64,000 nt of DNA from Flavobacterium ginsengisoli (GTDB taxonomy: Bacteria > Bacteroidota > Bacteroidia > Flavobacteriales > Flavobacteriaceae), in the NCBI RefSeq assembly GCF_029625315.1, contig NZ_CP121110.1, forward strand, positions 1,293,501-1,357,500, read 5' to 3'. Shown piece after piece: positions 1-64,000 of the stretch. A program made the position numbers and the translations under genes. The notes below the pieces were generated by a model. It was not told where the DNA came from, made no database searches, and saw nothing but the letters and a program-made list of their open reading frames with translations. Within the stretch, counting starts at the first letter, position 1; every line of letters starts with the position of its first letter.

Positions 1-484
1 AGGCTTGAGTACTATTATCTATATAAGATGCTTTATCTATTAAATCTAATGCTTCCTGATCGCGATTTAGTTTTTCTAAACAAGTCGCTTTAATCTTCAA
101 TACCTCTACCGATTTTGGATCAATCGTTAAATACTTATCACAATACAAAATACATTTTTCATAATCTTCTGTCCAGAAATAAACATTTACAAGTGCTTGT
201 AAAGCTTCAGGATTCGGATTATTTCTATCTGCCATTGGAGACAAAATCTTTATGGCAGTTTTATATTCTTTTTTCCAACTATAGATACGTCCTGTGTATG
301 TCTGTATATCTTCATTTTCAGGATATTTGGCACGCAGAGGTTCAATAATCGATAAGGCTTTATCAAAATTTTCTTTTTCGACTTCGCGTTTAACATTTGC
401 CAAAGTCTCATCTATATTGATTTCTTGTGCGAATGCAACAGAAGAAATAAAAACCAGGAAAATAGAATAATATATAAACTTCAT
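1..484 (-). CDS. TPR-containing exported protein, C-terminus cut by window edge
   Basis: The open frame runs off the left edge of the window, so only about 161 N-terminal residues are visible. It begins with a signal peptide (MKFIYYSIFLVFISSVAFAQ) followed by helical tetratricopeptide-like repeats with phrases such as ALSIIEPLRAKYPEN and EALQALVNVYFWTEDYEK. Its ATG shares one base with the stop codon (TAATG) of the response regulator upstream, so the two are probably translationally coupled. Flavobacterial YaiO-type outer-membrane proteins have a TPR N-terminus like this before a beta-barrel, but the barrel would lie outside the window, so that name is only a guess. It is most likely a periplasmic or outer-membrane output of the signalling operon. 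Confidence 0.75.
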   Translation of the reverse strand, partial: MKFIYYSIFLVFISSVAFAQEINIDETLANVKREVEKENFDKALSIIEPLRAKYPENEDIQTYTGRIYSWKKEYKTAIKILSPMADRNNPNPEALQALVNVYFWTEDYEKCILYCDKYLTIDPKSVEVLKIKATCLEKLNRDQEALDLIDKASYIDNSTQA

Positions 485-849
485 TAGATTCGGGTTTTTA
501 GTAATTTATTAATCCTCACTAAAAGTACAGCTGGACTTACAGGCTTTGCAATAAATTCATTTGCTCCAATGTCAAAAGAATCAAGCTCTGTCTGCTCCAC
601 ACCTGAAGAGGTTAATATAATTACGGGAATATCAGATTTAAGGTTTTCTCGCACGTGTTGCGTAATTTCCATTCCGCTAACACCCGGCATGTTTATATCA
701 GTCAATATTAAATCATAGTTTTCTTTTTCGATCGCTTCAAGCGCTTCTTTTCCATCAGAAAACTGGTCAATGCTAAATCCTTTGGACTCTAAGAAAAAAG
801 ATAACGATTTGCGTAGGATATCATTATCTTCGGCTACAATAATTCTCAT
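484..849 (-). CDS. Single-domain response regulator (receiver domain only)
   Basis: This 121-residue protein is a bare CheY-type receiver. The acidic pair near residues 7-8 (VAEDND), the phospho-acceptor Asp in LILTDINMPG, the conserved Thr/Ser in VIILTSSG and the Lys in FIAKPVS are all present. There is no output domain, so it probably acts by protein-protein contact or as a phosphorelay intermediate. It lies about 77 bases after the restored end of the hybrid kinase gene on the same strand and overlaps the start of the next gene by one base, which fits a three-gene signalling operon. The kinase's Hpt domain would be a natural phosphodonor. The receiver identification is secure. The pathway it controls is unknown. 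Confidence 0.9.
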   Translation of the reverse strand: MRIIVAEDNDILRKSLSFFLESKGFSIDQFSDGKEALEAIEKENYDLILTDINMPGVSGMEITQHVRENLKSDIPVIILTSSGVEQTELDSFDIGANEFIAKPVSPAVLLVRINKLLKTRI

Positions 850-926
850 TTTTTATTTTTTTTATCTTGGGGACAATTTAAATTATAACGTCTTATATAG
901 TAAAGCTATTGTATATTTCCTTTATA

Positions 927-2913
927 TCATAGCTCTTTTAAAATTTTAACGACTTCTTCAATTCCGCAGTGAAAAATATTTACTTTATCTAATGTTTCTG
1001 CTGTAAATTCGCCAGATGACGCTTCTTCTTCGATAATCGACAAACAATTGCTTAAATCTTGCGACGATAAAAATATCCATGCTTGATTTCATATTATGCG
1101 CCAATTTTTTTACGCTGTCGTAATCGGTATTTTTAAAGGCTTCTTCTAACTGTGCCGACTGACTTGGAATCTTTTCAATAAAAAGATCTATCATATCTTT
1201 CCTAAATTCGGCATCGCCTCCAGACATTTCATCCAAAAAAGACATATCGATAATTCTTTTATGATGTGCATCGCTATCTGGTGTCATTACCGTTTTTATG
1301 GCTTTTAAAAGTATAGACTGTTTAAATGGTTTTGGCACATAAGCATTCATTCCCACTTTGTAGCATCGCTCCTGCTCTCCTACCAAAGAATGTGCTGTCA
1401 TGGCAATAATTGGTATGCTTGAATTCATTTCATTCCTGATATATTCTGTGGTTTGGTAGCCATCTTTTACAGGCATTTGCAAATCCATTAAAACCAGATC
1501 ATATTCATTTTGAGATAAAAGTTCGATGCCTTCTTCACCGTTTTGCGCAATATCCAAATCGAAACCAAAATTATTAATTACGCTTTTTGCAAGCTTTTGG
1601 TTTAGAACATTGTCTTCGCAAAGCAATATTTTAAGATTTCCTAAATCATTTTTAGAAACCGTTTTTACCGTTGTTTCTTCAAAGTTTGATTTTTTGTACG
1701 AAAGGGTAAAGAAAAATTCAGAACCACGATTTAGAGTACTTTTTACGTGAACTTCTCCTTTTTGAAGTTCTACTAATTGTTTTACAATATTCAGTCCGAG
1801 TCCGGTACCGCCAAATGTTCTTGTTGTACTTTCTTCTCCTTGTGTAAAACGTTCAAAAATTGTTTCGAGTTTATCTTTTGGTATTCCGATTCCGGTATCT
1901 TTTATAGAAAACTTAAACGAATAACCGTCTTCCGTTTCTTCCATTTTCTTTACCGAAACGGTTACTTCTCCTTCATTTGTAAACTTAAGCGCGTTGCCGA
2001 TAAGGTTTACCAAGATCTGATTTAATCTGCCTTGATCGCCAACAACCAAATCTGGCAATTCGGCATCAAGAAAAAGATTAAACTCAACGTCTTTTTGTAC
2101 TTTAACTTTCAGTAAACTATAAACATGTTTAAGCGTTTTCTTCAAATTAAAAGGCTCAGATTCTATAGGTAAATTTCCAGATTCAATTTTTGAAAGATCT
2201 AGAATATCATTTACAATTAGAAGCAGATTTTCGCCTGCAATCTGTACACTTCCAATATAATCGCGCTGTGTATCATCGAGTTCCGTCTGCGCAAGCAAAT
2301 CTGTAAAACCAATAATTGCGTTTAAAGGCGTTCTGATTTCGTGACTCATATTGGCCAAAAAACTATCTCTTGCCAAAACTGCACGTTCTGCAATTTTTCT
2401 CTGTGTGTATAATTGATGGTTTTTTGTACCTAATTCCAGCTGCGCCATTACGTGTTTTGCTACGATAGAAAGTGCATTGCGCTGATTTTCATTCAATTCC
2501 TTAACAACATGATCAACTGCGCACAAAGTTCCAATATTATAGCCATCTGGTGTGGTAAGTGGCACACCAGCATAAAAACGAACATTAAATCCGCCTGTTA
2601 CATTTGGGTCGTCTTTGAATGTTTCATTAACATGAGTGTCGTTAATTTCTAGAATTTTTGTATCTAAAATAGTGTAATTGCAAAAAGTGATTTCACGAGG
2701 GACTTCTGAAACTCCTATTCCAATTTCAGATTTAAACCATTGCCTGTTTTCATCAATAAAAGAAATATGGGCAATTGGCACACCGCAAATGTAAGCAACA
2801 AGCTTTGTAGCATCGTCAAAAGCATCATCTGGGAGCGTGTCGAGTATATTATAACGTTTTAGGCGCACTAAACGTTGTAGTTCGTTATCTGGAATTGGAT
2901 AATCTTTATTCAT
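927..2913 (-). CDS. GAF - histidine kinase - receiver - Hpt hybrid sensor kinase (frameshifted near its 3' end)
   Basis: This soluble hybrid kinase has about 661 residues once restored. In order it shows a GAF domain (about 20-165), a HisKA dimerization helix with the phospho-His in FLANMSHEIRTPLNAIIGF (about 192), an HATPase domain with DTGIGIPKDKL and GGTGLGL (about 295-405), a receiver with LVLMDLQMPVKDG (about 425-545), and an Hpt domain with LAHNMKSS. No transmembrane segment or signal peptide is seen, so it senses a cytoplasmic cue. As printed the frame ends early at 985. One surplus base between 1059 and 1073 breaks the Hpt. Dropping it restores a natural Hpt tail (LSNCLSIIEEEASSG...) to a TGA at 927-929. 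Candidate spots are an A5 run at 1069-1073 or a CT[T]GC at 1058-1062. Confidence 0.88.
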
Positions 2914-3213
2914 TTTTTCATAGAGGTAAAGGCATAAAGATAAAATAATTTAGACTAAAACCCCTGCCTTATCTCGACTTTCTTGTGAAAAATTGTTCGA
3001 GATGCCTAAATTTTTATCCGTCAAATCTTCCTTTTTTCATTTCATTACAAATTTTTTCTAGGTCATTACAAAATTGAATTGCGACTATTGGGCAGATGCT
3101 AATTTTGTTATAAAATTGCCCTGATTTTATCAACTAATCTCTTCAAAAAAGCCATTTTTCTATCTTTTTTACAAGAAAATCAAGTCATTGCGAAGAGCAA
3201 AAAATTAAAGTAA
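2914..3213. other. Intergenic region between divergent genes
   Basis: This 300-base AT-rich gap separates the minus-strand sensor kinase from the plus-strand antiporter, so it should hold both promoters. A short direct repeat (cattacaaa) occurs twice around 3045-3075. I see no clear TAnnTTTG element with a well-placed TTG, no terminator and no RNA gene. Confidence 0.4.
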
Positions 3214-5497
3214 ATGAAAAACTTAAGAAACAGTATTTTTTACGTTGGAGTTATCGGAGGATTTTCTCTTTTAATGTATTGGATTATTTTATTGGGAGTA
3301 AAACTAGAAACGGGCCGAAATCTTAAAATTCCAACCTCAGATAAAACGCAATGGAGCGAATTTCTTGATTCTCTTATAAAAAACTTACATCATCCGTTAG
3401 CGCTTTTACTAGCACAAATTGTTACGATTATCTTTGTTGCCCGTATTTTTGGATGGATTTGCATTAAAATAAAACAGCCAGCCGTTATTGGAGAAATGAT
3501 TGCCGGAATTGTAATGGGACCTTCTTTAATCGGAATGTATTTTCCCGAATTTTCTGCGGCTTTATTTCCAGCAGAATCTCTTGGAAATCTTCAATTCTTA
3601 AGTCAAATTGGCTTAATCCTTTTCATGTATATCGTAGGAATGGAGATCGATATGAAGATTCTTAGAAACAAAGCCCATGATGCTGTAGTTATAAGCCACG
3701 CAAGTATTATTATTCCTTTTGTTTTAGGAATGGGTCTAGCGTATTTTATATATGACGAGTTTGCCCCCGCAGATGTACAATTTACATCTTTTGGTTTGTT
3801 TGCCGGAATCGCGATGAGTATCACTGCTTTTCCGGTGCTTGCCAGAATTGTGCAAGAACGTGGCATACATAAAACAAAATTAGGGACAATTGTAATTACT
3901 TGTGCAGCAGCCGATGATATTACAGCATGGTGTATTCTAGCAGTTGTAATTGCGATTGTAAAAGCAGGTTCTTTTGGAAGCGCTTTATATACAGTTGTTT
4001 TAGCTTTAGGTTATGTTTTTTTAATGATAAAAGTAGTTCGTCCGTTCCTTAAACGAATTGGAGATCTATACGCTACAAACGAAAAATTAAGCAAACCAAT
4101 TGTAGCCATTTTCTTTTTGACGCTGGTGGTTTCTTCTTATTTAACAGAAGTTATAGGAATCCACGCTTTGTTTGGAGCTTTCATTGCAGGTGCTATTATG
4201 CCTGAAAACATTAGATTTAGAAATCTCTTTATTGAGAAAGTTGAAGACGTTGCGCTTGTACTTTTATTGCCTCTATTCTTTGTTTTTACAGGTTTAAGAA
4301 CCCAAATTGGTTTGTTGAATGAGCCTTATTTATGGAAAATTGCGGGATTAATTTTTGCAGTAGCCGTTGTGGGTAAATTTGTTAGCAGTATGCTTGCTCG
4401 CCAAATTTGTGGGTCAAAGCTGGAAAGATAGTTTATCTATTGGAGCTCTAATGAATACAAGAGGTCTAACAGAATTGGTTGCCTTAAATATTGGTTACGA
4501 TCTAGGAGTTTTAAGCCCAGAATTGTTTTCTATGTTTGTAATTATGGCGCTTGCCACAACATTTATGACAGGGCCGACATTAGATTTAATCAATTGGCTT
4601 TTTAAATCTAGTAAAGAAGAAAAAGAAGAAGATATTGCGCTAAAAAATAAGTACCGAATTTTATTGTCTTTTGACAGACCAGAATCTGGAAGAGCGTTAC
4701 TTAAAGTGGCTGATGGATTAACTAACAAAAGAGCTGAAAGTTCTGAAATTACGGCAATGCACTTTCTTCCTACCGAAGAATTACATCATTACAACACTGA
4801 TATTTATGAAGATGAAAAATTTAAAGACATTGTAGAAGAGTCTGTTGCTTTAAACAGAAATATTACAACTATGTTTAAAGCCTCTTCTGATATAGACAAT
4901 GAAATTGTAAATGTTGCTAATAAAAGCAAACATGATTTATTATTGGTTGGAATTGGACAATCTATTTACCAAGGAAGTTTACTAGGACGAGTGCTTGGAT
5001 TTACAACCCGAATTATTAATCCTGAAAAGATATTAAATACCGTAACTGGAAAGGAAAACATTTTAGAATCTGCACCTTTTGACGATGGAACAAGACAAAT
5101 TATCGCAAAATCGCATATTCCTGTTGGCGTTTTAATTGACAAGGATTTAACTGATATCAATACGATTTTCATTCCGCTATTTAACTTAAAAGATTGGGAT
5201 TCTATTCAGAACTATGTTCAGAAATTCATTCAGAATATCAATGCGAGAATTGAAATTCTGGATATTGAAGGCAAAATTATGGCTGATCTGGACACAAAAG
5301 AAAAAATTAGGATGATAGAACAAGCGGCTCCAAACCAAATAACTTTGAGAAAAGAACAATCTATTGAAAAAGATTTTCTAGAACACCAAGATCTTATGCT
5401 AATTTCTATTGATGGATGGAAAAATTTGGTAGAGAATAAAAGCCCTTGGCTGGCTAATATTCCTTCTACTTTAATTCTTTCTGAAGATAAAAAATAG
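3214..5497 (+). CDS. CPA2-type cation/proton antiporter (one frameshift in this sequence)
   Basis: This inner-membrane exchanger of the Na+/H+ or K+/H+ antiporter-2 family has about 760 residues once restored. Residues about 50-470 hold the hydrophobic exchanger domain, with IKQPAVIGEMIAGIVMGPSL and the ion-binding acidic pair in AAADDITAW, which in this superfamily is typical of electrogenic exchangers. The remaining ~280 residues are a cytosolic tail that resembles universal-stress-protein folds. As printed the frame stops at 4431. A surplus C at 4399 turns the expected LAAKFVGQSWKDS into a dead end, and the same protein continues in another frame from about 4400. Both halves match one family continuously, so a single gene is intended. 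A rho-independent terminator follows. The transported ion cannot be told from the sequence. Confidence 0.88.
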
Positions 5498-5524
5498 TGT
5501 TTGTTTTTTTGAATTTTATAGTAA

Positions 5525-5557
5525 AAGAACGCCCTCTAAAACAGGCGTTCTTTTTTT
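5525..5557 (+). terminator. Rho-independent terminator of the antiporter gene
   Basis: A nine-base stem (AAGAACGCC pairing with GGCGTTCTT) is followed by a run of T residues, 28 bases after the antiporter stop codon. Confidence 0.85.
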
Positions 5558-5661
5558 GATTTAAAAAATATCTTATACTGTTATTTAAATGTCTTTTTGG
5601 GTAGCTAAGTAAAAAAATGGAAGGGCTAGTTTTAAAAATACTAACCTTAAAACCATTTATT

Positions 5662-6909
5662 ATGAAAAAGTTTAAAAAAACCTAACTCCTTTTTTAGTTT
5701 TTATTATTGTTATATTAATTGCCAGCTGCGGCAATGAAGAAATTGATGCAGGTCAATTAACAAGCCAAAATGCTAAAATTATTCAGGCTAAAGATTGGTT
5801 TGAAAGCTACAAATCAAATTCAGCAACCAGTAAATTGGAGGATGACGAAGTTAATAAGGCTTTCAGAAATCTCGACTACTACTGGGAAAATGCCAAAGTA
5901 ATCAAACTGGGTAACAATGCTAATGGTATCACTGTACCCGTTAAAGACAATCCTGAAGACTCTGATTACAAAGGACAGAAAATGTTATATTTGTATGAAT
6001 CTGACTCAAAATTCCAAGCTCTGATACAAGAGATATTTCCAGAATCAAAAGAAGACATTGATGATGAGCAAAAAAAAGAGGGCTTTCAGGATTTAACTTT
6101 TTTCAGCGGTTATATCATTACTTGGGACTTGAAAAAAGGCTTTTTAAAAGGAGCCAAATTAAAAGACGGTCTTGTCATTGCTGATGTAACAAATGTGATA
6201 ATGTTTCTTGATAAAGATGGCGCGACATCTAAGATGATAGAAATGTTTGATGATAGTTCTAATTATGGTTCAGAACGTGATGACACATTACAAAAAGGTG
6301 GAGCAATTCAATTAAATAATGTTATTGTAACACAAAAAACACCCGCTCCAACTCCTAAAGATTTTAGCATTGTAGGTGCATTTGGCGGAGATGTAGGTTC
6401 AAATGGAAATTATGGAACCCCTACGGGTGGAGGAAATGCTTATGCTGGAGAAAGTGGCAGTACAAATATCGCAACCGCTCCACCTAGTTGTGAGAGTTTT
6501 AATTTTATAAAAGTTACCGGACTTTGGCAAGTAGCGATGGTTAAGAATATTAATTTTAGGGTATTAGGAATAAGTCCAAAAGGTGTTGAAATACTACATG
6601 TTGTTAGTTATCCGCAAGCAATTTACTTTGGTACTCCTACAAATGTAAAGATTGGTAACACAAATATAACAGCAGGGATTGCGAGCAAATACCTCGGCAC
6701 GAATTCTTCAAAAAACTATGCAAGAAGTTGTCGATAAATATGGTGGTACAGATGTCTCAGACTTGACACTTGATTTATATTTTAGAGAGAGATTAGAAAA
6801 CAATTATCAACTCTCAATACCAGGAGCGAGAGTCAAATTTAATTCAACCGAAAACATACCTGCAACTAACTATAAAACAAACACATGGACTGCAGGAAAC
6901 TGTAATTAA
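5662..6909 (+). CDS. Uncharacterised lipoprotein, about 415 residues (two frameshifts)
   Basis: The ATG at 5662 is followed after seven codons by a stop as printed. Adding one A to the A7 run at 5674-5680 gives MKKFKKNLTPFLVFIIVILI-ASC, a textbook lipoprotein signal with the acylated Cys in IASCGNEE. A second indel near 6710-6719 separates the last ~65 codons. Restoring it joins NSSKNYA or NSSKTMQ to EVVDKYGGTDVSDL. The corrected length is a whole number of codons. The mature protein is acidic with a Gly-rich stretch (about 230-270) and two Cys residues late in the chain. I recognise no domain. It leads a cluster with two further unknown genes that ends at a terminator near 7825. Probable location: cell envelope. 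Confidence 0.65.
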
Positions 6910-6921
6910 AATCGATTAATT

Positions 6922-7518
6922 ATGATAGAAGAAGTTTTAAAAAATTTAGTATATCTTATTTATCCCAAAAATATATGTGCTTATACAGAAAAAGAAAAGT
7001 ATTTCAGTTGTGAGGAATACAAAAGATTAAATAAAATCATAAGTGATTTTGAAATAGGTAATGGAAAGATTTTTAGAAAAGACATTCTCAAAGAATTTGA
7101 AGAGGACTATACCTTAAAAGCTTTTCAAGATCTTTCGTTATTAGACGGTGGCGATAGATGTATGACATTTAACATCACTATTATTGAAAATGGTGAGTTA
7201 TATACAATTTCACTATTTATGAGCGTCATAATTCCTTATTATGTTGTCAAAGTGCAAAAGAACATAATTGAATTATGGTTTTCCAAAGAAAGAATTGCTG
7301 AATTAGAGGAAGAAAATATGGAAACAAGAAAATTGAAAGAACTAGTTTTCGAAATTGAAACCATAATCGAGAATAAGTTTCTATACAATAAATTTCCAGA
7401 CAATTTTATAGATTTTGTTATTAGTGATATTAGTTTTGAGGATTCAATGTTTGGTCATTTTACTTTGTATAATGCCTTTTTTAATAATGTAACAATTAGA
7501 GCGAAAAATGAAAATTAA
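6922..7518 (+). CDS. Hypothetical soluble protein, 198 residues
   Basis: This ORF starts 12 bases after the lipoprotein gene and overlaps the next gene by 11 bases, so it is likely co-transcribed with both. The protein has no signal peptide, is rich in Glu, Ile and Lys, and carries one hydrophobic stretch (LYTISLFMSVIIPYYVVKVQ, about residues 93-112) that could be a buried strand pair or a membrane segment. A short Glu-rich helix follows (AELEEENMETRKLKEL). I do not recognise a family. The pairing with a lipoprotein and a small membrane protein could suggest an immunity-like or envelope module, but nothing in the sequence proves this. Confidence 0.6.
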   Translation: MIEEVLKNLVYLIYPKNICAYTEKEKYFSCEEYKRLNKIISDFEIGNGKIFRKDILKEFEEDYTLKAFQDLSLLDGGDRCMTFNITIIENGELYTISLFMSVIIPYYVVKVQKNIIELWFSKERIAELEEENMETRKLKELVFEIETIIENKFLYNKFPDNFIDFVISDISFEDSMFGHFTLYNAFFNNVTIRAKNEN

Positions 7519-7705
7519 TTTTTTAAGTTTTTTTACGATTGGTTCTTTACTCCTTATTTTCTTGTACTTTATGGACTACAATTTTAATTTTTGCATTGGT
7601 AATACATTTTATATTGTGAGTTATTTTATTCCTATATTTTTTCTCTTTTTAATAGGATGTCTTTTTTATTTGGTATTTTTCTTCAAAATGAAGAGCAAGG
7701 AATAA
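7508..7705 (+). CDS. Small membrane protein, 65 residues
   Basis: The start codon lies inside the end of the preceding gene (11-base overlap), which suggests translational coupling. The protein is almost entirely two hydrophobic segments, about residues 5-22 and 32-58, ending in a basic tail (FKMKSKE). There are no motifs beyond that. It is a plausible two-helix inner-membrane protein of the lipoprotein cluster. Confidence 0.5.
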   Translation: MKINFLSFFTIGSLLLIFLYFMDYNFNFCIGNTFYIVSYFIPIFFLFLIGCLFYLVFFFKMKSKE

Positions 7706-7766
7706 TAATCTATAATGATTCTTTTAATAATGGAAATACTAAGTAGAAATTATTTATTTTTTACAA

Positions 7767-8015
7767 TTGATTACAGAGAAAAACACTTTTTATAGTAAAG
7801 ATAGCGTCTCTTTTAGAGGCGCTATTTTGTTTCTATTTCATTTGAAACTTACTGGTATTTTCAACCGCAGTGAACTTCGTTTAGAAACAGAACTTGAAAG
7901 CAACCCCGAGGTTTTCCTTTTGCTAAATGTAGAAAAAGAATATCGAGATTACATAACGGCTTACTTAGCAGAATACATAAAAAATACTTACGCTAAAGTT
8001 TACGAATTTGATTGA
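7767..8015 (+). CDS. Doubtful ORF, possibly a gene remnant
   Basis: The open frame can only start at TTG and runs straight through a terminator hairpin at 7801-7824, so the first ~25 codons are probably not coding. The later part (NPEVFLLLNVEKEYRDYITA and onward) has protein-like composition. It overlaps the stop of the convergent NAD(P)-binding gene by 23 bases. It could be the tail of a decayed gene or chance. I recognise no family. Confidence 0.2.
   Translation: MITEKNTFYSKDSVSFRGAILFLFHLKLTGIFNRSELRLETELESNPEVFLLLNVEKEYRDYITAYLAEYIKNTYAKVYEFD
7801..7828 (+). terminator. Rho-independent terminator after the lipoprotein cluster
   Basis: A ten-pair stem (ATAGCGTCTC with GAGGCGCTAT, one G-T pair) with a five-base loop precedes TTTTGTTT. 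It ends the 5662-7705 transcription unit. Confidence 0.7.
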
Positions 8016-8631
8016 GCTCAAGTTTTGTATTTCCTGATGGAAGTGCTTTTGGAGCTTTTACTAATTTTTCTGCTAAAAATGCAGTGGTGATTGGTTTTAG
8101 GTTCTTGAAAAGTCCGATGGCGTTGAAGAATTTTATCACTTTTATTGAAATTTTTTCTCCTAAACGATCTGTATTTTCACGAATAAGCGGTCCTGGTCTA
8201 AAAATGATGTATTGTGAAAAATTTAGCTCTTGAAGATGATCTTCTAACTTTCCTTTCATCATCGAATAAAATACACTGCTTTTGGCTGAAGCTCCATACG
8301 AAGAAACCAAAACCAAAGATTGCACTTCATTTTTTCGTGCAGCAGAAGCGAAATCGGCTGGAATATCATAATCGATTTTCCATTGTTTTTCTTTTGATCC
8401 TGCATCTTTTAAAGTTGTTCCCAAACATGAAAAAAGAACATCACCCGTAATTAATTCCTGAAACGAATTTACATCTGAAAAATCAACTATATGTTCTGTC
8501 AACTTTGAATGTGATTTTCCTGTTGAACGTCTCACAAAAATTGAAACTTCTGAATAATCAGCACTTTCCAAAAGCAGTTTGACCAATTCTTTTCCCGTTG
8601 CGCCTGTTGCGCCAATTACCAATGCTTTCAT
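7993..8631 (-). CDS. NAD(P)-binding oxidoreductase of the atypical short-chain dehydrogenase type
   Basis: This 212-residue protein opens with the dinucleotide-binding loop MKALVIGATGATGKEL, as in NmrA/HIM-like atypical SDR proteins (NAD(P)H-binding). Later family-typical phrases are LFSCLGTTLKDAG, LVLVSSYGASAKSSVFY and YIIFRPGPLI. The classical SDR YxxxK pair is not obvious, which is usual for this atypical group, where members may act as redox sensors or isomerases and not classical dehydrogenases. It has no signal peptide and should be cytoplasmic. It stands alone: the neighbouring B12 operon ends at a terminator just upstream. The substrate is unknown. Confidence 0.8.
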   Translation of the reverse strand: MKALVIGATGATGKELVKLLLESADYSEVSIFVRRSTGKSHSKLTEHIVDFSDVNSFQELITGDVLFSCLGTTLKDAGSKEKQWKIDYDIPADFASAARKNEVQSLVLVSSYGASAKSSVFYSMMKGKLEDHLQELNFSQYIIFRPGPLIRENTDRLGEKISIKVIKFFNAIGLFKNLKPITTAFLAEKLVKAPKALPSGNTKLELNQIRKL

Positions 8632-8675
8632 AATAAAAGATTTTAAAAGTAAATATACTCATCTTTTTAATTGAA

Positions 8676-8707
8676 AAAACCTCTTTGCAACTAAGCAAAG
8701 AGGTTTT
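8676..8707 (-). terminator. Terminator at the end of the B12 operon
   Basis: A 13-base perfect stem (AAAACCTCTTTGC with GCAAAGAGGTTTT) with a short loop lies 20 bases beyond the stop of the last B12-operon gene. Flanking T runs on both strands mean it could also act from the other side. Confidence 0.8.
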
Positions 8708-8726
8708 CTTTAAATATTTTTAAAAC

Positions 8727-11007
8727 TTATTTTTTAATGAATTTATGGGTATAATTGGCTTTATCAGTTACAATATTGACGATGTAAAAACCTTTGGCAA
8801 AATTACTTACATCGATTTGGTTATTGTTTAATTTGGTATTGATAGTTCTTCCTGTTACATCATAAACAACAGCATCTACGATTTCATCTTCTGTACTGAT
8901 ATTTAGATAATCTGCAACTGGATTTGGATAAATAGACAATTGCACTTTCGTAAATTCGTCTCTTCCCAAAGTAGATGTATCAACCAAAATCGATTTTTCA
9001 ATTACTTTTCCGTTAGAATTAAAACTAATCACAATCGTGGCAGTTCCTTTTTCCTTAGGAGTTAAAATCAATTCTTCATTAGCATTAATTTCTGCCGAAA
9101 CAATATTTTCATCACTATTAGATTTTATTGCTTTTACAATTGCTACCGATAAGTTGTCTTCGTCTGAAACCACCGTTTTTAAATCGATAATAGTTGTACT
9201 AACCGTTGAAAGTTTTGAAGGTAAAATCGAATTTACAACTGGCTCTGCATTATCAGGAAATACAGCCATAGATGGAAACCAATAATAGTCGTTCAAAACT
9301 TTTGTGTCGATTAATTTTCCAGTATTATCAAAAGTGTGAATCCAGTTTTTCTGATAATGTGCTCCAAATCCGCTCTCTGTTGTATTTACAATTAAGTTGC
9401 CCGAAACTGGATCAATGCGTAATCCTGCACCATACACAATTTGCTTGTAAGTTCCTGTTTGCCCAGGAAGTGTCGCAAAATTTTCATTGAATGTTTTGGT
9501 GTCAATATCAAATCTTACAATTTGAGCTCCTGCAACAAAACTGCTTACATTATTATTCCAATACAACGCATTTTCTTTATTGCTATAAGTAAAACTTCCT
9601 GCGTTCCAAGCTCCCCAAGAACCTAAATATTTAGTCGTAGGAATGGCATATTCAGTCGTGTCAAAAGTCAGCGGATCAATACTTATCAATTTCTGATTCT
9701 GAATTCCCCAAACACTTCCGTCTTTAGCCTGTATAACTGAATGGAATACTCCAGAAATGGTCTTTATTATAGTATTGGTTTTAGGATCAATTACAAAAAT
9801 TCCGGCATTTTGTTTTACAGCAAAAACATATTGCGAAGTACGAATCATGTTTCCTATTTGTCCAGCATACTGACTTCCTCCGCCAGTTCCATTGACCAAA
9901 TTCCCTACTTTCATATTCACAATATCAAAAAGAAAAATACCATTAGAAGCACCTATGTAACCTGTTTTCTCATCAACACCAATAAAAGAGCGACCATCTC
10001 CTCCTCCAATATCGTTAAATGCTTGCAATTTTTTTCATCGTTAAAGCATCAGCAACAACCAACCTTCCGCCAGGCTTATATTGTGTATCTCCTGAATCTT
10101 GGGCCTGTTTAGAAACAAAATAAAACTTATCTCCGTAAATAGTTCCATATTGTGTAGTCGCCCCAAAAGTATTGTTATCATTCGCTTCGCTGTAAACGCG
10201 ATAATTAATATTTCCGTTATTATCAATAAAATTTACAGATCCGTTTGTGTGTCCATACCAATCTTCATTTACCATAAAATAGCCTTTGGTAAAATCTATT
10301 GTTTTAGAATAAGGAGTAACTGGAGTAAAAGTTGCAACAATATCAAACATTTCCATATTGGGATTAAAATTCCAAACATCCCAAGAACCGTTTTGCAATT
10401 CGCGAGTAGAAGCTCCTACACCAGAATAGCCATAATCGCTTTCTGTCGAATCTTTAACCCAATACGACCAATATCCTGTATACCATCCTGACTGCCAATG
10501 ATCATCTGGATCGATGCCTGTATAAGAATCAAAATCATATTCTGAAGTATTTACTATACCGTCAAAAGGATACAAAGGATAAGTTTTATTTCCATCCTTA
10601 TAAAGTCCATTTGTTCCCGTTCCATTCAAATCGAAGCCAAATCCTGCAATTGCAGATCCGAATTGTGTTCCTTGATAAAGCAATGTAAAGAAACGGGGGT
10701 CAGCCTTTGCAATAGCTTTAATCATGTCTTCTCCAGTTGCAGTTCCATCCCATTTAAAACCCCAAACCAAAGCATCAGAAGTTTTGCCATCGTTCCATTG
10801 CACAACAAATGCCGCTTGATTAGCGCCTGTTCCTACCCAAAATTGGATATCGTCAAAAGTGGTGGCATTGGCGCTTTTTGCTGTTACTTTTTTTTGCGCA
10901 ACTGTTTTTAATTTAGCATCATTTCTAGGAACGCCTTGTACTGTTATTTGCGCATTGGTTATAAATGCAAAAAATAACAAGATTATTATAAAGTAGTTTT
11001 TCTTCAT
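8727..11007 (-). CDS. BtuH-like secreted surface protein with T9SS type A sorting domain (one frameshift)
   Basis: Restored length is about 759 residues. A signal peptide ends in FITNAQ. Residues about 45-330 contain FWVGTGANQAAFVVQWNDGK and ALVWGFKWDGTATGEDMIKA, phrases I associate with surface proteins of Bacteroidota cobalamin loci (BtuH-like). The middle is a beta-propeller-like region resembling DUF5074, and the end is a T9SS type A sorting domain (LSIYPNPVADYLNIS ... ANYTHKFIKK). As printed the gene is split at 10023-10024. Dropping one T there joins DALTMKKIA to AFNDIGGGDGRSF. It is the last gene of the riboswitch-controlled operon, 25 bases after the gene before it. Inferred role: extracellular capture of cobalamin. 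The binding site is not identifiable by eye. Confidence 0.75.
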
Positions 11008-11032
11008 AATTTATTGGTTTTAAAATATAGTG

Positions 11033-12229
11033 TTAGTTAAGATGTAAGTCGTAAGCTCCCGAAACTTCTGTAGAAACTTCTCCAAGCCAACCCGCTTCCT
11101 GATTAATTGCTGTATAGACTTTTACAAAATCAATTCCTGGAAGTTTGACATATTTTCCGTTTTTATCTACCGCCCAAGAAATATCAATATTAGATGCTTC
11201 GTCATTATTTGGTGCATTATCTGCATATCCAAATTCAAACGATTTGCCAACCCAATACGAGCCTTCACCACTCTGATCATAGAAATTGTCTGCTATTTTA
11301 GTTCCTTTTAAAGTATAAGAAGCATCTGCAATCCAAAGCGGATAATAACTTTGATCGTGAAATACATTTTGAACTTTATATCCAGATTTCCCTTCATTGT
11401 CTTGCCATTTAATGTATTCTGTATCAAATTGCCAAAACTCAGTTCCAGTAACTGGCGATTTAGCGAGCATCTGGCTTAAAATAAGTGATCTCGTAATTTT
11501 TTATTGTCGTATTTTTAAAGTACTCGCTTCCTGCAATTTCGTACCATTCATCATCATCTGGTTTTCCATTTTTATTTTTGTCATAAGCGACCATAATAAT
11601 TCCAGGTTCGCAAGATCCCGAGCGTGCTTCGTTGGCTTCATTTCCCCAAAAAGCATTTCCTAAAATCTTGAAATCACGGCCATCCATATTCGGAATTGTA
11701 TGATCGAAACCAAAAACTACATAACCACCAAAACCTCCCAGTGAAACCAATGAAGTATTCGAGCCTACAATTGCTTTTTTGGTCGCTGCAATCATATTGG
11801 CTTGAGTATTTCCTGCTGTGTATTCTGGAATTCCGTTTGTGAACTGGCCAACTGCGGGACGAAAATCAAGTACACTAAAAATATATTTACTGTAAGTTCC
11901 AGCTTCTTTTACCACATTAATAGAAGAAGTATAGACTTTTACTTCTCCGCTAATTTCTACTTTTAAAGTCAGCGGATAATTTTTCTGGAACGGACTAATA
12001 AAATCCAAATCTGTGTTTTCTGAAATAATCGAATCTTTAATACTCCAAGTCAGTTTTGCTCCGCTTGGAAGCGCTGTTGCAATATTTAACACTTTAAAAC
12101 GATCAATTGTGTAGGATTCTTTGAGGACTTCGGCGGGAAGCAAATCTTCCTCTCGGTCGTCTTTATCGCAGGCCACAAATCCCAAAAAGAGAATTGAAAA
12201 TAGAGCGATTTTAAAAGGTTTCTGTTCAT
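11033..12229 (-). CDS. Surface lipoprotein with PKD-like domain, B12 operon (two frameshifts)
   Basis: Restoring one missing T near 12219-12221 gives MNRKPFKIALFSILFLGFVA then Cys, a lipoprotein signal. Without it the frame appears to start at 12185. A surplus G at 11465 splits the gene again, and dropping it joins YFKPDA to AKSPVTGTEFWQ. The ~398-residue product has an N-terminal PKD-like beta-sandwich (SGAKLTWSIKDS ... YPLTLKVEISGE) and a larger C-terminal domain with Asp/Asn-rich, Ca-binding-like phrases (YDKNKNGKPDDDEW). Ten bases separate it from the BtuG-like gene upstream. I infer a cell-surface accessory factor for cobalamin capture from its operon position. The family is found in Bacteroidota cobalamin loci, but I know of no defined biochemical role. 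Confidence 0.7.
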
Positions 12230-12239
12230 TTTTTTATAT

Positions 12240-13385
12240 TTATTTTTTAGTTATAAAAGCAATGTGAGCGGGAATATTTCCTGCAGTAGTTTTCCATTTT
12301 AATTTTCCATCGGGTGTAAAACAGTAGATATAACCGGTTACTACATAATTTTGAGCATCGGTAATGTAGATTTCTTTGGTTTCTGGATTTACCTGAAGCC
12401 CATACGGAATCATGATCTTTTTATCCGTTCCATCGGTAATAATCTGGTCTGTAATTACTTTTTTAGTTTTAGTATCTAAAATTCCGTAACTCACTTTGTT
12501 TGTTCCTGTTAAATAGCTCCAAGAAACGCTGTAGTAATACAACAAATCATCAACCAGACAAGTTCCAGAAACAGGAATATCTAGTCGCATTTTCTTTTCG
12601 TCTGTCTGTGTATCAATTACAAAAAGATTAGATGGTGTGTTGTAGTAATCGCCTCGTGAACTGACATAAATATCACCGCGGCTGTCAATTTGCATGCTGT
12701 ATAAATTTATTCCAACATCTATTTTTTTAATTTCTGTAAACGTTTCCAAATCAATTACAGAAACCGTTCTATCATAATTTGGAACTCTGTAACCGCCAGA
12801 ATTGGCAACATACAACTTTCCATTATGAACCACCATTTGCTCTGGCTGATAGCCAACGGTTACTTTTCTTTTTATTTCTAGCGAAGTCGTATCAATCTCG
12901 GCAACAAAACCAATTTCTGCATTCGGATTTATGGCTACAGGTCCAGAATACGAACTCACATAAGCTTTGTCTTTGTAAAAAGCTACATAACGGCAATTTG
13001 GAATATCTATTTTTTTGATGCGTTTTGCCGTCCATTTTTCTAAAACTTCAACTTTGTTAGAACAATTGATGACCGCATAAACCTTATTTCCATAGATTTT
13101 AATATCGTTTCCAACATCTCCCAATTCTTTTACAACTGACGGATTTCGTTCTGAATAAACATCTGTAGTATAGTTTCCTGTTCTGTAATTAAAGACATCC
13201 AAACTCGCTCGGTTCATTCCCATATTACCTTCGTTTAGAAGATAAAAGCCTTCAATGTTTCCATCACTTCTTGGTACAGCAACGCTAACATCTGAAGAAA
13301 GAAATATCGTTTCGTCTTCTCGACAGGAAATCAAAGAAACGGCGATGCTTAAACTGAATACTATTTTTAAAATGCTCTTTTTCAT
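12240..13385 (-). CDS. BtuG-like beta-propeller lipoprotein (YncE/DUF5074 family)
   Basis: This intact 381-residue lipoprotein has the signal MKKSILKIVFSLSIAVSLIS followed by Cys. The body has repeated beta-propeller blades with YncE-like phrases: GFYLLNEGNMGMNRASLD, YGNKVYAVINCSNKVEVLE, NGKLYVANSGGY and TVSVIDLETF. In Bacteroides, BtuG-type lipoproteins of this architecture cap the BtuB barrel on the cell surface and bind cobalamin very tightly. Here the start codon overlaps the stop of the BtuB-like gene as ATGA, so the two are translationally coupled, which supports a receptor-cap complex. Assignment to BtuG rests on fold and position. The ligand contacts cannot be verified from sequence alone. 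Confidence 0.8.
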   Translation of the reverse strand: MKKSILKIVFSLSIAVSLISCREDETIFLSSDVSVAVPRSDGNIEGFYLLNEGNMGMNRASLDVFNYRTGNYTTDVYSERNPSVVKELGDVGNDIKIYGNKVYAVINCSNKVEVLEKWTAKRIKKIDIPNCRYVAFYKDKAYVSSYSGPVAINPNAEIGFVAEIDTTSLEIKRKVTVGYQPEQMVVHNGKLYVANSGGYRVPNYDRTVSVIDLETFTEIKKIDVGINLYSMQIDSRGDIYVSSRGDYYNTPSNLFVIDTQTDEKKMRLDIPVSGTCLVDDLLYYYSVSWSYLTGTNKVSYGILDTKTKKVITDQIITDGTDKKIMIPYGLQVNPETKEIYITDAQNYVVTGYIYCFTPDGKLKWKTTAGNIPAHIAFITKK

Positions 13386-15431
13386 AACTCAAAACTGATT
13401 ATAAATTTGAATGTTCTTCCTGGCATTGGGTAATTGTAAATCACTTCATATTGCTGATTGAATGCATTATTCATTTCAATTGCTCCATTCAATTTGTAAT
13501 TTCTAAATGCGAAAGATTTCTGAACGGCCAAATCGTGCGTGTACCAAGGCTGAACTTCATTTACTTTAATATTATTGACATTTCCGTTATAGCGTTTTCC
13601 GACATAAATAAAGCTATAGTTGAAGTTCCAAGATTTATAGCCCGCATTCAAAATTCCAGATCCGCTGTGCCAAGGCGTGTACGGAATCTGGTCGCCATAA
13701 GAGGACATTTCTAAACCAACAAACTTTGTAAAATCCTGGCTTTGAGAATACGTATAAGTCAGGTTTGCGGTGAGATTTACTTTATCAATATGAGTCGACA
13801 TATTTAAGACCGTTTCGATTCCTTTTCCTTTAACTTGCCCAATATTGGTCATCATCCAACGAAATAAATTTCCTGTTGGAGCCGCAATAATTTTATCTTT
13901 TGTATTGGTGTAATAAGCATCTGCCTGAAAAGAAAATGTATCGAAAAAGCCTTCCCTAACGGGGAAATTATACGTAAAACCAACATCATACTGATTCATA
14001 TATTCTGGCCTCAAAGTGCTTGAACCAACCATTGTATAATACAAATCATTGAATGTTGGCATTCTGAAAATTCGTTTTGCAAAAGCTCTTAAATTGAAAT
14101 CGTACTTCTTAAACGGTGTATAACCTATAAATATAGCAGGAGTAAATTCGGTTTTGTTGGGTGCTTTGGCATTGTATTTTACTTCTTCGATGACGCGGGT
14201 TGCAAGTACATTTCCTAAAACTTTAAAACCTTCATATCGATACGAAGTGGCAAGAGAAACTAAAGCGGTATAACGCTCGCGGAAAAGAAAACTGTGTCTG
14301 AATACCTCTTCTAGTTGCATTTAATTTATTGTATTGAAAATCGGTCGACAGCGAAACATCCCAAGTTGGTAAAATGCTGTACATATTAACAGCCGAAAAA
14401 TAAGCTTCCTGCTGATAATAACTATCATCAGATTGTGCGCCTTCGGTTACGGTTTCTCCTAAAACATTGGTTGTGTCTCTAGCAATATAATGCGTGTAAT
14501 CGTAAGCAAATTTTCCTTTTAGCTGAAACTTATATTTTTCAGAAACGTCTTTAACTAAGGAAGCCTGAGAGAAAAAATTCTTGTCAAATTGACGAAAACC
14601 ATCTCGAAACTTATTTTCTACAATAGCTCCTGGAGCGCCTCTTTCAGAATCGTAATAATACACTTTCGCGTCCCAAGCTCCTTTATTTAGTTTCCCAAAA
14701 AGCCCAGATTCAAACCTAAAAGCTTCAATATCGCTATTCCATCGCGTTGCTGTAGTATCGTAGGCAGTGCTTCCGTCTTGATTTTTTCTTTTGTATCTAA
14801 ATTTATATTGTCCATTCGACTTAATGTATTCAGAGCTTACACTCATACTGACTTTATCGCTCAGCTTTTGTTCCCATCTAAAAGAAGGATCGTGATAATT
14901 TATAGACATTGTTTTGTAACGAACCAATAGATTTGTTTTTTTATTGCCCGAAAAAGATGGGCGTTTGGTTCGTAAATAAATGGCAGAAGCAGAAGCAAAA
15001 TCTTTAGCCGATTGAAAAATTTCACTTTTCTGGCCATTGTACATCGTCAACGATTCCATGTCGTCAAGCGAATACTTTCCTAAATCGGTTACACCGTTTT
15101 GAGCATTTCCAAGCTGAATTCCGTCATAAAAAACACCAACATGATGCGTGCCCATGTTTCGAACATCAACGGTTTTAAGTCCGCCGACTCCTCCATAATC
15201 TTTAATTTGAGTTCCGGCAAAATAACGAAGAGCATCTGCGACATTATGAGTCGCGAGATTTTCGAGCAGAACACCCGAAAGGCTTTGTACAGGAATTACT
15301 TCCTGATATGGTTTTCCTTTTAAAACAACTTCTTTTAAAACCCGCGAACTATCAGTCACCGCTTGAGAATGAAGCAAAAAAGGAACAAGTACTACAAAAA
15401 CAGAAAATAAAGTTTTCTTCAAATTACACAT
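13382..15431 (-). CDS. btuB: BtuB-like TonB-dependent receptor for cobalamin (one frameshift)
   Basis: Restored length is about 682 residues. It has a signal peptide (MCNLKKTLFSVFVVLVPFLL), a plug domain (LSGVLLENLATHNVADALRY, GGVGGLKTVDVRNMG) and a beta-barrel ending in the aromatic PGRTFKFIISFEL. I prefer the ATG at 15431 over the GTG at 15434. A surplus C at 14278 breaks the frame. Removing it joins QFSFP to QRYTALVSLATSYRY and fits the family. It is the first gene after a cobalamin riboswitch, which is the main reason for naming the substrate. It lacks the long CarboxypepD-like N-terminal extension of SusC proteins. It should import cobalamin across the outer membrane using TonB energy. 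Confidence 0.85.
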
Positions 15432-15559
15432 CACGATTTTATTAAATAAACTTTGCGTGATGCAGTAATTACAAAAACATAGAAATAGGCCAACTATCCT
15501 AAATAGCAGGTCATTATCTTGTCATCAACTTCATACCACGAAAGTTTTAAACTATGTGA

Positions 15560-15742
15560 TCGTGGCAGGTCTCCTGACTTATTCTATCTTTAAACGGCCT
15601 TCTCACCCCGCAAAGCGGTACAATGGCATTAGTAATGTTTAAAGACTTATATAGAACTTACAGTAGCGGGTCTGTTCAGGATTTACACCTGATTCCCTTT
15701 TAACTGCTTTTTCTGAATTGAAAAAACAGACCAAAATCAGTC
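15560..15742 (-). promoter_or_regulatory. Cobalamin (AdoCbl-type) riboswitch
   Basis: Read on the minus strand, this leader contains the conserved segments in the correct order: AAAAGGGAATCAGGTGTAAA with TCC, then CAGACCCGCTACTGTAAG, a variable stem (ACCGCTTTGCGGGGTGAGAA), and the B12 box AGTCAGGAGACCTGCC at 15564-15579. About 130 bases separate the B12 box from the BtuB-like start, which leaves room for an expression platform. Binding of adenosylcobalamin should switch off the downstream four-gene operon. Confidence 0.95.
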
Positions 15743-15743
15743 G

Positions 15744-15774
15744 CAAAGATATAACTCAACTATGGCGTCTGCAA
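15744..15774 (-). promoter_or_regulatory. Bacteroidota-type promoter for the riboswitch operon
   Basis: On the minus strand TATCTTTG (15751-15744) matches TAnnTTTG exactly, with TTG 20 bases upstream (15774-15772). Transcription would start a few bases later, right at the 5' edge of the riboswitch. Confidence 0.75.
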
Positions 15775-15797
15775 GTTAGAAGTCGGTTTTTTAGTTT

Positions 15798-16704
15798 TTA
15801 ATCATGATTAACCATTTGTCTAAAAAGCATTAACGTTCCTTTTTCGTTTCTTTTCCAGACGTTTATACTTTTTCCTTTAACGTTTCCGTGGTTGGTTCCG
15901 TCACGCCAATCGACATTATAAAATCCAAATTCTACAATGGCCTTTTTTGTGACAATAACTCCCGAAGTCTGAATGGAGATTTGTTCAATTTTTAAAGTTC
16001 CAGGTTTTTCATGCTCTGTAAAATAAGCTGTAATATCTTTTTCTCCAGAAAGAATTGGCGTATAGTACGTTAAATACATCGCATCTGGCGTGAACATTTT
16101 TGCATGCTCTGCTCCCAGTCTATTCTGAACCAAATTTTTAATAGAACCGTTTCTTTCTATTACTTCATTAATCAATTTGTCTGACGAAGTGTACTCTTTT
16201 GTTAAAGGAACTGTTGTGTCATCAATTTCAGGAATAAATCTATCATCAAAATAACTATTAGCACCCCAAATTTCTGCTTGCGATAGTCATTTTATTTTTA
16301 GACGTTTTTTTCCATAAAACCATATATTTTCCTAAATAAGCGTACGGTTTTAAGTCTTTTAAGTGCAGGTTTTCAGTAAAATTTCCAATTTCTAGAATAT
16401 AATTTCCAAAATCCTGCAATTCTAAAATAGTCTTTTGAAAAGAATTGACTTTTGCCTGATCTAACCATTGTTCATAAAACGCCGCAATCATTTTCTTTCC
16501 AACTCTTTGCCTATTATGTTCTGGCATTAACACAGATTGATCTGTATAGAATTTTAGCATCATGTCCTTATTGTTTTCAAATAAGGCACTACAAAAGCAA
16601 GCATTATAATCTTCAATTTGTTTTCTAACATCTGAGTCTGTTTTATTTTCTTGAGAAAAAACACTAACTACAAAAAAAAGAAAGGCTAAACTTAACTTAA
16701 TCAT
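15798..16704 (-). CDS. Secreted protein with two SnoaL/DUF4440-like domains (one frameshift)
   Basis: The ATG at 16704 opens a signal peptide (MIKLSLAFLFFVVSVFS). Residues about 25-140 form one NTF2-fold SnoaL/DUF4440-like domain (YNACFCSALFENNKDMMLKF, SVLMPEH, GKYMVLWKK). A surplus T at 16278-16279 stops the frame at 16258. Dropping it continues as AEIWGANSYFDDRFIPEI into a second copy of the domain (about 175-300: ILSGEKDITAYFTEH, GKSINVWKRN), so the product is a ~301-residue tandem duplication. These folds serve as small-molecule isomerases or binding proteins, or as unknown ketosteroid-isomerase-like proteins. No catalytic assignment is possible. It is transcribed away from the B12 promoter region and is probably not part of that operon. 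Confidence 0.65.
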
Positions 16705-16939
16705 ATCTTATTACATTTGATTAAAACATAAAGATACAACATTGATAATCAAAATTTTAAAAACACAAAATTGCATTTAAAAACTGCTTCAGCAGAAACT
16801 TGTTTTTATAAAATATAAAGTTAATTTTTAGAAAAATTACATCTTATTGGGCAATAATTAGTTCTATAAAATGTTTATATAAAAGATTATGATGCATCTA
16901 ATCTTTACATCAACCCTTCAAGATTAATATATACAAAAG

Positions 16940-17533
16940 ATGAAAAAAATATTTTTTATAATTGCCTTTATTTCTTTTTCACTGCACAGTTTTGCACAGG
17001 AAATCGATAATAAATTCAAGCCTATTCCGGCAAAAGACGCCACAAAAAAAGAAGTTGTTCCTCCTAAAGAAGCAGCGCCAAAAGAAAACCCGCCTGCTCC
17101 TATTGAGAAACCTGCACCGTTACAAGTTAATCCAGACGAATTGTTTAAAGATCAAAATCTATACAAACCAGAGGCTAATGTTGAAGGCATTTTTTATAGA
17201 AGAAATCAATTTTTAGGCAATTTCAACACTACAGCGGTTACATCAACTATTATGTATCGCGATGCAGCTTTTGTAGACGGCGATAAAGTAAAAGTATATT
17301 TAAACGACAAAGTAATTGAACCCGAAGTATTTTTAACTGGCGACTTTAAAAGCGTAAAAATAAACTTGGTAAAAGGAATCAACAAAATTGATATTGAAGC
17401 ATTAAACGAAGGTTTTGCCTCTCCAAATACAGCTGAATTTAAAGTTTATGACGATAAAGGTCAGGTTATTTCGTCAAGCGAATGGAATGTTGGAACGGGA
17501 TACAAAGCAGTTATTGTCTTGGTTAAAGAGTAA
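16940..17533 (+). CDS. Hypothetical exported protein, Pro/Lys-rich N-terminus
   Basis: This 197-residue protein has a signal peptide (MKKIFFIIAFISFSLHSFAQ), then a disordered linker made of Pro, Lys, Glu and Ala (about 25-65), then an all-beta-looking globular part (VYLNDKVIEPEVFLTGDFKS ... VIVLVKE). The layout suggests a linker that crosses the periplasm or keeps a small beta-sandwich domain free of the membrane. No lipobox and no sorting domain are present. I do not recognise a named family. It has its own terminator 43 bases after the stop and no co-directional neighbour within an operon distance. Confidence 0.65.
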   Translation: MKKIFFIIAFISFSLHSFAQEIDNKFKPIPAKDATKKEVVPPKEAAPKENPPAPIEKPAPLQVNPDELFKDQNLYKPEANVEGIFYRRNQFLGNFNTTAVTSTIMYRDAAFVDGDKVKVYLNDKVIEPEVFLTGDFKSVKINLVKGINKIDIEALNEGFASPNTAEFKVYDDKGQVISSSEWNVGTGYKAVIVLVKE

Positions 17534-17575
17534 AATCTTTCTAACAGAAATCGTTTGAAATCATAAAAAACATTT

Positions 17576-17600
17576 AAAACTGCTGATCTCAGCAGTTTTT
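17576..17600 (+). terminator. Rho-independent terminator
   Basis: An 11-base near-perfect stem (AAAACTGCTGA with TCAGCAGTTTT) runs directly into a T run. It ends the preceding exported-protein gene. Confidence 0.8.
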
Positions 17601-17603
17601 TTG

Positions 17604-17634
17604 TTGTATATATGTAGTTAACTACGTAGTTTTG
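17604..17634 (+). promoter_or_regulatory. Promoter overlapped by palindromes, probable MarR operator
   Basis: TAGTTTTG at 17627-17634 matches the TAnnTTTG -7 element, and TTG at 17604-17606 sits 20 bases upstream. Two overlapping perfect palindromes cover the spacer and the -7 element: GTAGTTAACTAC (17614-17625) and ACTACGTAGT (17621-17630). The MarR-type regulator encoded in the same operon is the natural candidate to bind here and repress its own transcription. Confidence 0.65.
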
Positions 17635-17659
17635 TACCTATATTTAATTTACAAGACAA

Positions 17660-18146
17660 ATGCAAATCCAGCCTATACAAAATAAGTACGAAAATGAAAT
17701 CGTAGATTTGATTTTAAACATTCAGCAAAAAGAATTTAATGTTCCTGTTACTCTAGAAGATCAGCCAGATTTATTGGATATTGAGAATTTCTATTATAAA
17801 CCAGGCGGAATTTTTCTTGGCGCTTTTATAGAAGAAAAATTAGTAGGCACAATCGCTTTGGTAAAATTCAATTCTGAAGCTGGAGCCATCAGAAAAATGT
17901 TCGTAAAAAAAGAATACCGAGGAAAAGAATTTCAAATCGCTCAACAATTATTAGAACAACTAATTGCTTATAGCAAAGAAAAAGGAATTAAAGACTTATA
18001 TTTAGGAACGGTTACACTGTTACAAGTCTGCTTTACGTTTTTATGAGAAAAATAATTTTGTTACGATACCAAAAGAAACGCTCCCAACAGATTTTCCGTT
18101 AATGAGGCCCGACAATGTATTTTGTCATTTAAAACTAAATCAATAG
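17660..18146 (+). CDS. GNAT N-acetyltransferase (one frameshift)
   Basis: The restored protein has about 161 residues with the GNAT acetyl-CoA signature region AGAIRKMFVKKEYRGKEFQI and the C-terminal LYLGTVTLLQAALRFYEKNNF. As printed the frame ends at 18046 because of one surplus T at 18027, which changes the expected QAALRFYEKN. After correction it stops with TAG at 18144-18146, three bases before the MarR gene. The CoA loop reads YRGKEF in place of the usual QxxGxG/A, so activity is likely but the loop is slightly degenerate. It is co-transcribed with the regulator behind a palindromic operator, a common arrangement for self-protective acetyltransferases. The substrate is unknown. Confidence 0.8.
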
Positions 18147-18148
18147 AA

Positions 18149-18622
18149 ATGAACATAATTGACGAAATTGGAATATTAGCCATATCAACGCGATTGCAAC
18201 GTCTGAGCGAGCAACTTCGCAAAGACGGTGCATTAGTCTATAAATCTTTCGACATTGATTTTGAACCGAAATGGTTTCCTGTAATTTACACGCTCCATAT
18301 CAAAGAAATGCTGAGTGTTGTCGAAATTGCAAATGAAATTGGTTATAGCCATCCGTCAACTATAAGTTTATTGAAGGAATTAGAAAAGCAAAAAATTATT
18401 AGTTCTAAAAAAGACAAATTGGACGAACGCAAAAGATTGATTGTTCTTACTGCCAAAGGAAAAGAGCTGGTATTAAAAATGCGGCCGGTTTGGACAATAA
18501 TGAAAAATGCTTTAAACGAAATTGCAGATAATCAGAACAATCTTTTGAAAGCTATTGAAGAAGCAGAGCAAAAGTTAGCAACGCAAGGTTTTTTTCAGAG
18601 AATTTCAGAACTTAAAAGCTAG
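18149..18622 (+). CDS. MarR-family winged-helix regulator
   Basis: I choose the ATG at 18149, just after the GNAT stop, over a longer non-ATG start at 18122. The 157-residue protein has a central winged helix: EIANEIGYSHPSTISLLKEL is the recognition helix region, followed by the wing KKDKLDERKRLIVLTAKG, a MarR hallmark. The flanking helices would form the dimer interface. It likely represses its own operon through the palindromes at 17614-17630, with a small molecule, possibly the acetyltransferase substrate, relieving repression. That regulatory loop is inferred from layout. Confidence 0.85.
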   Translation: MNIIDEIGILAISTRLQRLSEQLRKDGALVYKSFDIDFEPKWFPVIYTLHIKEMLSVVEIANEIGYSHPSTISLLKELEKQKIISSKKDKLDERKRLIVLTAKGKELVLKMRPVWTIMKNALNEIADNQNNLLKAIEEAEQKLATQGFFQRISELKS

Positions 18623-18623
18623 A

Positions 18624-18980
18624 TTATTCTTTGCCCGTAATCTTTTTTCTGTGATTGTGTCCCCATTTTGCAAGAGAATCGATTACTTCTTTTAATGTAT
18701 GCCCATATTCTGTCAACTCATATTCAACAGTTATAGGTTGCGTATTTAAAACAGTTCTTGTAACTAACTGGTTTTCTTCTAGATTTTTCAATTCTCGGCT
18801 TAACATTTTTCCAGAAATTCCTTCAACCTCCTTTAATAAATCGGTAAATCTTAGCCTATTAAAGCAAAGTGATGCAATGATAGAGATTTTCCATCTTCCG
18901 TTTAAAATATACATTGCATCATGCACTGCCATAATATGCTGTGCGCATTTTTTCTGATCGTGTTCTGGTTCTTTCAGCAT
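18624..18980 (-). CDS. HxlR-family transcriptional regulator
   Basis: This 118-residue protein is a clean HxlR-type winged helix: AMYILNGRWKISIIASLCF, then RFTDLLKEVEGISGKMLSRELKNLEENQLVTR, and the wing TVEYELTEYGHTL. The N-terminal Cys (KKCAQHIMAVHDAM) is often the redox or electrophile sensor in this family. It is divergently transcribed from a nitroreductase gene 108 bases away. This is a recurring pairing in which the regulator controls the reductase in response to quinones, aldehydes or oxidants. The stop lies next to the end of the convergent MarR gene. Confidence 0.9.
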   Translation of the reverse strand: MLKEPEHDQKKCAQHIMAVHDAMYILNGRWKISIIASLCFNRLRFTDLLKEVEGISGKMLSRELKNLEENQLVTRTVLNTQPITVEYELTEYGHTLKEVIDSLAKWGHNHRKKITGKE

Positions 18981-19039
18981 GTTGTATTGTTAAGTTACCT
19001 CAATGTTACAGTTACTTTTGGTAATTAGATGACAAAAAT

Positions 19040-19061
19040 ACACTTAAAGTGTTTACATTTG
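19040..19061 (+). promoter_or_regulatory. Nitroreductase -7 element with adjoining inverted repeat (putative HxlR site)
   Basis: TACATTTG at 19054-19061 matches TAnnTTTG about 28 bases before the nitroreductase start. An inverted repeat, ACACTT-A-AAGTGT at 19040-19052, abuts it in the spacer. I do not see a convincing -33 TTG at the usual distance, which could mean dependence on an activator. Confidence 0.55.
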
Positions 19062-19088
19062 AATACAATTTTTAATTTATAAAGAAAA

Positions 19089-19721
19089 ATGGCCTTAATA
19101 GATGCACTAAAGTGGCGTTATGCTACAAAAAAAATGAACGGACAAGCAGTTCCGCAAGAAAAAGTAGATTATATTCTTGAAGCGACAAAACTTGCACCTT
19201 CTTCTTCTGGATTGCAACCTTACAAGATTTTTGTTATCACAAACAAAGATTTAAAAGACAAAATTAGAGCGGTAAGTTTTGACCAAAGCCAAGTTACAGA
19301 TGCTTCTCACGTTTTGGTTTGGGCTGCTTGGGATGGTTACAGCTTAGACAGAATCTCTGCTGTATTTGATAGAACAATTGCAGAAAGAGGAATTCCTGCT
19401 AATGCAATGGATGAGTACAAACAAAGACTTTGGGGAATGTACGAACCTCTTGGACAAGAATGGCATGCTAACCACGCTGCAAAACAAGCATACATTTCGT
19501 TTGGTGTAGCGATTGCTGCAGCTGCTGAACAAGAAGTAGATGCAACTCCAATGGAAGGTTTTATTCCTGCTGAAGTAGATAAACTTTTAGGATTAAATGA
19601 ACTTGGTCTAAAAAGCGTTTTGGTTTTACCTCTAGGATATAGAGATCATGAAAATGACTGGTTGGTAAACATGAAAAAAGTTAGAACTCCGCAAGAAGAT
19701 TTTATCACAGAAATTAAGTAA
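19089..19721 (+). CDS. NAD(P)H-dependent nitroreductase (NfsB-like)
   Basis: This 210-residue flavoprotein of the nitroreductase family starts with LIDALKWRYATKKMNG, a family N-terminus that binds FMN phosphate through Arg/Lys residues. It continues with EATKLAPSSSGLQPYKIFVI, an FMN-binding loop, and ends with LPLGYRDHENDWLVNMKKVR, the conserved C-terminal region. The length is normal for the family. It probably reduces quinones or nitroaromatics with two-electron chemistry. The divergent HxlR regulator and the inverted repeat in the shared promoter region suggest induction by electrophilic stress. A terminator follows. Confidence 0.9.
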   Translation: MALIDALKWRYATKKMNGQAVPQEKVDYILEATKLAPSSSGLQPYKIFVITNKDLKDKIRAVSFDQSQVTDASHVLVWAAWDGYSLDRISAVFDRTIAERGIPANAMDEYKQRLWGMYEPLGQEWHANHAAKQAYISFGVAIAAAAEQEVDATPMEGFIPAEVDKLLGLNELGLKSVLVLPLGYRDHENDWLVNMKKVRTPQEDFITEIK

Positions 19722-19740
19722 AAAATTAATTTTTGCTTAA

Positions 19741-19790
19741 AAAATGCTTTTGAAATGGCACCATAATAGTGCTTTTTCAGAAGCATTTTT
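19741..19790 (+). terminator. Terminator of the nitroreductase gene
   Basis: A long hairpin (AAAATGCTT...GAAA with TTTC...AAGCATTTT and an inner GGCAC/GTGC pair) is followed by T residues. Confidence 0.75.
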
Positions 19791-19980
19791 GTTTTAAATA
19801 TTTCATTTTCAAATTCAAACAAGATTCGAATAAACGAAATGAAAACTTGAATTTATTAAAGCTGTGTTATTTTTTTATTATTTGCAAAAAATAGGTACGC
19901 ATTACGGATAATTAAATAATATTGTATAGCTAATTTTGCTTATATCCAAAACAATTCATTCTAATTAAATTCTAAGAACT

Positions 19981-20358
19981 ATGTCTGATTTCTTAACGCA
20001 ATTTGGGGAAGACCTAAAAAAAAACGTCCCAGGTTTCATCGCAGTATCTGTTGCTGAAATCGCTAGCGGCATGTCATACTATTCACAGTCTGCAGTTGCA
20101 GATTTTGATCCAGAATTGGCATCAGCTTACAACCTTGAAGTAGTTAAAGCAAAAATGAGCGCTATTAAAGCATTGAATTTAAATGGTCAGGTTATTGACA
20201 ATATCATGATTACATTAAGTTCTCAAATTCACATTATTGATGTTTCTGATAATCAGGAATATTTTATTTACCTAGCGGTAGATTCTACAAAAGCTAATTT
20301 AGGTATGACAAAATCTATCCTTAATAGGTACAAAAAAGAAATTGTAGCTAAATTATAA
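19981..20358 (+). CDS. Small Roadblock/LC7-like protein, 125 residues
   Basis: This short soluble protein has the alternating helix-sheet pattern of Roadblock/MglB-type proteins: an N-terminal amphipathic helix (FLTQFGEDLKKNV), a first strand with FIAVSVAEIASGMSYYS, a long middle helix and two strands (IMITLSSQIHIIDVSDNQEY and FIYLAVDSTKANLGMTK). Roadblock proteins regulate small GTPases such as MglA or scaffold multiprotein complexes. No GTPase gene is seen nearby, so its partner is elsewhere. The gene stands alone, with a TAATTTTG -7 element at 19931. The fold assignment is by eye and moderate. Confidence 0.6.
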   Translation: MSDFLTQFGEDLKKNVPGFIAVSVAEIASGMSYYSQSAVADFDPELASAYNLEVVKAKMSAIKALNLNGQVIDNIMITLSSQIHIIDVSDNQEYFIYLAVDSTKANLGMTKSILNRYKKEIVAKL

Positions 20359-20487
20359 CACCATTTGCCCCCACGATAAAAAGGAATATTTCATGCTTGA
20401 AGTATTCCTTTTTATTTTTTATTGCAGTTTGTCCTTCGTTTCTTCAAAATATTCTATATTTCGAAAAACAAATGAGGAATTGTATAA

Positions 20488-20961
20488 ATGGAATTACGCG
20501 CTTATTTTGAAAAATATTCTGATGAGGCAACCTGTATTGAAGAGCTCAAAAACAAACGTTTGGAGAATGGGCTTTTATGCAGAAAATGTGGGCATGATGA
20601 ACACTCTTTCAGACAGAATGATTTAAAATTTCAATGCCGTAAATGCGGAAGCCGTACAAGTCTTCGATCTGGAACTGTAATGGAAAATTCTAATCTTCCA
20701 ATTCGGTACTGGATGATCTGCATTGAATTAATGACTCTTTCGCATAGAAGAATGTCAATACTTAAAATTCAATATTTACTAGGACACAAAAGATATGAAC
20801 CTATTTGGTTGATGGTGCAAAAAATTCGTTTGGTAATGAAAATTAGAGACGAAAAATACCGATTAAGAGCTTACTCTGAATTTGACCCCGAATTTCTTCA
20901 GAAAATAGATAAACTTGCCATGCAGAAAAAAAAGCAAAAACTGAATGATGGTGAAATGTGA
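20488..20961 (+). CDS. Lone IS1595-type transposase N-terminal domain (zinc ribbon plus helical region)
   Basis: This 157-residue protein has two CxxC zinc knuckles (LCRKCGHDEH and FQCRKCGSRTSLRSGT) followed by MENSNLPIRYWMICIELMTL and a helical region. This is the typical N-terminal Zn-ribbon part of IS1595-family transposases. The DDE catalytic half that normally follows (full transposases are about 300 residues) is missing, and no transposase-like frame continues downstream before the hairpin at 20990. There are no terminal inverted repeats in view. It could be a truncated insertion sequence or a domesticated DNA-binding protein. The intact, well-kept frame favours the latter. Confidence 0.75.
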   Translation: MELRAYFEKYSDEATCIEELKNKRLENGLLCRKCGHDEHSFRQNDLKFQCRKCGSRTSLRSGTVMENSNLPIRYWMICIELMTLSHRRMSILKIQYLLGHKRYEPIWLMVQKIRLVMKIRDEKYRLRAYSEFDPEFLQKIDKLAMQKKKQKLNDGEM

Positions 20962-20989
20962 AATGTGAGATGAAAAAACTTTTGAATAA

Positions 20990-21055
20990 AAAAGCCACAG
21001 ATTACAAGATTAAAATGATTTTAAATCAGTGCTAATCCTGTAATCTGTGGCTTTA
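20990..21055. repeat. Long intergenic hairpin
   Basis: AAGCCACAGATTACA and onward at about 20992 pairs with TAATC...TGTAATCTGTGGCTT ending near 21054, a stem of roughly 20 pairs with one mismatch. Its position between the zinc-ribbon gene and the convergent lysine-rich gene suits a bidirectional terminator, and the sequence looks like a dispersed repeat. Confidence 0.65.
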
Positions 21056-21085
21056 TAATTTTATTGTTATAATTGCTTTGGAAAA

Positions 21086-21124
21086 ATTCACAATTAACCA
21101 TTCACAATTCACAATTCACAATTA
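21086..21124. repeat. Short tandem TTCACAATT repeat
   Basis: Four copies of the TTCACAA unit, two to three of them immediately tandem, abut the stop codon of the lysine-rich gene. Confidence 0.6.
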
Positions 21125-21637
21125 TTATTTCTTCTTATTCTTTTTTGCTTTAGATCTTTTCGCTTTGTTTTTAGCGATTTTTTTTGCTTTTGCTTTATCC
21201 TTAGCTTTTTTCGCTTTTGCTTTCTTTTTAGCTTTAGCTTTTAGTTTTGCTTTTTTAGCTTTCTCTTTCTTTTTGTCTTTTGCTTTTTTCTTAGCAACAG
21301 CTTTTTTCTTTTTCTCTTTTTTCTCTTTTTCCTTTTCTTTTTCTTTCATTTTTTTACTCTTTTTAGATTTTGGCTGATTTTCGTTTTCTTCAGATGTTTC
21401 TTCTTCAGCCTCAGATGAAATTTCTTCTATTTGTGTTGATTCTTGCACTGCTTCCTCTACCGTATTATCCTCTTTTTCTGCTACTTTTTTTGGAGCTCTT
21501 TTAGGTTTTGGTTTTACTTCTGGAGTTTCAGCAGATTCTAGAACTGGAGTCTCTTTTTGCTCGATTTCGTCATTTGAAATAACCGAAACAGCTTCTGCCT
21601 CCTGATTGATTTCATCAACAAGTATTTCTTTTGCCAT
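21125..21637 (-). CDS. Lysine/alanine-rich histone H1-like protein
   Basis: This 170-residue protein is extremely biased. The first ~95 residues are acidic (many Glu, some Val/Ser/Thr). The last ~75 are almost only Lys and Ala, with some Asp, Glu and Arg, in KKAKAKK-like repeats, ending AKKNKKK. This two-part charge layout resembles bacterial H1-like or eukaryotic H1-tail proteins that bind and condense DNA. The acidic part could act as an intrachain counterweight. There is no structured domain and no signal peptide. A promoter with good TTG and TATCTTTG elements precedes it. Nucleoid binding is inferred from composition only. The low-complexity frame is clearly translated, since it is open over 513 bases with an ATG start. 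Confidence 0.7.
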   Translation of the reverse strand: MAKEILVDEINQEAEAVSVISNDEIEQKETPVLESAETPEVKPKPKRAPKKVAEKEDNTVEEAVQESTQIEEISSEAEEETSEENENQPKSKKSKKMKEKEKEKEKKEKKKKAVAKKKAKDKKKEKAKKAKLKAKAKKKAKAKKAKDKAKAKKIAKNKAKRSKAKKNKKK

Positions 21638-21733
21638 TATTCTGTTAATTTTAAGAAATTGATTAAATTTATTTTGAATTAAACTAATTTTTAATGTTAT
21701 TAAATCATTAAATTAACATCAAAAAATAATAAA

Positions 21734-21763
21734 CAAAGATAGATTGAAAAAGACATTCGCCAA
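21734..21763 (-). promoter_or_regulatory. Promoter of the lysine-rich gene
   Basis: On the minus strand TTG (21763-21761) and TATCTTTG (21741-21734) are separated by 19 bases, an excellent fit to the Bacteroidota consensus. The -33 element lies inside one copy of a 16-base direct repeat. Confidence 0.7.
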
Positions 21764-21839
21764 TGTTAAGTTTTTCATTGCAAGAAAAAACGACATCTAA
21801 CACACTAAAAAACAACAACTTACCCAATGTTAAGTTTTT
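21760..21839. repeat. 16-base direct repeat in a 310-base intergenic region
   Basis: CCAATGTTAAGTTTTT occurs at 21760-21775 and again at 21824-21839, exactly 64 bases apart. The gap 21638-21947 otherwise holds only AT-rich sequence between the divergent lysine-rich and AraC genes. Confidence 0.65.
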
Positions 21840-21947
21840 TATCACACTTTTTATCGAATTACAAAGTCTCTTATAAGCTTTCTATGAGCGATACTTTTAA
21901 TAGAAATAAAGCACATTTTGTTTAATTTCACTTTAAAATTTGATAAA

Positions 21948-22705
21948 ATGCATCACGATTTATCCTATCAATACATCAAACCCAACAAAAACCTTTCAGA
22001 TTTTGTGGATAGTTTTTGGTGTATGGAAAATAAATCGGATGAAAAGCTGGAAACAATTGGTCTTCCAGACGGACGAATTGATTTATCACTTATAAAAACA
22101 GCTGAAAATCCTTTTCAAATCAGACTTCTGGGTTTAGGAACGCAACAGTATGAAAAAGGAATAATTCGGCTAAAAGCTTAACGTTTGTTATTAGCTTTAA
22201 ACTTCTTGTCGCTGAATATGTTTTTCACGAAAGTATTGCATCTCTTTTAAATTCAGGAAAAATACTCGAATCTGGCTTTTGGGATTTTGAAGAGCATGAT
22301 TTGGAAAATTTTGAATTGTTCTGCGAAAAAGTCGCTTTAAAAATCAACTCCTTATTAATAAAGGAAGTCGATACTCGAAAGCAAAAACTATTCGGTCTTA
22401 TTTATGAAACCCATGGTGCAATGACTGTAAAAGAATTATCAGAACAATCTAACTGGAGCAGCCGTCAGATTAATAGGTATTTCAATCAGTATTTTGGAAT
22501 TTCATTAAAAGGATATTGTTCCATACTTCGTTTTCGTGCTTCATTGGAACATATTGCAAAAGGTAAACTTTTTCCAGAAGAGAATTTTTCCGATCAGACG
22601 CATTTTATTAAAGAGATCAAGAAAATTTCGGGTTCACTTCCAAAAGAATTATTTCAAAACAAAAACGACCGATTTATACTATTATCTGCTCTTTCATCAC
22701 AATAA
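21948..22705 (+). CDS. AraC-family transcriptional regulator (one frameshift)
   Basis: The frame starts at the ATG in ataaaATGCATCACG. It is broken near 22167: adding one C gives ...EKGIIPAKSLTFVISFKLLV, after which the protein continues to 22705, about 252 residues in total. The N-terminus (LSYQYIKPNKNLSDFVDSFWCMEN) matches the AraC-like N-terminal sensor type called DUF6597, and the C-terminus carries two HTH motifs (MTVKELSEQSNWSSRQINRYFNQYFGISLKGY). It lies 31 bases before the Tet(X)-like monooxygenase gene in the same direction, so it may regulate that gene. The inducer is unknown. Confidence 0.8.
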
Positions 22706-22736
22706 TTTTGCAACATAGATTTTTAAATACAAAACT

Positions 22737-23939
22737 ATGTTACTAGAAAATAAGTACGTTGCCATTGTTGGCGGCGGAATGGGCGGATTACTATTGGCCC
22801 GTCTTTTACAACTACAGAATATAAATGTAAAAGTATACGAAAGAGACCTCAACTCAAAAGTTCGCGTACAAGGTTCTCCATTAGATCTACATGACGATTC
22901 AGGTTTAATAGCTATGGAAAAAGGAGGTTTATTAGATGAATTCTATAAAAATATTCGTCCAAATGCCAGTAAAGCCCGCATTGTAAATCAAAATTTAGAA
23001 TTGAAGTTTGACGAGCATTCTATTACTAAAACTTCTAATGAAGAAATTACAAACCCCAGCAAGAATTCGCTTCAGGATATTTCAAAACCTCGTCCAGAAA
23101 TAGACCGCTCAGAGCTTCGAGCCATTTTATTGCATTCGCTTAGGACTGAAACTATGGTTTGGGATAGTCAATTTCTTTCTATGGAAAAAGAAAATAATGG
23201 CTGGAGACTGTTCTTTAAAAATGGAATAAACACTTATGCCGATTTGGTAATTGGTGCAGATGGAGCAAATTCTAAAATTCGTCCCTATGTAAGCGCACTT
23301 AAACCTATTTATTCTGGAATTACAATGATTGAAGGAACAATTTATAATGCCAAGAAAAATGCTCCTAATCTTTTTGAGTTTTCAAAAGGTGGAAAGGTTC
23401 TGGCTTTAGGAAACGAACAAACCATTATGTACGGAACAAAAGGAGACGGTTCTTTAATGTTTCTGCTCAGCAGTAAAATTCTTGAAAATTGGATTTCAGA
23501 AAATGATCTAGATTTTAAAGACAATCAGAAGATTTTTGAATGGTTTAAAGAAATTTATCAAGATTGGAGTTCAGATTGGCATGAACTTTTTATGAGTGAC
23601 GAATTGTATTTTATACCTCGTCCGCAATATTATTTTTCTCAGAATCAGTCTTGGGAAACGCAAGAAAATGTAACTATTATAGGCGATGCAGCGCATAGAA
23701 TGCCTCCTTTTGCAGGAAAAGGCGCTAATTTAGCCATGCTCGATGCTGTTGAATTGGCTGATTTCTTAACTAATAATCAGTTTTCTGATTTAAAAACGGC
23801 AATTTCTTATTTTGAAAAACGAATGCTCGAAAGAGCTGCAGAGGCTTTAGAAAATACTTTGAAAAACGGTGAAAAACTTCATGCCAAAGATGCTCTAGAA
23901 AAACTGGTTTCTATATTTAATCAAATAGCCAAATCTTAA
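22737..23939 (+). CDS. Tet(X)-like FAD-dependent monooxygenase
   Basis: This 400-residue class A flavoprotein monooxygenase has the Rossmann GxGxxG (YVAIVGGGMGGLLLARLLQ), the YERD segment after it, the DG motif (VIGADGANSKIR) and the GD motif (VTIIGDAAHRMPPFAGKGAN). Several phrases follow Tet(X), for example SPLDLHDDSGLIAMEKGGLL, PEIDRSELRAILLHSL and MVWDSQFLSM. Tet(X) enzymes hydroxylate tetracyclines and are thought to derive from flavobacterial chromosomal relatives. I judge this a chromosomal homologue and cannot say whether it acts on tetracyclines. It follows an AraC regulator gene, and no resistance transposon is visible. Confidence 0.85.
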   Translation: MLLENKYVAIVGGGMGGLLLARLLQLQNINVKVYERDLNSKVRVQGSPLDLHDDSGLIAMEKGGLLDEFYKNIRPNASKARIVNQNLELKFDEHSITKTSNEEITNPSKNSLQDISKPRPEIDRSELRAILLHSLRTETMVWDSQFLSMEKENNGWRLFFKNGINTYADLVIGADGANSKIRPYVSALKPIYSGITMIEGTIYNAKKNAPNLFEFSKGGKVLALGNEQTIMYGTKGDGSLMFLLSSKILENWISENDLDFKDNQKIFEWFKEIYQDWSSDWHELFMSDELYFIPRPQYYFSQNQSWETQENVTIIGDAAHRMPPFAGKGANLAMLDAVELADFLTNNQFSDLKTAISYFEKRMLERAAEALENTLKNGEKLHAKDALEKLVSIFNQIAKS

Positions 23940-24048
23940 TTTCTTTTATTTCAATTACTTACATTTTTAATTAAATTTACAAGTACCTGAAAAGTGTTAT
24001 TTACTTATTTATACATCTAATATAAGTTTCACTAAACAAATTTAGACC

Positions 24049-25116
24049 ATGAGGCATTTTCTACTCCTACTCTTTTTTACTTGTTTTATTTCTTCTTCTT
24101 TCGGACAAAAAATAACCGATTCTGTTCCAAAAAAAGCAAAAGAGAAGAAAATCGAACTTAGAGTAATGCCTTATTTGAGCTACAATAGAAATCTTGATTT
24201 TATGTTTGGGGTTATTCCAATGGCGATGTATAAAGTTAATCATGCCGATACTATTTCTCCTAAATCATTATCTGGAATGTCGGCTATTTATACAACCAAT
24301 AAATCTTATGTTTTGGCACTCTTTAATAAATGGTACTTGAATGAGGACAAATGGCGTTTGAAGTTTTTCTTTTTTACCGGAAATCAGAATTCCCAATTTT
24401 ATGTTGATGATATAGAACAGCCTGATTTTTACGATTACGGAACCAAAACAACTATTTTTAGTTTGGGCGGCCAGCGCAAAATTGCCGGAAAGTTTTATGG
24501 TGGACTTTCTTATACTTATGCACATTACAATACAGTATATGAGGATAATGTTTCTCCTTCGTCGGTTTCACATAGTAATGCTTTGGTTGTAAACTTATTA
24601 TTTGATACTAGAGATGCCGTTTATTATCCTACGATAGGATACAAAATTAAACTGGACTGGTCTACGTATCCAAAATTTTTAGATAACGAACTGGCATCAA
24701 ATCGAATATCCTTTCAAGCCAATAGATATATTCCAAGTAGAGATAATAAAGATGTTATTGCGGCTCGTGTTTTTGGAAAATTCGGACTTGGGAATGTTGC
24801 ATTTGAACAGCAAAGCACTATTGGAGGAACAGATATTCGCGGTTATTCTGAAGGAAAATACAGAGGAGCCGGATTAATGGATATTCAAGGCGAATACCGA
24901 TACAACTTTGGAAAGAAAATGGGATTGGTTGGCTTTTTTGGTATCGCCACTATTTATGGTTCTGATACTCCAAGCTTTGATTGGAAAATGTATCCTGGAG
25001 GCGGTGTTGGTTATCGATACAATCCGTTCAAAAAATCAAAATTTAATGTTGGTTTAGATGGTGCAGTCGGAAAAGGAGATTGGGGAATTTATTTCAGAAT
25101 CGGCGAAGCTTTCTAG
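24049..25116 (+). CDS. BamA/TamA-family outer-membrane beta-barrel (surface antigen D15 type)
   Basis: This 355-residue protein has a signal peptide ending FGQ and then a barrel without visible POTRA domains. Barrel strands include VVNLLFDTRDAVYYPTIGYK and the lid-loop region FEQQSTIGGTDIRGYSEGKYRG, which is the hallmark of the Omp85 barrel fold (compare VRGY in BamA). The last residue is an aromatic Phe (GIYFRIGEAF), as in BAM substrates. Small POTRA-less members of this family occur widely in Bacteroidota and their function is not settled. It is monocistronic and ends at a clear terminator. Confidence 0.85.
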   Translation: MRHFLLLLFFTCFISSSFGQKITDSVPKKAKEKKIELRVMPYLSYNRNLDFMFGVIPMAMYKVNHADTISPKSLSGMSAIYTTNKSYVLALFNKWYLNEDKWRLKFFFFTGNQNSQFYVDDIEQPDFYDYGTKTTIFSLGGQRKIAGKFYGGLSYTYAHYNTVYEDNVSPSSVSHSNALVVNLLFDTRDAVYYPTIGYKIKLDWSTYPKFLDNELASNRISFQANRYIPSRDNKDVIAARVFGKFGLGNVAFEQQSTIGGTDIRGYSEGKYRGAGLMDIQGEYRYNFGKKMGLVGFFGIATIYGSDTPSFDWKMYPGGGVGYRYNPFKKSKFNVGLDGAVGKGDWGIYFRIGEAF

Positions 25117-25132
25117 TTTTAAAAAATTATTT

Positions 25133-25165
25133 AAAAGCCCTAAGTCTAAGATTTAGGGCTTTTTT
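25133..25165 (+). terminator. Rho-independent terminator
   Basis: AAAAGCCCTAA pairs with TTAGGGCTTTT, followed by T residues, 16 bases after the barrel gene. Confidence 0.85.
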
Positions 25166-25377
25166 ATTGTTTCATCCTCTGTTTTCTTGTTTCATTTTAT
25201 AATATGCAACATCGAAAAAAAATTTCAAGGCTATCTTTCTTTAAATTTGAGTATCCCCAGATATATTCAAAAATCTTAACTAATTAATGCTCAAAATCAA
25301 TTTATTAATTTAAGGCGGTTAAACATTAATTTGCCTCCTTTCTATTCCTGATTGCTTATGGCACAATTTTATTTTTC

Positions 25378-28300
25378 TTGGAGAATCTGCACTTTATCAA
25401 AAAAACTAGCTTTTGCTTCGCATTGTTAATTTTTCTCACTTTTCAAACAAATGCACAAAACTGTACTGTAAACGCCGGAGTATTGAATATAACCATTTGC
25501 GCAACCGATGCAATGGTTTTAACTGGAAACAATCCGAGTCCTATTATTGGCACAGTCAAATGGACTCAAATCTCTGGTCCAGCAGTAACTATTAATTCAC
25601 CAACAAGCCCAAGTACAACCGTTTCTGGCTACACAGGAGGAAATACCTATATTTTTAGATATAGCGCAACCTGTTCGGACGGAATTACAGCTTATCAGGA
25701 TAAAGTTGTAAATGTTAAGCCTATTACTACCGCAATTGCAGGAAGCAACATAACAAGCTGTCCAAATAGTTCTGGAAATTTATCTATTACGGCAAATGCT
25801 CCTCAAAATACAGGAGAAACTGGCCGTTGGGAAATCGTCGGAGCTAACAATGCCGGGGTAGTAATTAATTTTCCAGATCTGCCAACCTCAACTATAACTT
25901 TGCCTTCTACGAGTTGCGGTGTTACAACACTTCAATGGGTTATAGAAGGTCCTGAATATGCTCCAGGCCAGCGCTGTAGAACTACTTCGCAAATAACTGT
26001 AACCAATTATGGCGGTGTTAAACCTGTTTCAGCAGGACCAGATCAAACGCTTAGCAATTGTTATACTACAACACAAAGCACCAATCTTAATGCAACTTAT
26101 GGAGGTTGCGGCCTAAATGGACAAAATGGGCAATGGACTTTTGTAAGTGGTCCAAATACGCCAACAATTGCCAATCCTAGTGCTAATAATACAGGAGTTT
26201 CAAATCTTGTACAGGGAACTTATACTTTTAGATGGACTGTAACTGGTCCTTGTGCTTCTGGCAATGATACAGTTGTAATTAATGTTCCTGCCGCGACACA
26301 AGATGTTACGACTCTTCCTGGTGGCGATGAAAATATTTTCTTTTGCGACAACAATATTAATCAAGTAACTTTAGTAGCACAAACTCCTTTATATGCAGGT
26401 GAAACCGTTCAATGGACACAGATAGCTGGAGATACTGGCGCTGTAATTGTTTCGCCAACAAATCCAACTACATTAGTTACAAATATATCTGATGCTGGTG
26501 ATCCATATACATTTAGATATACGCTTACCAATAACAATACGGGTTGTGTTTTTACTAAAGACTATCATGTAGAATATAACGGTGCAACAAGAAGTATTGT
26601 GGCCAATAATGGCGATGATATGGTTGGAAGCTGTAATGCAACTGTATTTACTATTCCGCTTACCGTAACAGGAACTGGAGTAAATCAATATCGAATTGTG
26701 ACAGGACCAGACACTTCTCCGCTCGCCCCTTTCCCTACTGCATTACAAGATGCCGGAAATTCTTTGACTTTAACGCTTACTACACCAGGAGAATATACTG
26801 TCGAATTTATTAGAAGCCAAAACGGATCAATTCTTGCTGGCTGCGATTATGGCTTTGACACTCTAAATATTCTAGTTTCTGGTGATCCTACTCCATCTAA
26901 TGCAGGATCTGATGTAAGTTTGCCTTGCGGTGATACCAGTACAATGCTTTCTGGAGTTGTAACTGGCGAAGGCATGCATTTCTGGAGTCAGCTTAGCGGA
27001 CCAAATCAGGCAGTGATTGCAGATAATTTTGCCATAGATACTCAGGTCACCGGACTTATTCCTGGAAGTTATGTCTTTCAATATATAACCAAAGGGGGCG
27101 GCGCAACTTGTGGTTTTTCAGTTGCCACAGTAACTATTTATGTATCTGATACGACATTGGGTACTCCAAATGCAGGACCGGATCAGATTGTTTGTGCCAA
27201 TTCTCAAGTACGTCTTGGAGCTGCACCAGTTGAAGCAGGCGAAATTGGCACATGGAGTCAGGTCTCTGGACCAACTACAATTTCGTTTTCCAATGTTAAC
27301 GACCCAAATGCGATAGCCTCAGGTTTTACGACAAATGTATCGCAATACGAATTACAATGGACTGTTTCTTATCTTCATCCTGGTCCATCTTGTAGTGCAT
27401 CTGCTTCTGACAATGTAATAATCGTAACGAATAATTCTACAGCAGCCTCAACCTCAGATGCAGGCCCAGATGCCTGTTATCCTTCTGGAACAACCTCTTT
27501 TAACCTCAGCGGTAATACTCCTGGCTTTTTAGAAATAGGACTTTGGTCTGTAACACCATCAGCTGGAGTTATTTTTGCCGATACCAGCGATCCAAACACC
27601 TTAGTTACCGTTCCTGGAAACGGAACCTATGTTTTCACGTGGTCTATAGAAACCATAACAAGACTTTGTGAACCAAATCAGAGCAACGTTTCTGTTACAA
27701 TTGCCAATACTCCTCCTGCCGCAAATGCAGGTCCTGATCAAGAAATCTGTGGATCTACCATTACAATGGCCGCTACAACTAGCAGTGGAGCAATTGGAAC
27801 TTGGACAAGAATTTCTGGTGTTGGAGACTATACCATAAGCGATATTCATGACCCAAACGCAGTTTTTACTTTTACCTATAGTGGTTATTATATTTTTAGA
27901 TGGACAGTAGATGCTTCGGTCTGCGGTCAAGCATTCGACGACGTTAATTTAACAATTGGTATTCCGCCTCACCAAGCTGTTGCAGGACCAGACCAAAATG
28001 TCTGTGGCAATACTAGCGTTACAATGGCAGGAAGTACGTATGACAGTTTTTTTGAAACAGGACAATGGTCAGTTCTAACTGGTGCGCCAAATCAGCCCAA
28101 TATTGTTGATCCGACTAATCCAAACACTGTCATTAATGGGCTTGTAGCCGGAACTTATACCTTTAGATGGACCATAACTGCAAAAAGCATTTTCTTGTGC
28201 CAAGGAACTTTTGATGATATGGTTGTAGTGGTTACCCCAGCGGCAAATGCAGGAGCTGATCAGACTTATTGTGATGTTACTAGCATTCAGCTTACAGGAA

Positions 28301-31300
28301 ATAAAAATTCAACTGGAACCTGGACACTTACTAGCACGTCCGGAAATCCAGCAGATGTTCATATATCACAATCTCCGCCAAATAGTTATATTGCAAATGC
28401 TACAGTAGTTCCTGGAAATAGTTACGTTTTTACCTATACCACTTCTAGTGCTACTTTTCCTAATGGATCAACTTGTCCAGGATCGTCTGATTCTGTAAAT
28501 GTTGAAATTTTTAGTGGAGCAAGTATTCCGCCTGATGCAGGTCCAGATCAAACATTATGTATTTCTGATGTTAACGGAACTGCAACTTTACAAGGAAATA
28601 TGCCTCCGCCAGATGTTGCTACTTTCGAATGGCGTTTTGCTTCTCAGCCCGCTGGAAGTGTAGCTGTAATCACAACTCCTACTGCTCCACTGACAACAGT
28701 TACAGGCTTAACAGTGCCAGGTTTATATATTTTGGAATGGGTTTTTGAAAGCCCTTCTTGCAGAACATTGTCTGATATTGTGAGAATCGTTATGAATGCA
28801 CCTCCAAGTGCTGCAAATGCTGGCCCTGATGACACAGTAGCTTGTCAGACTACTTACAAAACGGCAGCTGTACCACCTACGGTAGGTATTGGTACATGGA
28901 CATTTGCCTCTCAGCCTCCGGGAGGAGCGGCAGTAATTGACAATCCAAACAGTCCGGTTACTACATTATCCAATATTAATGTTTTAGGTACTTATGTCTT
29001 AACTTGGACAGTTACAAACGGTCCTTTTCCTAATCCATCATTATGTCAGCCAACCTCAGACACAGTCAATATTACTTTTAACGATAATCCACCAACCGTA
29101 GCCAATGCAGGCCCTGATCAAGAAATGTGTAATGTTACTACAGCAACTATGGCTGCAAATACTCCACTTATTGGCACTGGACTTTGGACTCAAGTTTCTG
29201 GACCTAATACGGCTACAATATCAGCTCCAAATAATCCAAACTCGCTAATGTTAACTTTAATTCCTGGGACTTACATATTTAAATGGACAATAACAACAAC
29301 CGGATGTATTTCTGAAGATACTGTTCAAGTTACAATTTATGCAAATCCATCAACTGCAGAAGCAGGTCCAAATCAAAGAGTTCCTCAATTTACAGCAGTA
29401 AATATGAATGCAACTCCTCCAACAGTTGGTACTGGAGAATGGACTCAGGTTTCTGGACCAAGTACGGTAGGTTTTATGGATCCAACCTCACCAACGACAG
29501 CCATTACAGGAACTGTTCCTGGAATATATACTTTGCAATGGACCGTAAGCAATGGTAATTGTGCCGTTTCATCAGACACTATGAACCTAACCATTTTGTC
29601 GATTGCCGATCTTGAATTAACTAAAACAGTAACGCCAACAACAGGAAGTATTGGCGATGTTGTTACTTTCAATATCAACGTTTTCAATAATAACGCACTA
29701 GGTGGGTCCGCTACCGCAACTAATGTTTCCATACGTGATTTCATTCCGTTCGGTTTTGCACTTGTTGCTGGAACGGTTACTTCGGGAGGAGTATACAATG
29801 TTGGAGACAATACCATTACTTGGAGCGGTATCACAATTCCTAGCGGAAGTATTTTAAATTTATCCTTTAAGGCTACAATTCTGGGCGGAGGATCTTATGT
29901 TAATACCGCAGAAGTTGTCGCATCAGATCAATTCGATCCTGATAGTACACCTAACAACCAAAATCCTGCAGAAGATGATCAGGATAGCGCAACAGTGGTG
30001 CTAGATGTAGCCGATTTATCATTACAGAAAACCGTTTCGCCCGCTACTGTAAGTATAAACGATAACGTCGTGTTTACAATTAGAGTTACCAACAGTGGCC
30101 CTAATAATGCTACTGGAATTACAGTTTCAGACAATCTGCCACCTGGATATACGTATGTAAGCGATAATGGAGGCGGAAAATACAATAATACCACTGGAAT
30201 TTGGAATGTTGGCAATCTGAATAATGGAAATTCTCTTGCTTTGCAAATTACAGCCAAAGTAAACGTTGTTTCATCACCAAATAATTATATCAATACCGCC
30301 GAAATACAAACTGCGCATCAATTTGATCCAGACAGTACTCCAGGAAACGGATTACCTGAAGATGACATGGCTAGCGCTACAGTTTCTTTAAAACAAGCTG
30401 ACTTAGAACTTACTAAAACGGTAACCCCAACTTCTGCCGCAGCTGGAGATCAGGTAACTTTTACAATTAATGTGCTTAACAGAGGACCTGGAAACGCGAC
30501 TGGAGTTGCAGTAAAAGATGTTATTCCTGTGGGATACACGCTTATTCCAGGATCAGTATCTGCTGGTGGAACCTACCAGGTTGCAACGGCAACACTTGAA
30601 TGGAAAAATCTGTTAATACCTGCAAACTCTAATGTCAATCTGACTTTTAACGCATTTGTTAATCCTTTAGGAAATTATCTAAATGTTGCACAAATTACAG
30701 CTAGTGATTTACCTGATCCCGATAGTGTACCAAATAACAATGTTCCATCTGAAGATGATCAAGATGATGCTGAAATAACTTTTATCGGGCCTTCTGCCGA
30801 CTTATCTTTAACCAAAAATGTAGTTACAGGTAATACAAGTCCTGTAGTTGGAAGCCAAGTTTCATTTGAACTTAAAATAAAAAATGACGGTCCAAATAAT
30901 GCAACTGGAGTGCAAGTAACAGATTTATTGCCTTCTGGCTTTCAATACGTAAATTATAGTTCGTCTGCCGGAACATACGACAGTACTACCGGAATATGGA
31001 ATGTTGGTACAGTTGATACTGGTGTTACTGAATCACTTATTCTTGATGCAAAAGTATTGCCAACAGGAGATTACAAAAACATAACACAGGTTACTGCCAG
31101 TGATCTTCCTGATCCTGACAGTACGCCAAATAATGACGATGGAGATCAAAGCGAAGATGATGAAGATAATGTGTTATTAACTCCTATACCGCCATCTGCA
31201 GATCTTTCATTAACAAAAACAGTAAGCAATGCTACCCCGCTTGTTGGCTCTCTCGTAACGTTTACTATTATCACCACAAACAGTGGCCCGCAAGATGCAG

Positions 31301-34300
31301 CCCAAGTTCAAGTAACCGATTTACTGCCTTCTGGATATACTTTTGCTACTTTTAACGCCACAAGCGGAACTTATGATAGTACAACTGGCTTATGGACTCT
31401 GGACATATTAGAAAGCAGTGAGTCTGAAACCTTACAGATTAACGCAATAGTCAACGCAACAGGAGATTATACCAATATTGCAGAGGTTACCAATAGTGAT
31501 ACTCCAGATCCTGACTCAACACCAAATAATGGAGTGCCAACAGAAGACGATTACGGAACAGCTACAACTACTCCTATTCAGCAGTCTTCAGATTTATCTT
31601 TGGCTAAAACTGTTAATAATGCTACACCATTAGTGGGTTCTCTGGTTACTTTTGAAGTAGTAGTGACCAATAACGGCCCACAAGATAATTTTGGCATACA
31701 AGTTACAGATGTGCTTCCGTCTGGTTATACTTTTACAGGATTTACCGTTTCTACAGGAACTTATGACACCGCTACAGGAATATGGACTGTGGGTAATTTA
31801 GTAGCTGGTGATGCAGAAACACTGCAAATTGTGGCAAAAGTAAACCCAAGCGGCGATTATTTAAACAAAGCCGAAATAACTGCCGCTAGTCTTCCTGATC
31901 CTGATTCTACTCCAAATAACGGAGTTACAACAGAAGACGATTATGCAGAAGCTACAACAGTTCCTATTCCAACATCAGCAGATTTATCACTAACTAAAAC
32001 TGTTAGTAATGCTACTCCGCCTGTTGGTTCACAAGTAACGTTTAGTATTCAAGTAACAAATTCTGGTCCGCAGGAAGCAAATGGAGTTACTGTTACCGAT
32101 TTACTGCCTTCTGGATATACTTATGTATCGTATAGTGCAACGACAGGAAGCTATAATCCAGCAACAGGTCTTTGGACAGTTGGAAATATGCCTATTTCAG
32201 ATTCTTATACTTTACAAATAACAGCTACAGTAAACGCTTCTGGAAATTATACCAATAGTGCAGAAATTACAGCAAGTAGTCAGCCAGATCCTGATTCAAC
32301 TCCAAATAATGGTGTTACAACAGAGGATGACTATGCAGAAGCGACAACAGTTCCTGTACCAACATCAGCCGATTTATCATTAACTAAAACAGTAAATAAC
32401 ACTACTCCACTTGTAGGCTCTCAAGTAACTTTTAGCCTTCAAGTAAGCAATGCAGGGCCTCAAGCTGCAGATGGCGTTGCCGTTACTGATTTACTACCTT
32501 CTGGATATACTTATACATCTTATAGTGCAACTGCTGGAAGCTATAATTCGGCAATAGGTGTATGGACTGTTGGAAATGTCGCAATTGGTGTGACTCATAC
32601 TTTACAAATAACAGCGGTAGTGAATGCCGCAGGAAATTACACAAATACTTCCGAAATTACAGCAAGTAATCAGCCAGATCCTGATTCAACTCCAAATAAT
32701 GGAGTAACGACAGAAGATGATTATGCAGAAGTATCAACAACACCTGTAACGCAATCATCTGATTTATCAATAACCAAAACAGTAAACAATACTACGCCTC
32801 TAGCCGGCTCACCAGTGACTTTTGCGGTTGTTGTTACCAATAATGGACCACAGGATAATACGGGAGTTCAAATAACCGACTTGTTACCTTCAGGGTATAC
32901 ATATAGCGGTTTCACACTTTCTAGAGGAACCTATAATCCAACAACAGGTCTTTGGACAGTTGGTAATTTAGCCAATGGAGAATCTGAAACACTGCAAATT
33001 ACAGCCATAGTAAATGATACTGGTGATTATCTTAATATTGCTGAAGTAACTGCAGCCGATCTTCCAGACCCTAATTCTACTCCAAATAATGGAGTTCCTA
33101 CTGAAAATGATTATGCTACAGCAACTATTACTCCGACAGCACAATCTGCAGATTTATCATTGACCAAAACAGTAAGCAATAACACCCCATTAGTAGGTTC
33201 TTTGGTTACTTTTGAAGTCATTGTAACCAATAACGGGCCTCAAGATGCTTCGGGTGTAACGGTTACCGATTTACTTCCAGGCGGCTACACTTATTCTAAT
33301 TTCACGATTTCTACAGGAACTTATAATCCAACGACTGGATTATGGACTGTTGGCAATTTAATCAACGGAAAATCAGAGACTTTACAAATTTCAGCTATAG
33401 TAAATCCGACAGGAAATTATGTAAATATTGCCGAAGTAACGGCAAGTGCGCTTCCTGACCCTGACTCAACGCCAAATAATGGAGTTGCCACAGAAGACGA
33501 TTACGCAACGGCAACAGTGACGCCAAACGTACAGGCGGCAGATTTATCTTTAACTAAAACAGTTAATAATACCACTCCATTAGTAGGGTCGCCAGTTATT
33601 TTTGAAATAATTGCAACAAACAATGGTCCACAGAATACTTCTGGTGTTGAAATAACCGATCTGCTGCCTACTGGATACACTTTTGTTACTTATAGTGCCA
33701 CAAAAGGAGTCTATAACGCTGTGACAGGAAAATGGACAATTGGCACATTTCTAAATGGAGATTCGCAAGTTTTAAGAATAACAGCTATTGTTAACCCAAC
33801 AGGAAACTATGTAAATATTGCCGAGGTAACTGCAAGCAATCTGCCAGATCCTAATTCAACACCTGGAAACGGAGATCCAACTGAAAATGATTATGGAACG
33901 GCTACAACCTCACCGTTAGGACAATCCGCTGATTTATCTTTAACCAAAACAGTTAATAATCCTACTCCATTAATTGGATCATCGGTAACTTTTGAAATCA
34001 TTGTTTCAAATAACGGCCCGCAGAATACTTCTGGAGTTGAAGTGACTGACTTATTGCCTACAGGATATACCTTTAGCGGTTTTACAGCAACAAAAGGAAC
34101 ATACAACAGTACCACAGGAAAATGGAATATTGGTTCTTTAGTTAATGGAGATTCTCAGACATTACAGTTAACCGCTATTGTAAATGCAACTGGCAATTAT
34201 TTAAATACGGCCGAAGTTACTGCAAGTAGCCTTCCAGATCCAAATTCAACTCCAAACAACGGAATTACTACTGAAAATGATTATGCAGAAATTGCAACTG

Positions 34301-36549
34301 TTCCTGTTCCTCCAATGGCAGATTTATCTCTTGTAAAAGCTGTAATTGGCGGAAATTTAAGCCCAATATTTGGAGCAACAATTACATTCCAAGTAACCGT
34401 AACCAACAGCGGTCCACAAGATGCTACTGGGGTAAAAGTACTCGATATGCTGCCAAGCGGTTACGAATATGTGGTATACAGTTCTACATCTGGACAATAT
34501 TATAATACAACTGGAATTTGGGATATTGGCACTATACCAAGTGGAGCTTCAGAGTCTTTACAAATAGGTGTCAAAGTCAATACAACCGGAGACTATCAAA
34601 ACATTGCAGAGGTTTACGCTTCTAATGAATTGGATCCAGATTCAACTCCAAATAACGGAGTTACTTCAGAAGATGACATCAGTTCTGTGTTATTGAGTCC
34701 TGTTCCAGCAGTAGCCGATCTTTCAATAGAGAAAAAAGTAATCAATAATATACTTAATCCTGCCGTAGGATCGCAAATTTCATTCTCTATTACAGTAACC
34801 AACTCAGGCCCTAGCAATTCTACTGGTGTTACCATAAAAGATGTATTGCCTTCTGGATATGATTATATTTTCTATAATTCGACTTCGGGACCTTATAATC
34901 CTGTAACGGGCGAATGGACTCCGGGAATCATCCTTGCTGGAAATAGTCATACTTTAATTTTGAATGTTTTTGTAAAAAGTCCAACAGGTACTCCAGACGA
35001 ATACTTAAATACTGCAGAAATTATGACTGCAGATCAGCATGATCCAGACAGTACACCAGGTAACGGAGTTACGACTGAAGATGATTATGATAGCATTGCG
35101 GTTACACCAGTAATTGTAATGGCAGATTTGTCTATTAAGAAAACAGCCCTTAATCAAGATGCCGTTCACGATGTAGGTTCAACGGTTATTTTCACTGTCA
35201 CCGTAACCAATGATGGTCCTGCAGATGCCTCTGGTGTAAGAGTAAAAGACTTGCCGCCTCCTGGATTTACCTATCAGACCAGTAGTCCTACGAGCGGTTT
35301 ATACAACTATGTGACAGGTATTTGGAATGTCGGAAATATTCCAACCGGAACCGATCAGTCATTGGATATTTATACAACAGTAAATAAGCCGTCAGGCATA
35401 GCAGGCGAATATACAAATATAACCGAGGTTATTGCCAGTAATCTGCCAGATCCAGATTCGACTCCAAATAATGGAATCACGACCGAAGATGACTATGACA
35501 GTTTGCAAATCAAAGTTGCCGTTGCCGATTTAAGTCTAGAAAAAACAGCCAGCAACAAAAACGCAAATGTAAACGAAGTTGTCACATTCACCTTACAGCT
35601 TAACAATGAAGGCCCAAGCACCGCTACTGGTGTCGCTGTTGAAGACTTGATACCGCTTGGATTCAAGAATATCTCGAATATCAATAATGGTGGTATTTTC
35701 AGTAAGAATACGATCAAATGGGTTGACTTAACTGTTCCTGTGGGCGGTATTACGTTAACCTATGAAGCAACTGTAGCCAACCCGCTTGGATTGGAAAGTG
35801 TTGATTATGTTAATATTGCTCAAGTAACTGCCAGCAATCAATTTGATCCAGATTCGACACCAAATAATGATAACGGAGACCAAAGCGAAGACGATGAAGA
35901 TTCTGAATCTATCAACATTCCTTCTACCGACGTAGCCATCAATAAAGAAGTCGATAAAACAGATGTTCCGATGGATAGTCAAGTAACCTTTACCATAACA
36001 GCAGAAAATTTAGGCAATTTAACTGCAACAAATGTAGAAGTTCAAGATGCATTGCCTAAAGGATATTCATTAGTAAACTCAGCGGTAACTTCTGGAACTT
36101 ACGATTCGAAAACAGGCATCTGGAGCATTCCAGCGATTAATAAAGGAACTCCCCAAACATTAACACTAACTGTTAAGGTGGTTGATTTTAATGATTATTT
36201 GAATAATGCCCATTTGGTTAAACTAGATCAGATAGACACCAATTCGGCAAACAATCAGGATAGCGCTACCGTTTCGCCAAACTGTCTGAAAATCTACAAT
36301 GAATTTTCACCAAATGACGACGGCCAAAACGATTTCTTCTACATTGATTGTATTGAAAGATATCCGAATAATCAGCTCGAAATCTTCAACCGCTGGGGTA
36401 ATTTGGTTTACTACCAAAAAGGTTATAAAAATACTTGGGATGGAAAAGCAGATGGTTCTGCTAAAACGCTTCCTGAAGGCACCTATTTCTATATCCTTGA
36501 TTTAGGAGACGGATCTAAAAAAACCTCTGGATGGGTTTACCTAAAATAA
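25378..36549 (+). CDS. Giant T9SS-secreted adhesin-like protein with Ig/PKD-like and DUF11 repeats, 3,723 residues
   Basis: The signal peptide (ENLHFIKKTSFCFALLIFLT, ending TNAQ) is read from a TTG. An ATG in another frame at about 25359 could apply if an A is missing from the A7 run at 25408, so the start is uncertain. Residues about 30-1400 contain some 15 Cys-bearing modules with AGPDQ-type openings, like SprB-type Ig/PKD repeats. Residues 1410-3630 hold 17 DUF11 domains, each ending in DPDSTPNN-EDD, a likely Ca-binding acid cluster. Residues 3635-3723 are a gliding-motility-associated type B sorting domain (NEFSPNDDGQNDFF ... GWVYLK). The PorP/SprF and OmpA genes directly downstream match the SprB-SprF layout. 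Expected role: cell-surface adhesion or gliding. Confidence 0.93.
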   Translation: MENLHFIKKTSFCFALLIFLTFQTNAQNCTVNAGVLNITICATDAMVLTGNNPSPIIGTVKWTQISGPAVTINSPTSPSTTVSGYTGGNTYIFRYSATCSDGITAYQDKVVNVKPITTAIAGSNITSCPNSSGNLSITANAPQNTGETGRWEIVGANNAGVVINFPDLPTSTITLPSTSCGVTTLQWVIEGPEYAPGQRCRTTSQITVTNYGGVKPVSAGPDQTLSNCYTTTQSTNLNATYGGCGLNGQNGQWTFVSGPNTPTIANPSANNTGVSNLVQGTYTFRWTVTGPCASGNDTVVINVPAATQDVTTLPGGDENIFFCDNNINQVTLVAQTPLYAGETVQWTQIAGDTGAVIVSPTNPTTLVTNISDAGDPYTFRYTLTNNNTGCVFTKDYHVEYNGATRSIVANNGDDMVGSCNATVFTIPLTVTGTGVNQYRIVTGPDTSPLAPFPTALQDAGNSLTLTLTTPGEYTVEFIRSQNGSILAGCDYGFDTLNILVSGDPTPSNAGSDVSLPCGDTSTMLSGVVTGEGMHFWSQLSGPNQAVIADNFAIDTQVTGLIPGSYVFQYITKGGGATCGFSVATVTIYVSDTTLGTPNAGPDQIVCANSQVRLGAAPVEAGEIGTWSQVSGPTTISFSNVNDPNAIASGFTTNVSQYELQWTVSYLHPGPSCSASASDNVIIVTNNSTAASTSDAGPDACYPSGTTSFNLSGNTPGFLEIGLWSVTPSAGVIFADTSDPNTLVTVPGNGTYVFTWSIETITRLCEPNQSNVSVTIANTPPAANAGPDQEICGSTITMAATTSSGAIGTWTRISGVGDYTISDIHDPNAVFTFTYSGYYIFRWTVDASVCGQAFDDVNLTIGIPPHQAVAGPDQNVCGNTSVTMAGSTYDSFFETGQWSVLTGAPNQPNIVDPTNPNTVINGLVAGTYTFRWTITAKSIFLCQGTFDDMVVVVTPAANAGADQTYCDVTSIQLTGNKNSTGTWTLTSTSGNPADVHISQSPPNSYIANATVVPGNSYVFTYTTSSATFPNGSTCPGSSDSVNVEIFSGASIPPDAGPDQTLCISDVNGTATLQGNMPPPDVATFEWRFASQPAGSVAVITTPTAPLTTVTGLTVPGLYILEWVFESPSCRTLSDIVRIVMNAPPSAANAGPDDTVACQTTYKTAAVPPTVGIGTWTFASQPPGGAAVIDNPNSPVTTLSNINVLGTYVLTWTVTNGPFPNPSLCQPTSDTVNITFNDNPPTVANAGPDQEMCNVTTATMAANTPLIGTGLWTQVSGPNTATISAPNNPNSLMLTLIPGTYIFKWTITTTGCISEDTVQVTIYANPSTAEAGPNQRVPQFTAVNMNATPPTVGTGEWTQVSGPSTVGFMDPTSPTTAITGTVPGIYTLQWTVSNGNCAVSSDTMNLTILSIADLELTKTVTPTTGSIGDVVTFNINVFNNNALGGSATATNVSIRDFIPFGFALVAGTVTSGGVYNVGDNTITWSGITIPSGSILNLSFKATILGGGSYVNTAEVVASDQFDPDSTPNNQNPAEDDQDSATVVLDVADLSLQKTVSPATVSINDNVVFTIRVTNSGPNNATGITVSDNLPPGYTYVSDNGGGKYNNTTGIWNVGNLNNGNSLALQITAKVNVVSSPNNYINTAEIQTAHQFDPDSTPGNGLPEDDMASATVSLKQADLELTKTVTPTSAAAGDQVTFTINVLNRGPGNATGVAVKDVIPVGYTLIPGSVSAGGTYQVATATLEWKNLLIPANSNVNLTFNAFVNPLGNYLNVAQITASDLPDPDSVPNNNVPSEDDQDDAEITFIGPSADLSLTKNVVTGNTSPVVGSQVSFELKIKNDGPNNATGVQVTDLLPSGFQYVNYSSSAGTYDSTTGIWNVGTVDTGVTESLILDAKVLPTGDYKNITQVTASDLPDPDSTPNNDDGDQSEDDEDNVLLTPIPPSADLSLTKTVSNATPLVGSLVTFTIITTNSGPQDAAQVQVTDLLPSGYTFATFNATSGTYDSTTGLWTLDILESSESETLQINAIVNATGDYTNIAEVTNSDTPDPDSTPNNGVPTEDDYGTATTTPIQQSSDLSLAKTVNNATPLVGSLVTFEVVVTNNGPQDNFGIQVTDVLPSGYTFTGFTVSTGTYDTATGIWTVGNLVAGDAETLQIVAKVNPSGDYLNKAEITAASLPDPDSTPNNGVTTEDDYAEATTVPIPTSADLSLTKTVSNATPPVGSQVTFSIQVTNSGPQEANGVTVTDLLPSGYTYVSYSATTGSYNPATGLWTVGNMPISDSYTLQITATVNASGNYTNSAEITASSQPDPDSTPNNGVTTEDDYAEATTVPVPTSADLSLTKTVNNTTPLVGSQVTFSLQVSNAGPQAADGVAVTDLLPSGYTYTSYSATAGSYNSAIGVWTVGNVAIGVTHTLQITAVVNAAGNYTNTSEITASNQPDPDSTPNNGVTTEDDYAEVSTTPVTQSSDLSITKTVNNTTPLAGSPVTFAVVVTNNGPQDNTGVQITDLLPSGYTYSGFTLSRGTYNPTTGLWTVGNLANGESETLQITAIVNDTGDYLNIAEVTAADLPDPNSTPNNGVPTENDYATATITPTAQSADLSLTKTVSNNTPLVGSLVTFEVIVTNNGPQDASGVTVTDLLPGGYTYSNFTISTGTYNPTTGLWTVGNLINGKSETLQISAIVNPTGNYVNIAEVTASALPDPDSTPNNGVATEDDYATATVTPNVQAADLSLTKTVNNTTPLVGSPVIFEIIATNNGPQNTSGVEITDLLPTGYTFVTYSATKGVYNAVTGKWTIGTFLNGDSQVLRITAIVNPTGNYVNIAEVTASNLPDPNSTPGNGDPTENDYGTATTSPLGQSADLSLTKTVNNPTPLIGSSVTFEIIVSNNGPQNTSGVEVTDLLPTGYTFSGFTATKGTYNSTTGKWNIGSLVNGDSQTLQLTAIVNATGNYLNTAEVTASSLPDPNSTPNNGITTENDYAEIATVPVPPMADLSLVKAVIGGNLSPIFGATITFQVTVTNSGPQDATGVKVLDMLPSGYEYVVYSSTSGQYYNTTGIWDIGTIPSGASESLQIGVKVNTTGDYQNIAEVYASNELDPDSTPNNGVTSEDDISSVLLSPVPAVADLSIEKKVINNILNPAVGSQISFSITVTNSGPSNSTGVTIKDVLPSGYDYIFYNSTSGPYNPVTGEWTPGIILAGNSHTLILNVFVKSPTGTPDEYLNTAEIMTADQHDPDSTPGNGVTTEDDYDSIAVTPVIVMADLSIKKTALNQDAVHDVGSTVIFTVTVTNDGPADASGVRVKDLPPPGFTYQTSSPTSGLYNYVTGIWNVGNIPTGTDQSLDIYTTVNKPSGIAGEYTNITEVIASNLPDPDSTPNNGITTEDDYDSLQIKVAVADLSLEKTASNKNANVNEVVTFTLQLNNEGPSTATGVAVEDLIPLGFKNISNINNGGIFSKNTIKWVDLTVPVGGITLTYEATVANPLGLESVDYVNIAQVTASNQFDPDSTPNNDNGDQSEDDEDSESINIPSTDVAINKEVDKTDVPMDSQVTFTITAENLGNLTATNVEVQDALPKGYSLVNSAVTSGTYDSKTGIWSIPAINKGTPQTLTLTVKVVDFNDYLNNAHLVKLDQIDTNSANNQDSATVSPNCLKIYNEFSPNDDGQNDFFYIDCIERYPNNQLEIFNRWGNLVYYQKGYKNTWDGKADGSAKTLPEGTYFYILDLGDGSKKTSGWVYLK
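31198..34317 (+). repeat. Eight consecutive 390-base coding repeats inside the giant gene
   Basis: DUF11 unit starts fall at 31198, 31588, 31978, 32368, 32758, 33148, 33538, 33928 and 34318, exactly 390 bases (130 codons) each time, while units outside this block vary in length. The DNA copies are diverged enough to show silent changes, so this is not an assembly collapse. Equal length implies recent expansion or strong spacing selection. Confidence 0.9.
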
Positions 36550-36604
36550 AACCATCCAGAAAAAAGAAAATTTAAGAATAGGATTAACCAAAATAAAATT
36601 GGCT

Positions 36605-37528
36605 ATGATTAAAAATATAAAAAAGGTTTTCGCGATAATAACTCTATTCTCGGTATATGGAGCCTTTGCACAGCAAGACCCGCAATACACGCAGTATATG
36701 TACAACACACTCACCGTAAACTCGGCTTATGCCGGTTCGCTGGGACATTTAGCTATAACAGGAATTTACAGAACACAATGGGTTGGTATTGAAGGTGCTC
36801 CAGACACTCAAAGTTTTTCTCTGGATACACCAGTCGGAAAAAATGTAGGTCTTGGAATTTCAGTCGTAAACGAAGAAATCGGACCTACAGACGAACAATA
36901 TCTAGATGCCAATTTCTCCTACACCATTAAATCTGGAGAAACACACAAGCTTTCCTTTGGAATAAAAGGCGGCGGACGTGTGATTAATATCGATTGGTCT
37001 AAAGGAAGTTACAAAGATCCCGATGTACAGTTTCGTGAAAACATTACCAACAAATTCCTTCCTGTTATTGGAGCTGGATTGTATTGGCACGGAGAGAGAG
37101 ATTATATCGGAGTTTCAATTCCGAATTTTATGACCCGAGAGCGCTACACTTACGATGATATCAGCGAAGATTTAGTCAATCAGAGAATACACGTTTATCT
37201 TATTGGAGGTTATGTTTTTGACCTTTCGGCACATACCAAATTCAAACCTGCTCTTTTCCTAAAATATGTGGCTGGCGCTCCAATGATTGCCGATATATCT
37301 GCCAATTTTATGTTCAACAATGCTCTAACGCTCGGTGTTTCCTATCGTACATCAGATTCTGTGAGCGGTCTCGTTGGAATACAAATCACGCCAATGATTA
37401 TGGCTGGTTACGCTTACGATTACACTACAACCGCATTGCAGAATTACAATAGCGGAACGCACGAAATTATGCTTCGTTTTGAACTGGTTTCACGCAAAAA
37501 AGGACTAAAATCACCAAGATTCTTTTAA
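36605..37528 (+). CDS. PorP/SprF-family outer-membrane protein, partner of the giant adhesin
   Basis: This protein has 307 residues from the ATG at 36605, which I prefer over the TTG at 36599. The signal peptide is MIKNIKKVFAIITLFSVYGA ending in FAQ, followed at once by the family hallmark QQDPQYTQYMYNTLTVNSAYAG. The rest alternates short beta strands typical of an outer-membrane barrel (GITGIYRTQW-like, GVSYRTSDSVSGLVGIQ). SprF in gliding flavobacteria is needed for secretion or attachment of SprB to the cell surface and is encoded right after it. Here it follows the DUF11 adhesin by 55 bases, so I infer the same anchoring job. No frameshift is seen. Confidence 0.9.
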   Translation: MIKNIKKVFAIITLFSVYGAFAQQDPQYTQYMYNTLTVNSAYAGSLGHLAITGIYRTQWVGIEGAPDTQSFSLDTPVGKNVGLGISVVNEEIGPTDEQYLDANFSYTIKSGETHKLSFGIKGGGRVINIDWSKGSYKDPDVQFRENITNKFLPVIGAGLYWHGERDYIGVSIPNFMTRERYTYDDISEDLVNQRIHVYLIGGYVFDLSAHTKFKPALFLKYVAGAPMIADISANFMFNNALTLGVSYRTSDSVSGLVGIQITPMIMAGYAYDYTTTALQNYNSGTHEIMLRFELVSRKKGLKSPRFF

Positions 37529-37540
37529 TACGAATAGTCT

Positions 37541-39469
37541 ATGAAAAGAACAATTACTATACTCGCATTATTGGTTTTACAGCTGATTCATTCGCAAACC
37601 AAAAACAAAACTGCCGATGCTCTTTTTGATAAGATGTATTATGTTGAAGCCGCAAAATCGTATGAACTTTCCATCAACAATGGAGATGCTTCCAAAGAAA
37701 CACTTCAGCGACTTGGAGACGCTTATTATTTCAATACAAAAATGTCCAGTGCTTCAAAATGGTACGGAAAGCTAATTGCTGACTATCCGAATGAAGTTTC
37801 TGCGGAATATTTATTTCGTTACGCACAGTCGCTGCAAGGAATTCAGAATTATGAACTGGCAAAAAAATGGATGAAAAGTTTCGCCGAAAAGCAAAAATCC
37901 ACAGATCCTAGGGCTAAGAATTTTTCTCTTAAAAATGTCACTTTAGAAGATATTGAAAATATAAAACCTTCTTTTCTGCTAGAAAATTTAGACATAAATA
38001 CTGCTAATTCCGATTTTGGGCCAATGTATTACAAAGGCGACTTGGTTTATTCTACTACTGCTGATTCTTCCTATTGGAAAACAGATCGATACGGATGGAA
38101 CGATCAGCCTTATCTGAATATGCAACTGGGAAAAATAAGCGAAACGCAATCTAATGTCACTTTTAAAGAACGCTTTGGAAAGGACATTACAACCAAGTAT
38201 CACGAGGCTTGCATTGCCTTTTCTCCAGATGAAAAAACAATTTACTTTACACGAAATAATTATAACGGGAAATTAAAACGTGACAGTAAAGGCATTAACA
38301 ATCTGAAAATCTACTCGGCAACGGCTGTAGAAAATCAAAATGGAACCACGCAATGGACCGACATTAAAGAATTGCCCTTCAATAGTGACAATTACTCAGT
38401 CGGACATCCATCTGTAAGCAAAGATGGTAAAAAGCTGTATTTCGTTTCGGATATGCCCGGAACAATTGGTTCTACCGATATTTTTGTGGTTGATATTTTG
38501 GGCAATAATCAATTCTCTGAACCCAAAAATTTAGGCGAAAAAATAAATACGACAGGACGCGAGATGTTCCCATACATTACCGATCAGGCGCTGTATTTTT
38601 CTTCTGACGGATTTTTAGGATTAGGAGGTTTAGACGTATTTGAAAGCAGATTAAACGATGGCGCTTTTGACACACCAGCCAATCTAGGAGCACCATTAAA
38701 CAGCAATAGAGATGATTTTGGTTATATCGTTAACGAAGCCACTAACAAAGGTTTTGTGTGCTCAAACAGAAAAACAGGAAAAGGCGATGATGATATTTAC
38801 TCTTTTGAAAGATCGTGCAACCAAGCCATAAGCGGTTATGTTTATGATGCTATTTCAAACAACAGAATTGCCGGTGCAATGGTAACGCTTAAAAATGCAA
38901 ACGGAATAAAAGTGGCTGAAACCGTTTCTCAGCTCGACGGAAGATATGATTTTAACAACAACGTAAATTGCAATACTCCATATACAATCGAGGTTACAAA
39001 GGACAATTATAACGCCAATACGAAAGCCATTGTTACGGCAAACAGCTCTGGAAAAACAGAAGCTCTTGTAGGTTTGGATCCTGCTTTAATTGCTCGGGAA
39101 AATGGAGTTTTGAAAATAAAAATCGGAATTATTTTCTTTGATTTAGACAAATCAGATATACGTTATGATGCTGCAATAGAATTAAATAAAGTAGTTCTCT
39201 TAATGCATCAGTATAACTCAATTGTTATAAAAATTGAATCGCACACCGACTCTCGTGCCAATGATCAATATAATTTAGAATTGTCAGACAGAAGAGCAAA
39301 AGCCACAAGAGATTATTTAATTTCCCAACGAGTTGCTCCAGAACGAATAGAAAGTGCAATAGGCTATGGAGAAACCCAATTAATCAATAATTGCTCCAAT
39401 GGCGTTCCGTGTACAGAAGCGCAACATCAAGTCAATCGCCGAAGCGAATTCATCATCACAAAAATGTAA
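37541..39469 (+). CDS. OmpA-family protein with TPR-like, PD40 and carboxypeptidase-regulatory domains
   Basis: This 642-residue envelope protein has a signal peptide (MKRTITILALLVLQLIHSQ), TPR-like helices (about 25-130), a beta-propeller PD40/WD40-like segment (about 160-400: PYISFSPDEKTIYFTRNN-like blades, HPSVSKDGKKLYFVSDMPGT), a carboxypeptidase-D regulatory-like domain (about 425-505) and a C-terminal OmpA peptidoglycan-binding domain (IFFDLDKSDIRYDAAIEL ... ESHTDSRANDQYNLELSDRRA). It begins 12 bases after the PorP/SprF gene and closes the three-gene unit. The OmpA end should bind peptidoglycan and tether the surface complex. This composition recurs after many PorP/SprF genes in Flavobacterium. 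Confidence 0.9.
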   Translation: MKRTITILALLVLQLIHSQTKNKTADALFDKMYYVEAAKSYELSINNGDASKETLQRLGDAYYFNTKMSSASKWYGKLIADYPNEVSAEYLFRYAQSLQGIQNYELAKKWMKSFAEKQKSTDPRAKNFSLKNVTLEDIENIKPSFLLENLDINTANSDFGPMYYKGDLVYSTTADSSYWKTDRYGWNDQPYLNMQLGKISETQSNVTFKERFGKDITTKYHEACIAFSPDEKTIYFTRNNYNGKLKRDSKGINNLKIYSATAVENQNGTTQWTDIKELPFNSDNYSVGHPSVSKDGKKLYFVSDMPGTIGSTDIFVVDILGNNQFSEPKNLGEKINTTGREMFPYITDQALYFSSDGFLGLGGLDVFESRLNDGAFDTPANLGAPLNSNRDDFGYIVNEATNKGFVCSNRKTGKGDDDIYSFERSCNQAISGYVYDAISNNRIAGAMVTLKNANGIKVAETVSQLDGRYDFNNNVNCNTPYTIEVTKDNYNANTKAIVTANSSGKTEALVGLDPALIARENGVLKIKIGIIFFDLDKSDIRYDAAIELNKVVLLMHQYNSIVIKIESHTDSRANDQYNLELSDRRAKATRDYLISQRVAPERIESAIGYGETQLINNCSNGVPCTEAQHQVNRRSEFIITKM

Positions 39470-39471
39470 AA

Positions 39472-39507
39472 AAAAACGCCTTAAGAATCCAATCTCAAGG
39501 CGTTTTT
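39472..39507. terminator. Bidirectional terminator between convergent genes
   Basis: AAAAACGCCTTA pairs with AAGGCGTTTTT around a 14-base loop. It serves the adhesin operon and possibly the convergent FabZ-like gene. Confidence 0.8.
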
Positions 39508-39543
39508 CTATAATCTTTCTTCTTGCTCCTATTGTCTATTGTC

Positions 39544-39957
39544 TCACTGAAGCTTCACACACATCCATTCTCCTTTCATAATCAACTTATCTTCATCAAA
39601 GGCTTCACCAGATTGTTTTATGATTTTTTCGCTTGTACGAATGTTTTTTACGACAAATTTAACGAGTTTATTGAATTCAACACCTCCAAAAAACTCCACT
39701 TTATCTAAGCTAACCAATCCAAAAACGCCATCTGCGATTCCTAAAAGCTTTATTCCTGCACCACCACATTGCGCCATAGCTTCGATCAAAATAGTTCCCG
39801 GAACAAAATTAAAATCGGGAAAACTGCCCTGAAGCCAGGCATCTTTATCTGTAAACGTCTTTAAACCAACGATTGTGTCTGTTGTATAAGAAATAATTTC
39901 ATCTACAAAGAGAAATGGAGCACGATGCGGAATTAAGTCTTCTATTTTTTTAGTCAT
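39544..39957 (-). CDS. FabZ-like 3-hydroxyacyl-ACP dehydratase (hotdog fold)
   Basis: I take the ATG at 39957, giving 137 residues; an upstream extension to 40002 adds a sequence with no family match. The catalytic His sits in IPHRAPFLFVDEI and the acidic residue in VPGTILIEAMAQCGG, which are the two active-site signatures of FabZ/FabA hotdog dehydratases. This member is shorter than housekeeping FabZ and stands alone, so it may serve a specialised acyl chain, such as flexirubin-type pigment or polyene synthesis, but no such cluster is in view. It should act in the cytoplasm on acyl-ACP. Confidence 0.85.
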   Translation of the reverse strand: MTKKIEDLIPHRAPFLFVDEIISYTTDTIVGLKTFTDKDAWLQGSFPDFNFVPGTILIEAMAQCGGAGIKLLGIADGVFGLVSLDKVEFFGGVEFNKLVKFVVKNIRTSEKIIKQSGEAFDEDKLIMKGEWMCVKLQ

Positions 39958-40049
39958 GTCTGTAATTTTTAACAATGTACGAATCTGAACTGAAATAGAC
40001 AATATTAAAATGGCATCTGTGTTAAAAGCAGGTTAAAATGTTAAAAAAA

Positions 40050-40073
40050 GGCTGACTTAAAAACAAGTCAGCC
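40050..40073 (-). terminator. Terminator at the 3' end of the PUL
   Basis: GGCTGACTT pairs with AAGTCAGCC. On the minus strand the stem is followed by CTTTTTTTAA, a good intrinsic terminator about 30 bases after the restored last PUL gene. Confidence 0.8.
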
Positions 40074-40101
40074 CACGTTATCAACTCTAAAATCACAAGT
40101 T

Positions 40102-41084
40102 TTATTCTGTTAGCAAAACAAAACTTTTTGCATCTGCTTTGATTTTATTTCCTTCAAAATCAATATCGATTATTGCTCGCTTTTCTTGGAGAAACACCGC
40201 TATTGCTAAAATGTGTATGCGAGCACATACTTCATTTTTCCGTTTTTATCATAAAAAACATCACCGTGACCTACTCCATTTATGCCAACATCTTTTCTGC
40301 TAATTATCGGACTTTCAGTTGCTTTTTCCCAAGGTCCCATTGGACTTGAAGCTGTCGCATAACCCACTGCATAATCGGGATTTCTAAAATCGTTTGCAGA
40401 ATAAATCATATAATACAGATTATTGTGTTTTAAAACTGTCGGACCTTCTGTAACTGGCCATGAAACATTCTGGGTATTTTCCCACGGCAGAACACCAGAA
40501 ATACATTCTTTCAGCGTTTCTTCTTTTATTCCAGAGAAATCATTATTCAATTCAGCTACAAAAATTCGGTTTCCATTAGTCAAACGCACGTGATAAAGGT
40601 ACTTTTTGCCGTCCTGATCAACAAAAAAGAAAGGATCAATCTGTTTGCCCGAATTAAACATTGAAGCCTTAGAATCGTTTTTAAATGGCCCAAGCGGACT
40701 ATCACTACTTGCAATGGCAATATTCTCATCGGCAGTATAAATCATATAAAACTTATTGTTGCTTTTAAAAACTTGCGGTGCCCAAAAACCTTTCGTTCCA
40801 TAAGCGTCTCCTTTTTTTAATGCCAGTCCATTTTGCGCTCCAATAGGACCTTTCCATTTTTTCAAATCGGAAGAAGTGTACACTTGAAAACCTTCTCCAT
40901 TAGGAAAATCTCCCGTGGTTGTTCCGTACAAATAATAAACTCCATTTTCGTAAAAAATAGTTGGATCTGCCAACAAGATTGGTTGATCTTTTGAAGTCGT
41001 TTTTTTAACCGTTTCTTTATCTTGAGAACAACAAACAAAGACACAAAACAGACTTAAAAGCGTAAAATATTTTTTTATTTCCAT
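40102..41084 (-). CDS. GH43-family glycoside hydrolase, lipoprotein-like (two frameshifts at its 3' end)
   Basis: The N-terminus MEIKKYFTLLSLFCVFVC with CSQDKET is a lipoprotein signal. The GH43 five-bladed propeller shows the general-base Asp in LLADPTIFYENGVYYLYGT, the pKa-modulating Asp in KQIDPFFFVDQDG and the acid Glu in WPVTEGPTVL. As printed it ends early at 40206. Two surplus bases, at 40221 and 40178, must be dropped, giving YVLHTHFSNSGVSPRKAAII and then DIDFEGNKIKADAKSF to a TAA at 40102. HTHFS and SPRKAA are standard for the C-terminal blade. The product is about 326 residues and is the last gene of the PUL. Likely arabinofuranosidase or xylosidase. Surface location is inferred from the signal. 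Confidence 0.85.
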
Positions 41085-41280
41085 TATTAAACTTTTTATT
41101 TAATTAAATCAATTTAAAAACTAAAAATCAATTAGTTAAAACAATACTATAGAAAACCTCTATGATACAAATTTTGTTAAAAACACGTCATTTCGCTTCA
41201 AAAAAGTCCTTTTTATTTTTCACAAAAAAGTCTTTCAAATAACGTTTTTCAACTCCTAATTTCCAGCTCAAAACTCCTTA

Positions 41281-42457
41281 CTATTTAGCCGAAAATTGAT
41301 ACAAAGAAACCGTATGATACTTCTCTCCTGCCTTTAAAGTTATTTGAGGGAATTTTGGCTGATTTGGCGCATCTGGAAAGTGCTGTGTTTCTAAAGCGAA
41401 AGCAGTTCTAAAATCATCTTTAGCACCTGATTTAAAGGTGTTTTTACTTTGCATGAAGTTTCCGCTATAAAATTGTAATCCAGGCTCTTCTGTATAAATA
41501 TCTAAAGTAATACCTGAAACATCACCTTTAATCGTTGCCGCATGAACAAATCCGTCTTTTTTAGCCCCATTAAGCACATAATTATGGTCATAACCTTTTC
41601 CGAATTTCAGCTGTTCGTCTTTGTTTTCTATTCTTTCGCCAATTTTATGTTTTGATGTAAAATCGAATGGTGTATTTTTTACCGATTTCAATTCTCCAGT
41701 CGGAATCAAACCTTCATCAACGGGTGTAAATTTATCTCCGTAAATCTGTAATTCGTGATTTAAAATTGTTCCGCTTCCTTCTCCATTCAAATTGAAAAAG
41801 GCATGATTGGTTAAATTAACAATCGTAGTTTTATCCGTTGTAGCTTCATATTCCATTTTTATTGCATGATCATCTGTAATAGAATAAGTTACTTTTACAT
41901 TTAGATTTCCGGGAAAGCCTTGTTCTCCATCTGGCGAAGCATACGTAAAAACCAGCGTATTCTCATTTGTCTTTTCAGCATTCCAAACAACGTCTTGAAA
42001 CCCTTTTATACCACCGTGCAGCGCATTTTTTCCGTTATTAAGCGGAATTTGATATTGCTTTCCTTCGAGCGTAAATTTGCCTAATGCAACTCTGTTGCCA
42101 ACTCTTCCGATTGTAGCACCAAAGTAAGGTTCCGTGGAGTTTTTAAAGCCTTTTACGCTATTCATTCCGACTACGACATCGGTTGGTTTTCCATTTTTAT
42201 CCTTAACCCATAAACCTACTAATCGCCCGCCATAGTTGGTAAAAGCAACTTTTATGTCTTTATTTTCGATCCAATACAAACTGACTTTTTTACCATCGAT
42301 TATTGTGTCGAAGTTTTTAGTCTCTAAAACCGTTCTTATCGAATCTTGTTTGATTTCTGAGCTTTCTTTTGAAGTCGTATTTTCTTTTTTATTGTCTTTA
42401 CAGTTAAATTGGAAAAGTACAAGCAACAAAACTGCAAGCAATTTGAATATTTTTCAT
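41281..42457 (-). CDS. galM: Aldose 1-epimerase (GalM), exported lipoprotein form (one frameshift)
   Basis: Restoring the frame by dropping one A at 42436-42437 lets the protein start at an ATG (42457) with MKNIQIAAVLLLVLFQFN then Cys, a lipoprotein signal. Otherwise the frame can only begin at TTG 42441. The ~391-residue body is a standard GalM beta-sandwich: FGATIGRVGNRVALGKF, NGKNALHGG (catalytic His), LTNHAFFNLNGEG (second active His) and ALETQHFPDAPNQPKFP (catalytic Glu). It interconverts alpha and beta anomers of galactose or related sugars. Being exported and inside the PUL, it likely converts monosaccharide products in the periplasm before uptake, which hints at galactose- or arabinose-type sugars. 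Confidence 0.9.
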
Positions 42458-42479
42458 TTTTATCTTTTTTGAAATGATT

Positions 42480-43502
42480 TTAATTTGACGGAATAGCCAA
42501 TGGCATTCCTTCACTAACTGGCTCACCCAAAACTGGAAAACCGTTGGCGTCCCATTCTATTTTTTGCATTCTTGGCGATCTTTTGTTACCGCATCCCTCT
42601 CCTGGGTTTGAATTGGCATGATACAAAATCCAGTCTTCCTTTCCGTCAGGAGATTTAAAGAATGAATTATGTCCTGGCGCGTAAACTTTGTTTTTTTCTG
42701 ATTGTTTGAAAATAGGCTCAGGAGATTTCTTCCAAGCATTTGCATCTAGCAAATTATCTGTGCCCGTAAAGGTTAACAGTCCTAAAGCATAGAAATCGGT
42801 CCAGCATCCACTTGCCGAAAACACAATGAAGATTTTTCCGTTTCTTTCTAAAAACTGTGGCCCTTCGTTCACATTTACCTGCGGCGGATTCACCTCATCG
42901 TGCAAAGCTCCGTGTGTTTCCCAATCGTTTGTTGGTGCAGAAATCATAACGCGATCGCCATCAATCTCTAACGGATTTTTCATTTTGGCAATGTAAATAT
43001 TCTGCTGACCGTTTTTGTCTCCTTCCCAGCCTGCCCAAATCATGTACAGCTGTTTTTTATATTCAAAAACATTTCCGTCAATTGCCCATTTATCGGTTTT
43101 CGCGCCGATTTTGCCTTTAAATTCAAATTTCCCTTCAAACGGATCTGAAGATTTATTTTCTAAAACATACATTCTGTGATTGTTATTATCGCCATTATCT
43201 GCCGCGAAATAGCAATACCATTTTCCATTAATGATATGAAACTCAGGCGCCCAGATTTCTGCCGAATAATTGGTGTTTTTGGGCGGTGTCCAAATCACTT
43301 TGCTTTCTGCATTTTTAATATCCGAAAGATCTTTTGTTTTCCACAAAACCAATTTGTTTCCAAGTGTGTTGGTGTAGTAATAGTAGCCTTTGTAATACGT
43401 ACTGTAAGGATCTGCTCCCGACGGAAGGATTGGGTTAGTGAATGTTTTTTGCTGTGCGAAACTTATCGTTGTGAACAGGAAAAGGATTAGATATTTTTTC
43501 AT
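42480..43502 (-). CDS. GH43-family glycoside hydrolase
   Basis: This intact 340-residue protein has a signal peptide (MKKYLILFLFTTISFAQQ). The GH43 catalytic trio is visible: SGADPYSTYYKGYYYY (general base), KWAIDGNVFEYKKQLY (pKa modulator) and NVNEGPQFLERNGKIF (general acid). The C-terminus follows the propeller pattern (YAPGHNSFFKSPDGKEDW, RSPRMQKIEWDANGFPVLG). In this clan such proteins are mostly exo-arabinofuranosidases or arabinanases. It lies 22 bases before the GalM gene. There is no lipobox, so it is probably periplasmic. Confidence 0.9.
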   Translation of the reverse strand: MKKYLILFLFTTISFAQQKTFTNPILPSGADPYSTYYKGYYYYTNTLGNKLVLWKTKDLSDIKNAESKVIWTPPKNTNYSAEIWAPEFHIINGKWYCYFAADNGDNNNHRMYVLENKSSDPFEGKFEFKGKIGAKTDKWAIDGNVFEYKKQLYMIWAGWEGDKNGQQNIYIAKMKNPLEIDGDRVMISAPTNDWETHGALHDEVNPPQVNVNEGPQFLERNGKIFIVFSASGCWTDFYALGLLTFTGTDNLLDANAWKKSPEPIFKQSEKNKVYAPGHNSFFKSPDGKEDWILYHANSNPGEGCGNKRSPRMQKIEWDANGFPVLGEPVSEGMPLAIPSN

Positions 43503-43528
43503 TTTTAGTTTTTTGTTAGTCTTTGAAT

Positions 43529-43591
43529 TTTCTCTCGCAGATTTGGCAGATTATGCTGATAAAAAAAAATCTGCCAAATCTGCGAGAGAAA
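43529..43591. repeat. 24-base perfect inverted repeat between PUL genes
   Basis: Arms at 43529-43552 and 43568-43591 are perfect reverse complements, 24 pairs (TTTCTCTCGCAGATTTGGCA and its continuation), with a 15-base loop rich in A. It fills the gap between the GH2 and GH43 genes and could attenuate transcription or stabilise mRNA ends. Confidence 0.85.
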
Positions 43592-43602
43592 TAAATTTAA
43601 TT

Positions 43603-45412
43603 TTAATTCAAAGCATTGATAACCTCCGTATTAATTTTGTTCACAGCTTTAAAATCCATTTTATCTACTTTTCTATCGTAAGTCATAAAACCGTTTACTT
43701 CGCCTTCAACATCGGTTGTTTGAGTATAGACTGCAGCCGAGAATCCCGTTTTAACGTATTTTCGAAGCGTTTCCGCGTACTTTTTGTATTCGGCGGTAAC
43801 TTCTGCCTCATTCTTAAATTTGATGTATCCCCAGTTGTCATTTGCTCTCCAAAGATGTCCTTCTAACGGAAGACCGATTCCGCCATACTCTCCCAAGACG
43901 GTAACTCTTCTAGCATCGTACAAATACATATCTGGACCAGGATAATTGTGTAAATCTAAAATATCGCCCGTTTGAAAGTGATTTCCTCCGCTTGCAGAAT
44001 TAATCAGACGCGTTGAATCATGATTTTTGGTCCATTCTGTAATTTCAACAGTTTTAAATTGCCCCCAAGCTTCGTTAAACGGAACCCAAACCACAATACT
44101 TGGGTAGGAATACAGATGATCCATAATTTCACGCCACTCTTTTCTGTAGATTTCTTCTGATTTTGCCGAACGCTGTAATTCTGTTCCTTCAAAATACTTT
44201 CTATTTTGCCAAACTGGCTGATCGTCTCCACTTGGCATATCTTGCCAAACCAAAATTCCTAACTGATCGCAATGCGTATACCAGCGCTCCGGCTCGACTT
44301 TTACGTGTTTACGAATCATATTAAATCCTAGTTCTTTGGTTTTAACAATGTCGTATTTCAAAGCTTCATCAGTTGGCGCTGTATACAATCCGTCTGGCCA
44401 CCAACCTTGGTCAAGAGGTCCGAATTGAAAATAATCTTTGTTGTTTAATTGCATTCTCACGATTCCGTTTTCATCGCGTTTAGAAGAGATTTTTCGCATC
44501 ACAAAATAACTCTTTACCTCATCAACCACTTTGTTTTTGCTGATTAAGCGAATTTTTGTCTGATATAAAAACGGGCTTTCAGGCGACCACAGTTTCGGAT
44601 TATTCAAAACAATATCGTTGCTTTCGCCTACAACCGCTTTTTCTTTAGCAATCTCTTTTCCGTTATCGAAAACAGAAATTTCAACTAAATCTCCTTTTTC
44701 TGCTCCATTTGCCTCCGCTTTTATTCTAATCGTATTTTGATCAATATTTGGCGTTGTTTTTAATGCTCGCAATGTTTTTAGCATTTACAGGCTCAATCCA
44801 AACCGTCTGCCAGATTCCGGTAACAGGCGTGTACCAAATTCCTTCTGGATTTTTGACTTGTTTTCCTCTTGGTTGAGGCCCATCGTTGGAAGGATCCCAA
44901 ACTTTTACAACTAGCTTTTGATTTTTCCCTTTTTGGATGAATGGCGTAATGTCAAACGAAAATGGCGTATAACCTCCCGTATGCGAACCCACTTTTACAT
45001 CATTCACAAAAACTTCTGTTTTCCAATCGACAGCACCAAAATGCAAAAGGATATTTTTTCCATTCCAGCCCGATTCAATCGAAAATTGAGTTTCGTACCA
45101 AAGTTCATTTTTAGCACCAACTTCTTTCATCACGCCAGACAAACTCGATTCGGTCGCAAACGGAACCAAAATCTGCCCGTCATATTTTGAAGGCGCTGCT
45201 TTTCCAAATTCTTGAATGCTATAATTCCACAAACCATTCAGATTTTTCCATTGGCCGCGCTCCATAATCGGACGGGGATATTCGGGTAAAGTTTTCTTCG
45301 GATCAACCTGCTCTGCCCATTTGGTCTTGATTTTATCACCTTGTGGTTTCCATTGCGCATTTACCGCAAACATGGATAACAAGGCTAAAAAAAGGATGCT
45401 TTTTCTTTTCAT
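43603..45412 (-). CDS. GH2-family glycoside hydrolase (one frameshift)
   Basis: Restored length is about 602 residues. A signal peptide (MKRKSILFLALLSMFAVNAQ) is followed by the sugar-binding beta-sandwich (GQWKNLNGLWNYSIQ, ILLHFGAVDWKTEVFVNDVKVG, WIEPVNAKNI), an Ig-like domain and the TIM barrel with the acid/base Glu in VVWVPFNEAWGQF and the nucleophile Glu in VTVLGEYGGIGLPLEG. As printed it splits at 44768, where one surplus C changes IAALKTTPNID. The family contains beta-galactosidases, glucuronidases and mannosidases, and the substrate is not set by these motifs. Its place among GH43 enzymes and GalM suits debranching of galactose or arabinose side chains. It is secreted and probably periplasmic. 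Confidence 0.88.
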
Positions 45413-45533
45413 ATTTTATATTTTTAGGCATTTAATGAATGCCATGATTTTCTTCTAAATCAAAATGAATTACCGGGCTCATCTCCACATAAGCCCGATA
45501 ATTACTGAACTAAACTAACTTAACTAACCAATT

Positions 45534-45660
45534 TTTTGAGTTATGAGTTTTGAGTTAGAAGTTATGAGTTCTTGCTAATTGTTATTTTATTCCTCAATAA
45601 ATAACCAGCTAGTCATCACAACAAAAACTCATAACTTCTAATTCATAACTTATAACTTCT
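45534..45660. repeat. Long imperfect inverted repeat between PUL genes
   Basis: A segment rich in GAGTTATGAGTTTTGAGTTA at about 45534-45575 is matched, inverted, by AACTCATAACTTCTAATTCA at 45627-45660, with roughly 85% pairing over about 37 bases. The second arm reaches into the last codons of the GH43-like gene. Confidence 0.65.
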
Positions 45661-46684
45661 TCGTAAGGCCGAATTTCTTCACCAAACTGTCGTATTCTTT
45701 TTTAGAGATTGTAATCATGCAGCCGTGGCGTACTTTTTCTGGAAGACTGTATTTGTCCCAATCTGAGAAAAAAGTGTAGCCTGAGGCTTGAAACCAAGGT
45801 CCGTTTAGGTTATCTGCAATCGATAATCCGTAGGAAACACCTGGATATTGTTCGTAATACATGTACCATATTTTGTCATCTGGAGAAGGAATTAGCATTG
45901 GCGCTTCTCTAAAGTTTGGACTGATAGATTGCTGGGGCAAAGAATAAGGTCCTAAAAGATTTTTTGATTTGGCAATTCGAATGGTTTTTCCGGTTGTCCA
46001 ATACAAAGTTGGATACGTTTCGTCTTTAATCACGGCGTAGTAAGAATCGCCAACTTTACGAATAAAAACATCAATCGTTCCCATATCCCAATCGAATAAA
46101 CGTTTTGGAGTTCCTTCGAAAGTTTTTAAATCTTTAGACAAAACATACAAAGTACGCTGACTTGCCCAATAACGTTCTCCGTCTTCTTTTGTTCCTTCTA
46201 AATGTGGCGTATGCCAAGTCATGATGAACTTTTGAGAAGGTTCATCATAATACAATTTTGGAGCACCAATTCGCTGTAAAGCGTTTGAATAATCTGGCGT
46301 ACTTTTTAAATCGGGCGTATAATCAGCATGTTTTTTCCAAGTGATTAAATCATCCGAAACCCAAATATTAATACTTTTAGCATCGTCTCCTGTATTTCCA
46401 GCAATATAATATTTCCCGTCTGGACCTTTGCAGATATCGGGATGTCCCTTATAATCTTCAAAAACGCGTTTTCCATTGTTCAGATTTTCCCAATGAAGTC
46501 CATCCAAACTAACAGAATAATACAATCTGCCGTAATCGTTATGCGTCATGTGTGCAAAAAGATAGGCTTCGTTTTTTGGTTTTTCGCTTCCTTTTACCTG
46601 TCCTGGAGGATCTGGCTGTTGCGCTTTCGCAGAAAAACCGACCAGAATCATCATTAGAAAAAATAAGTTCTTTATTGTTTTCAT
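45650..46684 (-). CDS. GH43-like five-bladed propeller glycosidase
   Basis: This 344-residue protein has a signal peptide (MKTIKNLFFLMMILVGFSAKA). The fold reads as a GH43/GH32-superfamily propeller: AYLFAHMTHNDYGRLYYSVS, the candidate general base in DYKGHPDICKGPDGKYYIAG, blade phrases IGAPKLYYDEPSQKFIMTWH and FDWDMGTIDVFIRKVGDSYY, and a candidate acid Glu in SPNFREAPMLIPSPDDK. It is less canonical than the other two GH43 proteins in the locus, so its exact family and sugar are open. It is probably periplasmic and co-transcribed with the GH5-like gene upstream. Confidence 0.75.
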   Translation of the reverse strand: MKTIKNLFFLMMILVGFSAKAQQPDPPGQVKGSEKPKNEAYLFAHMTHNDYGRLYYSVSLDGLHWENLNNGKRVFEDYKGHPDICKGPDGKYYIAGNTGDDAKSINIWVSDDLITWKKHADYTPDLKSTPDYSNALQRIGAPKLYYDEPSQKFIMTWHTPHLEGTKEDGERYWASQRTLYVLSKDLKTFEGTPKRLFDWDMGTIDVFIRKVGDSYYAVIKDETYPTLYWTTGKTIRIAKSKNLLGPYSLPQQSISPNFREAPMLIPSPDDKIWYMYYEQYPGVSYGLSIADNLNGPWFQASGYTFFSDWDKYSLPEKVRHGCMITISKKEYDSLVKKFGLTKKL

Positions 46685-46699
46685 AAGCTGTTTTTTTTA

Positions 46700-46811
46700 A
46701 TGTGATAATTTGTCAATTAGATAATTAGATAATTTTTGAAATGTGTTAATAGGCTAATTTTCTAATTACCACATTTTCTAATTATCTAATTATCAAATTG
46801 ACACATTATCT
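46700..46811. repeat. Long imperfect inverted repeat between PUL genes
   Basis: TGATAATTTGTCAATTAGAT and onward (about 46701-46745) is the inverse of the tract ending ATCAAATTGACACATTATCT near 46811. The AT-only content makes it weak as a terminator. It occupies the entire gap between two enzyme genes. Confidence 0.65.
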
Positions 46812-47985
46812 AATTCTTCTTATTCGCCTCAGCAGTCATTTTCTTAATCAAATCTGTTTCAGCTTGAATATATGGCGTTCCGTCTGTATGTAAAACATCA
46901 TGAAACCAAAGTTTAGGCTCTGCTGTGTATGTTTTTGTCCAACTGTCCCAAGCGTATTTCGTTTGTGTTTTTCCGTCTACAAATCCCCAATTGATCATAC
47001 CTACGTTGTATTTTCTAGCAATTGGAAGAAACCCTTCAAAAGTGCTTCCGTTTGGTCTTGCCATATATTCTGTACAGATTAATGGTTTTCCATAGCGCTG
47101 TAATTGTTTGATTACTTTTTCGAAATCCTGAGGCGTGTTGTAATTGTGGAAAGAAACAATATCTGACTGCTCGATCTGCATTTTGTGCATTGGTTTCATC
47201 TTCGCTTCGTCGCTCCAATCTCCTACCCAAACGCCAGAAGTCAATGGCTGAGAAGGATTGCTCTCTCTTGCCCACGCAAAAACATCTTTTAAAAGCGGTA
47301 AAATCAAATCGACTTTGTTTTTAATTTCTACTTTTTCGTAAGATGGTCCCGTCATGTTATCTGGTTCGTTCCAAACATCCCAACCTAAAATTCGTTTGTC
47401 ATCTTTAAAATGAGAAACCGTTTCTTTTACATATTTCTCTAAACGCGGATATTGTGTTTTATCCTGAAGCGCCTTTTGTCCCGGAGCTTGCACCCAACCT
47501 GAATTATGCGTATGCGGTTTTGGAGCACGCTGTTTTCCTAAAGCTGGAAACGGATCCCAACAAGAATCAAACAAAACAAAAAGGGTTTTTATGTGATGTT
47601 TATCAGCAATTTCTAAAAATTGGTCCATGCGTTTGTAAAGTCCTTCTGCATCTTGCTGATGCAATAAATCATGCAAATACACGCGCATTACATTCATGCC
47701 AAGACCTTCGGCCCAGCCCAATTCCTGATCAATTCGTTTTGGATCAAAAGTATCTTCCTGCCACATCTCTAACTGATTTATAGCTGTGCTAGGAGAATAA
47801 TTTGCCCCAACTAACCAAGGCTGTTCTGCGTACCATTTATTGGCCTGATCTTTTGTCCAGATTTCTCTTTTTTCTATTGAGGCGACTTCGCTTTCCTTTT
47901 CTTCAGGATTATTTTTTTTATTGTTGCGACTAAGCAATACGAGTCCTGCTAACATAAATGTCAGACACAATTTTACTTTCTTCAT
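46810..47985 (-). CDS. GH5-like clan GH-A glycoside hydrolase
   Basis: This 391-residue (beta/alpha)8 enzyme shows the acid/base Glu in ILGWDVWNEPDNMTGPS, the nucleophile Glu in KPLICTEYMARPNG and a barrel entry GANYSPSTAINQLEMWQEDT. It resembles cellulase-fold (GH5-type) endo-glycanases such as mannanases or xylanases. The exact family is uncertain. The N-terminus MKKVKLCLTFMLAGLVLLS looks like a lipoprotein signal, but the expected Cys is Arg (CGC at 47928-47926). Reading AGCTGC in place of AGTCGC there would restore a perfect LLSC lipobox. It is the first enzyme gene after SusD and, if surface-exposed, would make the initial cuts of the polysaccharide. Confidence 0.82.
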   Translation of the reverse strand: MKKVKLCLTFMLAGLVLLSRNNKKNNPEEKESEVASIEKREIWTKDQANKWYAEQPWLVGANYSPSTAINQLEMWQEDTFDPKRIDQELGWAEGLGMNVMRVYLHDLLHQQDAEGLYKRMDQFLEIADKHHIKTLFVLFDSCWDPFPALGKQRAPKPHTHNSGWVQAPGQKALQDKTQYPRLEKYVKETVSHFKDDKRILGWDVWNEPDNMTGPSYEKVEIKNKVDLILPLLKDVFAWARESNPSQPLTSGVWVGDWSDEAKMKPMHKMQIEQSDIVSFHNYNTPQDFEKVIKQLQRYGKPLICTEYMARPNGSTFEGFLPIARKYNVGMINWGFVDGKTQTKYAWDSWTKTYTAEPKLWFHDVLHTDGTPYIQAETDLIKKMTAEANKKN

Positions 47986-48066
47986 TTCAATTTTATTTTT
48001 TTGAACAATCGTTCTTTATGATAAGGGAACCAGACTTTTACATCTGATTCCCTCAAAAAATCAGTT

Positions 48067-49592
48067 TTAATATCCAGAGTTCTGCTCTAGATTTGGATTA
48101 TTATCTACATCACTTTGCGGAATTGGCATTCTGTGATTTTTTCCAACTGTGAAGTTTTTAAAATCTGGATCACGAAGCGCAATTTTATCAACAGAAGCTT
48201 GAGAATTTAAATCTCCCCAACGTTTTAAATCTTCCCAACGCACGCTTTCGCCACACAATTCCAAAACTCTTTCCATTTTCAAACGCTCTAGGAATTTGTC
48301 GTGATCGTTTCCAATTTCAGGATGTGCTGTCGCCAATGCATTCATATTTGCACGAGCTCTAACTAAATCAACATACTGATACGCTTGAGCAGTATTTCCT
48401 AATTCGTTTAAAACTTCCGCGTAGCGCAATAAAATATCCGCATAACGAACCAATCTGTAGTTTACTTGGTTGTAGTAATCTTCGTTGTTTCTGTAATAAT
48501 CGCGGCTTCCTTTTCTAAACCAAGCTTCATTATTGTTCCATTCCCAGTTTCTTCCGTATGTTTTGTCTCCAAAATCGGCTAATAACTGAGGGTAGAATAA
48601 AGTCCATCTTAACCTTTCATCCAATTTTCCGTCTTTATTGTTTTCTTGTTTAAAAGCATCCACTAACCAAATACGCGCTTGTCCGTCAGACCATCCAATT
48701 CCTCTTGGCGCGAAAAACTGAGAACGGTTGCTAGAAACTGCTTGCATTTTGCGCTTCATCAGTTCCTCCTTTTCTTTGGTCTCCAAACTGGATTTCAAAA
48801 ACAGATTCGGCATTATTTTCATTTGTATCCGTAAAATTATCTCTGTAGTTAGATACCAAACTGTACTTCGCTCCTGCTCCAGAAATTAAAAACTCAAGAG
48901 CTCCTTTTGCTTCATTCCATTTGTGCTGTTGCATATATACTTTGGCAAGAAAGGCCTTTGCGGCACCTTTATCTGGTCTTCCTAATTGATCAGCTGACCA
49001 ATCTCTTGGCAAATCTTCAAAAGCTTCATTCAAATCTTTTTCTACTTGAGCCCATATTTCGTCTACCTTTACTTGTTTTGGCAAATCTGCTGGCGTAGAC
49101 GGATCTAAAACTAATGGCACATCTTCCCAAATTACACCTGCATAATAGTAGTGTAATGCTCTAAAGAATTTAGCCTGCGCGATAATTTTCTTTTTATCAT
49201 CTTCGTTCTGAAAAGTGATATTCGGAACATTAGCCAAAACCTGATTACATCTAAAAATAGCTTTATAAGTATCTCTCCACGTTACGGCATTTCCTTCCCA
49301 AAAATTATAATTGATATAATTGAATCTAGTCCAATCTGCCAATTCTGTCCACGGACTCACGCTATAACCTTCATCAGAAGTTAAATCCAGACGGAAATAA
49401 ATCCATCTCGCCCACAAACCGTCTTTATAAAACATGGCATAAATAGAGTTTACACCGGCTTGTGCATCACTTTCAGTTTTCCAATATTGGTCTACTGTAA
49501 TATCATTTGGGCTATTCAAGTCCAATTCGTTTTCACAAGCGGTAAAAACAAGACCTAGAAAAGTCTGCTGTTATAATTATTATTTTTTTCAT
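48067..49592 (-). CDS. susD: SusD/RagB-family glycan-binding lipoprotein (two frameshifts)
   Basis: Restored length is about 507 residues. Dropping one T at 49564 gives the start MKKIIIITAAFLGLVFTA then Cys (lipobox FTAC), 22 codons before the first in-frame Met of the printed frame. A second surplus T at 48743 separates the C-terminal half; dropping it joins DEAQNAAVSSNRSQFF. The TPR-like SusD scaffold is visible (IIAQAKFFRALHYYYAGVIW, RPDKGAAKAFLAKVYMQQHKW), and so is the RagB C-terminus (RYADILLRYAEVLNELGN, RMPIPQSDVDNNPNLEQNSGY). It caps the SusC transporter at the outer surface and binds oligosaccharides. It lies 17 bases after the SusC stop, which is usual. Confidence 0.93.
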
Positions 49593-49609
49593 TACGCTGT
49601 TTTTTTTAA

Positions 49610-52600
49610 TTAAAAGCTAAACTCTACACCCAAAGAATATGTTCTAAGATTTGGGAAAGCCCCATTATCTACACCTCTTTCAAAAATATTACTGTTTGTA
49701 AACTCAGGATCCAATCCTTTATACTTAGTAATCGTAATAATGTTCTGTGCAGATAATGTTAATCTTGCTCTCGAAATACCTGAATCTTTTAAGACACTTT
49801 GTGGAAAATTATATCCAAATCCGATGTATTTCAATCTGATAAAATCGCCATTTTCTAAGAAACGGTCTGTATCTCCTCTTGAATTTAAAGTTGATCCTTT
49901 TGTAATTCTAGGAAAATCGGTATTTGGATTTTCAGGTGTCCAAGGCTGAATGCCTCTTCTGTAGTTACTATTGTCATCAAAACGATCTACAACACTTCTA
50001 AATCCGTCATAAACAGTAGCTCCATGAGAAGCAATCCAGTTCATAGAAAAATCAAAGCCTTTATATTCAGCTCCAGCGTTTAAACCCATTTCAAATTCTG
50101 GCCACGGACTTCCAACGATTGTTTTATCTTCATTCGTAATTTGTCCGTCTCCATTGTTATCCTTAAAACGAATATCTCCAGGAACAGCATTTGGCATGAT
50201 TACTTTTCCGTCAGCATTTTTGTAATTATTAATTTCTTGCTGATTTTGGAATAATCCATCTGTTTGCAATACATACCACATTCCTACTGGCAAACCAGCT
50301 CTTGTTACTGTATTTCCTGAGTAGTTTTCATTTTGTCCGTTACCCAATGAAACCAGTTTGTTGTTTATTTTGGTAAAGTTGACAGAAGCGTTAAATGAGA
50401 AATCATTGATTTTTTTGCTATAAGCCAATTCCAATTCAAAACCTTTATTTTCTACAGTTGCAGCGTTAGAAATTGGGTTTCCTCCGTCGTTTCCTGTAGT
50501 CAATAAAATTGGAAAACCAAATAATACGTCTTCAGTACGAGCAATAAAATAATCTGCTGTAAAACGTAAATCATTATTTAAAACTCCTAAATCCAATCCG
50601 AAGTTGGTTTGTTTTAGTTTTTCCCAACGCAATTCAGAATTTGATAATTTTACTTGAGTTGCAGAAGGATATAAAGTCTGGTCTTTTCCTAATACAATTT
50701 GTCCAAAATTATTTACGAAGCTTTTGTACTCGTAATTTCCAATATTTCCAGATCCTAATTCTCCATAACTTGCTCTTAATTTTAAATCTTTAATGAATTC
50801 TGATTTAAAGAAAGATTCGTTGCTTATTCTCCATCCTGCAGAAATAGAAGGGAAATTTCCCCATTTATTGCCATCACTGAATCTTGAAGATCCGTCACGT
50901 CTGATTACGGCATTGAATAAATAACGATTATCATAATTGTATTCTAATCTTCCTAAATACGACGTTAAAGCCGCTTCATTAATAAAACCTCCAACAACTG
51001 GCGAATCTCCTTGATTTAAAACTTCATAATATTCTCCAGTTCCAGAATTCATCGGAAGATTTCTTTTTGTTCCGTAAATCTGATTGTAATTGTCTTTTTG
51101 ATACGTTTGACCAACTAAAACCGTGATATCATGCTTTCCAAATTCTTTCTTGAAAGTCAATGTGTTTTCGAACAATAAAGTTTCTGATCTTCCTTTGTTT
51201 TGGTCTGTCTGAGAAGGATCTTGAGGCTGGTTTAAAGTCCAGCTTCCTTTTTTCTCATGTATTTATAAGAATCAAAACTTGTTTCATAACCAAAATTGAA
51301 ACGGTATTTCAACCAAGGAACAAATTTTAATTCTGACCAAATGTTACCTCTAATTCTAAAGTTTTCGTTTGTTGTGTTAGAAAAATCAGCTAATGCCAAA
51401 GGGTTTGTTCCAAAAGTATCGGCAACTCCTTGTTTTCCGTAACCGTATCCGCCTGGATTAGAAGCGTCATAAAGCGGAATTGTAGGTGTCATTCTGTATA
51501 CATCAATAATTGGATTTCCAGACATTTCATCTGTTTTAGAATTACTAATGGCTAAATTTTCTCCAATGCTGAAAATTCCTTTTGTACCGCTTGAATTTAC
51601 ACGGAATGAAATTCTGTCAAAATCAGTTCCGATAACAGTACCTTGATTTCCAAAATAATTTCCAGACATAAAGAATGAAGAATTCTCACTTCCTCCAGAA
51701 AAACTAGCATTATAATCTTGCATCATTCCCGTTTTAAAAACAGCATCTTGCCAATCTGTATTTACAGCCATGTTTAAGTTTTGTCTCGGAAGTCCAGCAT
51801 TGTCATACGCCATATTGTTGTATTTAGCAAACTCTTCGGTTCCCATTAAATCATAGCGAGGCATAGACGTAAAGTCTGCTTTTTGCTGATACTTCAACCT
51901 GAAGCGGTCCTTTTTTACCTTTTTTAGTCGTAATGATAATTACACCATTTGCCGCTCTAGAACCATAGATTGCTGCTGCAGAAGCATCTTTTAAAACCTG
52001 AATCGATTCGATATCATTCGGGTTAAAGTCTCTGTTTGCAGAAGTTACCAAACCATCAATTACGTATAATGGGTTTGTATTTTGAAGATTCTTAAGTCCG
52101 CGAATTTCAACATTGGCTTCTTGTCCTGGGCGTCCGCCACCTCGAACTTTAACTCCTGTAACCAAGCCTTGAAGTCCGTCTGCAACTGTTGTAACTTGTC
52201 TTTTCTGAATTTCGTCTGGTTTAACTAATGCAACAGCTCCTGTAAGGTCTTTTTTCTGTTGCGATCCATAACCTACAACAACTATCTCGTCCAATTTCAT
52301 GGCATTTTCTTCCATAGTAACATTTACAGAAGTTTTGTTGTTGATTGCAATTTCGATTGTTTTGTAGCCTTGCGAACTAAAAACAAGTGTCTGATTTCCA
52401 CTGGCGGTAATTTTATAGCTCCCGTCAAAGTCTGTAACGGCACCATTTTGGGATCCTTTTATTAAAACATTCGCAAAAGGAACCGATTCGCCAGTTGCGG
52501 TAGTAACTTTTCCCGTAACAGTAATCTGCTGGGCAAAAGCGGACTGCAGTAATAAACTAAAGAAAACCAAGAGGTGATATCTCTTCGTTAAAAAGTGAGT

Positions 52601-52627
52601 GAACTTTGTTTTCATTGATTTTTGCAT
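49610..52627 (-). CDS. susC: SusC/RagA-family TonB-dependent glycan transporter (two compensating frameshifts)
   Basis: Restored length is about 1,005 residues. It has a signal peptide (residues ending SAFAQQ), a carboxypeptidase-D-like N-terminal extension (ITVTGKVTTATGESVPFANV), a TonB box-like EIVVVGYGSQQKKDLTGAV and the plug (LQNTNPLYVIDGLV, VLKDASAAAIYGSRAANGVII), followed by a barrel that ends in YSLGVEFSF. A surplus base in the T5 run at 51880-51884 and a missing base in the T6 run at 51248-51253 break the frame, leaving three pieces. Corrected, VEVSAKADFTSMPRYDLMGT and KKGSWTLNQPQDPSQTDQNK read through. It transports oligosaccharides bound by SusD. A TAATTTTG promoter element at 52753-52760 lies about 130 bases before its start. 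Confidence 0.93.
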
Positions 52628-53011
52628 TTTAGATAGTTTTATTTCTTTTTGTGGTTTGGTTTAATGAAATATTGCTCTTTTTTTAATCATCTGGAATGCG
52701 GACAAAAAAAGAACTAATATTCTTTACTTGTAATAAATTGTTCATTTTGTTTCAAAATTATTAATGGTTAGATTTTTCAAACTTTATTTTATTGATAGTA
52801 TATTTTTAACCTTAAAATTTTATCAATATCATTTATTTGAAAATTCAAATTAGGGGCTTTTTATTCAAAATAAAATGCTTCATTTGTGTCAATATCTCTC
52901 TCAAATGATTCAAATTGTATTAAAAACAGTCCGTTTTCATTCAGATGCAACATTTTGTAGAATATTGAGACGATATGCAGAAATATTGATTTAAGCCTTA
53001 TAAATAGACCT
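52628..53011. promoter_or_regulatory. 384-base divergent regulatory region of the PUL
   Basis: This gap separates the minus-strand susC and the plus-strand HTCS gene and should hold both promoters and the HTCS binding site. On the minus strand TAATTTTG (52760-52753) matches the -7 element, with TTG near 52780 as a plausible -33. I could not recognise the HTCS operator. The rest is AT-rich without hairpins. Confidence 0.5.
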
Positions 53012-56000
53012 ATGCGTAAATTCTTTCTTTTTTTATGTTTCAGCTTTTTTTCGATAAATTTTTCGAATGCGCAAGATTATTATTTTAAACATTTTCAGGT
53101 TGAAGAAGGACTTTCTAACAATACCGTTTTAACCTCCATTCAAGACAATGATGGTTTTATGTGGTTTGGAACCAAAGATGGTCTAAATCGTTTTGATGGC
53201 TATCGTTTTAAAACCTACAGAAGCAATGGAGATCCTATACATAGTTTAGGAAGCAATTATATACAATCGCTGCATGAACACAACGGCACGATTTGGGTTG
53301 GAACGGACAAAGGTTTGTATCATTACGATAAAAAGCTGGACAACTTTACGATTTTGAACGAAGCCATAAATGATCGTATCAATGACATCAATCACGATCA
53401 AAAAGACAACATTTGGTTTGTTTCGGGCAACATTTTGTATAAGTATTCTCCAAAAAAAGAAAGAAACGACCACTTTTAATCCGAACAAATATTTTATTAC
53501 TACTTCGATAACAAAGGATTATAAAGGCGAAATCTGGGCTTCTTCTTTAAATAAAATCTATCATTATTCTGAAGAAAACCTTTCTTTTGAAAACATTGCT
53601 CTAAATCCGCCTGCTGATAAAGCCAATTTTAGAATCACGGTTATTTATGCTGTTGATCGCGAAAACATTGTAATTGGTACGCTCGATCACGGTGTACTCC
53701 TATATAATAGAAAAGATAAAACGACAAGCGAACTTAAATTTGGAATTAAAGAACCGGTTTTCGTTCGTCAATTCAGAAAAAAAGGAAACGACGAACTTTG
53801 GATTGCGAGCGAATCGGGTGTTTATGTGTATAATCTGAAAACCAAAACGGCTGTAAATCTGAAGAAAAATTACAACGATCCGTATGCGATTTCAGACAAT
53901 GCGGCCTACTCTATTACTATCGATAAAGAAAACGGAATCTGGATTGGAACATATTTTGGCGGTGTCAATTACCATCAGAAACAGTATACGCAGTTTAAGA
54001 AATACTTTCCTCAGAACAATCAAAATTCTATTAGCGGAAGCGCAGTTAGAGAAATTCATAAAGACGATCATGGCGATTTATGGATCGGTACCGAAGATGC
54101 TGGCGTGAATCGTTTTAATCCGAAAACACAAAAATTTACATCTTATCCTGTTTCCTATTATAATATTCATGCTTTAATGCCTCGAAAAGACAAAATCTGG
54201 GTGGGAACTTTTGAACATGGTTTGGATGTTTTGGATAGAAATTCTGGTGCAGTTTTAAAACATTACAGCGCAAATGACGGGCGAAGCGGACTTCATAGCA
54301 ATTTTATCTTTTCTTTCTACGAAATGAAAAACAAGGAACTGATTGTCGTAACAACATCGGGGCTTTACCGTTACAATGAACAAGCTGATAATTTTGAAAT
54401 ACTAAAGTTCTTTCCAGAAACGTATCATTATACAAATATGAAGGAAGACAGCGATGGCAATCTTTGGGCAGGAAGTTATCGTGACGGATTGTTATTTTAT
54501 AATCCGAAAACCAAGAAAAAAGAGGTTTTTACCTATGATTATAAAAATCCGAATGGAATAAGCAATAATACCATCAACGCCATTTTTGAAGACAGTTTTA
54601 AGAATCTTTGGATCGCCACCGAAAACGGATTGAATCTCGTAAACAGACAGAATCACACTTTTACCAAATTCACAACCAAAAACGGAATGCCGAGCAATGT
54701 TTTCTATTCTATTTTGGAAGACGATTCTAAAAATCTCTGGCTGACAACTTCTAAAGGTTTGGTGAAATTTGGTCCAGATCATAAAACCATCAAGATTTTT
54801 ACCACCGCAAACGGATTACTGAGCGATCAGTTCAATTACAATTCGGCTTTTAAAGATGCAAACGGCGATATGTATTTTGGAAACCTAAACGGAATGATCA
54901 GTTTTAATCCGAAGCACTTTAGCAAAAACAAATACACGCCTTTTATTTACATTACCAATCTACAAATTAATAATAAGGATATTGAGGTTAACAGCCCCGA
55001 CTCTCCAATTTCGCAATCTATTTCTTTTGTGGACGAATTGGAGCTCAACAACAATCAGTCAACTTTTAATCTGGAATTTGCTTCTTTAAATTATACGGCG
55101 CCAGAATTAACAGAATATTGGTTTCAGCTTGAAAACGTCAATAATGATTGGGTTTATTTAGGAAGAAACAACAAAGTTTTCTTTACCGAACTGGCTCCAG
55201 GAGATTATGTTTTTAAAGTAAAATCATTGAATAGTTTTGGGGTTTGGAGTAAAGAAATAAAACTTAAAATTACCATTCTGCCTCCGTTTTACGCCAGCAC
55301 TTATGCTTATATTCTGTACTTTATATTGTGCTGTGCTGGATTTTATTACATTATTCGATATTCTCAAAATCTGACTCAGATTAAGAATAACCGCAAAATA
55401 AAGCATCTAAACGACGAAAAAGAAAAAGAAATCTATCAGGCAAAAATTGACTTTTTTACCAATGTAGCACACGAAATCAGAACGCCTCTAACTTTAATAA
55501 AAGGCCCGCTAGAAAAGCTTTTGGGAATGAAATACGAATCGGAAGAGGTGCCTCAGCATCTTTCGATTATGAAGAAAAACACTTCGCGCTTATTGAAACT
55601 TGTAAATGAATTGCTTGATTTTAGAAAATCGGAAATTGGCGGTTTGAAATTGACTTTCGTTGAAGCGAATGTTTCTTCTATGGTTCGAAATTTTCATTTG
55701 AGATTCAGCCAATTAATTGAAGAACGCGGATTGGAATTTGACTTGGAATTGGGCGAAAAAGACATTCATGCTTTTGTAGATAAAGAAGCTTTTAAAAAGA
55801 TTCTCAGCAATTTGATCAACAATGCGATTAAATATTCGAACAAAAAAGTCTCTATCTCATTGTTCAGAGATGAAAAGAAACTGCATTTGATTGTAAAAAA
55901 TGACGGAAATATCATTCCGATTCATTTAAAAAACAAAATCTTCGAACCGTTTTTCAGAGTTGATGATAGCAGTACGGCTTCAGGAACTGGAATCGGACTT

Positions 56001-56942
56001 TCGTTAGCACATTCTCTAGCGCAATTGCACAACGGAAGTTTAGAACTAATTGAAGATGCTAATTACAATATCTTCGAACTGGTTGTTCCGCTGCATCAGG
56101 AAGAAGAATTTATGCTTTATGCCGATGCTGAGAAAGAACAGACAGAAAATGAAACGCCAAAAGAACCTATTGAAATCAAAAACGAAAAAGCGCAGGTTTT
56201 GGTAGTAGAAGATAATGAAGATCTTTTGAGTTTTATTACGACCGAATTGGCTGGAACATACACGATTCTAAAAGCAGAAAATGGCGAAGAAGCACTGAAA
56301 ATCATTCATAACGAAAACATTCAACTTGTTATTTCAGATGTGACGATGCCTGTTATGGACGGAATTACGATGTGCAAAAAGATTAAAACGAATCTGGAAA
56401 CGAGTCATATTCCAGTTATTTTATTGACTGCCAAAAATTCGCTAAAATCTCAAATCGACGGACTTGAAGTTGGTGCAGATGCTTATGTGGCAAAACCTTT
56501 TTCTATGGATTATCTGAAAGTTCAAGCCAATAATTTGATCGAAAACCGAAGACAAATCATGAATTATTATGCGAGTTCTCCTCTTTCGCATATTAAAAGC
56601 ATTGCTCACAATAAAACCGACGAAAAGTTCTTGAAAAAACTCGACGACGAAATTCTTAAAAACATCACCGATCAGGATTTGAGTGTAGAATCGCTTGCCG
56701 AAATTATGAATATGAGCCGTTCTACTTTATACCGAAAAATTAAAGACATCACAAACTTGAGTCCGAACGAATTAATCAATATCGTACGATTAAAAAGAGC
56801 CGCGGAGCTATTATTAAACGAAAACTACAAAATGTACGAAATCGCAGAAATGGTAGGCTACAAATCGCAAACGAGCTTTGGACGAAATTTCCAGAAGCAT
56901 TTTAATATGTCGCCAACGGATTATATTCAGAAAAATCGTTGA
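53012..56942 (+). CDS. Hybrid two-component system (HTCS) sensor-regulator of the PUL (one frameshift)
   Basis: The single-chain regulator has about 1,309 residues once restored. It has a signal peptide (MRKFFLFLCFSFFSINFSNA), two seven-bladed Reg_prop propellers (about 25-660: NTVLTSIQDNDGFMWFGTKD, DLWIGTEDAGVNRF, NLWIATENGLNLV), a Y_Y_Y domain (about 680-750), one transmembrane helix (about 760-780), HisKA with VAHEIRTPLTLIKGPLEKLL, HATPase with GTGIGLSLAHSLAQLHNG, a receiver (LVISDVTMPVMDG, LLTAKNS) and a C-terminal AraC HTH (ESLAEIMNMSRSTLYRKIKD). A surplus A in the A7 run at 53452-53458 cuts it after codon ~148, inside the sensor. HTCS proteins bind glycan breakdown products in the periplasm and activate adjacent susC/susD operons. 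It is divergent from susC. Confidence 0.93.
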
Positions 56943-56945
56943 TTA

Positions 56946-57112
56946 TTTAACCGCAAAGTTCGCAAAGAGTTTACGCAAAGCTCACGAAGTTTTTTAAGCT
57001 AATATTAAGTCCACAAAGTTTTTCAAGTTCAGCCTTTGTGGACTTAAAATAAAATGCAATAACTAAACTTTGCGTTTCTTTGCGTAAACTCTTTGCGAAC
57101 TTTGCGGTTAAA
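56946..57112. repeat. Nested long inverted repeats at the PUL boundary
   Basis: The outer arms 56946-56980 and 57078-57112 are perfect 35-base reverse complements built from the GCAAAGTTCGCAAAGAGTTT theme. An inner stem pairs TTAAGTCCACAAAG (57005-57018) with CTTTGTGGACTTAA (57034-57047). It sits between convergent genes and would work as a strong bidirectional terminator. Confidence 0.85.
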
Positions 57113-57158
57113 AAACTATTTAATTCCATGATGTCCACGCGGCATTTAATAAATTCCC

Positions 57159-59363
57159 CTACCACATATATTTCAAAATCAATCTTGCATTAAACGGTGT
57201 TCCCGCTGTAAAATGAATTTCTTCTACAGGATCGGTTTCATTTGCCAATCTTGATTCGGTTAAGAATTGAGTTTCTTTCCATTTGGTGTTGAAAATATTG
57301 TCGATGTTTACACCAATCGAAACTTTCTTAATCTGATAATTCACAGAAAAATCAGTTATGCAATACCCTTTTGCTACAACCGAATTGTCTTCGTTTGCTG
57401 GTCTGTCGCCTAAGAAACGAGTTCTTATACTTCCTGAAAAACCTTTTAAACCCTTTACCGAAAGTCCGCTCATCAAAGTGTTTTTTGGAGCAAGCGGTAA
57501 ATAATCATTTCCTTTTGGTTCGTCAATTGCTCTTGCATGCGTATACGTATAATCTGCATTCCAGAATAACCAATTGGTCAATTGATATCTAATTCCAAAA
57601 TCAAAACCTTTACGTTCTGTTTTTCCGCTTGGTTCCACAACAGCTTCGTCTCCTACGTACACAAATTCTTGAGCTAGATATAAATACCAAAAAGCCGAAT
57701 TGACAATCATTCTTGGAAATGGCTTCCAGTTTAAACCTAAATCTGCACCGTATGTTTCTGGAAGAATTTTTTCGCCTTTTTGAGCCACTACCACTCGCGT
57801 GTCATTACTGTGAAATCCTTTTCCTAATTTCAAGAAATAATTCAATTTGTCATTCTGAGTATACAAAAAGTTTAGTTTCGGACTCACAATTGCTTTTGTT
57901 TGAGTCTGATTGGTATAAGTTGCCGCCAATTGATCTTCGTAACCAAATTTAAAATAATCTAAACGCAAACCTCCGTTTACCAACCATTTTCCAGATGTAA
58001 AATCAAGACTTGAATATGTAAATAAATTGGTCTGATTTACCGTTCCTAAACTCAAATACTCTAAAACTGTTTTTCTGTTTAAAGTATGCGATAATTCTAC
58101 ATCTTTATTGTTATCGTTTCGAAGTCCAGCGCCCAATTTAAAACGCCATTGATTGTTTAATTTCTGATCATATTCTGACTGAAAACCTACAATCGTTCTA
58201 TTTTCTTTCTGTTTGATTTGATCGCCATTTACAGGATCATTTAAGAAAAAAGTAAAATTAGAATACAGTTCAAAATCATATTTGCTTAAATAAGCACTGC
58301 TTTTAATATGCGTATTTTCGTCAATTTTTGCATCATATTGCAAATTGAAATTAGTTCTATCGGTATTTCCTCCTTCATTTGAATCGATTGCTCCAAAATG
58401 CGAAATAGTTCCGTCGTTTACAGCGCGATCTGGAATCTGTCCGCTAGCATCCCATTGGCTTTTAAAATGCGAAACCGAGATAGCCAAACGATCTCCATTT
58501 TCCATTTTAGCATTGTATTTTCCAAATAAATTAATTCGGTTAAAGTTCTGCGGAGCATCGAAATAACCATCAGTCATCATGTATTCTCCCGCAAAATAAG
58601 CCGACTGGTTTTCTTTATTCAATAAATTAAACATGGCCACAGTACGAAAAGTATCAAACTGTCCGCCTTCAAAAGAAATAGAGCTATTTTGCAAAGCATT
58701 TTTTGTATTAAAGCCAACATATCCAGCAGTTGTAAAATCGCCTTTATCAGCAAAATAAGCACCTTTATCAAAATCAATATTATCAACCGTTTCCGGAATT
58801 ACAAAATGCAAATCTGAATAACCTTGCCCATGCGCATGCGAAACCATATTTACTGGCATTCCGTCTACAGTAATATTGATATCAGTTCCGTGATCACAGT
58901 CAAAACCTCTTAAAAAAATCTGTTCTGCTTTTCCTCCACCAGCATGCTGACCTATGAAAAGTCCTGGAACTTTACGCAATAAATCCTGAGAATTTGAAAT
59001 AGGCTGAATTTCAAAATCAATTTTAGAAATAGTATTCAGATATTTTAGATTATTGCCAATCTTAACTTCTTCTAGCAAAAACGGCTTTTCTTCTAAAGAA
59101 ATCGTCAGAAAATCTAAAGAAGTCAGTTTTATTTTTTGAGTAGAGAATCCTTTTTTGGTAATAACCAAACTATCATTTACCTGAACGCCTTTTAAGGTAA
59201 ACTTTCCGTTTGCATCGCTATGAGCGTGTGTTTTTGAATTTAGGTTTCGAATTAAAACCTCTGATGATGCTTTTCCGTCAGCGTCGTTTACAATACCATT
59301 TAAAGATTGAGCATTAATTGCAAAAGAAAAAATAAAGAGGATAAAGGAGAATAAGAACTTCAT
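57159..59363 (-). CDS. TonB-dependent receptor with carboxypeptidase-regulatory extension
   Basis: This intact 734-residue outer-membrane receptor has a signal peptide (MKFLFSFILFIFSFAINAQ), a CarboxypepD-like extension (LNGIVNDADGKASSEVLIR), a plug (ISNSQDLLRKVPGLFIGQHA, GTDINITVDGMPVNMVSHAH, FDKGAYFADKGDFTTAGYVG) and a barrel ending in RLILKYMW. The plug loop SHAHGQGYSDLHF has three His residues, which could bear on metal or siderophore ligands, but this type of loop also occurs in other receptors. There is no SusD partner and no riboswitch, so it is not a glycan or B12 importer by context. Substrate not determinable. It is monocistronic with no clear regulator beside it. Confidence 0.88.
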   Translation of the reverse strand: MKFLFSFILFIFSFAINAQSLNGIVNDADGKASSEVLIRNLNSKTHAHSDANGKFTLKGVQVNDSLVITKKGFSTQKIKLTSLDFLTISLEEKPFLLEEVKIGNNLKYLNTISKIDFEIQPISNSQDLLRKVPGLFIGQHAGGGKAEQIFLRGFDCDHGTDINITVDGMPVNMVSHAHGQGYSDLHFVIPETVDNIDFDKGAYFADKGDFTTAGYVGFNTKNALQNSSISFEGGQFDTFRTVAMFNLLNKENQSAYFAGEYMMTDGYFDAPQNFNRINLFGKYNAKMENGDRLAISVSHFKSQWDASGQIPDRAVNDGTISHFGAIDSNEGGNTDRTNFNLQYDAKIDENTHIKSSAYLSKYDFELYSNFTFFLNDPVNGDQIKQKENRTIVGFQSEYDQKLNNQWRFKLGAGLRNDNNKDVELSHTLNRKTVLEYLSLGTVNQTNLFTYSSLDFTSGKWLVNGGLRLDYFKFGYEDQLAATYTNQTQTKAIVSPKLNFLYTQNDKLNYFLKLGKGFHSNDTRVVVAQKGEKILPETYGADLGLNWKPFPRMIVNSAFWYLYLAQEFVYVGDEAVVEPSGKTERKGFDFGIRYQLTNWLFWNADYTYTHARAIDEPKGNDYLPLAPKNTLMSGLSVKGLKGFSGSIRTRFLGDRPANEDNSVVAKGYCITDFSVNYQIKKVSIGVNIDNIFNTKWKETQFLTESRLANETDPVEEIHFTAGTPFNARLILKYMW

Positions 59364-59427
59364 TGCTATTTTGATAATTATTGGGGTAGTATAAACACAA
59401 AAATAGCATAATTAAAAGAATAACCAT

Positions 59428-59464
59428 AAAAAAAGCTCTAAATCAAAAATTTAGAGCTTTTTTA
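59428..59464 (-). terminator. Terminator after the DoxX gene
   Basis: AAAGCTCTAAAT pairs with ATTTAGAGCTTT around a short loop, flanked by A and T runs. It closes the DoxX gene on the minus strand. Confidence 0.85.
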
Positions 59465-59491
59465 TATAGTAAACCTTTTACTTTGAGAAAA

Positions 59492-59878
59492 TTAATCCCA
59501 TTTATTGGTTTTAGAAACGGCATATTTACCAGCTCCTGTAAAGAACAATGCTAGAGCACCAAACAGATAAAGCCCTAATAATTCTAAAGCATAACCTCCA
59601 TGATCACTGATAGAGAAAATCTCCTGAGCATGTGCTGTTGCAACTGCTACGATACAAGTTATTGCCAAAAGAACTGCGGCAATTCTAGTTCTAAATCCTA
59701 ATAAAATGGCAATTGGAGCTAAAACTTCGCCAATATAAACGGCATATCCAAATGCGCCCATGTTTTCTACGAGGAACGAAATTCCGTGAATCAGTTTAGA
59801 AACACCGTGAAAAAGCATTAATCCACCAGTACTTAAACGCAATAGCAATAATCCAAGGTCTGTGTTTTTTGAAATCAT
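59492..59878 (-). CDS. DoxX-family membrane protein
   Basis: This 128-residue, four-helix integral membrane protein starts with GLLLLRLSTGGLMLFHGVSK, the usual DoxX N-terminus, followed by YIGEVLAPIAILLGFRTRIA, CIVAVATAHAQEI and LELLGLYLFGALALFFTGAG. DoxX-type proteins are linked to redox or thiol stress, or to thiosulfate:quinone oxidoreductase partners, but for bare DoxX proteins the function is open. The gene stands between a TonB receptor and a quinone-oxidoreductase-like gene and has its own terminator. A second DoxX-like gene lies at 61846. Confidence 0.85.
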   Translation of the reverse strand: MISKNTDLGLLLLRLSTGGLMLFHGVSKLIHGISFLVENMGAFGYAVYIGEVLAPIAILLGFRTRIAAVLLAITCIVAVATAHAQEIFSISDHGGYALELLGLYLFGALALFFTGAGKYAVSKTNKWD

Positions 59879-60021
59879 AAATAATTTTGTTTAGGTTAAA
59901 AATTTATATCAATTGGGTTTGTAAGCCGACTAAAATACAAAAATTTCCTATTTTAAAGCAATATTATTTAAAACAATTCCAAATAACCGTTTTTAGGCTA
60001 TCACAAAGCTTATTTTGAGCT

Positions 60022-61035
60022 TTAAAACTTAATGGCAATCTTTCCAATTGTTCTTCCAGACTCCAAAAGTTCGTGCGCTTTCTTAAGATTTTCAGCTGAG
60101 AGTCCGTTTAAGGTTGTATTTAAAGTTGTTTTCAAAATACCATCATCCAACAAATCTGCCACGATATTTAAGATATTATGCTGTTCTACCATATCTTCTG
60201 TTTGGTACATAGATCGGGTGTACATTAATTCCCAAGAAAAAGATACGCTTTTGCTTTTTAGTTTGGTTAATGCAACTGGATCGCTACTTCCGGTAATAGA
60301 AGCAATATGTCCTTGCGGTTTTATCAATTCGACCATGGTATCCCAATAAGCATTGGTATCTACGAAATCTAAAATAAAGTCAACATACTCAAAACCAGCG
60401 TCTCGAACAGATGAAACCAAATCTTTATGATCTACTACAAAATCTGCTCCTTGCTGTTTGCACCAAGCAATTGTTTCTGGACGCGACGCTGTTGCAATAA
60501 CAGTTAAACCCGCAATTTTCTTAGCCAATTGAATAGCAATCGAGCCTACTCCTCCTGCTCCACCAATAATTAAAATCGATTTTCCTTTGTCTTTATCTGC
60601 CGTAATTCTGATTCTGTCAAATAAAATTTCCCAAGCGGTTAAAGCGGTCAACGGAATTACCGCTGCTTCTTCAATGCTTAACGATTTAGGCTTTCTGCCC
60701 ACAATTCTTTCGTCAATAATCTGATATTCGGCATTGCTTCCTTGTTTGGTAATATCTCCTGCATAATATACAGGATCTCCAACTTCAAACAAAGTAACAT
60801 CTTGTCCGACTGCCTGAACGATTCCGACAGCATCCCAGCCAATGATTTTTGGAGTTTCAAGAACAGTATCTTTCGCGCTATTCTGGCGAATTTTAAAATC
60901 GACTGGATTTACTGAAATCGCATCAATTTTAACTAATAAATCGTGTGGCCCTGGAATTGGTTTTACGGCTTCAAATTCGATAAAACTTTCTGGGTTTTCT
61001 ATGGGTAATGATGTTTTAAATCCTATTGCTTTCAT
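60022..61035 (-). CDS. Zinc-type alcohol dehydrogenase-like oxidoreductase (MDR superfamily)
   Basis: This 337-residue medium-chain dehydrogenase/reductase has the N-terminal GroES-like domain (SVNPVDFKIRQN, KIIGWDAVGIVQAVGQDVT) and the Rossmann NADPH domain (ILIIGGAGGVGSIAIQLAKK, VIATASRPETIAWCKQQGAD), ending GRTIGKIAIKF. No structural or catalytic Zn-binding Cys cluster is present, so despite the family name it is most like the zinc-free quinone reductases (YhdH/QOR-like). It likely reduces quinones or enones with NADPH in the cytoplasm. It is a single-gene unit. Confidence 0.88.
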   Translation of the reverse strand: MKAIGFKTSLPIENPESFIEFEAVKPIPGPHDLLVKIDAISVNPVDFKIRQNSAKDTVLETPKIIGWDAVGIVQAVGQDVTLFEVGDPVYYAGDITKQGSNAEYQIIDERIVGRKPKSLSIEEAAVIPLTALTAWEILFDRIRITADKDKGKSILIIGGAGGVGSIAIQLAKKIAGLTVIATASRPETIAWCKQQGADFVVDHKDLVSSVRDAGFEYVDFILDFVDTNAYWDTMVELIKPQGHIASITGSSDPVALTKLKSKSVSFSWELMYTRSMYQTEDMVEQHNILNIVADLLDDGILKTTLNTTLNGLSAENLKKAHELLESGRTIGKIAIKF

Positions 61036-61280
61036 TTCTTTTTAATATTTAAATTAAAACTATACTACAAATATAAGACGAGTTGAAATCTCTTAATTGG
61101 TATATATTGAGTGTATATTTGTATATTTTTTTCAAAGAGGCTAAGGTTCTAAGTTGCTAAGAGGCTAAGTTTTTTAAGCAGGTTTTATTGAATGCCTGCT
61201 AAGAAATTAAACATATAGTCCTAATATCTTCGCGACTATGTATTTAAATAAAGCCTTAAATTTGCTAAAAATACTACACT

Positions 61281-61838
61281 ATGAATATACGAAAAGCCGA
61301 AAAATCAGACTCAAAATATATTGCTCCTATATTATTATTAGCAATGGAAGACATTATCTATAAATTTATTGCAAAGGAAGATTACGCTGTAGCGAAAGAT
61401 TTTCTGCAACATTTTGTCGAAAGTGAAAACAATCAGTATTCTTATCAAAACTGTTTTGTGGCAGAAGAGAATAACGAAATCATTGGTGCAGTAAATATTT
61501 ATAATGGTGGAGATATTGAGGAATTGCGCGCGCCGATAATCGAATACGTTCGCAAACACTACAATCCTGACTTTGATCCAGAATTGGAAACCCGTGCTGG
61601 AGAATATTATATTGATTCTTTAGGCGTGAATCCGAAATATCAGGGAAAAGGAATTGGTTCTCAATTATTGCAATTTTTGATTGATAAATACGTTCATAAA
61701 AATAAAGAGGTTTTAGGTCTCCTGGTTGAAGAGGACAATCCGAGTGCTAAAAAACTGTATTTAAAGCTTGGTTTTAAAGTAGTTGGAAACAAAACTTTGG
61801 TTAAGAAGAACCTAGAACATCTTCAAATCAAAAATTAA
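61281..61838 (+). CDS. GNAT N-acetyltransferase
   Basis: This 185-residue acetyltransferase has the complete acetyl-CoA loop (LGVNPKYQGKGIGSQLLQFL, i.e. QxxGxG) and the terminal strand (EEDNPSAKKLYLKLGFKVV). The N-terminal half (DSKYIAPILLLAMEDIIYKF) is of the kind seen in YhhY/RimI-like members. It is eight bases from the DoxX-like gene behind it, so the two are probably one operon. The acceptor is unknown. A candidate -7 element TATATTTG lies at 61114-61121, rather far upstream. Confidence 0.88.
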   Translation: MNIRKAEKSDSKYIAPILLLAMEDIIYKFIAKEDYAVAKDFLQHFVESENNQYSYQNCFVAEENNEIIGAVNIYNGGDIEELRAPIIEYVRKHYNPDFDPELETRAGEYYIDSLGVNPKYQGKGIGSQLLQFLIDKYVHKNKEVLGLLVEEDNPSAKKLYLKLGFKVVGNKTLVKKNLEHLQIKN

Positions 61839-61845
61839 TTATAGA

Positions 61846-62280
61846 ATGAAAAACATCACAATATTAGAAGCTGGTTTAATTTTAAGAATAGTTTTAGGAA
61901 TTACAATGCTTTCGGCCGTAGCAGACCGATTTGGAGTTTGGGGCGCACCGGGATCTAACGCAGTCGCCTGGGGAAATTGGGAAAACTTTGTTATCTACAC
62001 ACAAACCCTAAATTCTTTTGCCAACAGAGCCACAGCAGAAGTTCTTGCAGGAGTTGCCACTTTCTTTGAAGTTTTACTGAGTCTTCTACTATTATTTGGT
62101 TTCAAAACCAGACTTGCCGCTTTAGGAACTACCATTTTAATGTTCTTTTTTGCTTTTGCCATGTCGGTTTCCGTTTCTGTAAAAGCGCCTCTTGATTATT
62201 CTGTTTGGACAAGTTGTGCGGCAGCTTTACTATTGGCTAATATTGGAAAAACGTCTTACGCTGTTGACAATAGAATATAG
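61846..62280 (+). CDS. DoxX-like membrane protein, 144 residues
   Basis: This four-helix integral membrane protein has LILRIVLGITMLSAVADRFG at the start, then an extramembrane loop (WGNWENFVIYTQTLNS), AEVLAGVATFFEVLLSLLLL with FGFKTRLAALG, and a final helical pair. The layout matches the DoxX/MauE type. It follows a GNAT gene by eight bases. Function unknown; such proteins are often linked to redox homeostasis. A hairpin repeat follows the stop. Confidence 0.82.
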   Translation: MKNITILEAGLILRIVLGITMLSAVADRFGVWGAPGSNAVAWGNWENFVIYTQTLNSFANRATAEVLAGVATFFEVLLSLLLLFGFKTRLAALGTTILMFFFAFAMSVSVSVKAPLDYSVWTSCAAALLLANIGKTSYAVDNRI

Positions 62281-62288
62281 CTTTTTGA

Positions 62289-62372
62289 GTTGATGGTTTT
62301 TGGTTGATAGTTGATGGGTTAAAAACTTTTCCTAACAACCAAAAACTATCAACTATCAACCAAAAAATCAAT
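62289..62372. repeat. Imperfect inverted repeat after the GNAT-DoxX unit
   Basis: The TTGATGGTTTTTGGTTGATA tract at 62290 is mirrored by AACTATCAACCAAAAAATCA near 62370. It lies between convergent genes and could end both transcripts. Confidence 0.65.
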
Positions 62373-62874
62373 TCACATCTTTTTTCGGAAATAAATTCGT
62401 TTTGGAAATTGATCTTCTATGCTTTCCTCCAAATCAAATTCTTCGTAATTCAATAATCGTAATATGTCGATTAAAGCGGTATCTACGGCAAAAGCTTTCA
62501 CCCAGATTAAATCATGTTTTCGCTGGTAAGCAATTTCTTCGGCACGTTTAATAAGCGCTTTTAAATCTTCTTCATCAAAATAAATAATCTCACTTAGATT
62601 AATTGCTTTTGACGCTCCTAGATTTTCGTTTAATATTCTCGACGAATCCAATTTTAAATAAGATTGTGGTGCTTCACCAAGATATGCCATTAGAATTTCG
62701 ATCGAAAAATCATTCTGAATTCGAAACAATTCTTTTTGAGAAAGATGCTCGCTCTGCATATTTTTCTCCCAAATCTTTTTCCCTAAATAAATTGGTATAA
62801 AACTGAACGGCTTTGTCTTCCATCCAAGAGACATTATCATTAATAATGACAACAAATTTTGCAATTCTACTCAT
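62373..62874 (-). CDS. Divergent GNAT-like protein, 166 residues (one frameshift)
   Basis: The ATG at 62874 begins MSRIAKFVVIINDNVSWMED. The frame is broken by one surplus C at 62750. Dropping it joins KYAEQH to LSQKELFRIQNDF, after which the protein reaches 62373 without a stop. The later half follows the GNAT strand-helix order (ILMAYLGEAPQSYLKLDSSR, NLSEIIYFDEEDLKALIKRA, DLIWVKAFAVDTALIDILRL, LLNYEEFDL), but the CoA-binding QxxGxG/A loop is replaced by FDEEDLKAL. So it may bind no acetyl-CoA or use another donor. It lies 100 bases downstream of an AraC gene on the same strand. Function unknown. Confidence 0.65.
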
Positions 62875-62973
62875 TTCTTTTCCTTTTAATAAAAGAGCAA
62901 AGTTGTACCGATTATAGGTCCGAAAAAAGAGCGATACGGCTTCAAAATTGTACAAAATGTCGGAAACCCTATT

Positions 62974-63858
62974 TTAATCGTTTTGTTTTTTCCGATATTC
63001 TAAAGGCGAAATTCCTTCGTAGTTTTTAAAGAATCTTCCAAAAGCAGATTGATCAGTAAAATGGAGCAAATCGCTTATCTGATTGATGGACATTTTTTTA
63101 TGCCGCAATAAAACTTTAGCTTCCAGAATCACCATTTCGCTAATCCAGTCACTCGCAGTCTTTCCGCTGTGTTTTTTAATGACTTCAGACAAATATTTTC
63201 GGCTTACATTTAGTTTATCAGCATAATGTTGTACCGTTCTAAAATTCAAAAAATCCTTAAATAGCAGTTCTTTAAACTGTTCGAATAAAGGATTGTGCGT
63301 TTCTATAATGCTCTTTTGTTCCTGAATAGCATCAATTTCATAAATTAAAATATACAGATAACTTCTCAAAATAGAAGCTTGATTCTTGTATCTGTTTTCT
63401 GATGCTTCTTTAATTAAATTAAAAATGCGTTCAAATTTATTTTCATCTGTTTTTGCAAGTTGAGACAAATGACTATGATGGTTTTCAAAGAAATCATATT
63501 GGGCAAGAAAAAACACATTTGTCTGATTTTCGAGAAAAAAATGCGGCTTAAAAAATATAATATCAATTAAAATTTCGTCATCGTTTTTAGAAAAACTCCT
63601 AATTACAGATGGTCCCAAAGTAATAAGAGCTGGAGCATGAACGACTTTTTTTTCGAGTCCCGTCTGCATGATTATGCTTCCTTTTCTCAGAAATTCAATT
63701 GCATAACTTTCTGCACGATAAGGTTCGCTAATATATGGATGCTCGCTTGTCTGAATATAGAAATACTCTTTCTGATCTGCATTAGAAAACAAACTCTTAT
63801 GATGCGTTAAGGAATAAGTGAGGATTTTATTCTTCAAGACTCTTTTTTTGGTAATCAT
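62974..63858 (-). CDS. AraC-family transcriptional regulator, 294 residues
   Basis: The N-terminal half is a cupin-like sensor (YAIEFLRKGSIIMQTGLEKK, APALITLGPSVIRSFSKNDD). The C-terminal ~100 residues hold the two HTH units, with NFRTVQHYADKLNVSRKYLS and MSINQISDLLHFTDQSAFGR followed by FFKNYEGISPLEYRKK, which is canonical for AraC. It could control the gene after it on the same strand. I see no obvious operator in the 100-base gap. The ligand is unknown. Confidence 0.9.
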   Translation of the reverse strand: MITKKRVLKNKILTYSLTHHKSLFSNADQKEYFYIQTSEHPYISEPYRAESYAIEFLRKGSIIMQTGLEKKVVHAPALITLGPSVIRSFSKNDDEILIDIIFFKPHFFLENQTNVFFLAQYDFFENHHSHLSQLAKTDENKFERIFNLIKEASENRYKNQASILRSYLYILIYEIDAIQEQKSIIETHNPLFEQFKELLFKDFLNFRTVQHYADKLNVSRKYLSEVIKKHSGKTASDWISEMVILEAKVLLRHKKMSINQISDLLHFTDQSAFGRFFKNYEGISPLEYRKKQND

Positions 63859-64000
63859 TGTTTTTTCAAATATACCTTTTTTTAGTTTGCAGTCGCAGTT
63901 TTTAGTCTCAGTCGCAGTCTCAGTTTGCGGTCTTTGCAGTAAGAACAGGTGTCTTTGTAAAAGTTTGAAACTTTGACAAAGCTTCTCTACTCTAAAGCTA

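Follow-up and report, generated by a model that had tools for sequence, protein, structure and literature searches.

Why should so many genes in one stretch of a soil Flavobacterium chromosome be broken by a single surplus base, and so often at the same pentamer? The stretch, referred to here as the window, comprises 64,000 nt (positions 1,293,501 to 1,357,500 of NZ_CP121110.1, forward strand) of the 5.41 Mb chromosome of Flavobacterium ginsengisoli (GCF_029625315.1), one of the genomes in a GTDB-derived species collection. An initial annotation of the window had counted 13 of about 21 gene-breaking indels on GCTGC or GCAGC (together, GCWGC) and attributed them to a modified base misread in long reads. 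The same-species assembly IB48 (97.9% identity) was used as the main reference, and LPB0248 and F. anhuiense served as further references, both as outgroups for polarising changes. The main region aligned with IB48 covered 381 kb and two extra regions 184 kb, for a total of about 565 kb. Motifs were counted over whole genomes in 121 Flavobacterium, among them the same-species genome G103, and selected sites were surveyed in named genomes at 60 loci each.

The letters at all thirteen coordinates were as the initial annotation had given them, and at every one of these sites IB48 was one base shorter. The underlying GCWGC was read in IB48 at 12 of the 13 sites and at the thirteenth, 44768, in LPB0248. 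Overall, LPB0248 could be aligned at 11 of the 13 sites and was one base shorter in all 11, with GCWGC in seven. F. anhuiense was aligned at eight, being one base shorter at seven and longer by five at the other, with GCWGC at four. The sites, in window coordinates and with no strand assigned, are as follows.

4395 to 4402: disturbed GCWGC site 4399; IB48 one base shorter, with GCWGC; LPB0248 and F. anhuiense not aligned.
10020 to 10027: disturbed GCWGC site 10024; IB48 one shorter, with GCWGC; LPB0248 one shorter, without GCWGC.
11462 to 11469: disturbed GCWGC site 11465; IB48 one shorter, with GCWGC; LPB0248 one shorter, without GCWGC.
14274 to 14281: disturbed GCWGC site 14278; IB48 one shorter, with GCWGC; LPB0248 one shorter, without GCWGC.
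16275 to 16282: disturbed GCWGC site 16279; IB48 one shorter, with GCWGC; LPB0248 not aligned; F. anhuiense five longer.
18023 to 18031: disturbed GCWGC site 18027; IB48, LPB0248 and F. anhuiense each one shorter, each with GCWGC.
40174 to 40181: disturbed GCWGC site 40178; IB48 one shorter, with GCWGC; LPB0248 and F. anhuiense one shorter, without GCWGC.
40218 to 40225: disturbed GCWGC site 40221; IB48 and LPB0248 one shorter, both with GCWGC; F. anhuiense one shorter, without GCWGC.
42434 to 42441: disturbed GCWGC site 42437; IB48, LPB0248 and F. anhuiense one shorter, each with GCWGC.
44764 to 44771: disturbed site 44768; IB48, LPB0248 and F. anhuiense one shorter; GCWGC in LPB0248.
48739 to 48746: disturbed GCWGC site 48743; 58 of 60 named-genome loci one shorter, two with no match; GCWGC in 52.
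49560 to 49568: disturbed GCWGC site 49564; 56 of 60 named-genome loci one shorter, one longer, one two shorter, two with no match; GCWGC in 26.
62746 to 62753: disturbed GCWGC site 62750; IB48 and LPB0248 one shorter, both with GCWGC.

Site 44768 is the sole named site without GCWGC in IB48. Among its 60 named-genome loci, 49 were one base shorter, one was of the same length and ten had no match, with GCWGC in two and another sequence in 48. For site 62750 eight of the 60 loci matched, all eight of them one base shorter and two with GCWGC.

Between the window and IB48 we found 42 frame-changing indels, 26 of which lay inside IB48 ORFs of at least 100 aa. At GCWGC were 19 of these 26 (16 one-base gains, one two-base gain and two one-base losses), so that the concentration originally described stands while the tally of 13 in about 21 was an undercount. 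Given that 0.76% of positions are in reach of GCWGC, the probability of at least 19 in 26 is about 3e-35, and coincidence is indeed implausible, as had been supposed. The 381 kb main alignment contained 178 one-base insertions, 71 of them with GCWGC in the IB48 context, and a count of indels per pentamer, a check put forward with the original claim, gave GCAGC/GCTGC the top insertion rate among pentamers with at least 60 sites. GCTGC sites common to IB48 and LPB0248 were changed here in 111 of 211 cases, against 11 of 111 in the reverse direction (p=4.6e-15); when polarised with F. anhuiense as outgroup, the corresponding figures were 73/136 and 10/75. No excess of polarised change was seen here at GCCGC/GCGGC (8/69 versus 14/75), and a specificity of GCNGC or GCDGC is unsupported because GCCGC lacks such an excess. 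At GCWGC sites intact here, IB48 carried one extra base in none of 272. The two further regions (184 kb) replicated the pattern: of 231 GCWGC sites, 105 were the same, 95 had same-length changes, 29 had one extra base and two were otherwise changed.

Over the whole genome TGCTGC occurs 1374 times here versus 3220 in G103, while a reversed control motif is about equally frequent in the two (712 and 722). At 254 per Mb, on rounded genome sizes, TGCTGC is at its lowest among the 121 Flavobacterium genomes, the next value being 355 in G058. The ratio of TGCTGC to control fails, taken alone, to single out the genome (1.93 here, 1.16 in G049 and 1.38 in G074); it stands out by TGCTGC per Mb together with the comparison with near relatives. 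Both on aligned stretches and genome-wide, then, the errors focus on one short motif, and among the relatives compared the GCWGC changes are peculiar to the F. ginsengisoli assembly.

The survey against IB48 covered 742 GCWGC sites, of which 408 were altered and 334 unaltered, in agreement with the partial effect first noticed. One extra base was present at 100 of the 408. The 308 altered sites without it, which include real differences, were about three times commoner, and the same-length misreadings GTCGC, GCCGC and GTTGC had been overlooked by the initial annotation. GTCGC was the commonest altered form (105/408), and GTTGC made up 33 of the 408. The forms GCT[Y]GC and GTCTGC, to which attention had been drawn, proved to be the three commonest length-changing ones. 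Alteration varied with the flanking base. Homopolymers of eight were shorter here in 25 of 103 cases and longer in two, and those of nine were shorter in 13 of 33 and longer in one; for homopolymers of four the numbers were 8 of 7323 and seven.

The GCWGC changes are blind to coding constraint and to gene conservation. Altered sites were equally frequent in the four quartiles of gene conservation (27/50, 24/50, 26/50 and 25/51), and substitutions at GCWGC produced 47 amino-acid changes to 21 synonymous ones, other substitutions 650 to 3554. One extra base was found at 75 of 486 coding and 6 of 22 non-coding GCWGC sites, which is not different; frame-changing indels off GCWGC avoided coding sequence about 17-fold. 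The sole full-length FtsH gene, whole in IB48, is broken into two parts here; in other bacteria ftsH is an essential gene. A tyrS gene located at 1.43 Mb and broken at GCWGC was dropped as proof of a lost essential gene because an intact paralogue is present. Copy number was looked up for four genes (tyrS, rpoB, gyrA and ftsH), one of which serves the argument. Family names were sought for 40 of the 65 genes broken at GCWGC in the main region (four lay across tile borders and 21 were left out) and for 20 of the 25 in the two extra regions (two across tile borders, three left out).

A methyltransferase had been predicted elsewhere in the genome, and a fitting C5 candidate was found. This 328-aa putative C5-cytosine methyltransferase (G000:C1:4007468-4008451) matches PF00145 over profile positions 2-324 of 324 (E=8.6e-85, 285 bits versus a cut-off of 22), has M.HhaI as its best solved relative (E=3.1e-56) and contains the motifs GFPCQPFS, ENV, NRER and GNSVS, which, in an alignment of seven of the sequences found, are invariant in all but the neighbours of one or two residues. 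The PC of GFPCQPFS we take to be the catalytic motif of C5 methyltransferases. The gene adjoins a vsr-like gene (TIGR00632, 145.8 bits versus a cut-off of 97.85), as it does in six of six relatives examined, at partial length in one. The genome has two PF00145 genes. The second directly precedes an HpaII-type endonuclease gene (L158 1306-2481 and 2478-3629; 4-base overlap), which matches the full RE_HpaII profile (PF09561, 1-359 of 359, E=1.5e-93). Since the other PF00145 gene is thus paired, GCWGC falls by elimination to the 328-aa enzyme, which, judged from these gene predictions, presumably methylates it. Depletion of TGCTGC was found in none of the 16 other holders of a relative of the methyltransferase among the 121 genomes (12 with 80-99% and four with 66-70% identity to it; IB48 included), which have 561-836 per Mb; G124 and G127, single-contig and presumably long-read assemblies, are among these holders.

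We infer the sequencing platform, the chemistry and the cause: the extra bases are very probably long-read, most likely nanopore, consensus errors at GCWGC with methylated cytosine. The modified base proposed at the outset is supported by the site excess, its absence in relatives with a close copy of the enzyme, the indifference to coding and the fitting C5 methyltransferase. The resident 328-aa enzyme would methylate GCWGC, the signal at the C-T step would be distorted when the GCTGC strand is read, and the basecall there would be TC, CC, TT, CTT, CTC or TCT. Opposite-strand reads would mostly vote correctly, so that about half of the sites would come out wrong, according to the flanking bases; the partial effect could be increased by incomplete methylation. 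Because a methylated base would be misread at GCWGC, the gene breaks observed are, in the majority of cases, most likely assembly errors, absent from the living bacterium.

A less likely origin of the signal, and one we consider rather doubtful, is that a different enzyme from the 328-aa methyltransferase methylates adenine on the GCAGC strand or sets some other mark. Seen from that strand, the usual alterations replace A by G at position 3 and G by A at position 4, both of which m6A could yield, and the adenine families PF02384, PF02086 and PF07669 lay outside the profile search. PF01555, which was included and holds many m6A and m4C enzymes, had no match in the genome, however, and the GCWGC enzymes in the literature are, as far as these accounts go, m5C (PMC5608340, PMC8936443) or m4C (PMC6329791). 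The pairing of the other C5 enzyme with an HpaII-type endonuclease and CCGG also leaves one C5 enzyme and one motif. That the GCWGC k-mer is itself hard to call, with no modification involved, is very improbable: flanking-base dependence and homopolymer shortening do show general basecalling limits, but the similar k-mer GCCGC/GCGGC is unaffected and G124 and G127 are not depleted. Real mutation in the living strain, such as 5-methylcytosine deamination or a mutator at GCWGC would cause, is scarcely credible, and a biological origin, the more surprising one from the start, can hardly be the main cause: C-to-T change at a methylated cytosine is established biology, the genome has the methyltransferase together with a vsr-like repair gene, the C-to-T form GTTGC occurs and part of the 408 are true differences (the polarised comparison gives 11 of 111 for IB48 itself), but codon effect and gene conservation are ignored, the only full-length ftsH is broken, and deamination is rejected on account of the commonest form GTCGC, which requires two adjacent changes, of the non-synonymous bias and of the lack of loss in the 16 other holders.

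Misreading of methylated GCWGC in this assembly is a new instance of an already published error type. Nanopore errors at GCAGC/GCTGC are described for Listeria monocytogenes ST87, where they survive polishing, are linked to a methyltransferase-bearing defence locus and are gone after whole-genome amplification (PMC10687267). The two cases are alike in the pentamer and in being systematic and genome-wide. They differ in that mismatches dominate in the Listeria account (PMC10687267), which says that indels are not the source, a point against the reading favoured here, whereas 100 of 408 altered sites in Flavobacterium carry an extra base; moreover, the phylum is another and the Flavobacterium case is known from assembly letters alone. 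A limited literature search found no report of GCWGC nanopore errors in Flavobacterium. M.Pin25611FIII of Prevotella intermedia, an m5C methyltransferase for GCWGC listed as orphan, protected the C at position 2 at 66% of sites in bisulfite analysis of amplicons (PMC5608340). It too is an m5C methyltransferase from a Bacteroidota species, but is listed with a controller gene, while the Flavobacterium enzyme lies beside a vsr-like gene, and the two are likened by description, not sequence. M.BatI, likewise compared by description, is reported as an orphan GCDGC-specific m5C methyltransferase that methylates GCWGC on both strands and half-methylates GCSGC too (PMC8936443), whereas GCCGC/GCGGC is not raised here.

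Broken genes, apparent scarcity of GCWGC and lower completeness (95.52% for this assembly versus 100 for G103) would mislead studies of gene content and evolution. Scaling the roughly 565 kb aligned (408 altered sites, 100 of them lengthened) up to the whole genome gives an expected 3,900 or so altered sites, a minority of them real differences, and 950 extra bases. Assemblies of this kind can be recognised, and methyltransferase targets suggested, without raw data, from the loss of a motif and the gain of its misreadings in comparison with a close relative. We give an even chance to the broader proposition that the letters of a finished assembly record the strain methylome, with the error motifs alone, and no reads, assigning GCWGC to an orphan enzyme kept with vsr across a soil Flavobacterium clade and CCGG to the HpaII-type pair.

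The signal at CCGG is far weaker than at GCWGC. One-base losses affected 8 of 188 CCGG sites versus 53 of 23112 sites of 15 other palindromic tetramers (p=3e-8), and at CCGG sites shared with LPB0248 change was not different (14/62 versus 9/57). The pair, predicted here from genes, resembles HpaII-type restriction-modification in the order of C5 methyltransferase and full-length RE_HpaII and in this excess of one-base loss, which the second methyltransferase would explain.

Further observations run against the favoured reading of methylated GCWGC misread in long reads. Neither rpoB nor gyrA is broken here, and of the seven GCWGC sites in the rpoB locus six are unaltered. With LPB0248 as outgroup, though not with F. 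anhuiense, AGCT (60/607 versus 28/577) and TGCA (67/803 versus 40/767) were raised; both partly overlap GCWGC. Alteration along the DNA is not random: adjacent GCWGC sites agree slightly above expectation (0.556 versus 0.503, p=0.003), and sites near another GCWGC are altered less often (31/90 versus 377/652). The spared clusters and the neighbour agreement may faintly reflect methylation that varies along the chromosome.

The 13 extra bases that the initial annotation had placed within GCWGC (GCAGC/GCTGC) all carry the letters it stated. At each, the close same-species assembly IB48 is one base shorter; IB48 has GCWGC at 12 of these places, and the relative LPB0248 has it at the thirteenth. 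The concentration of frame-breaking indels on this motif was also recovered, but the earlier figure of 13 in about 21 was too low: 19 of 26 such indels in IB48 genes of the window fall on GCWGC. In a larger aligned region, 97 of the 295 IB48 ORFs aligned over their full length have a frame-changing indel, located at GCWGC only in 50, at GCWGC and elsewhere in 15, and elsewhere only in 32.

The genome under study (G000; one contig of 5,414,540 bases, completeness 95.5%), in which the window occupies G000:C1:1293501-1357500, is 97.9% identical to IB48 across 381 kb. A 1190-aa protein encoded in the window has its closest named relatives in Flavobacterium (IB48, 100%; LPB0248, 99%; F. tagetis, 98%). 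IB48 is probably a short-read assembly, judging by NODE names and coverage in its contig labels, which we take to be short-read assembler style. It appears to be the same-species member of our 121-genome Flavobacterium set, since a methyltransferase described below lies at the identical place in both.

In three regions totaling ~565 kb, 408 of 742 GCWGC sites are written differently than in IB48, as GTCGC (105), GCCGC (63), GCTTGC (44), GTTGC (33), GCTCGC (30), GTCTGC (22) and rarer forms. GCWGC shows the strongest pentamer loss (271 vs 510 in IB48) and GTCGC the strongest gain (255 vs 169). Genome-wide, TGCTGC occurs 1374 times, against 3220 in the same-species genome (reversed control, 712 vs 722). 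Alteration varies with the flanking base (TGCTGC, 229/355; CGCTGC, 34/95). Sites within 6 bases of another GCWGC are less often altered (31/90 vs 377/652), as noted at the rpoB locus (G031:C33, ~55.6 kb) and other clustered sites, and neighboring sites are concordant beyond chance (p=0.003).

The change lies predominantly in G000. Among GCTGC sites shared with LPB0248 as outgroup, 111/211 are altered here and 11/111 in IB48; with F. anhuiense (G006) the values are 73/136 and 10/75. In the reverse check, IB48 had an extra base at none of 272 GCWGC sites present in G000. The polarized test covered GCTGC and 16 control entries, which represent 15 distinct motifs, since GCTGG and CCAGC are reverse complements of each other. 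With LPB0248 as outgroup, p<0.05 was reached by GCTGC, AGCT and TGCA alone, the latter two partly overlapping GCTGC; with G006, only GCTGC and GCTGG/CCAGC did so, the latter in the opposite direction (5/142 vs 17/153).

The initial annotation considered a biological cause the less likely one, and the GCWGC changes, being indifferent to conservation, codon effect and coding status, are very unlikely to be mainly biological. The altered fraction is independent of gene conservation (27/50, 24/50, 26/50, 25/51). Same-length changes are protein-altering in 47 cases and silent in 21, the opposite of other substitutions (650 and 3554). One-base gains at GCWGC show no avoidance of coding sequence, affecting 75/486 sites within it and 6/22 outside. 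The remaining frame-changing indels do show such avoidance, with 88 across 334.7 kb of coding sequence and 193 across 43.8 kb of non-coding sequence. The sole full-length FtsH, intact in IB48 (641 aa), is split into two frames (415 and 251 aa) by a single break at a GCWGC. Counting against error, rpoB and gyrA are both unbroken. A broken tyrS is weakened as support by an intact second copy:

G000:C1:1427365-1428505, tyrosyl-tRNA synthetase gene, broken in G000, whole in IB48
G000:C1:4081297-4082589, second tyrosyl-tRNA synthetase gene, whole in IB48

Homopolymers of length 8 are shorter in G000 at 25/103 and longer at 2, those of length 9 shorter at 13/33 and longer at 1; at length 4 the two directions are about equal (8 shorter and 7 longer among 7323). 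Homopolymer indels mark nanopore data, according to PMC10687267.

The methyltransferase that the annotation expected elsewhere in the genome has a candidate. G000 has two PF00145 genes and no match to PF01555:

L158 1306-3629 (G000:C1, ~3.19 Mb), C5 methyltransferase gene, the next gene encoding an HpaII-family endonuclease
L159 1037-2439 (G000:C1, ~4.007 Mb; 3.9-kb stretch), C5 methyltransferase (328 aa) and an adjoining vsr-like gene in back-to-back arrangement

In IB48 the counterpart of the first methyltransferase is 97% identical, and the adjoining endonuclease just 31%. CCGG shows one-base losses at 8/188 sites, against 53/23112 at 15 other palindromic tetramers (381 kb aligned to IB48); all eight lie within IB48 genes, and none of 178 sites shows the reverse. 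This is a second motif-specific error signature. Because the first gene pairs with an HpaII-family endonuclease and CCGG has its own losses, the 328-aa enzyme is, by elimination, the predicted GCWGC methyltransferase. It adjoins vsr in 6/6 relatives examined. Sixteen other genomes of the 121 hold relatives, 12 at 80-99% identity and 4 at 66-70%; the latter may be paralogs, since the single-contig genome G124 has one of each (94% and 68%), with TGCTGC not depleted. All 16 have 561-836 TGCTGC per Mb, vs 254 in G000, so carriage of the gene does not deplete the motif.

The letters commonly altered are positions 2-3 of GCTGC on the T-bearing strand. In the simplest model, the position-2 C would be methylated, distorting the signal over the C-T step. 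Opposite-strand reads would mostly vote for the correct letters, leaving about half of the sites wrong; incomplete methylation could be another source of unaltered sites.

Published work describes nanopore errors at GCAGC/GCTGC in Listeria ST87 (PMC10687267), GCWGC m5C enzymes in Prevotella (PMC5608340) and as M.BatI (PMC8936443), and a GCWGC enzyme of the m4C type, M.AbaBS3I (PMC6329791). G000 is a further instance, from a different phylum than Listeria, in which extra bases are prominent in the error signature and a candidate enzyme can be named. The window also contains an open frame of 3723 aa (25378-36549), presumably the giant gene of the initial annotation, followed by an OmpA-domain protein (37541-39469).
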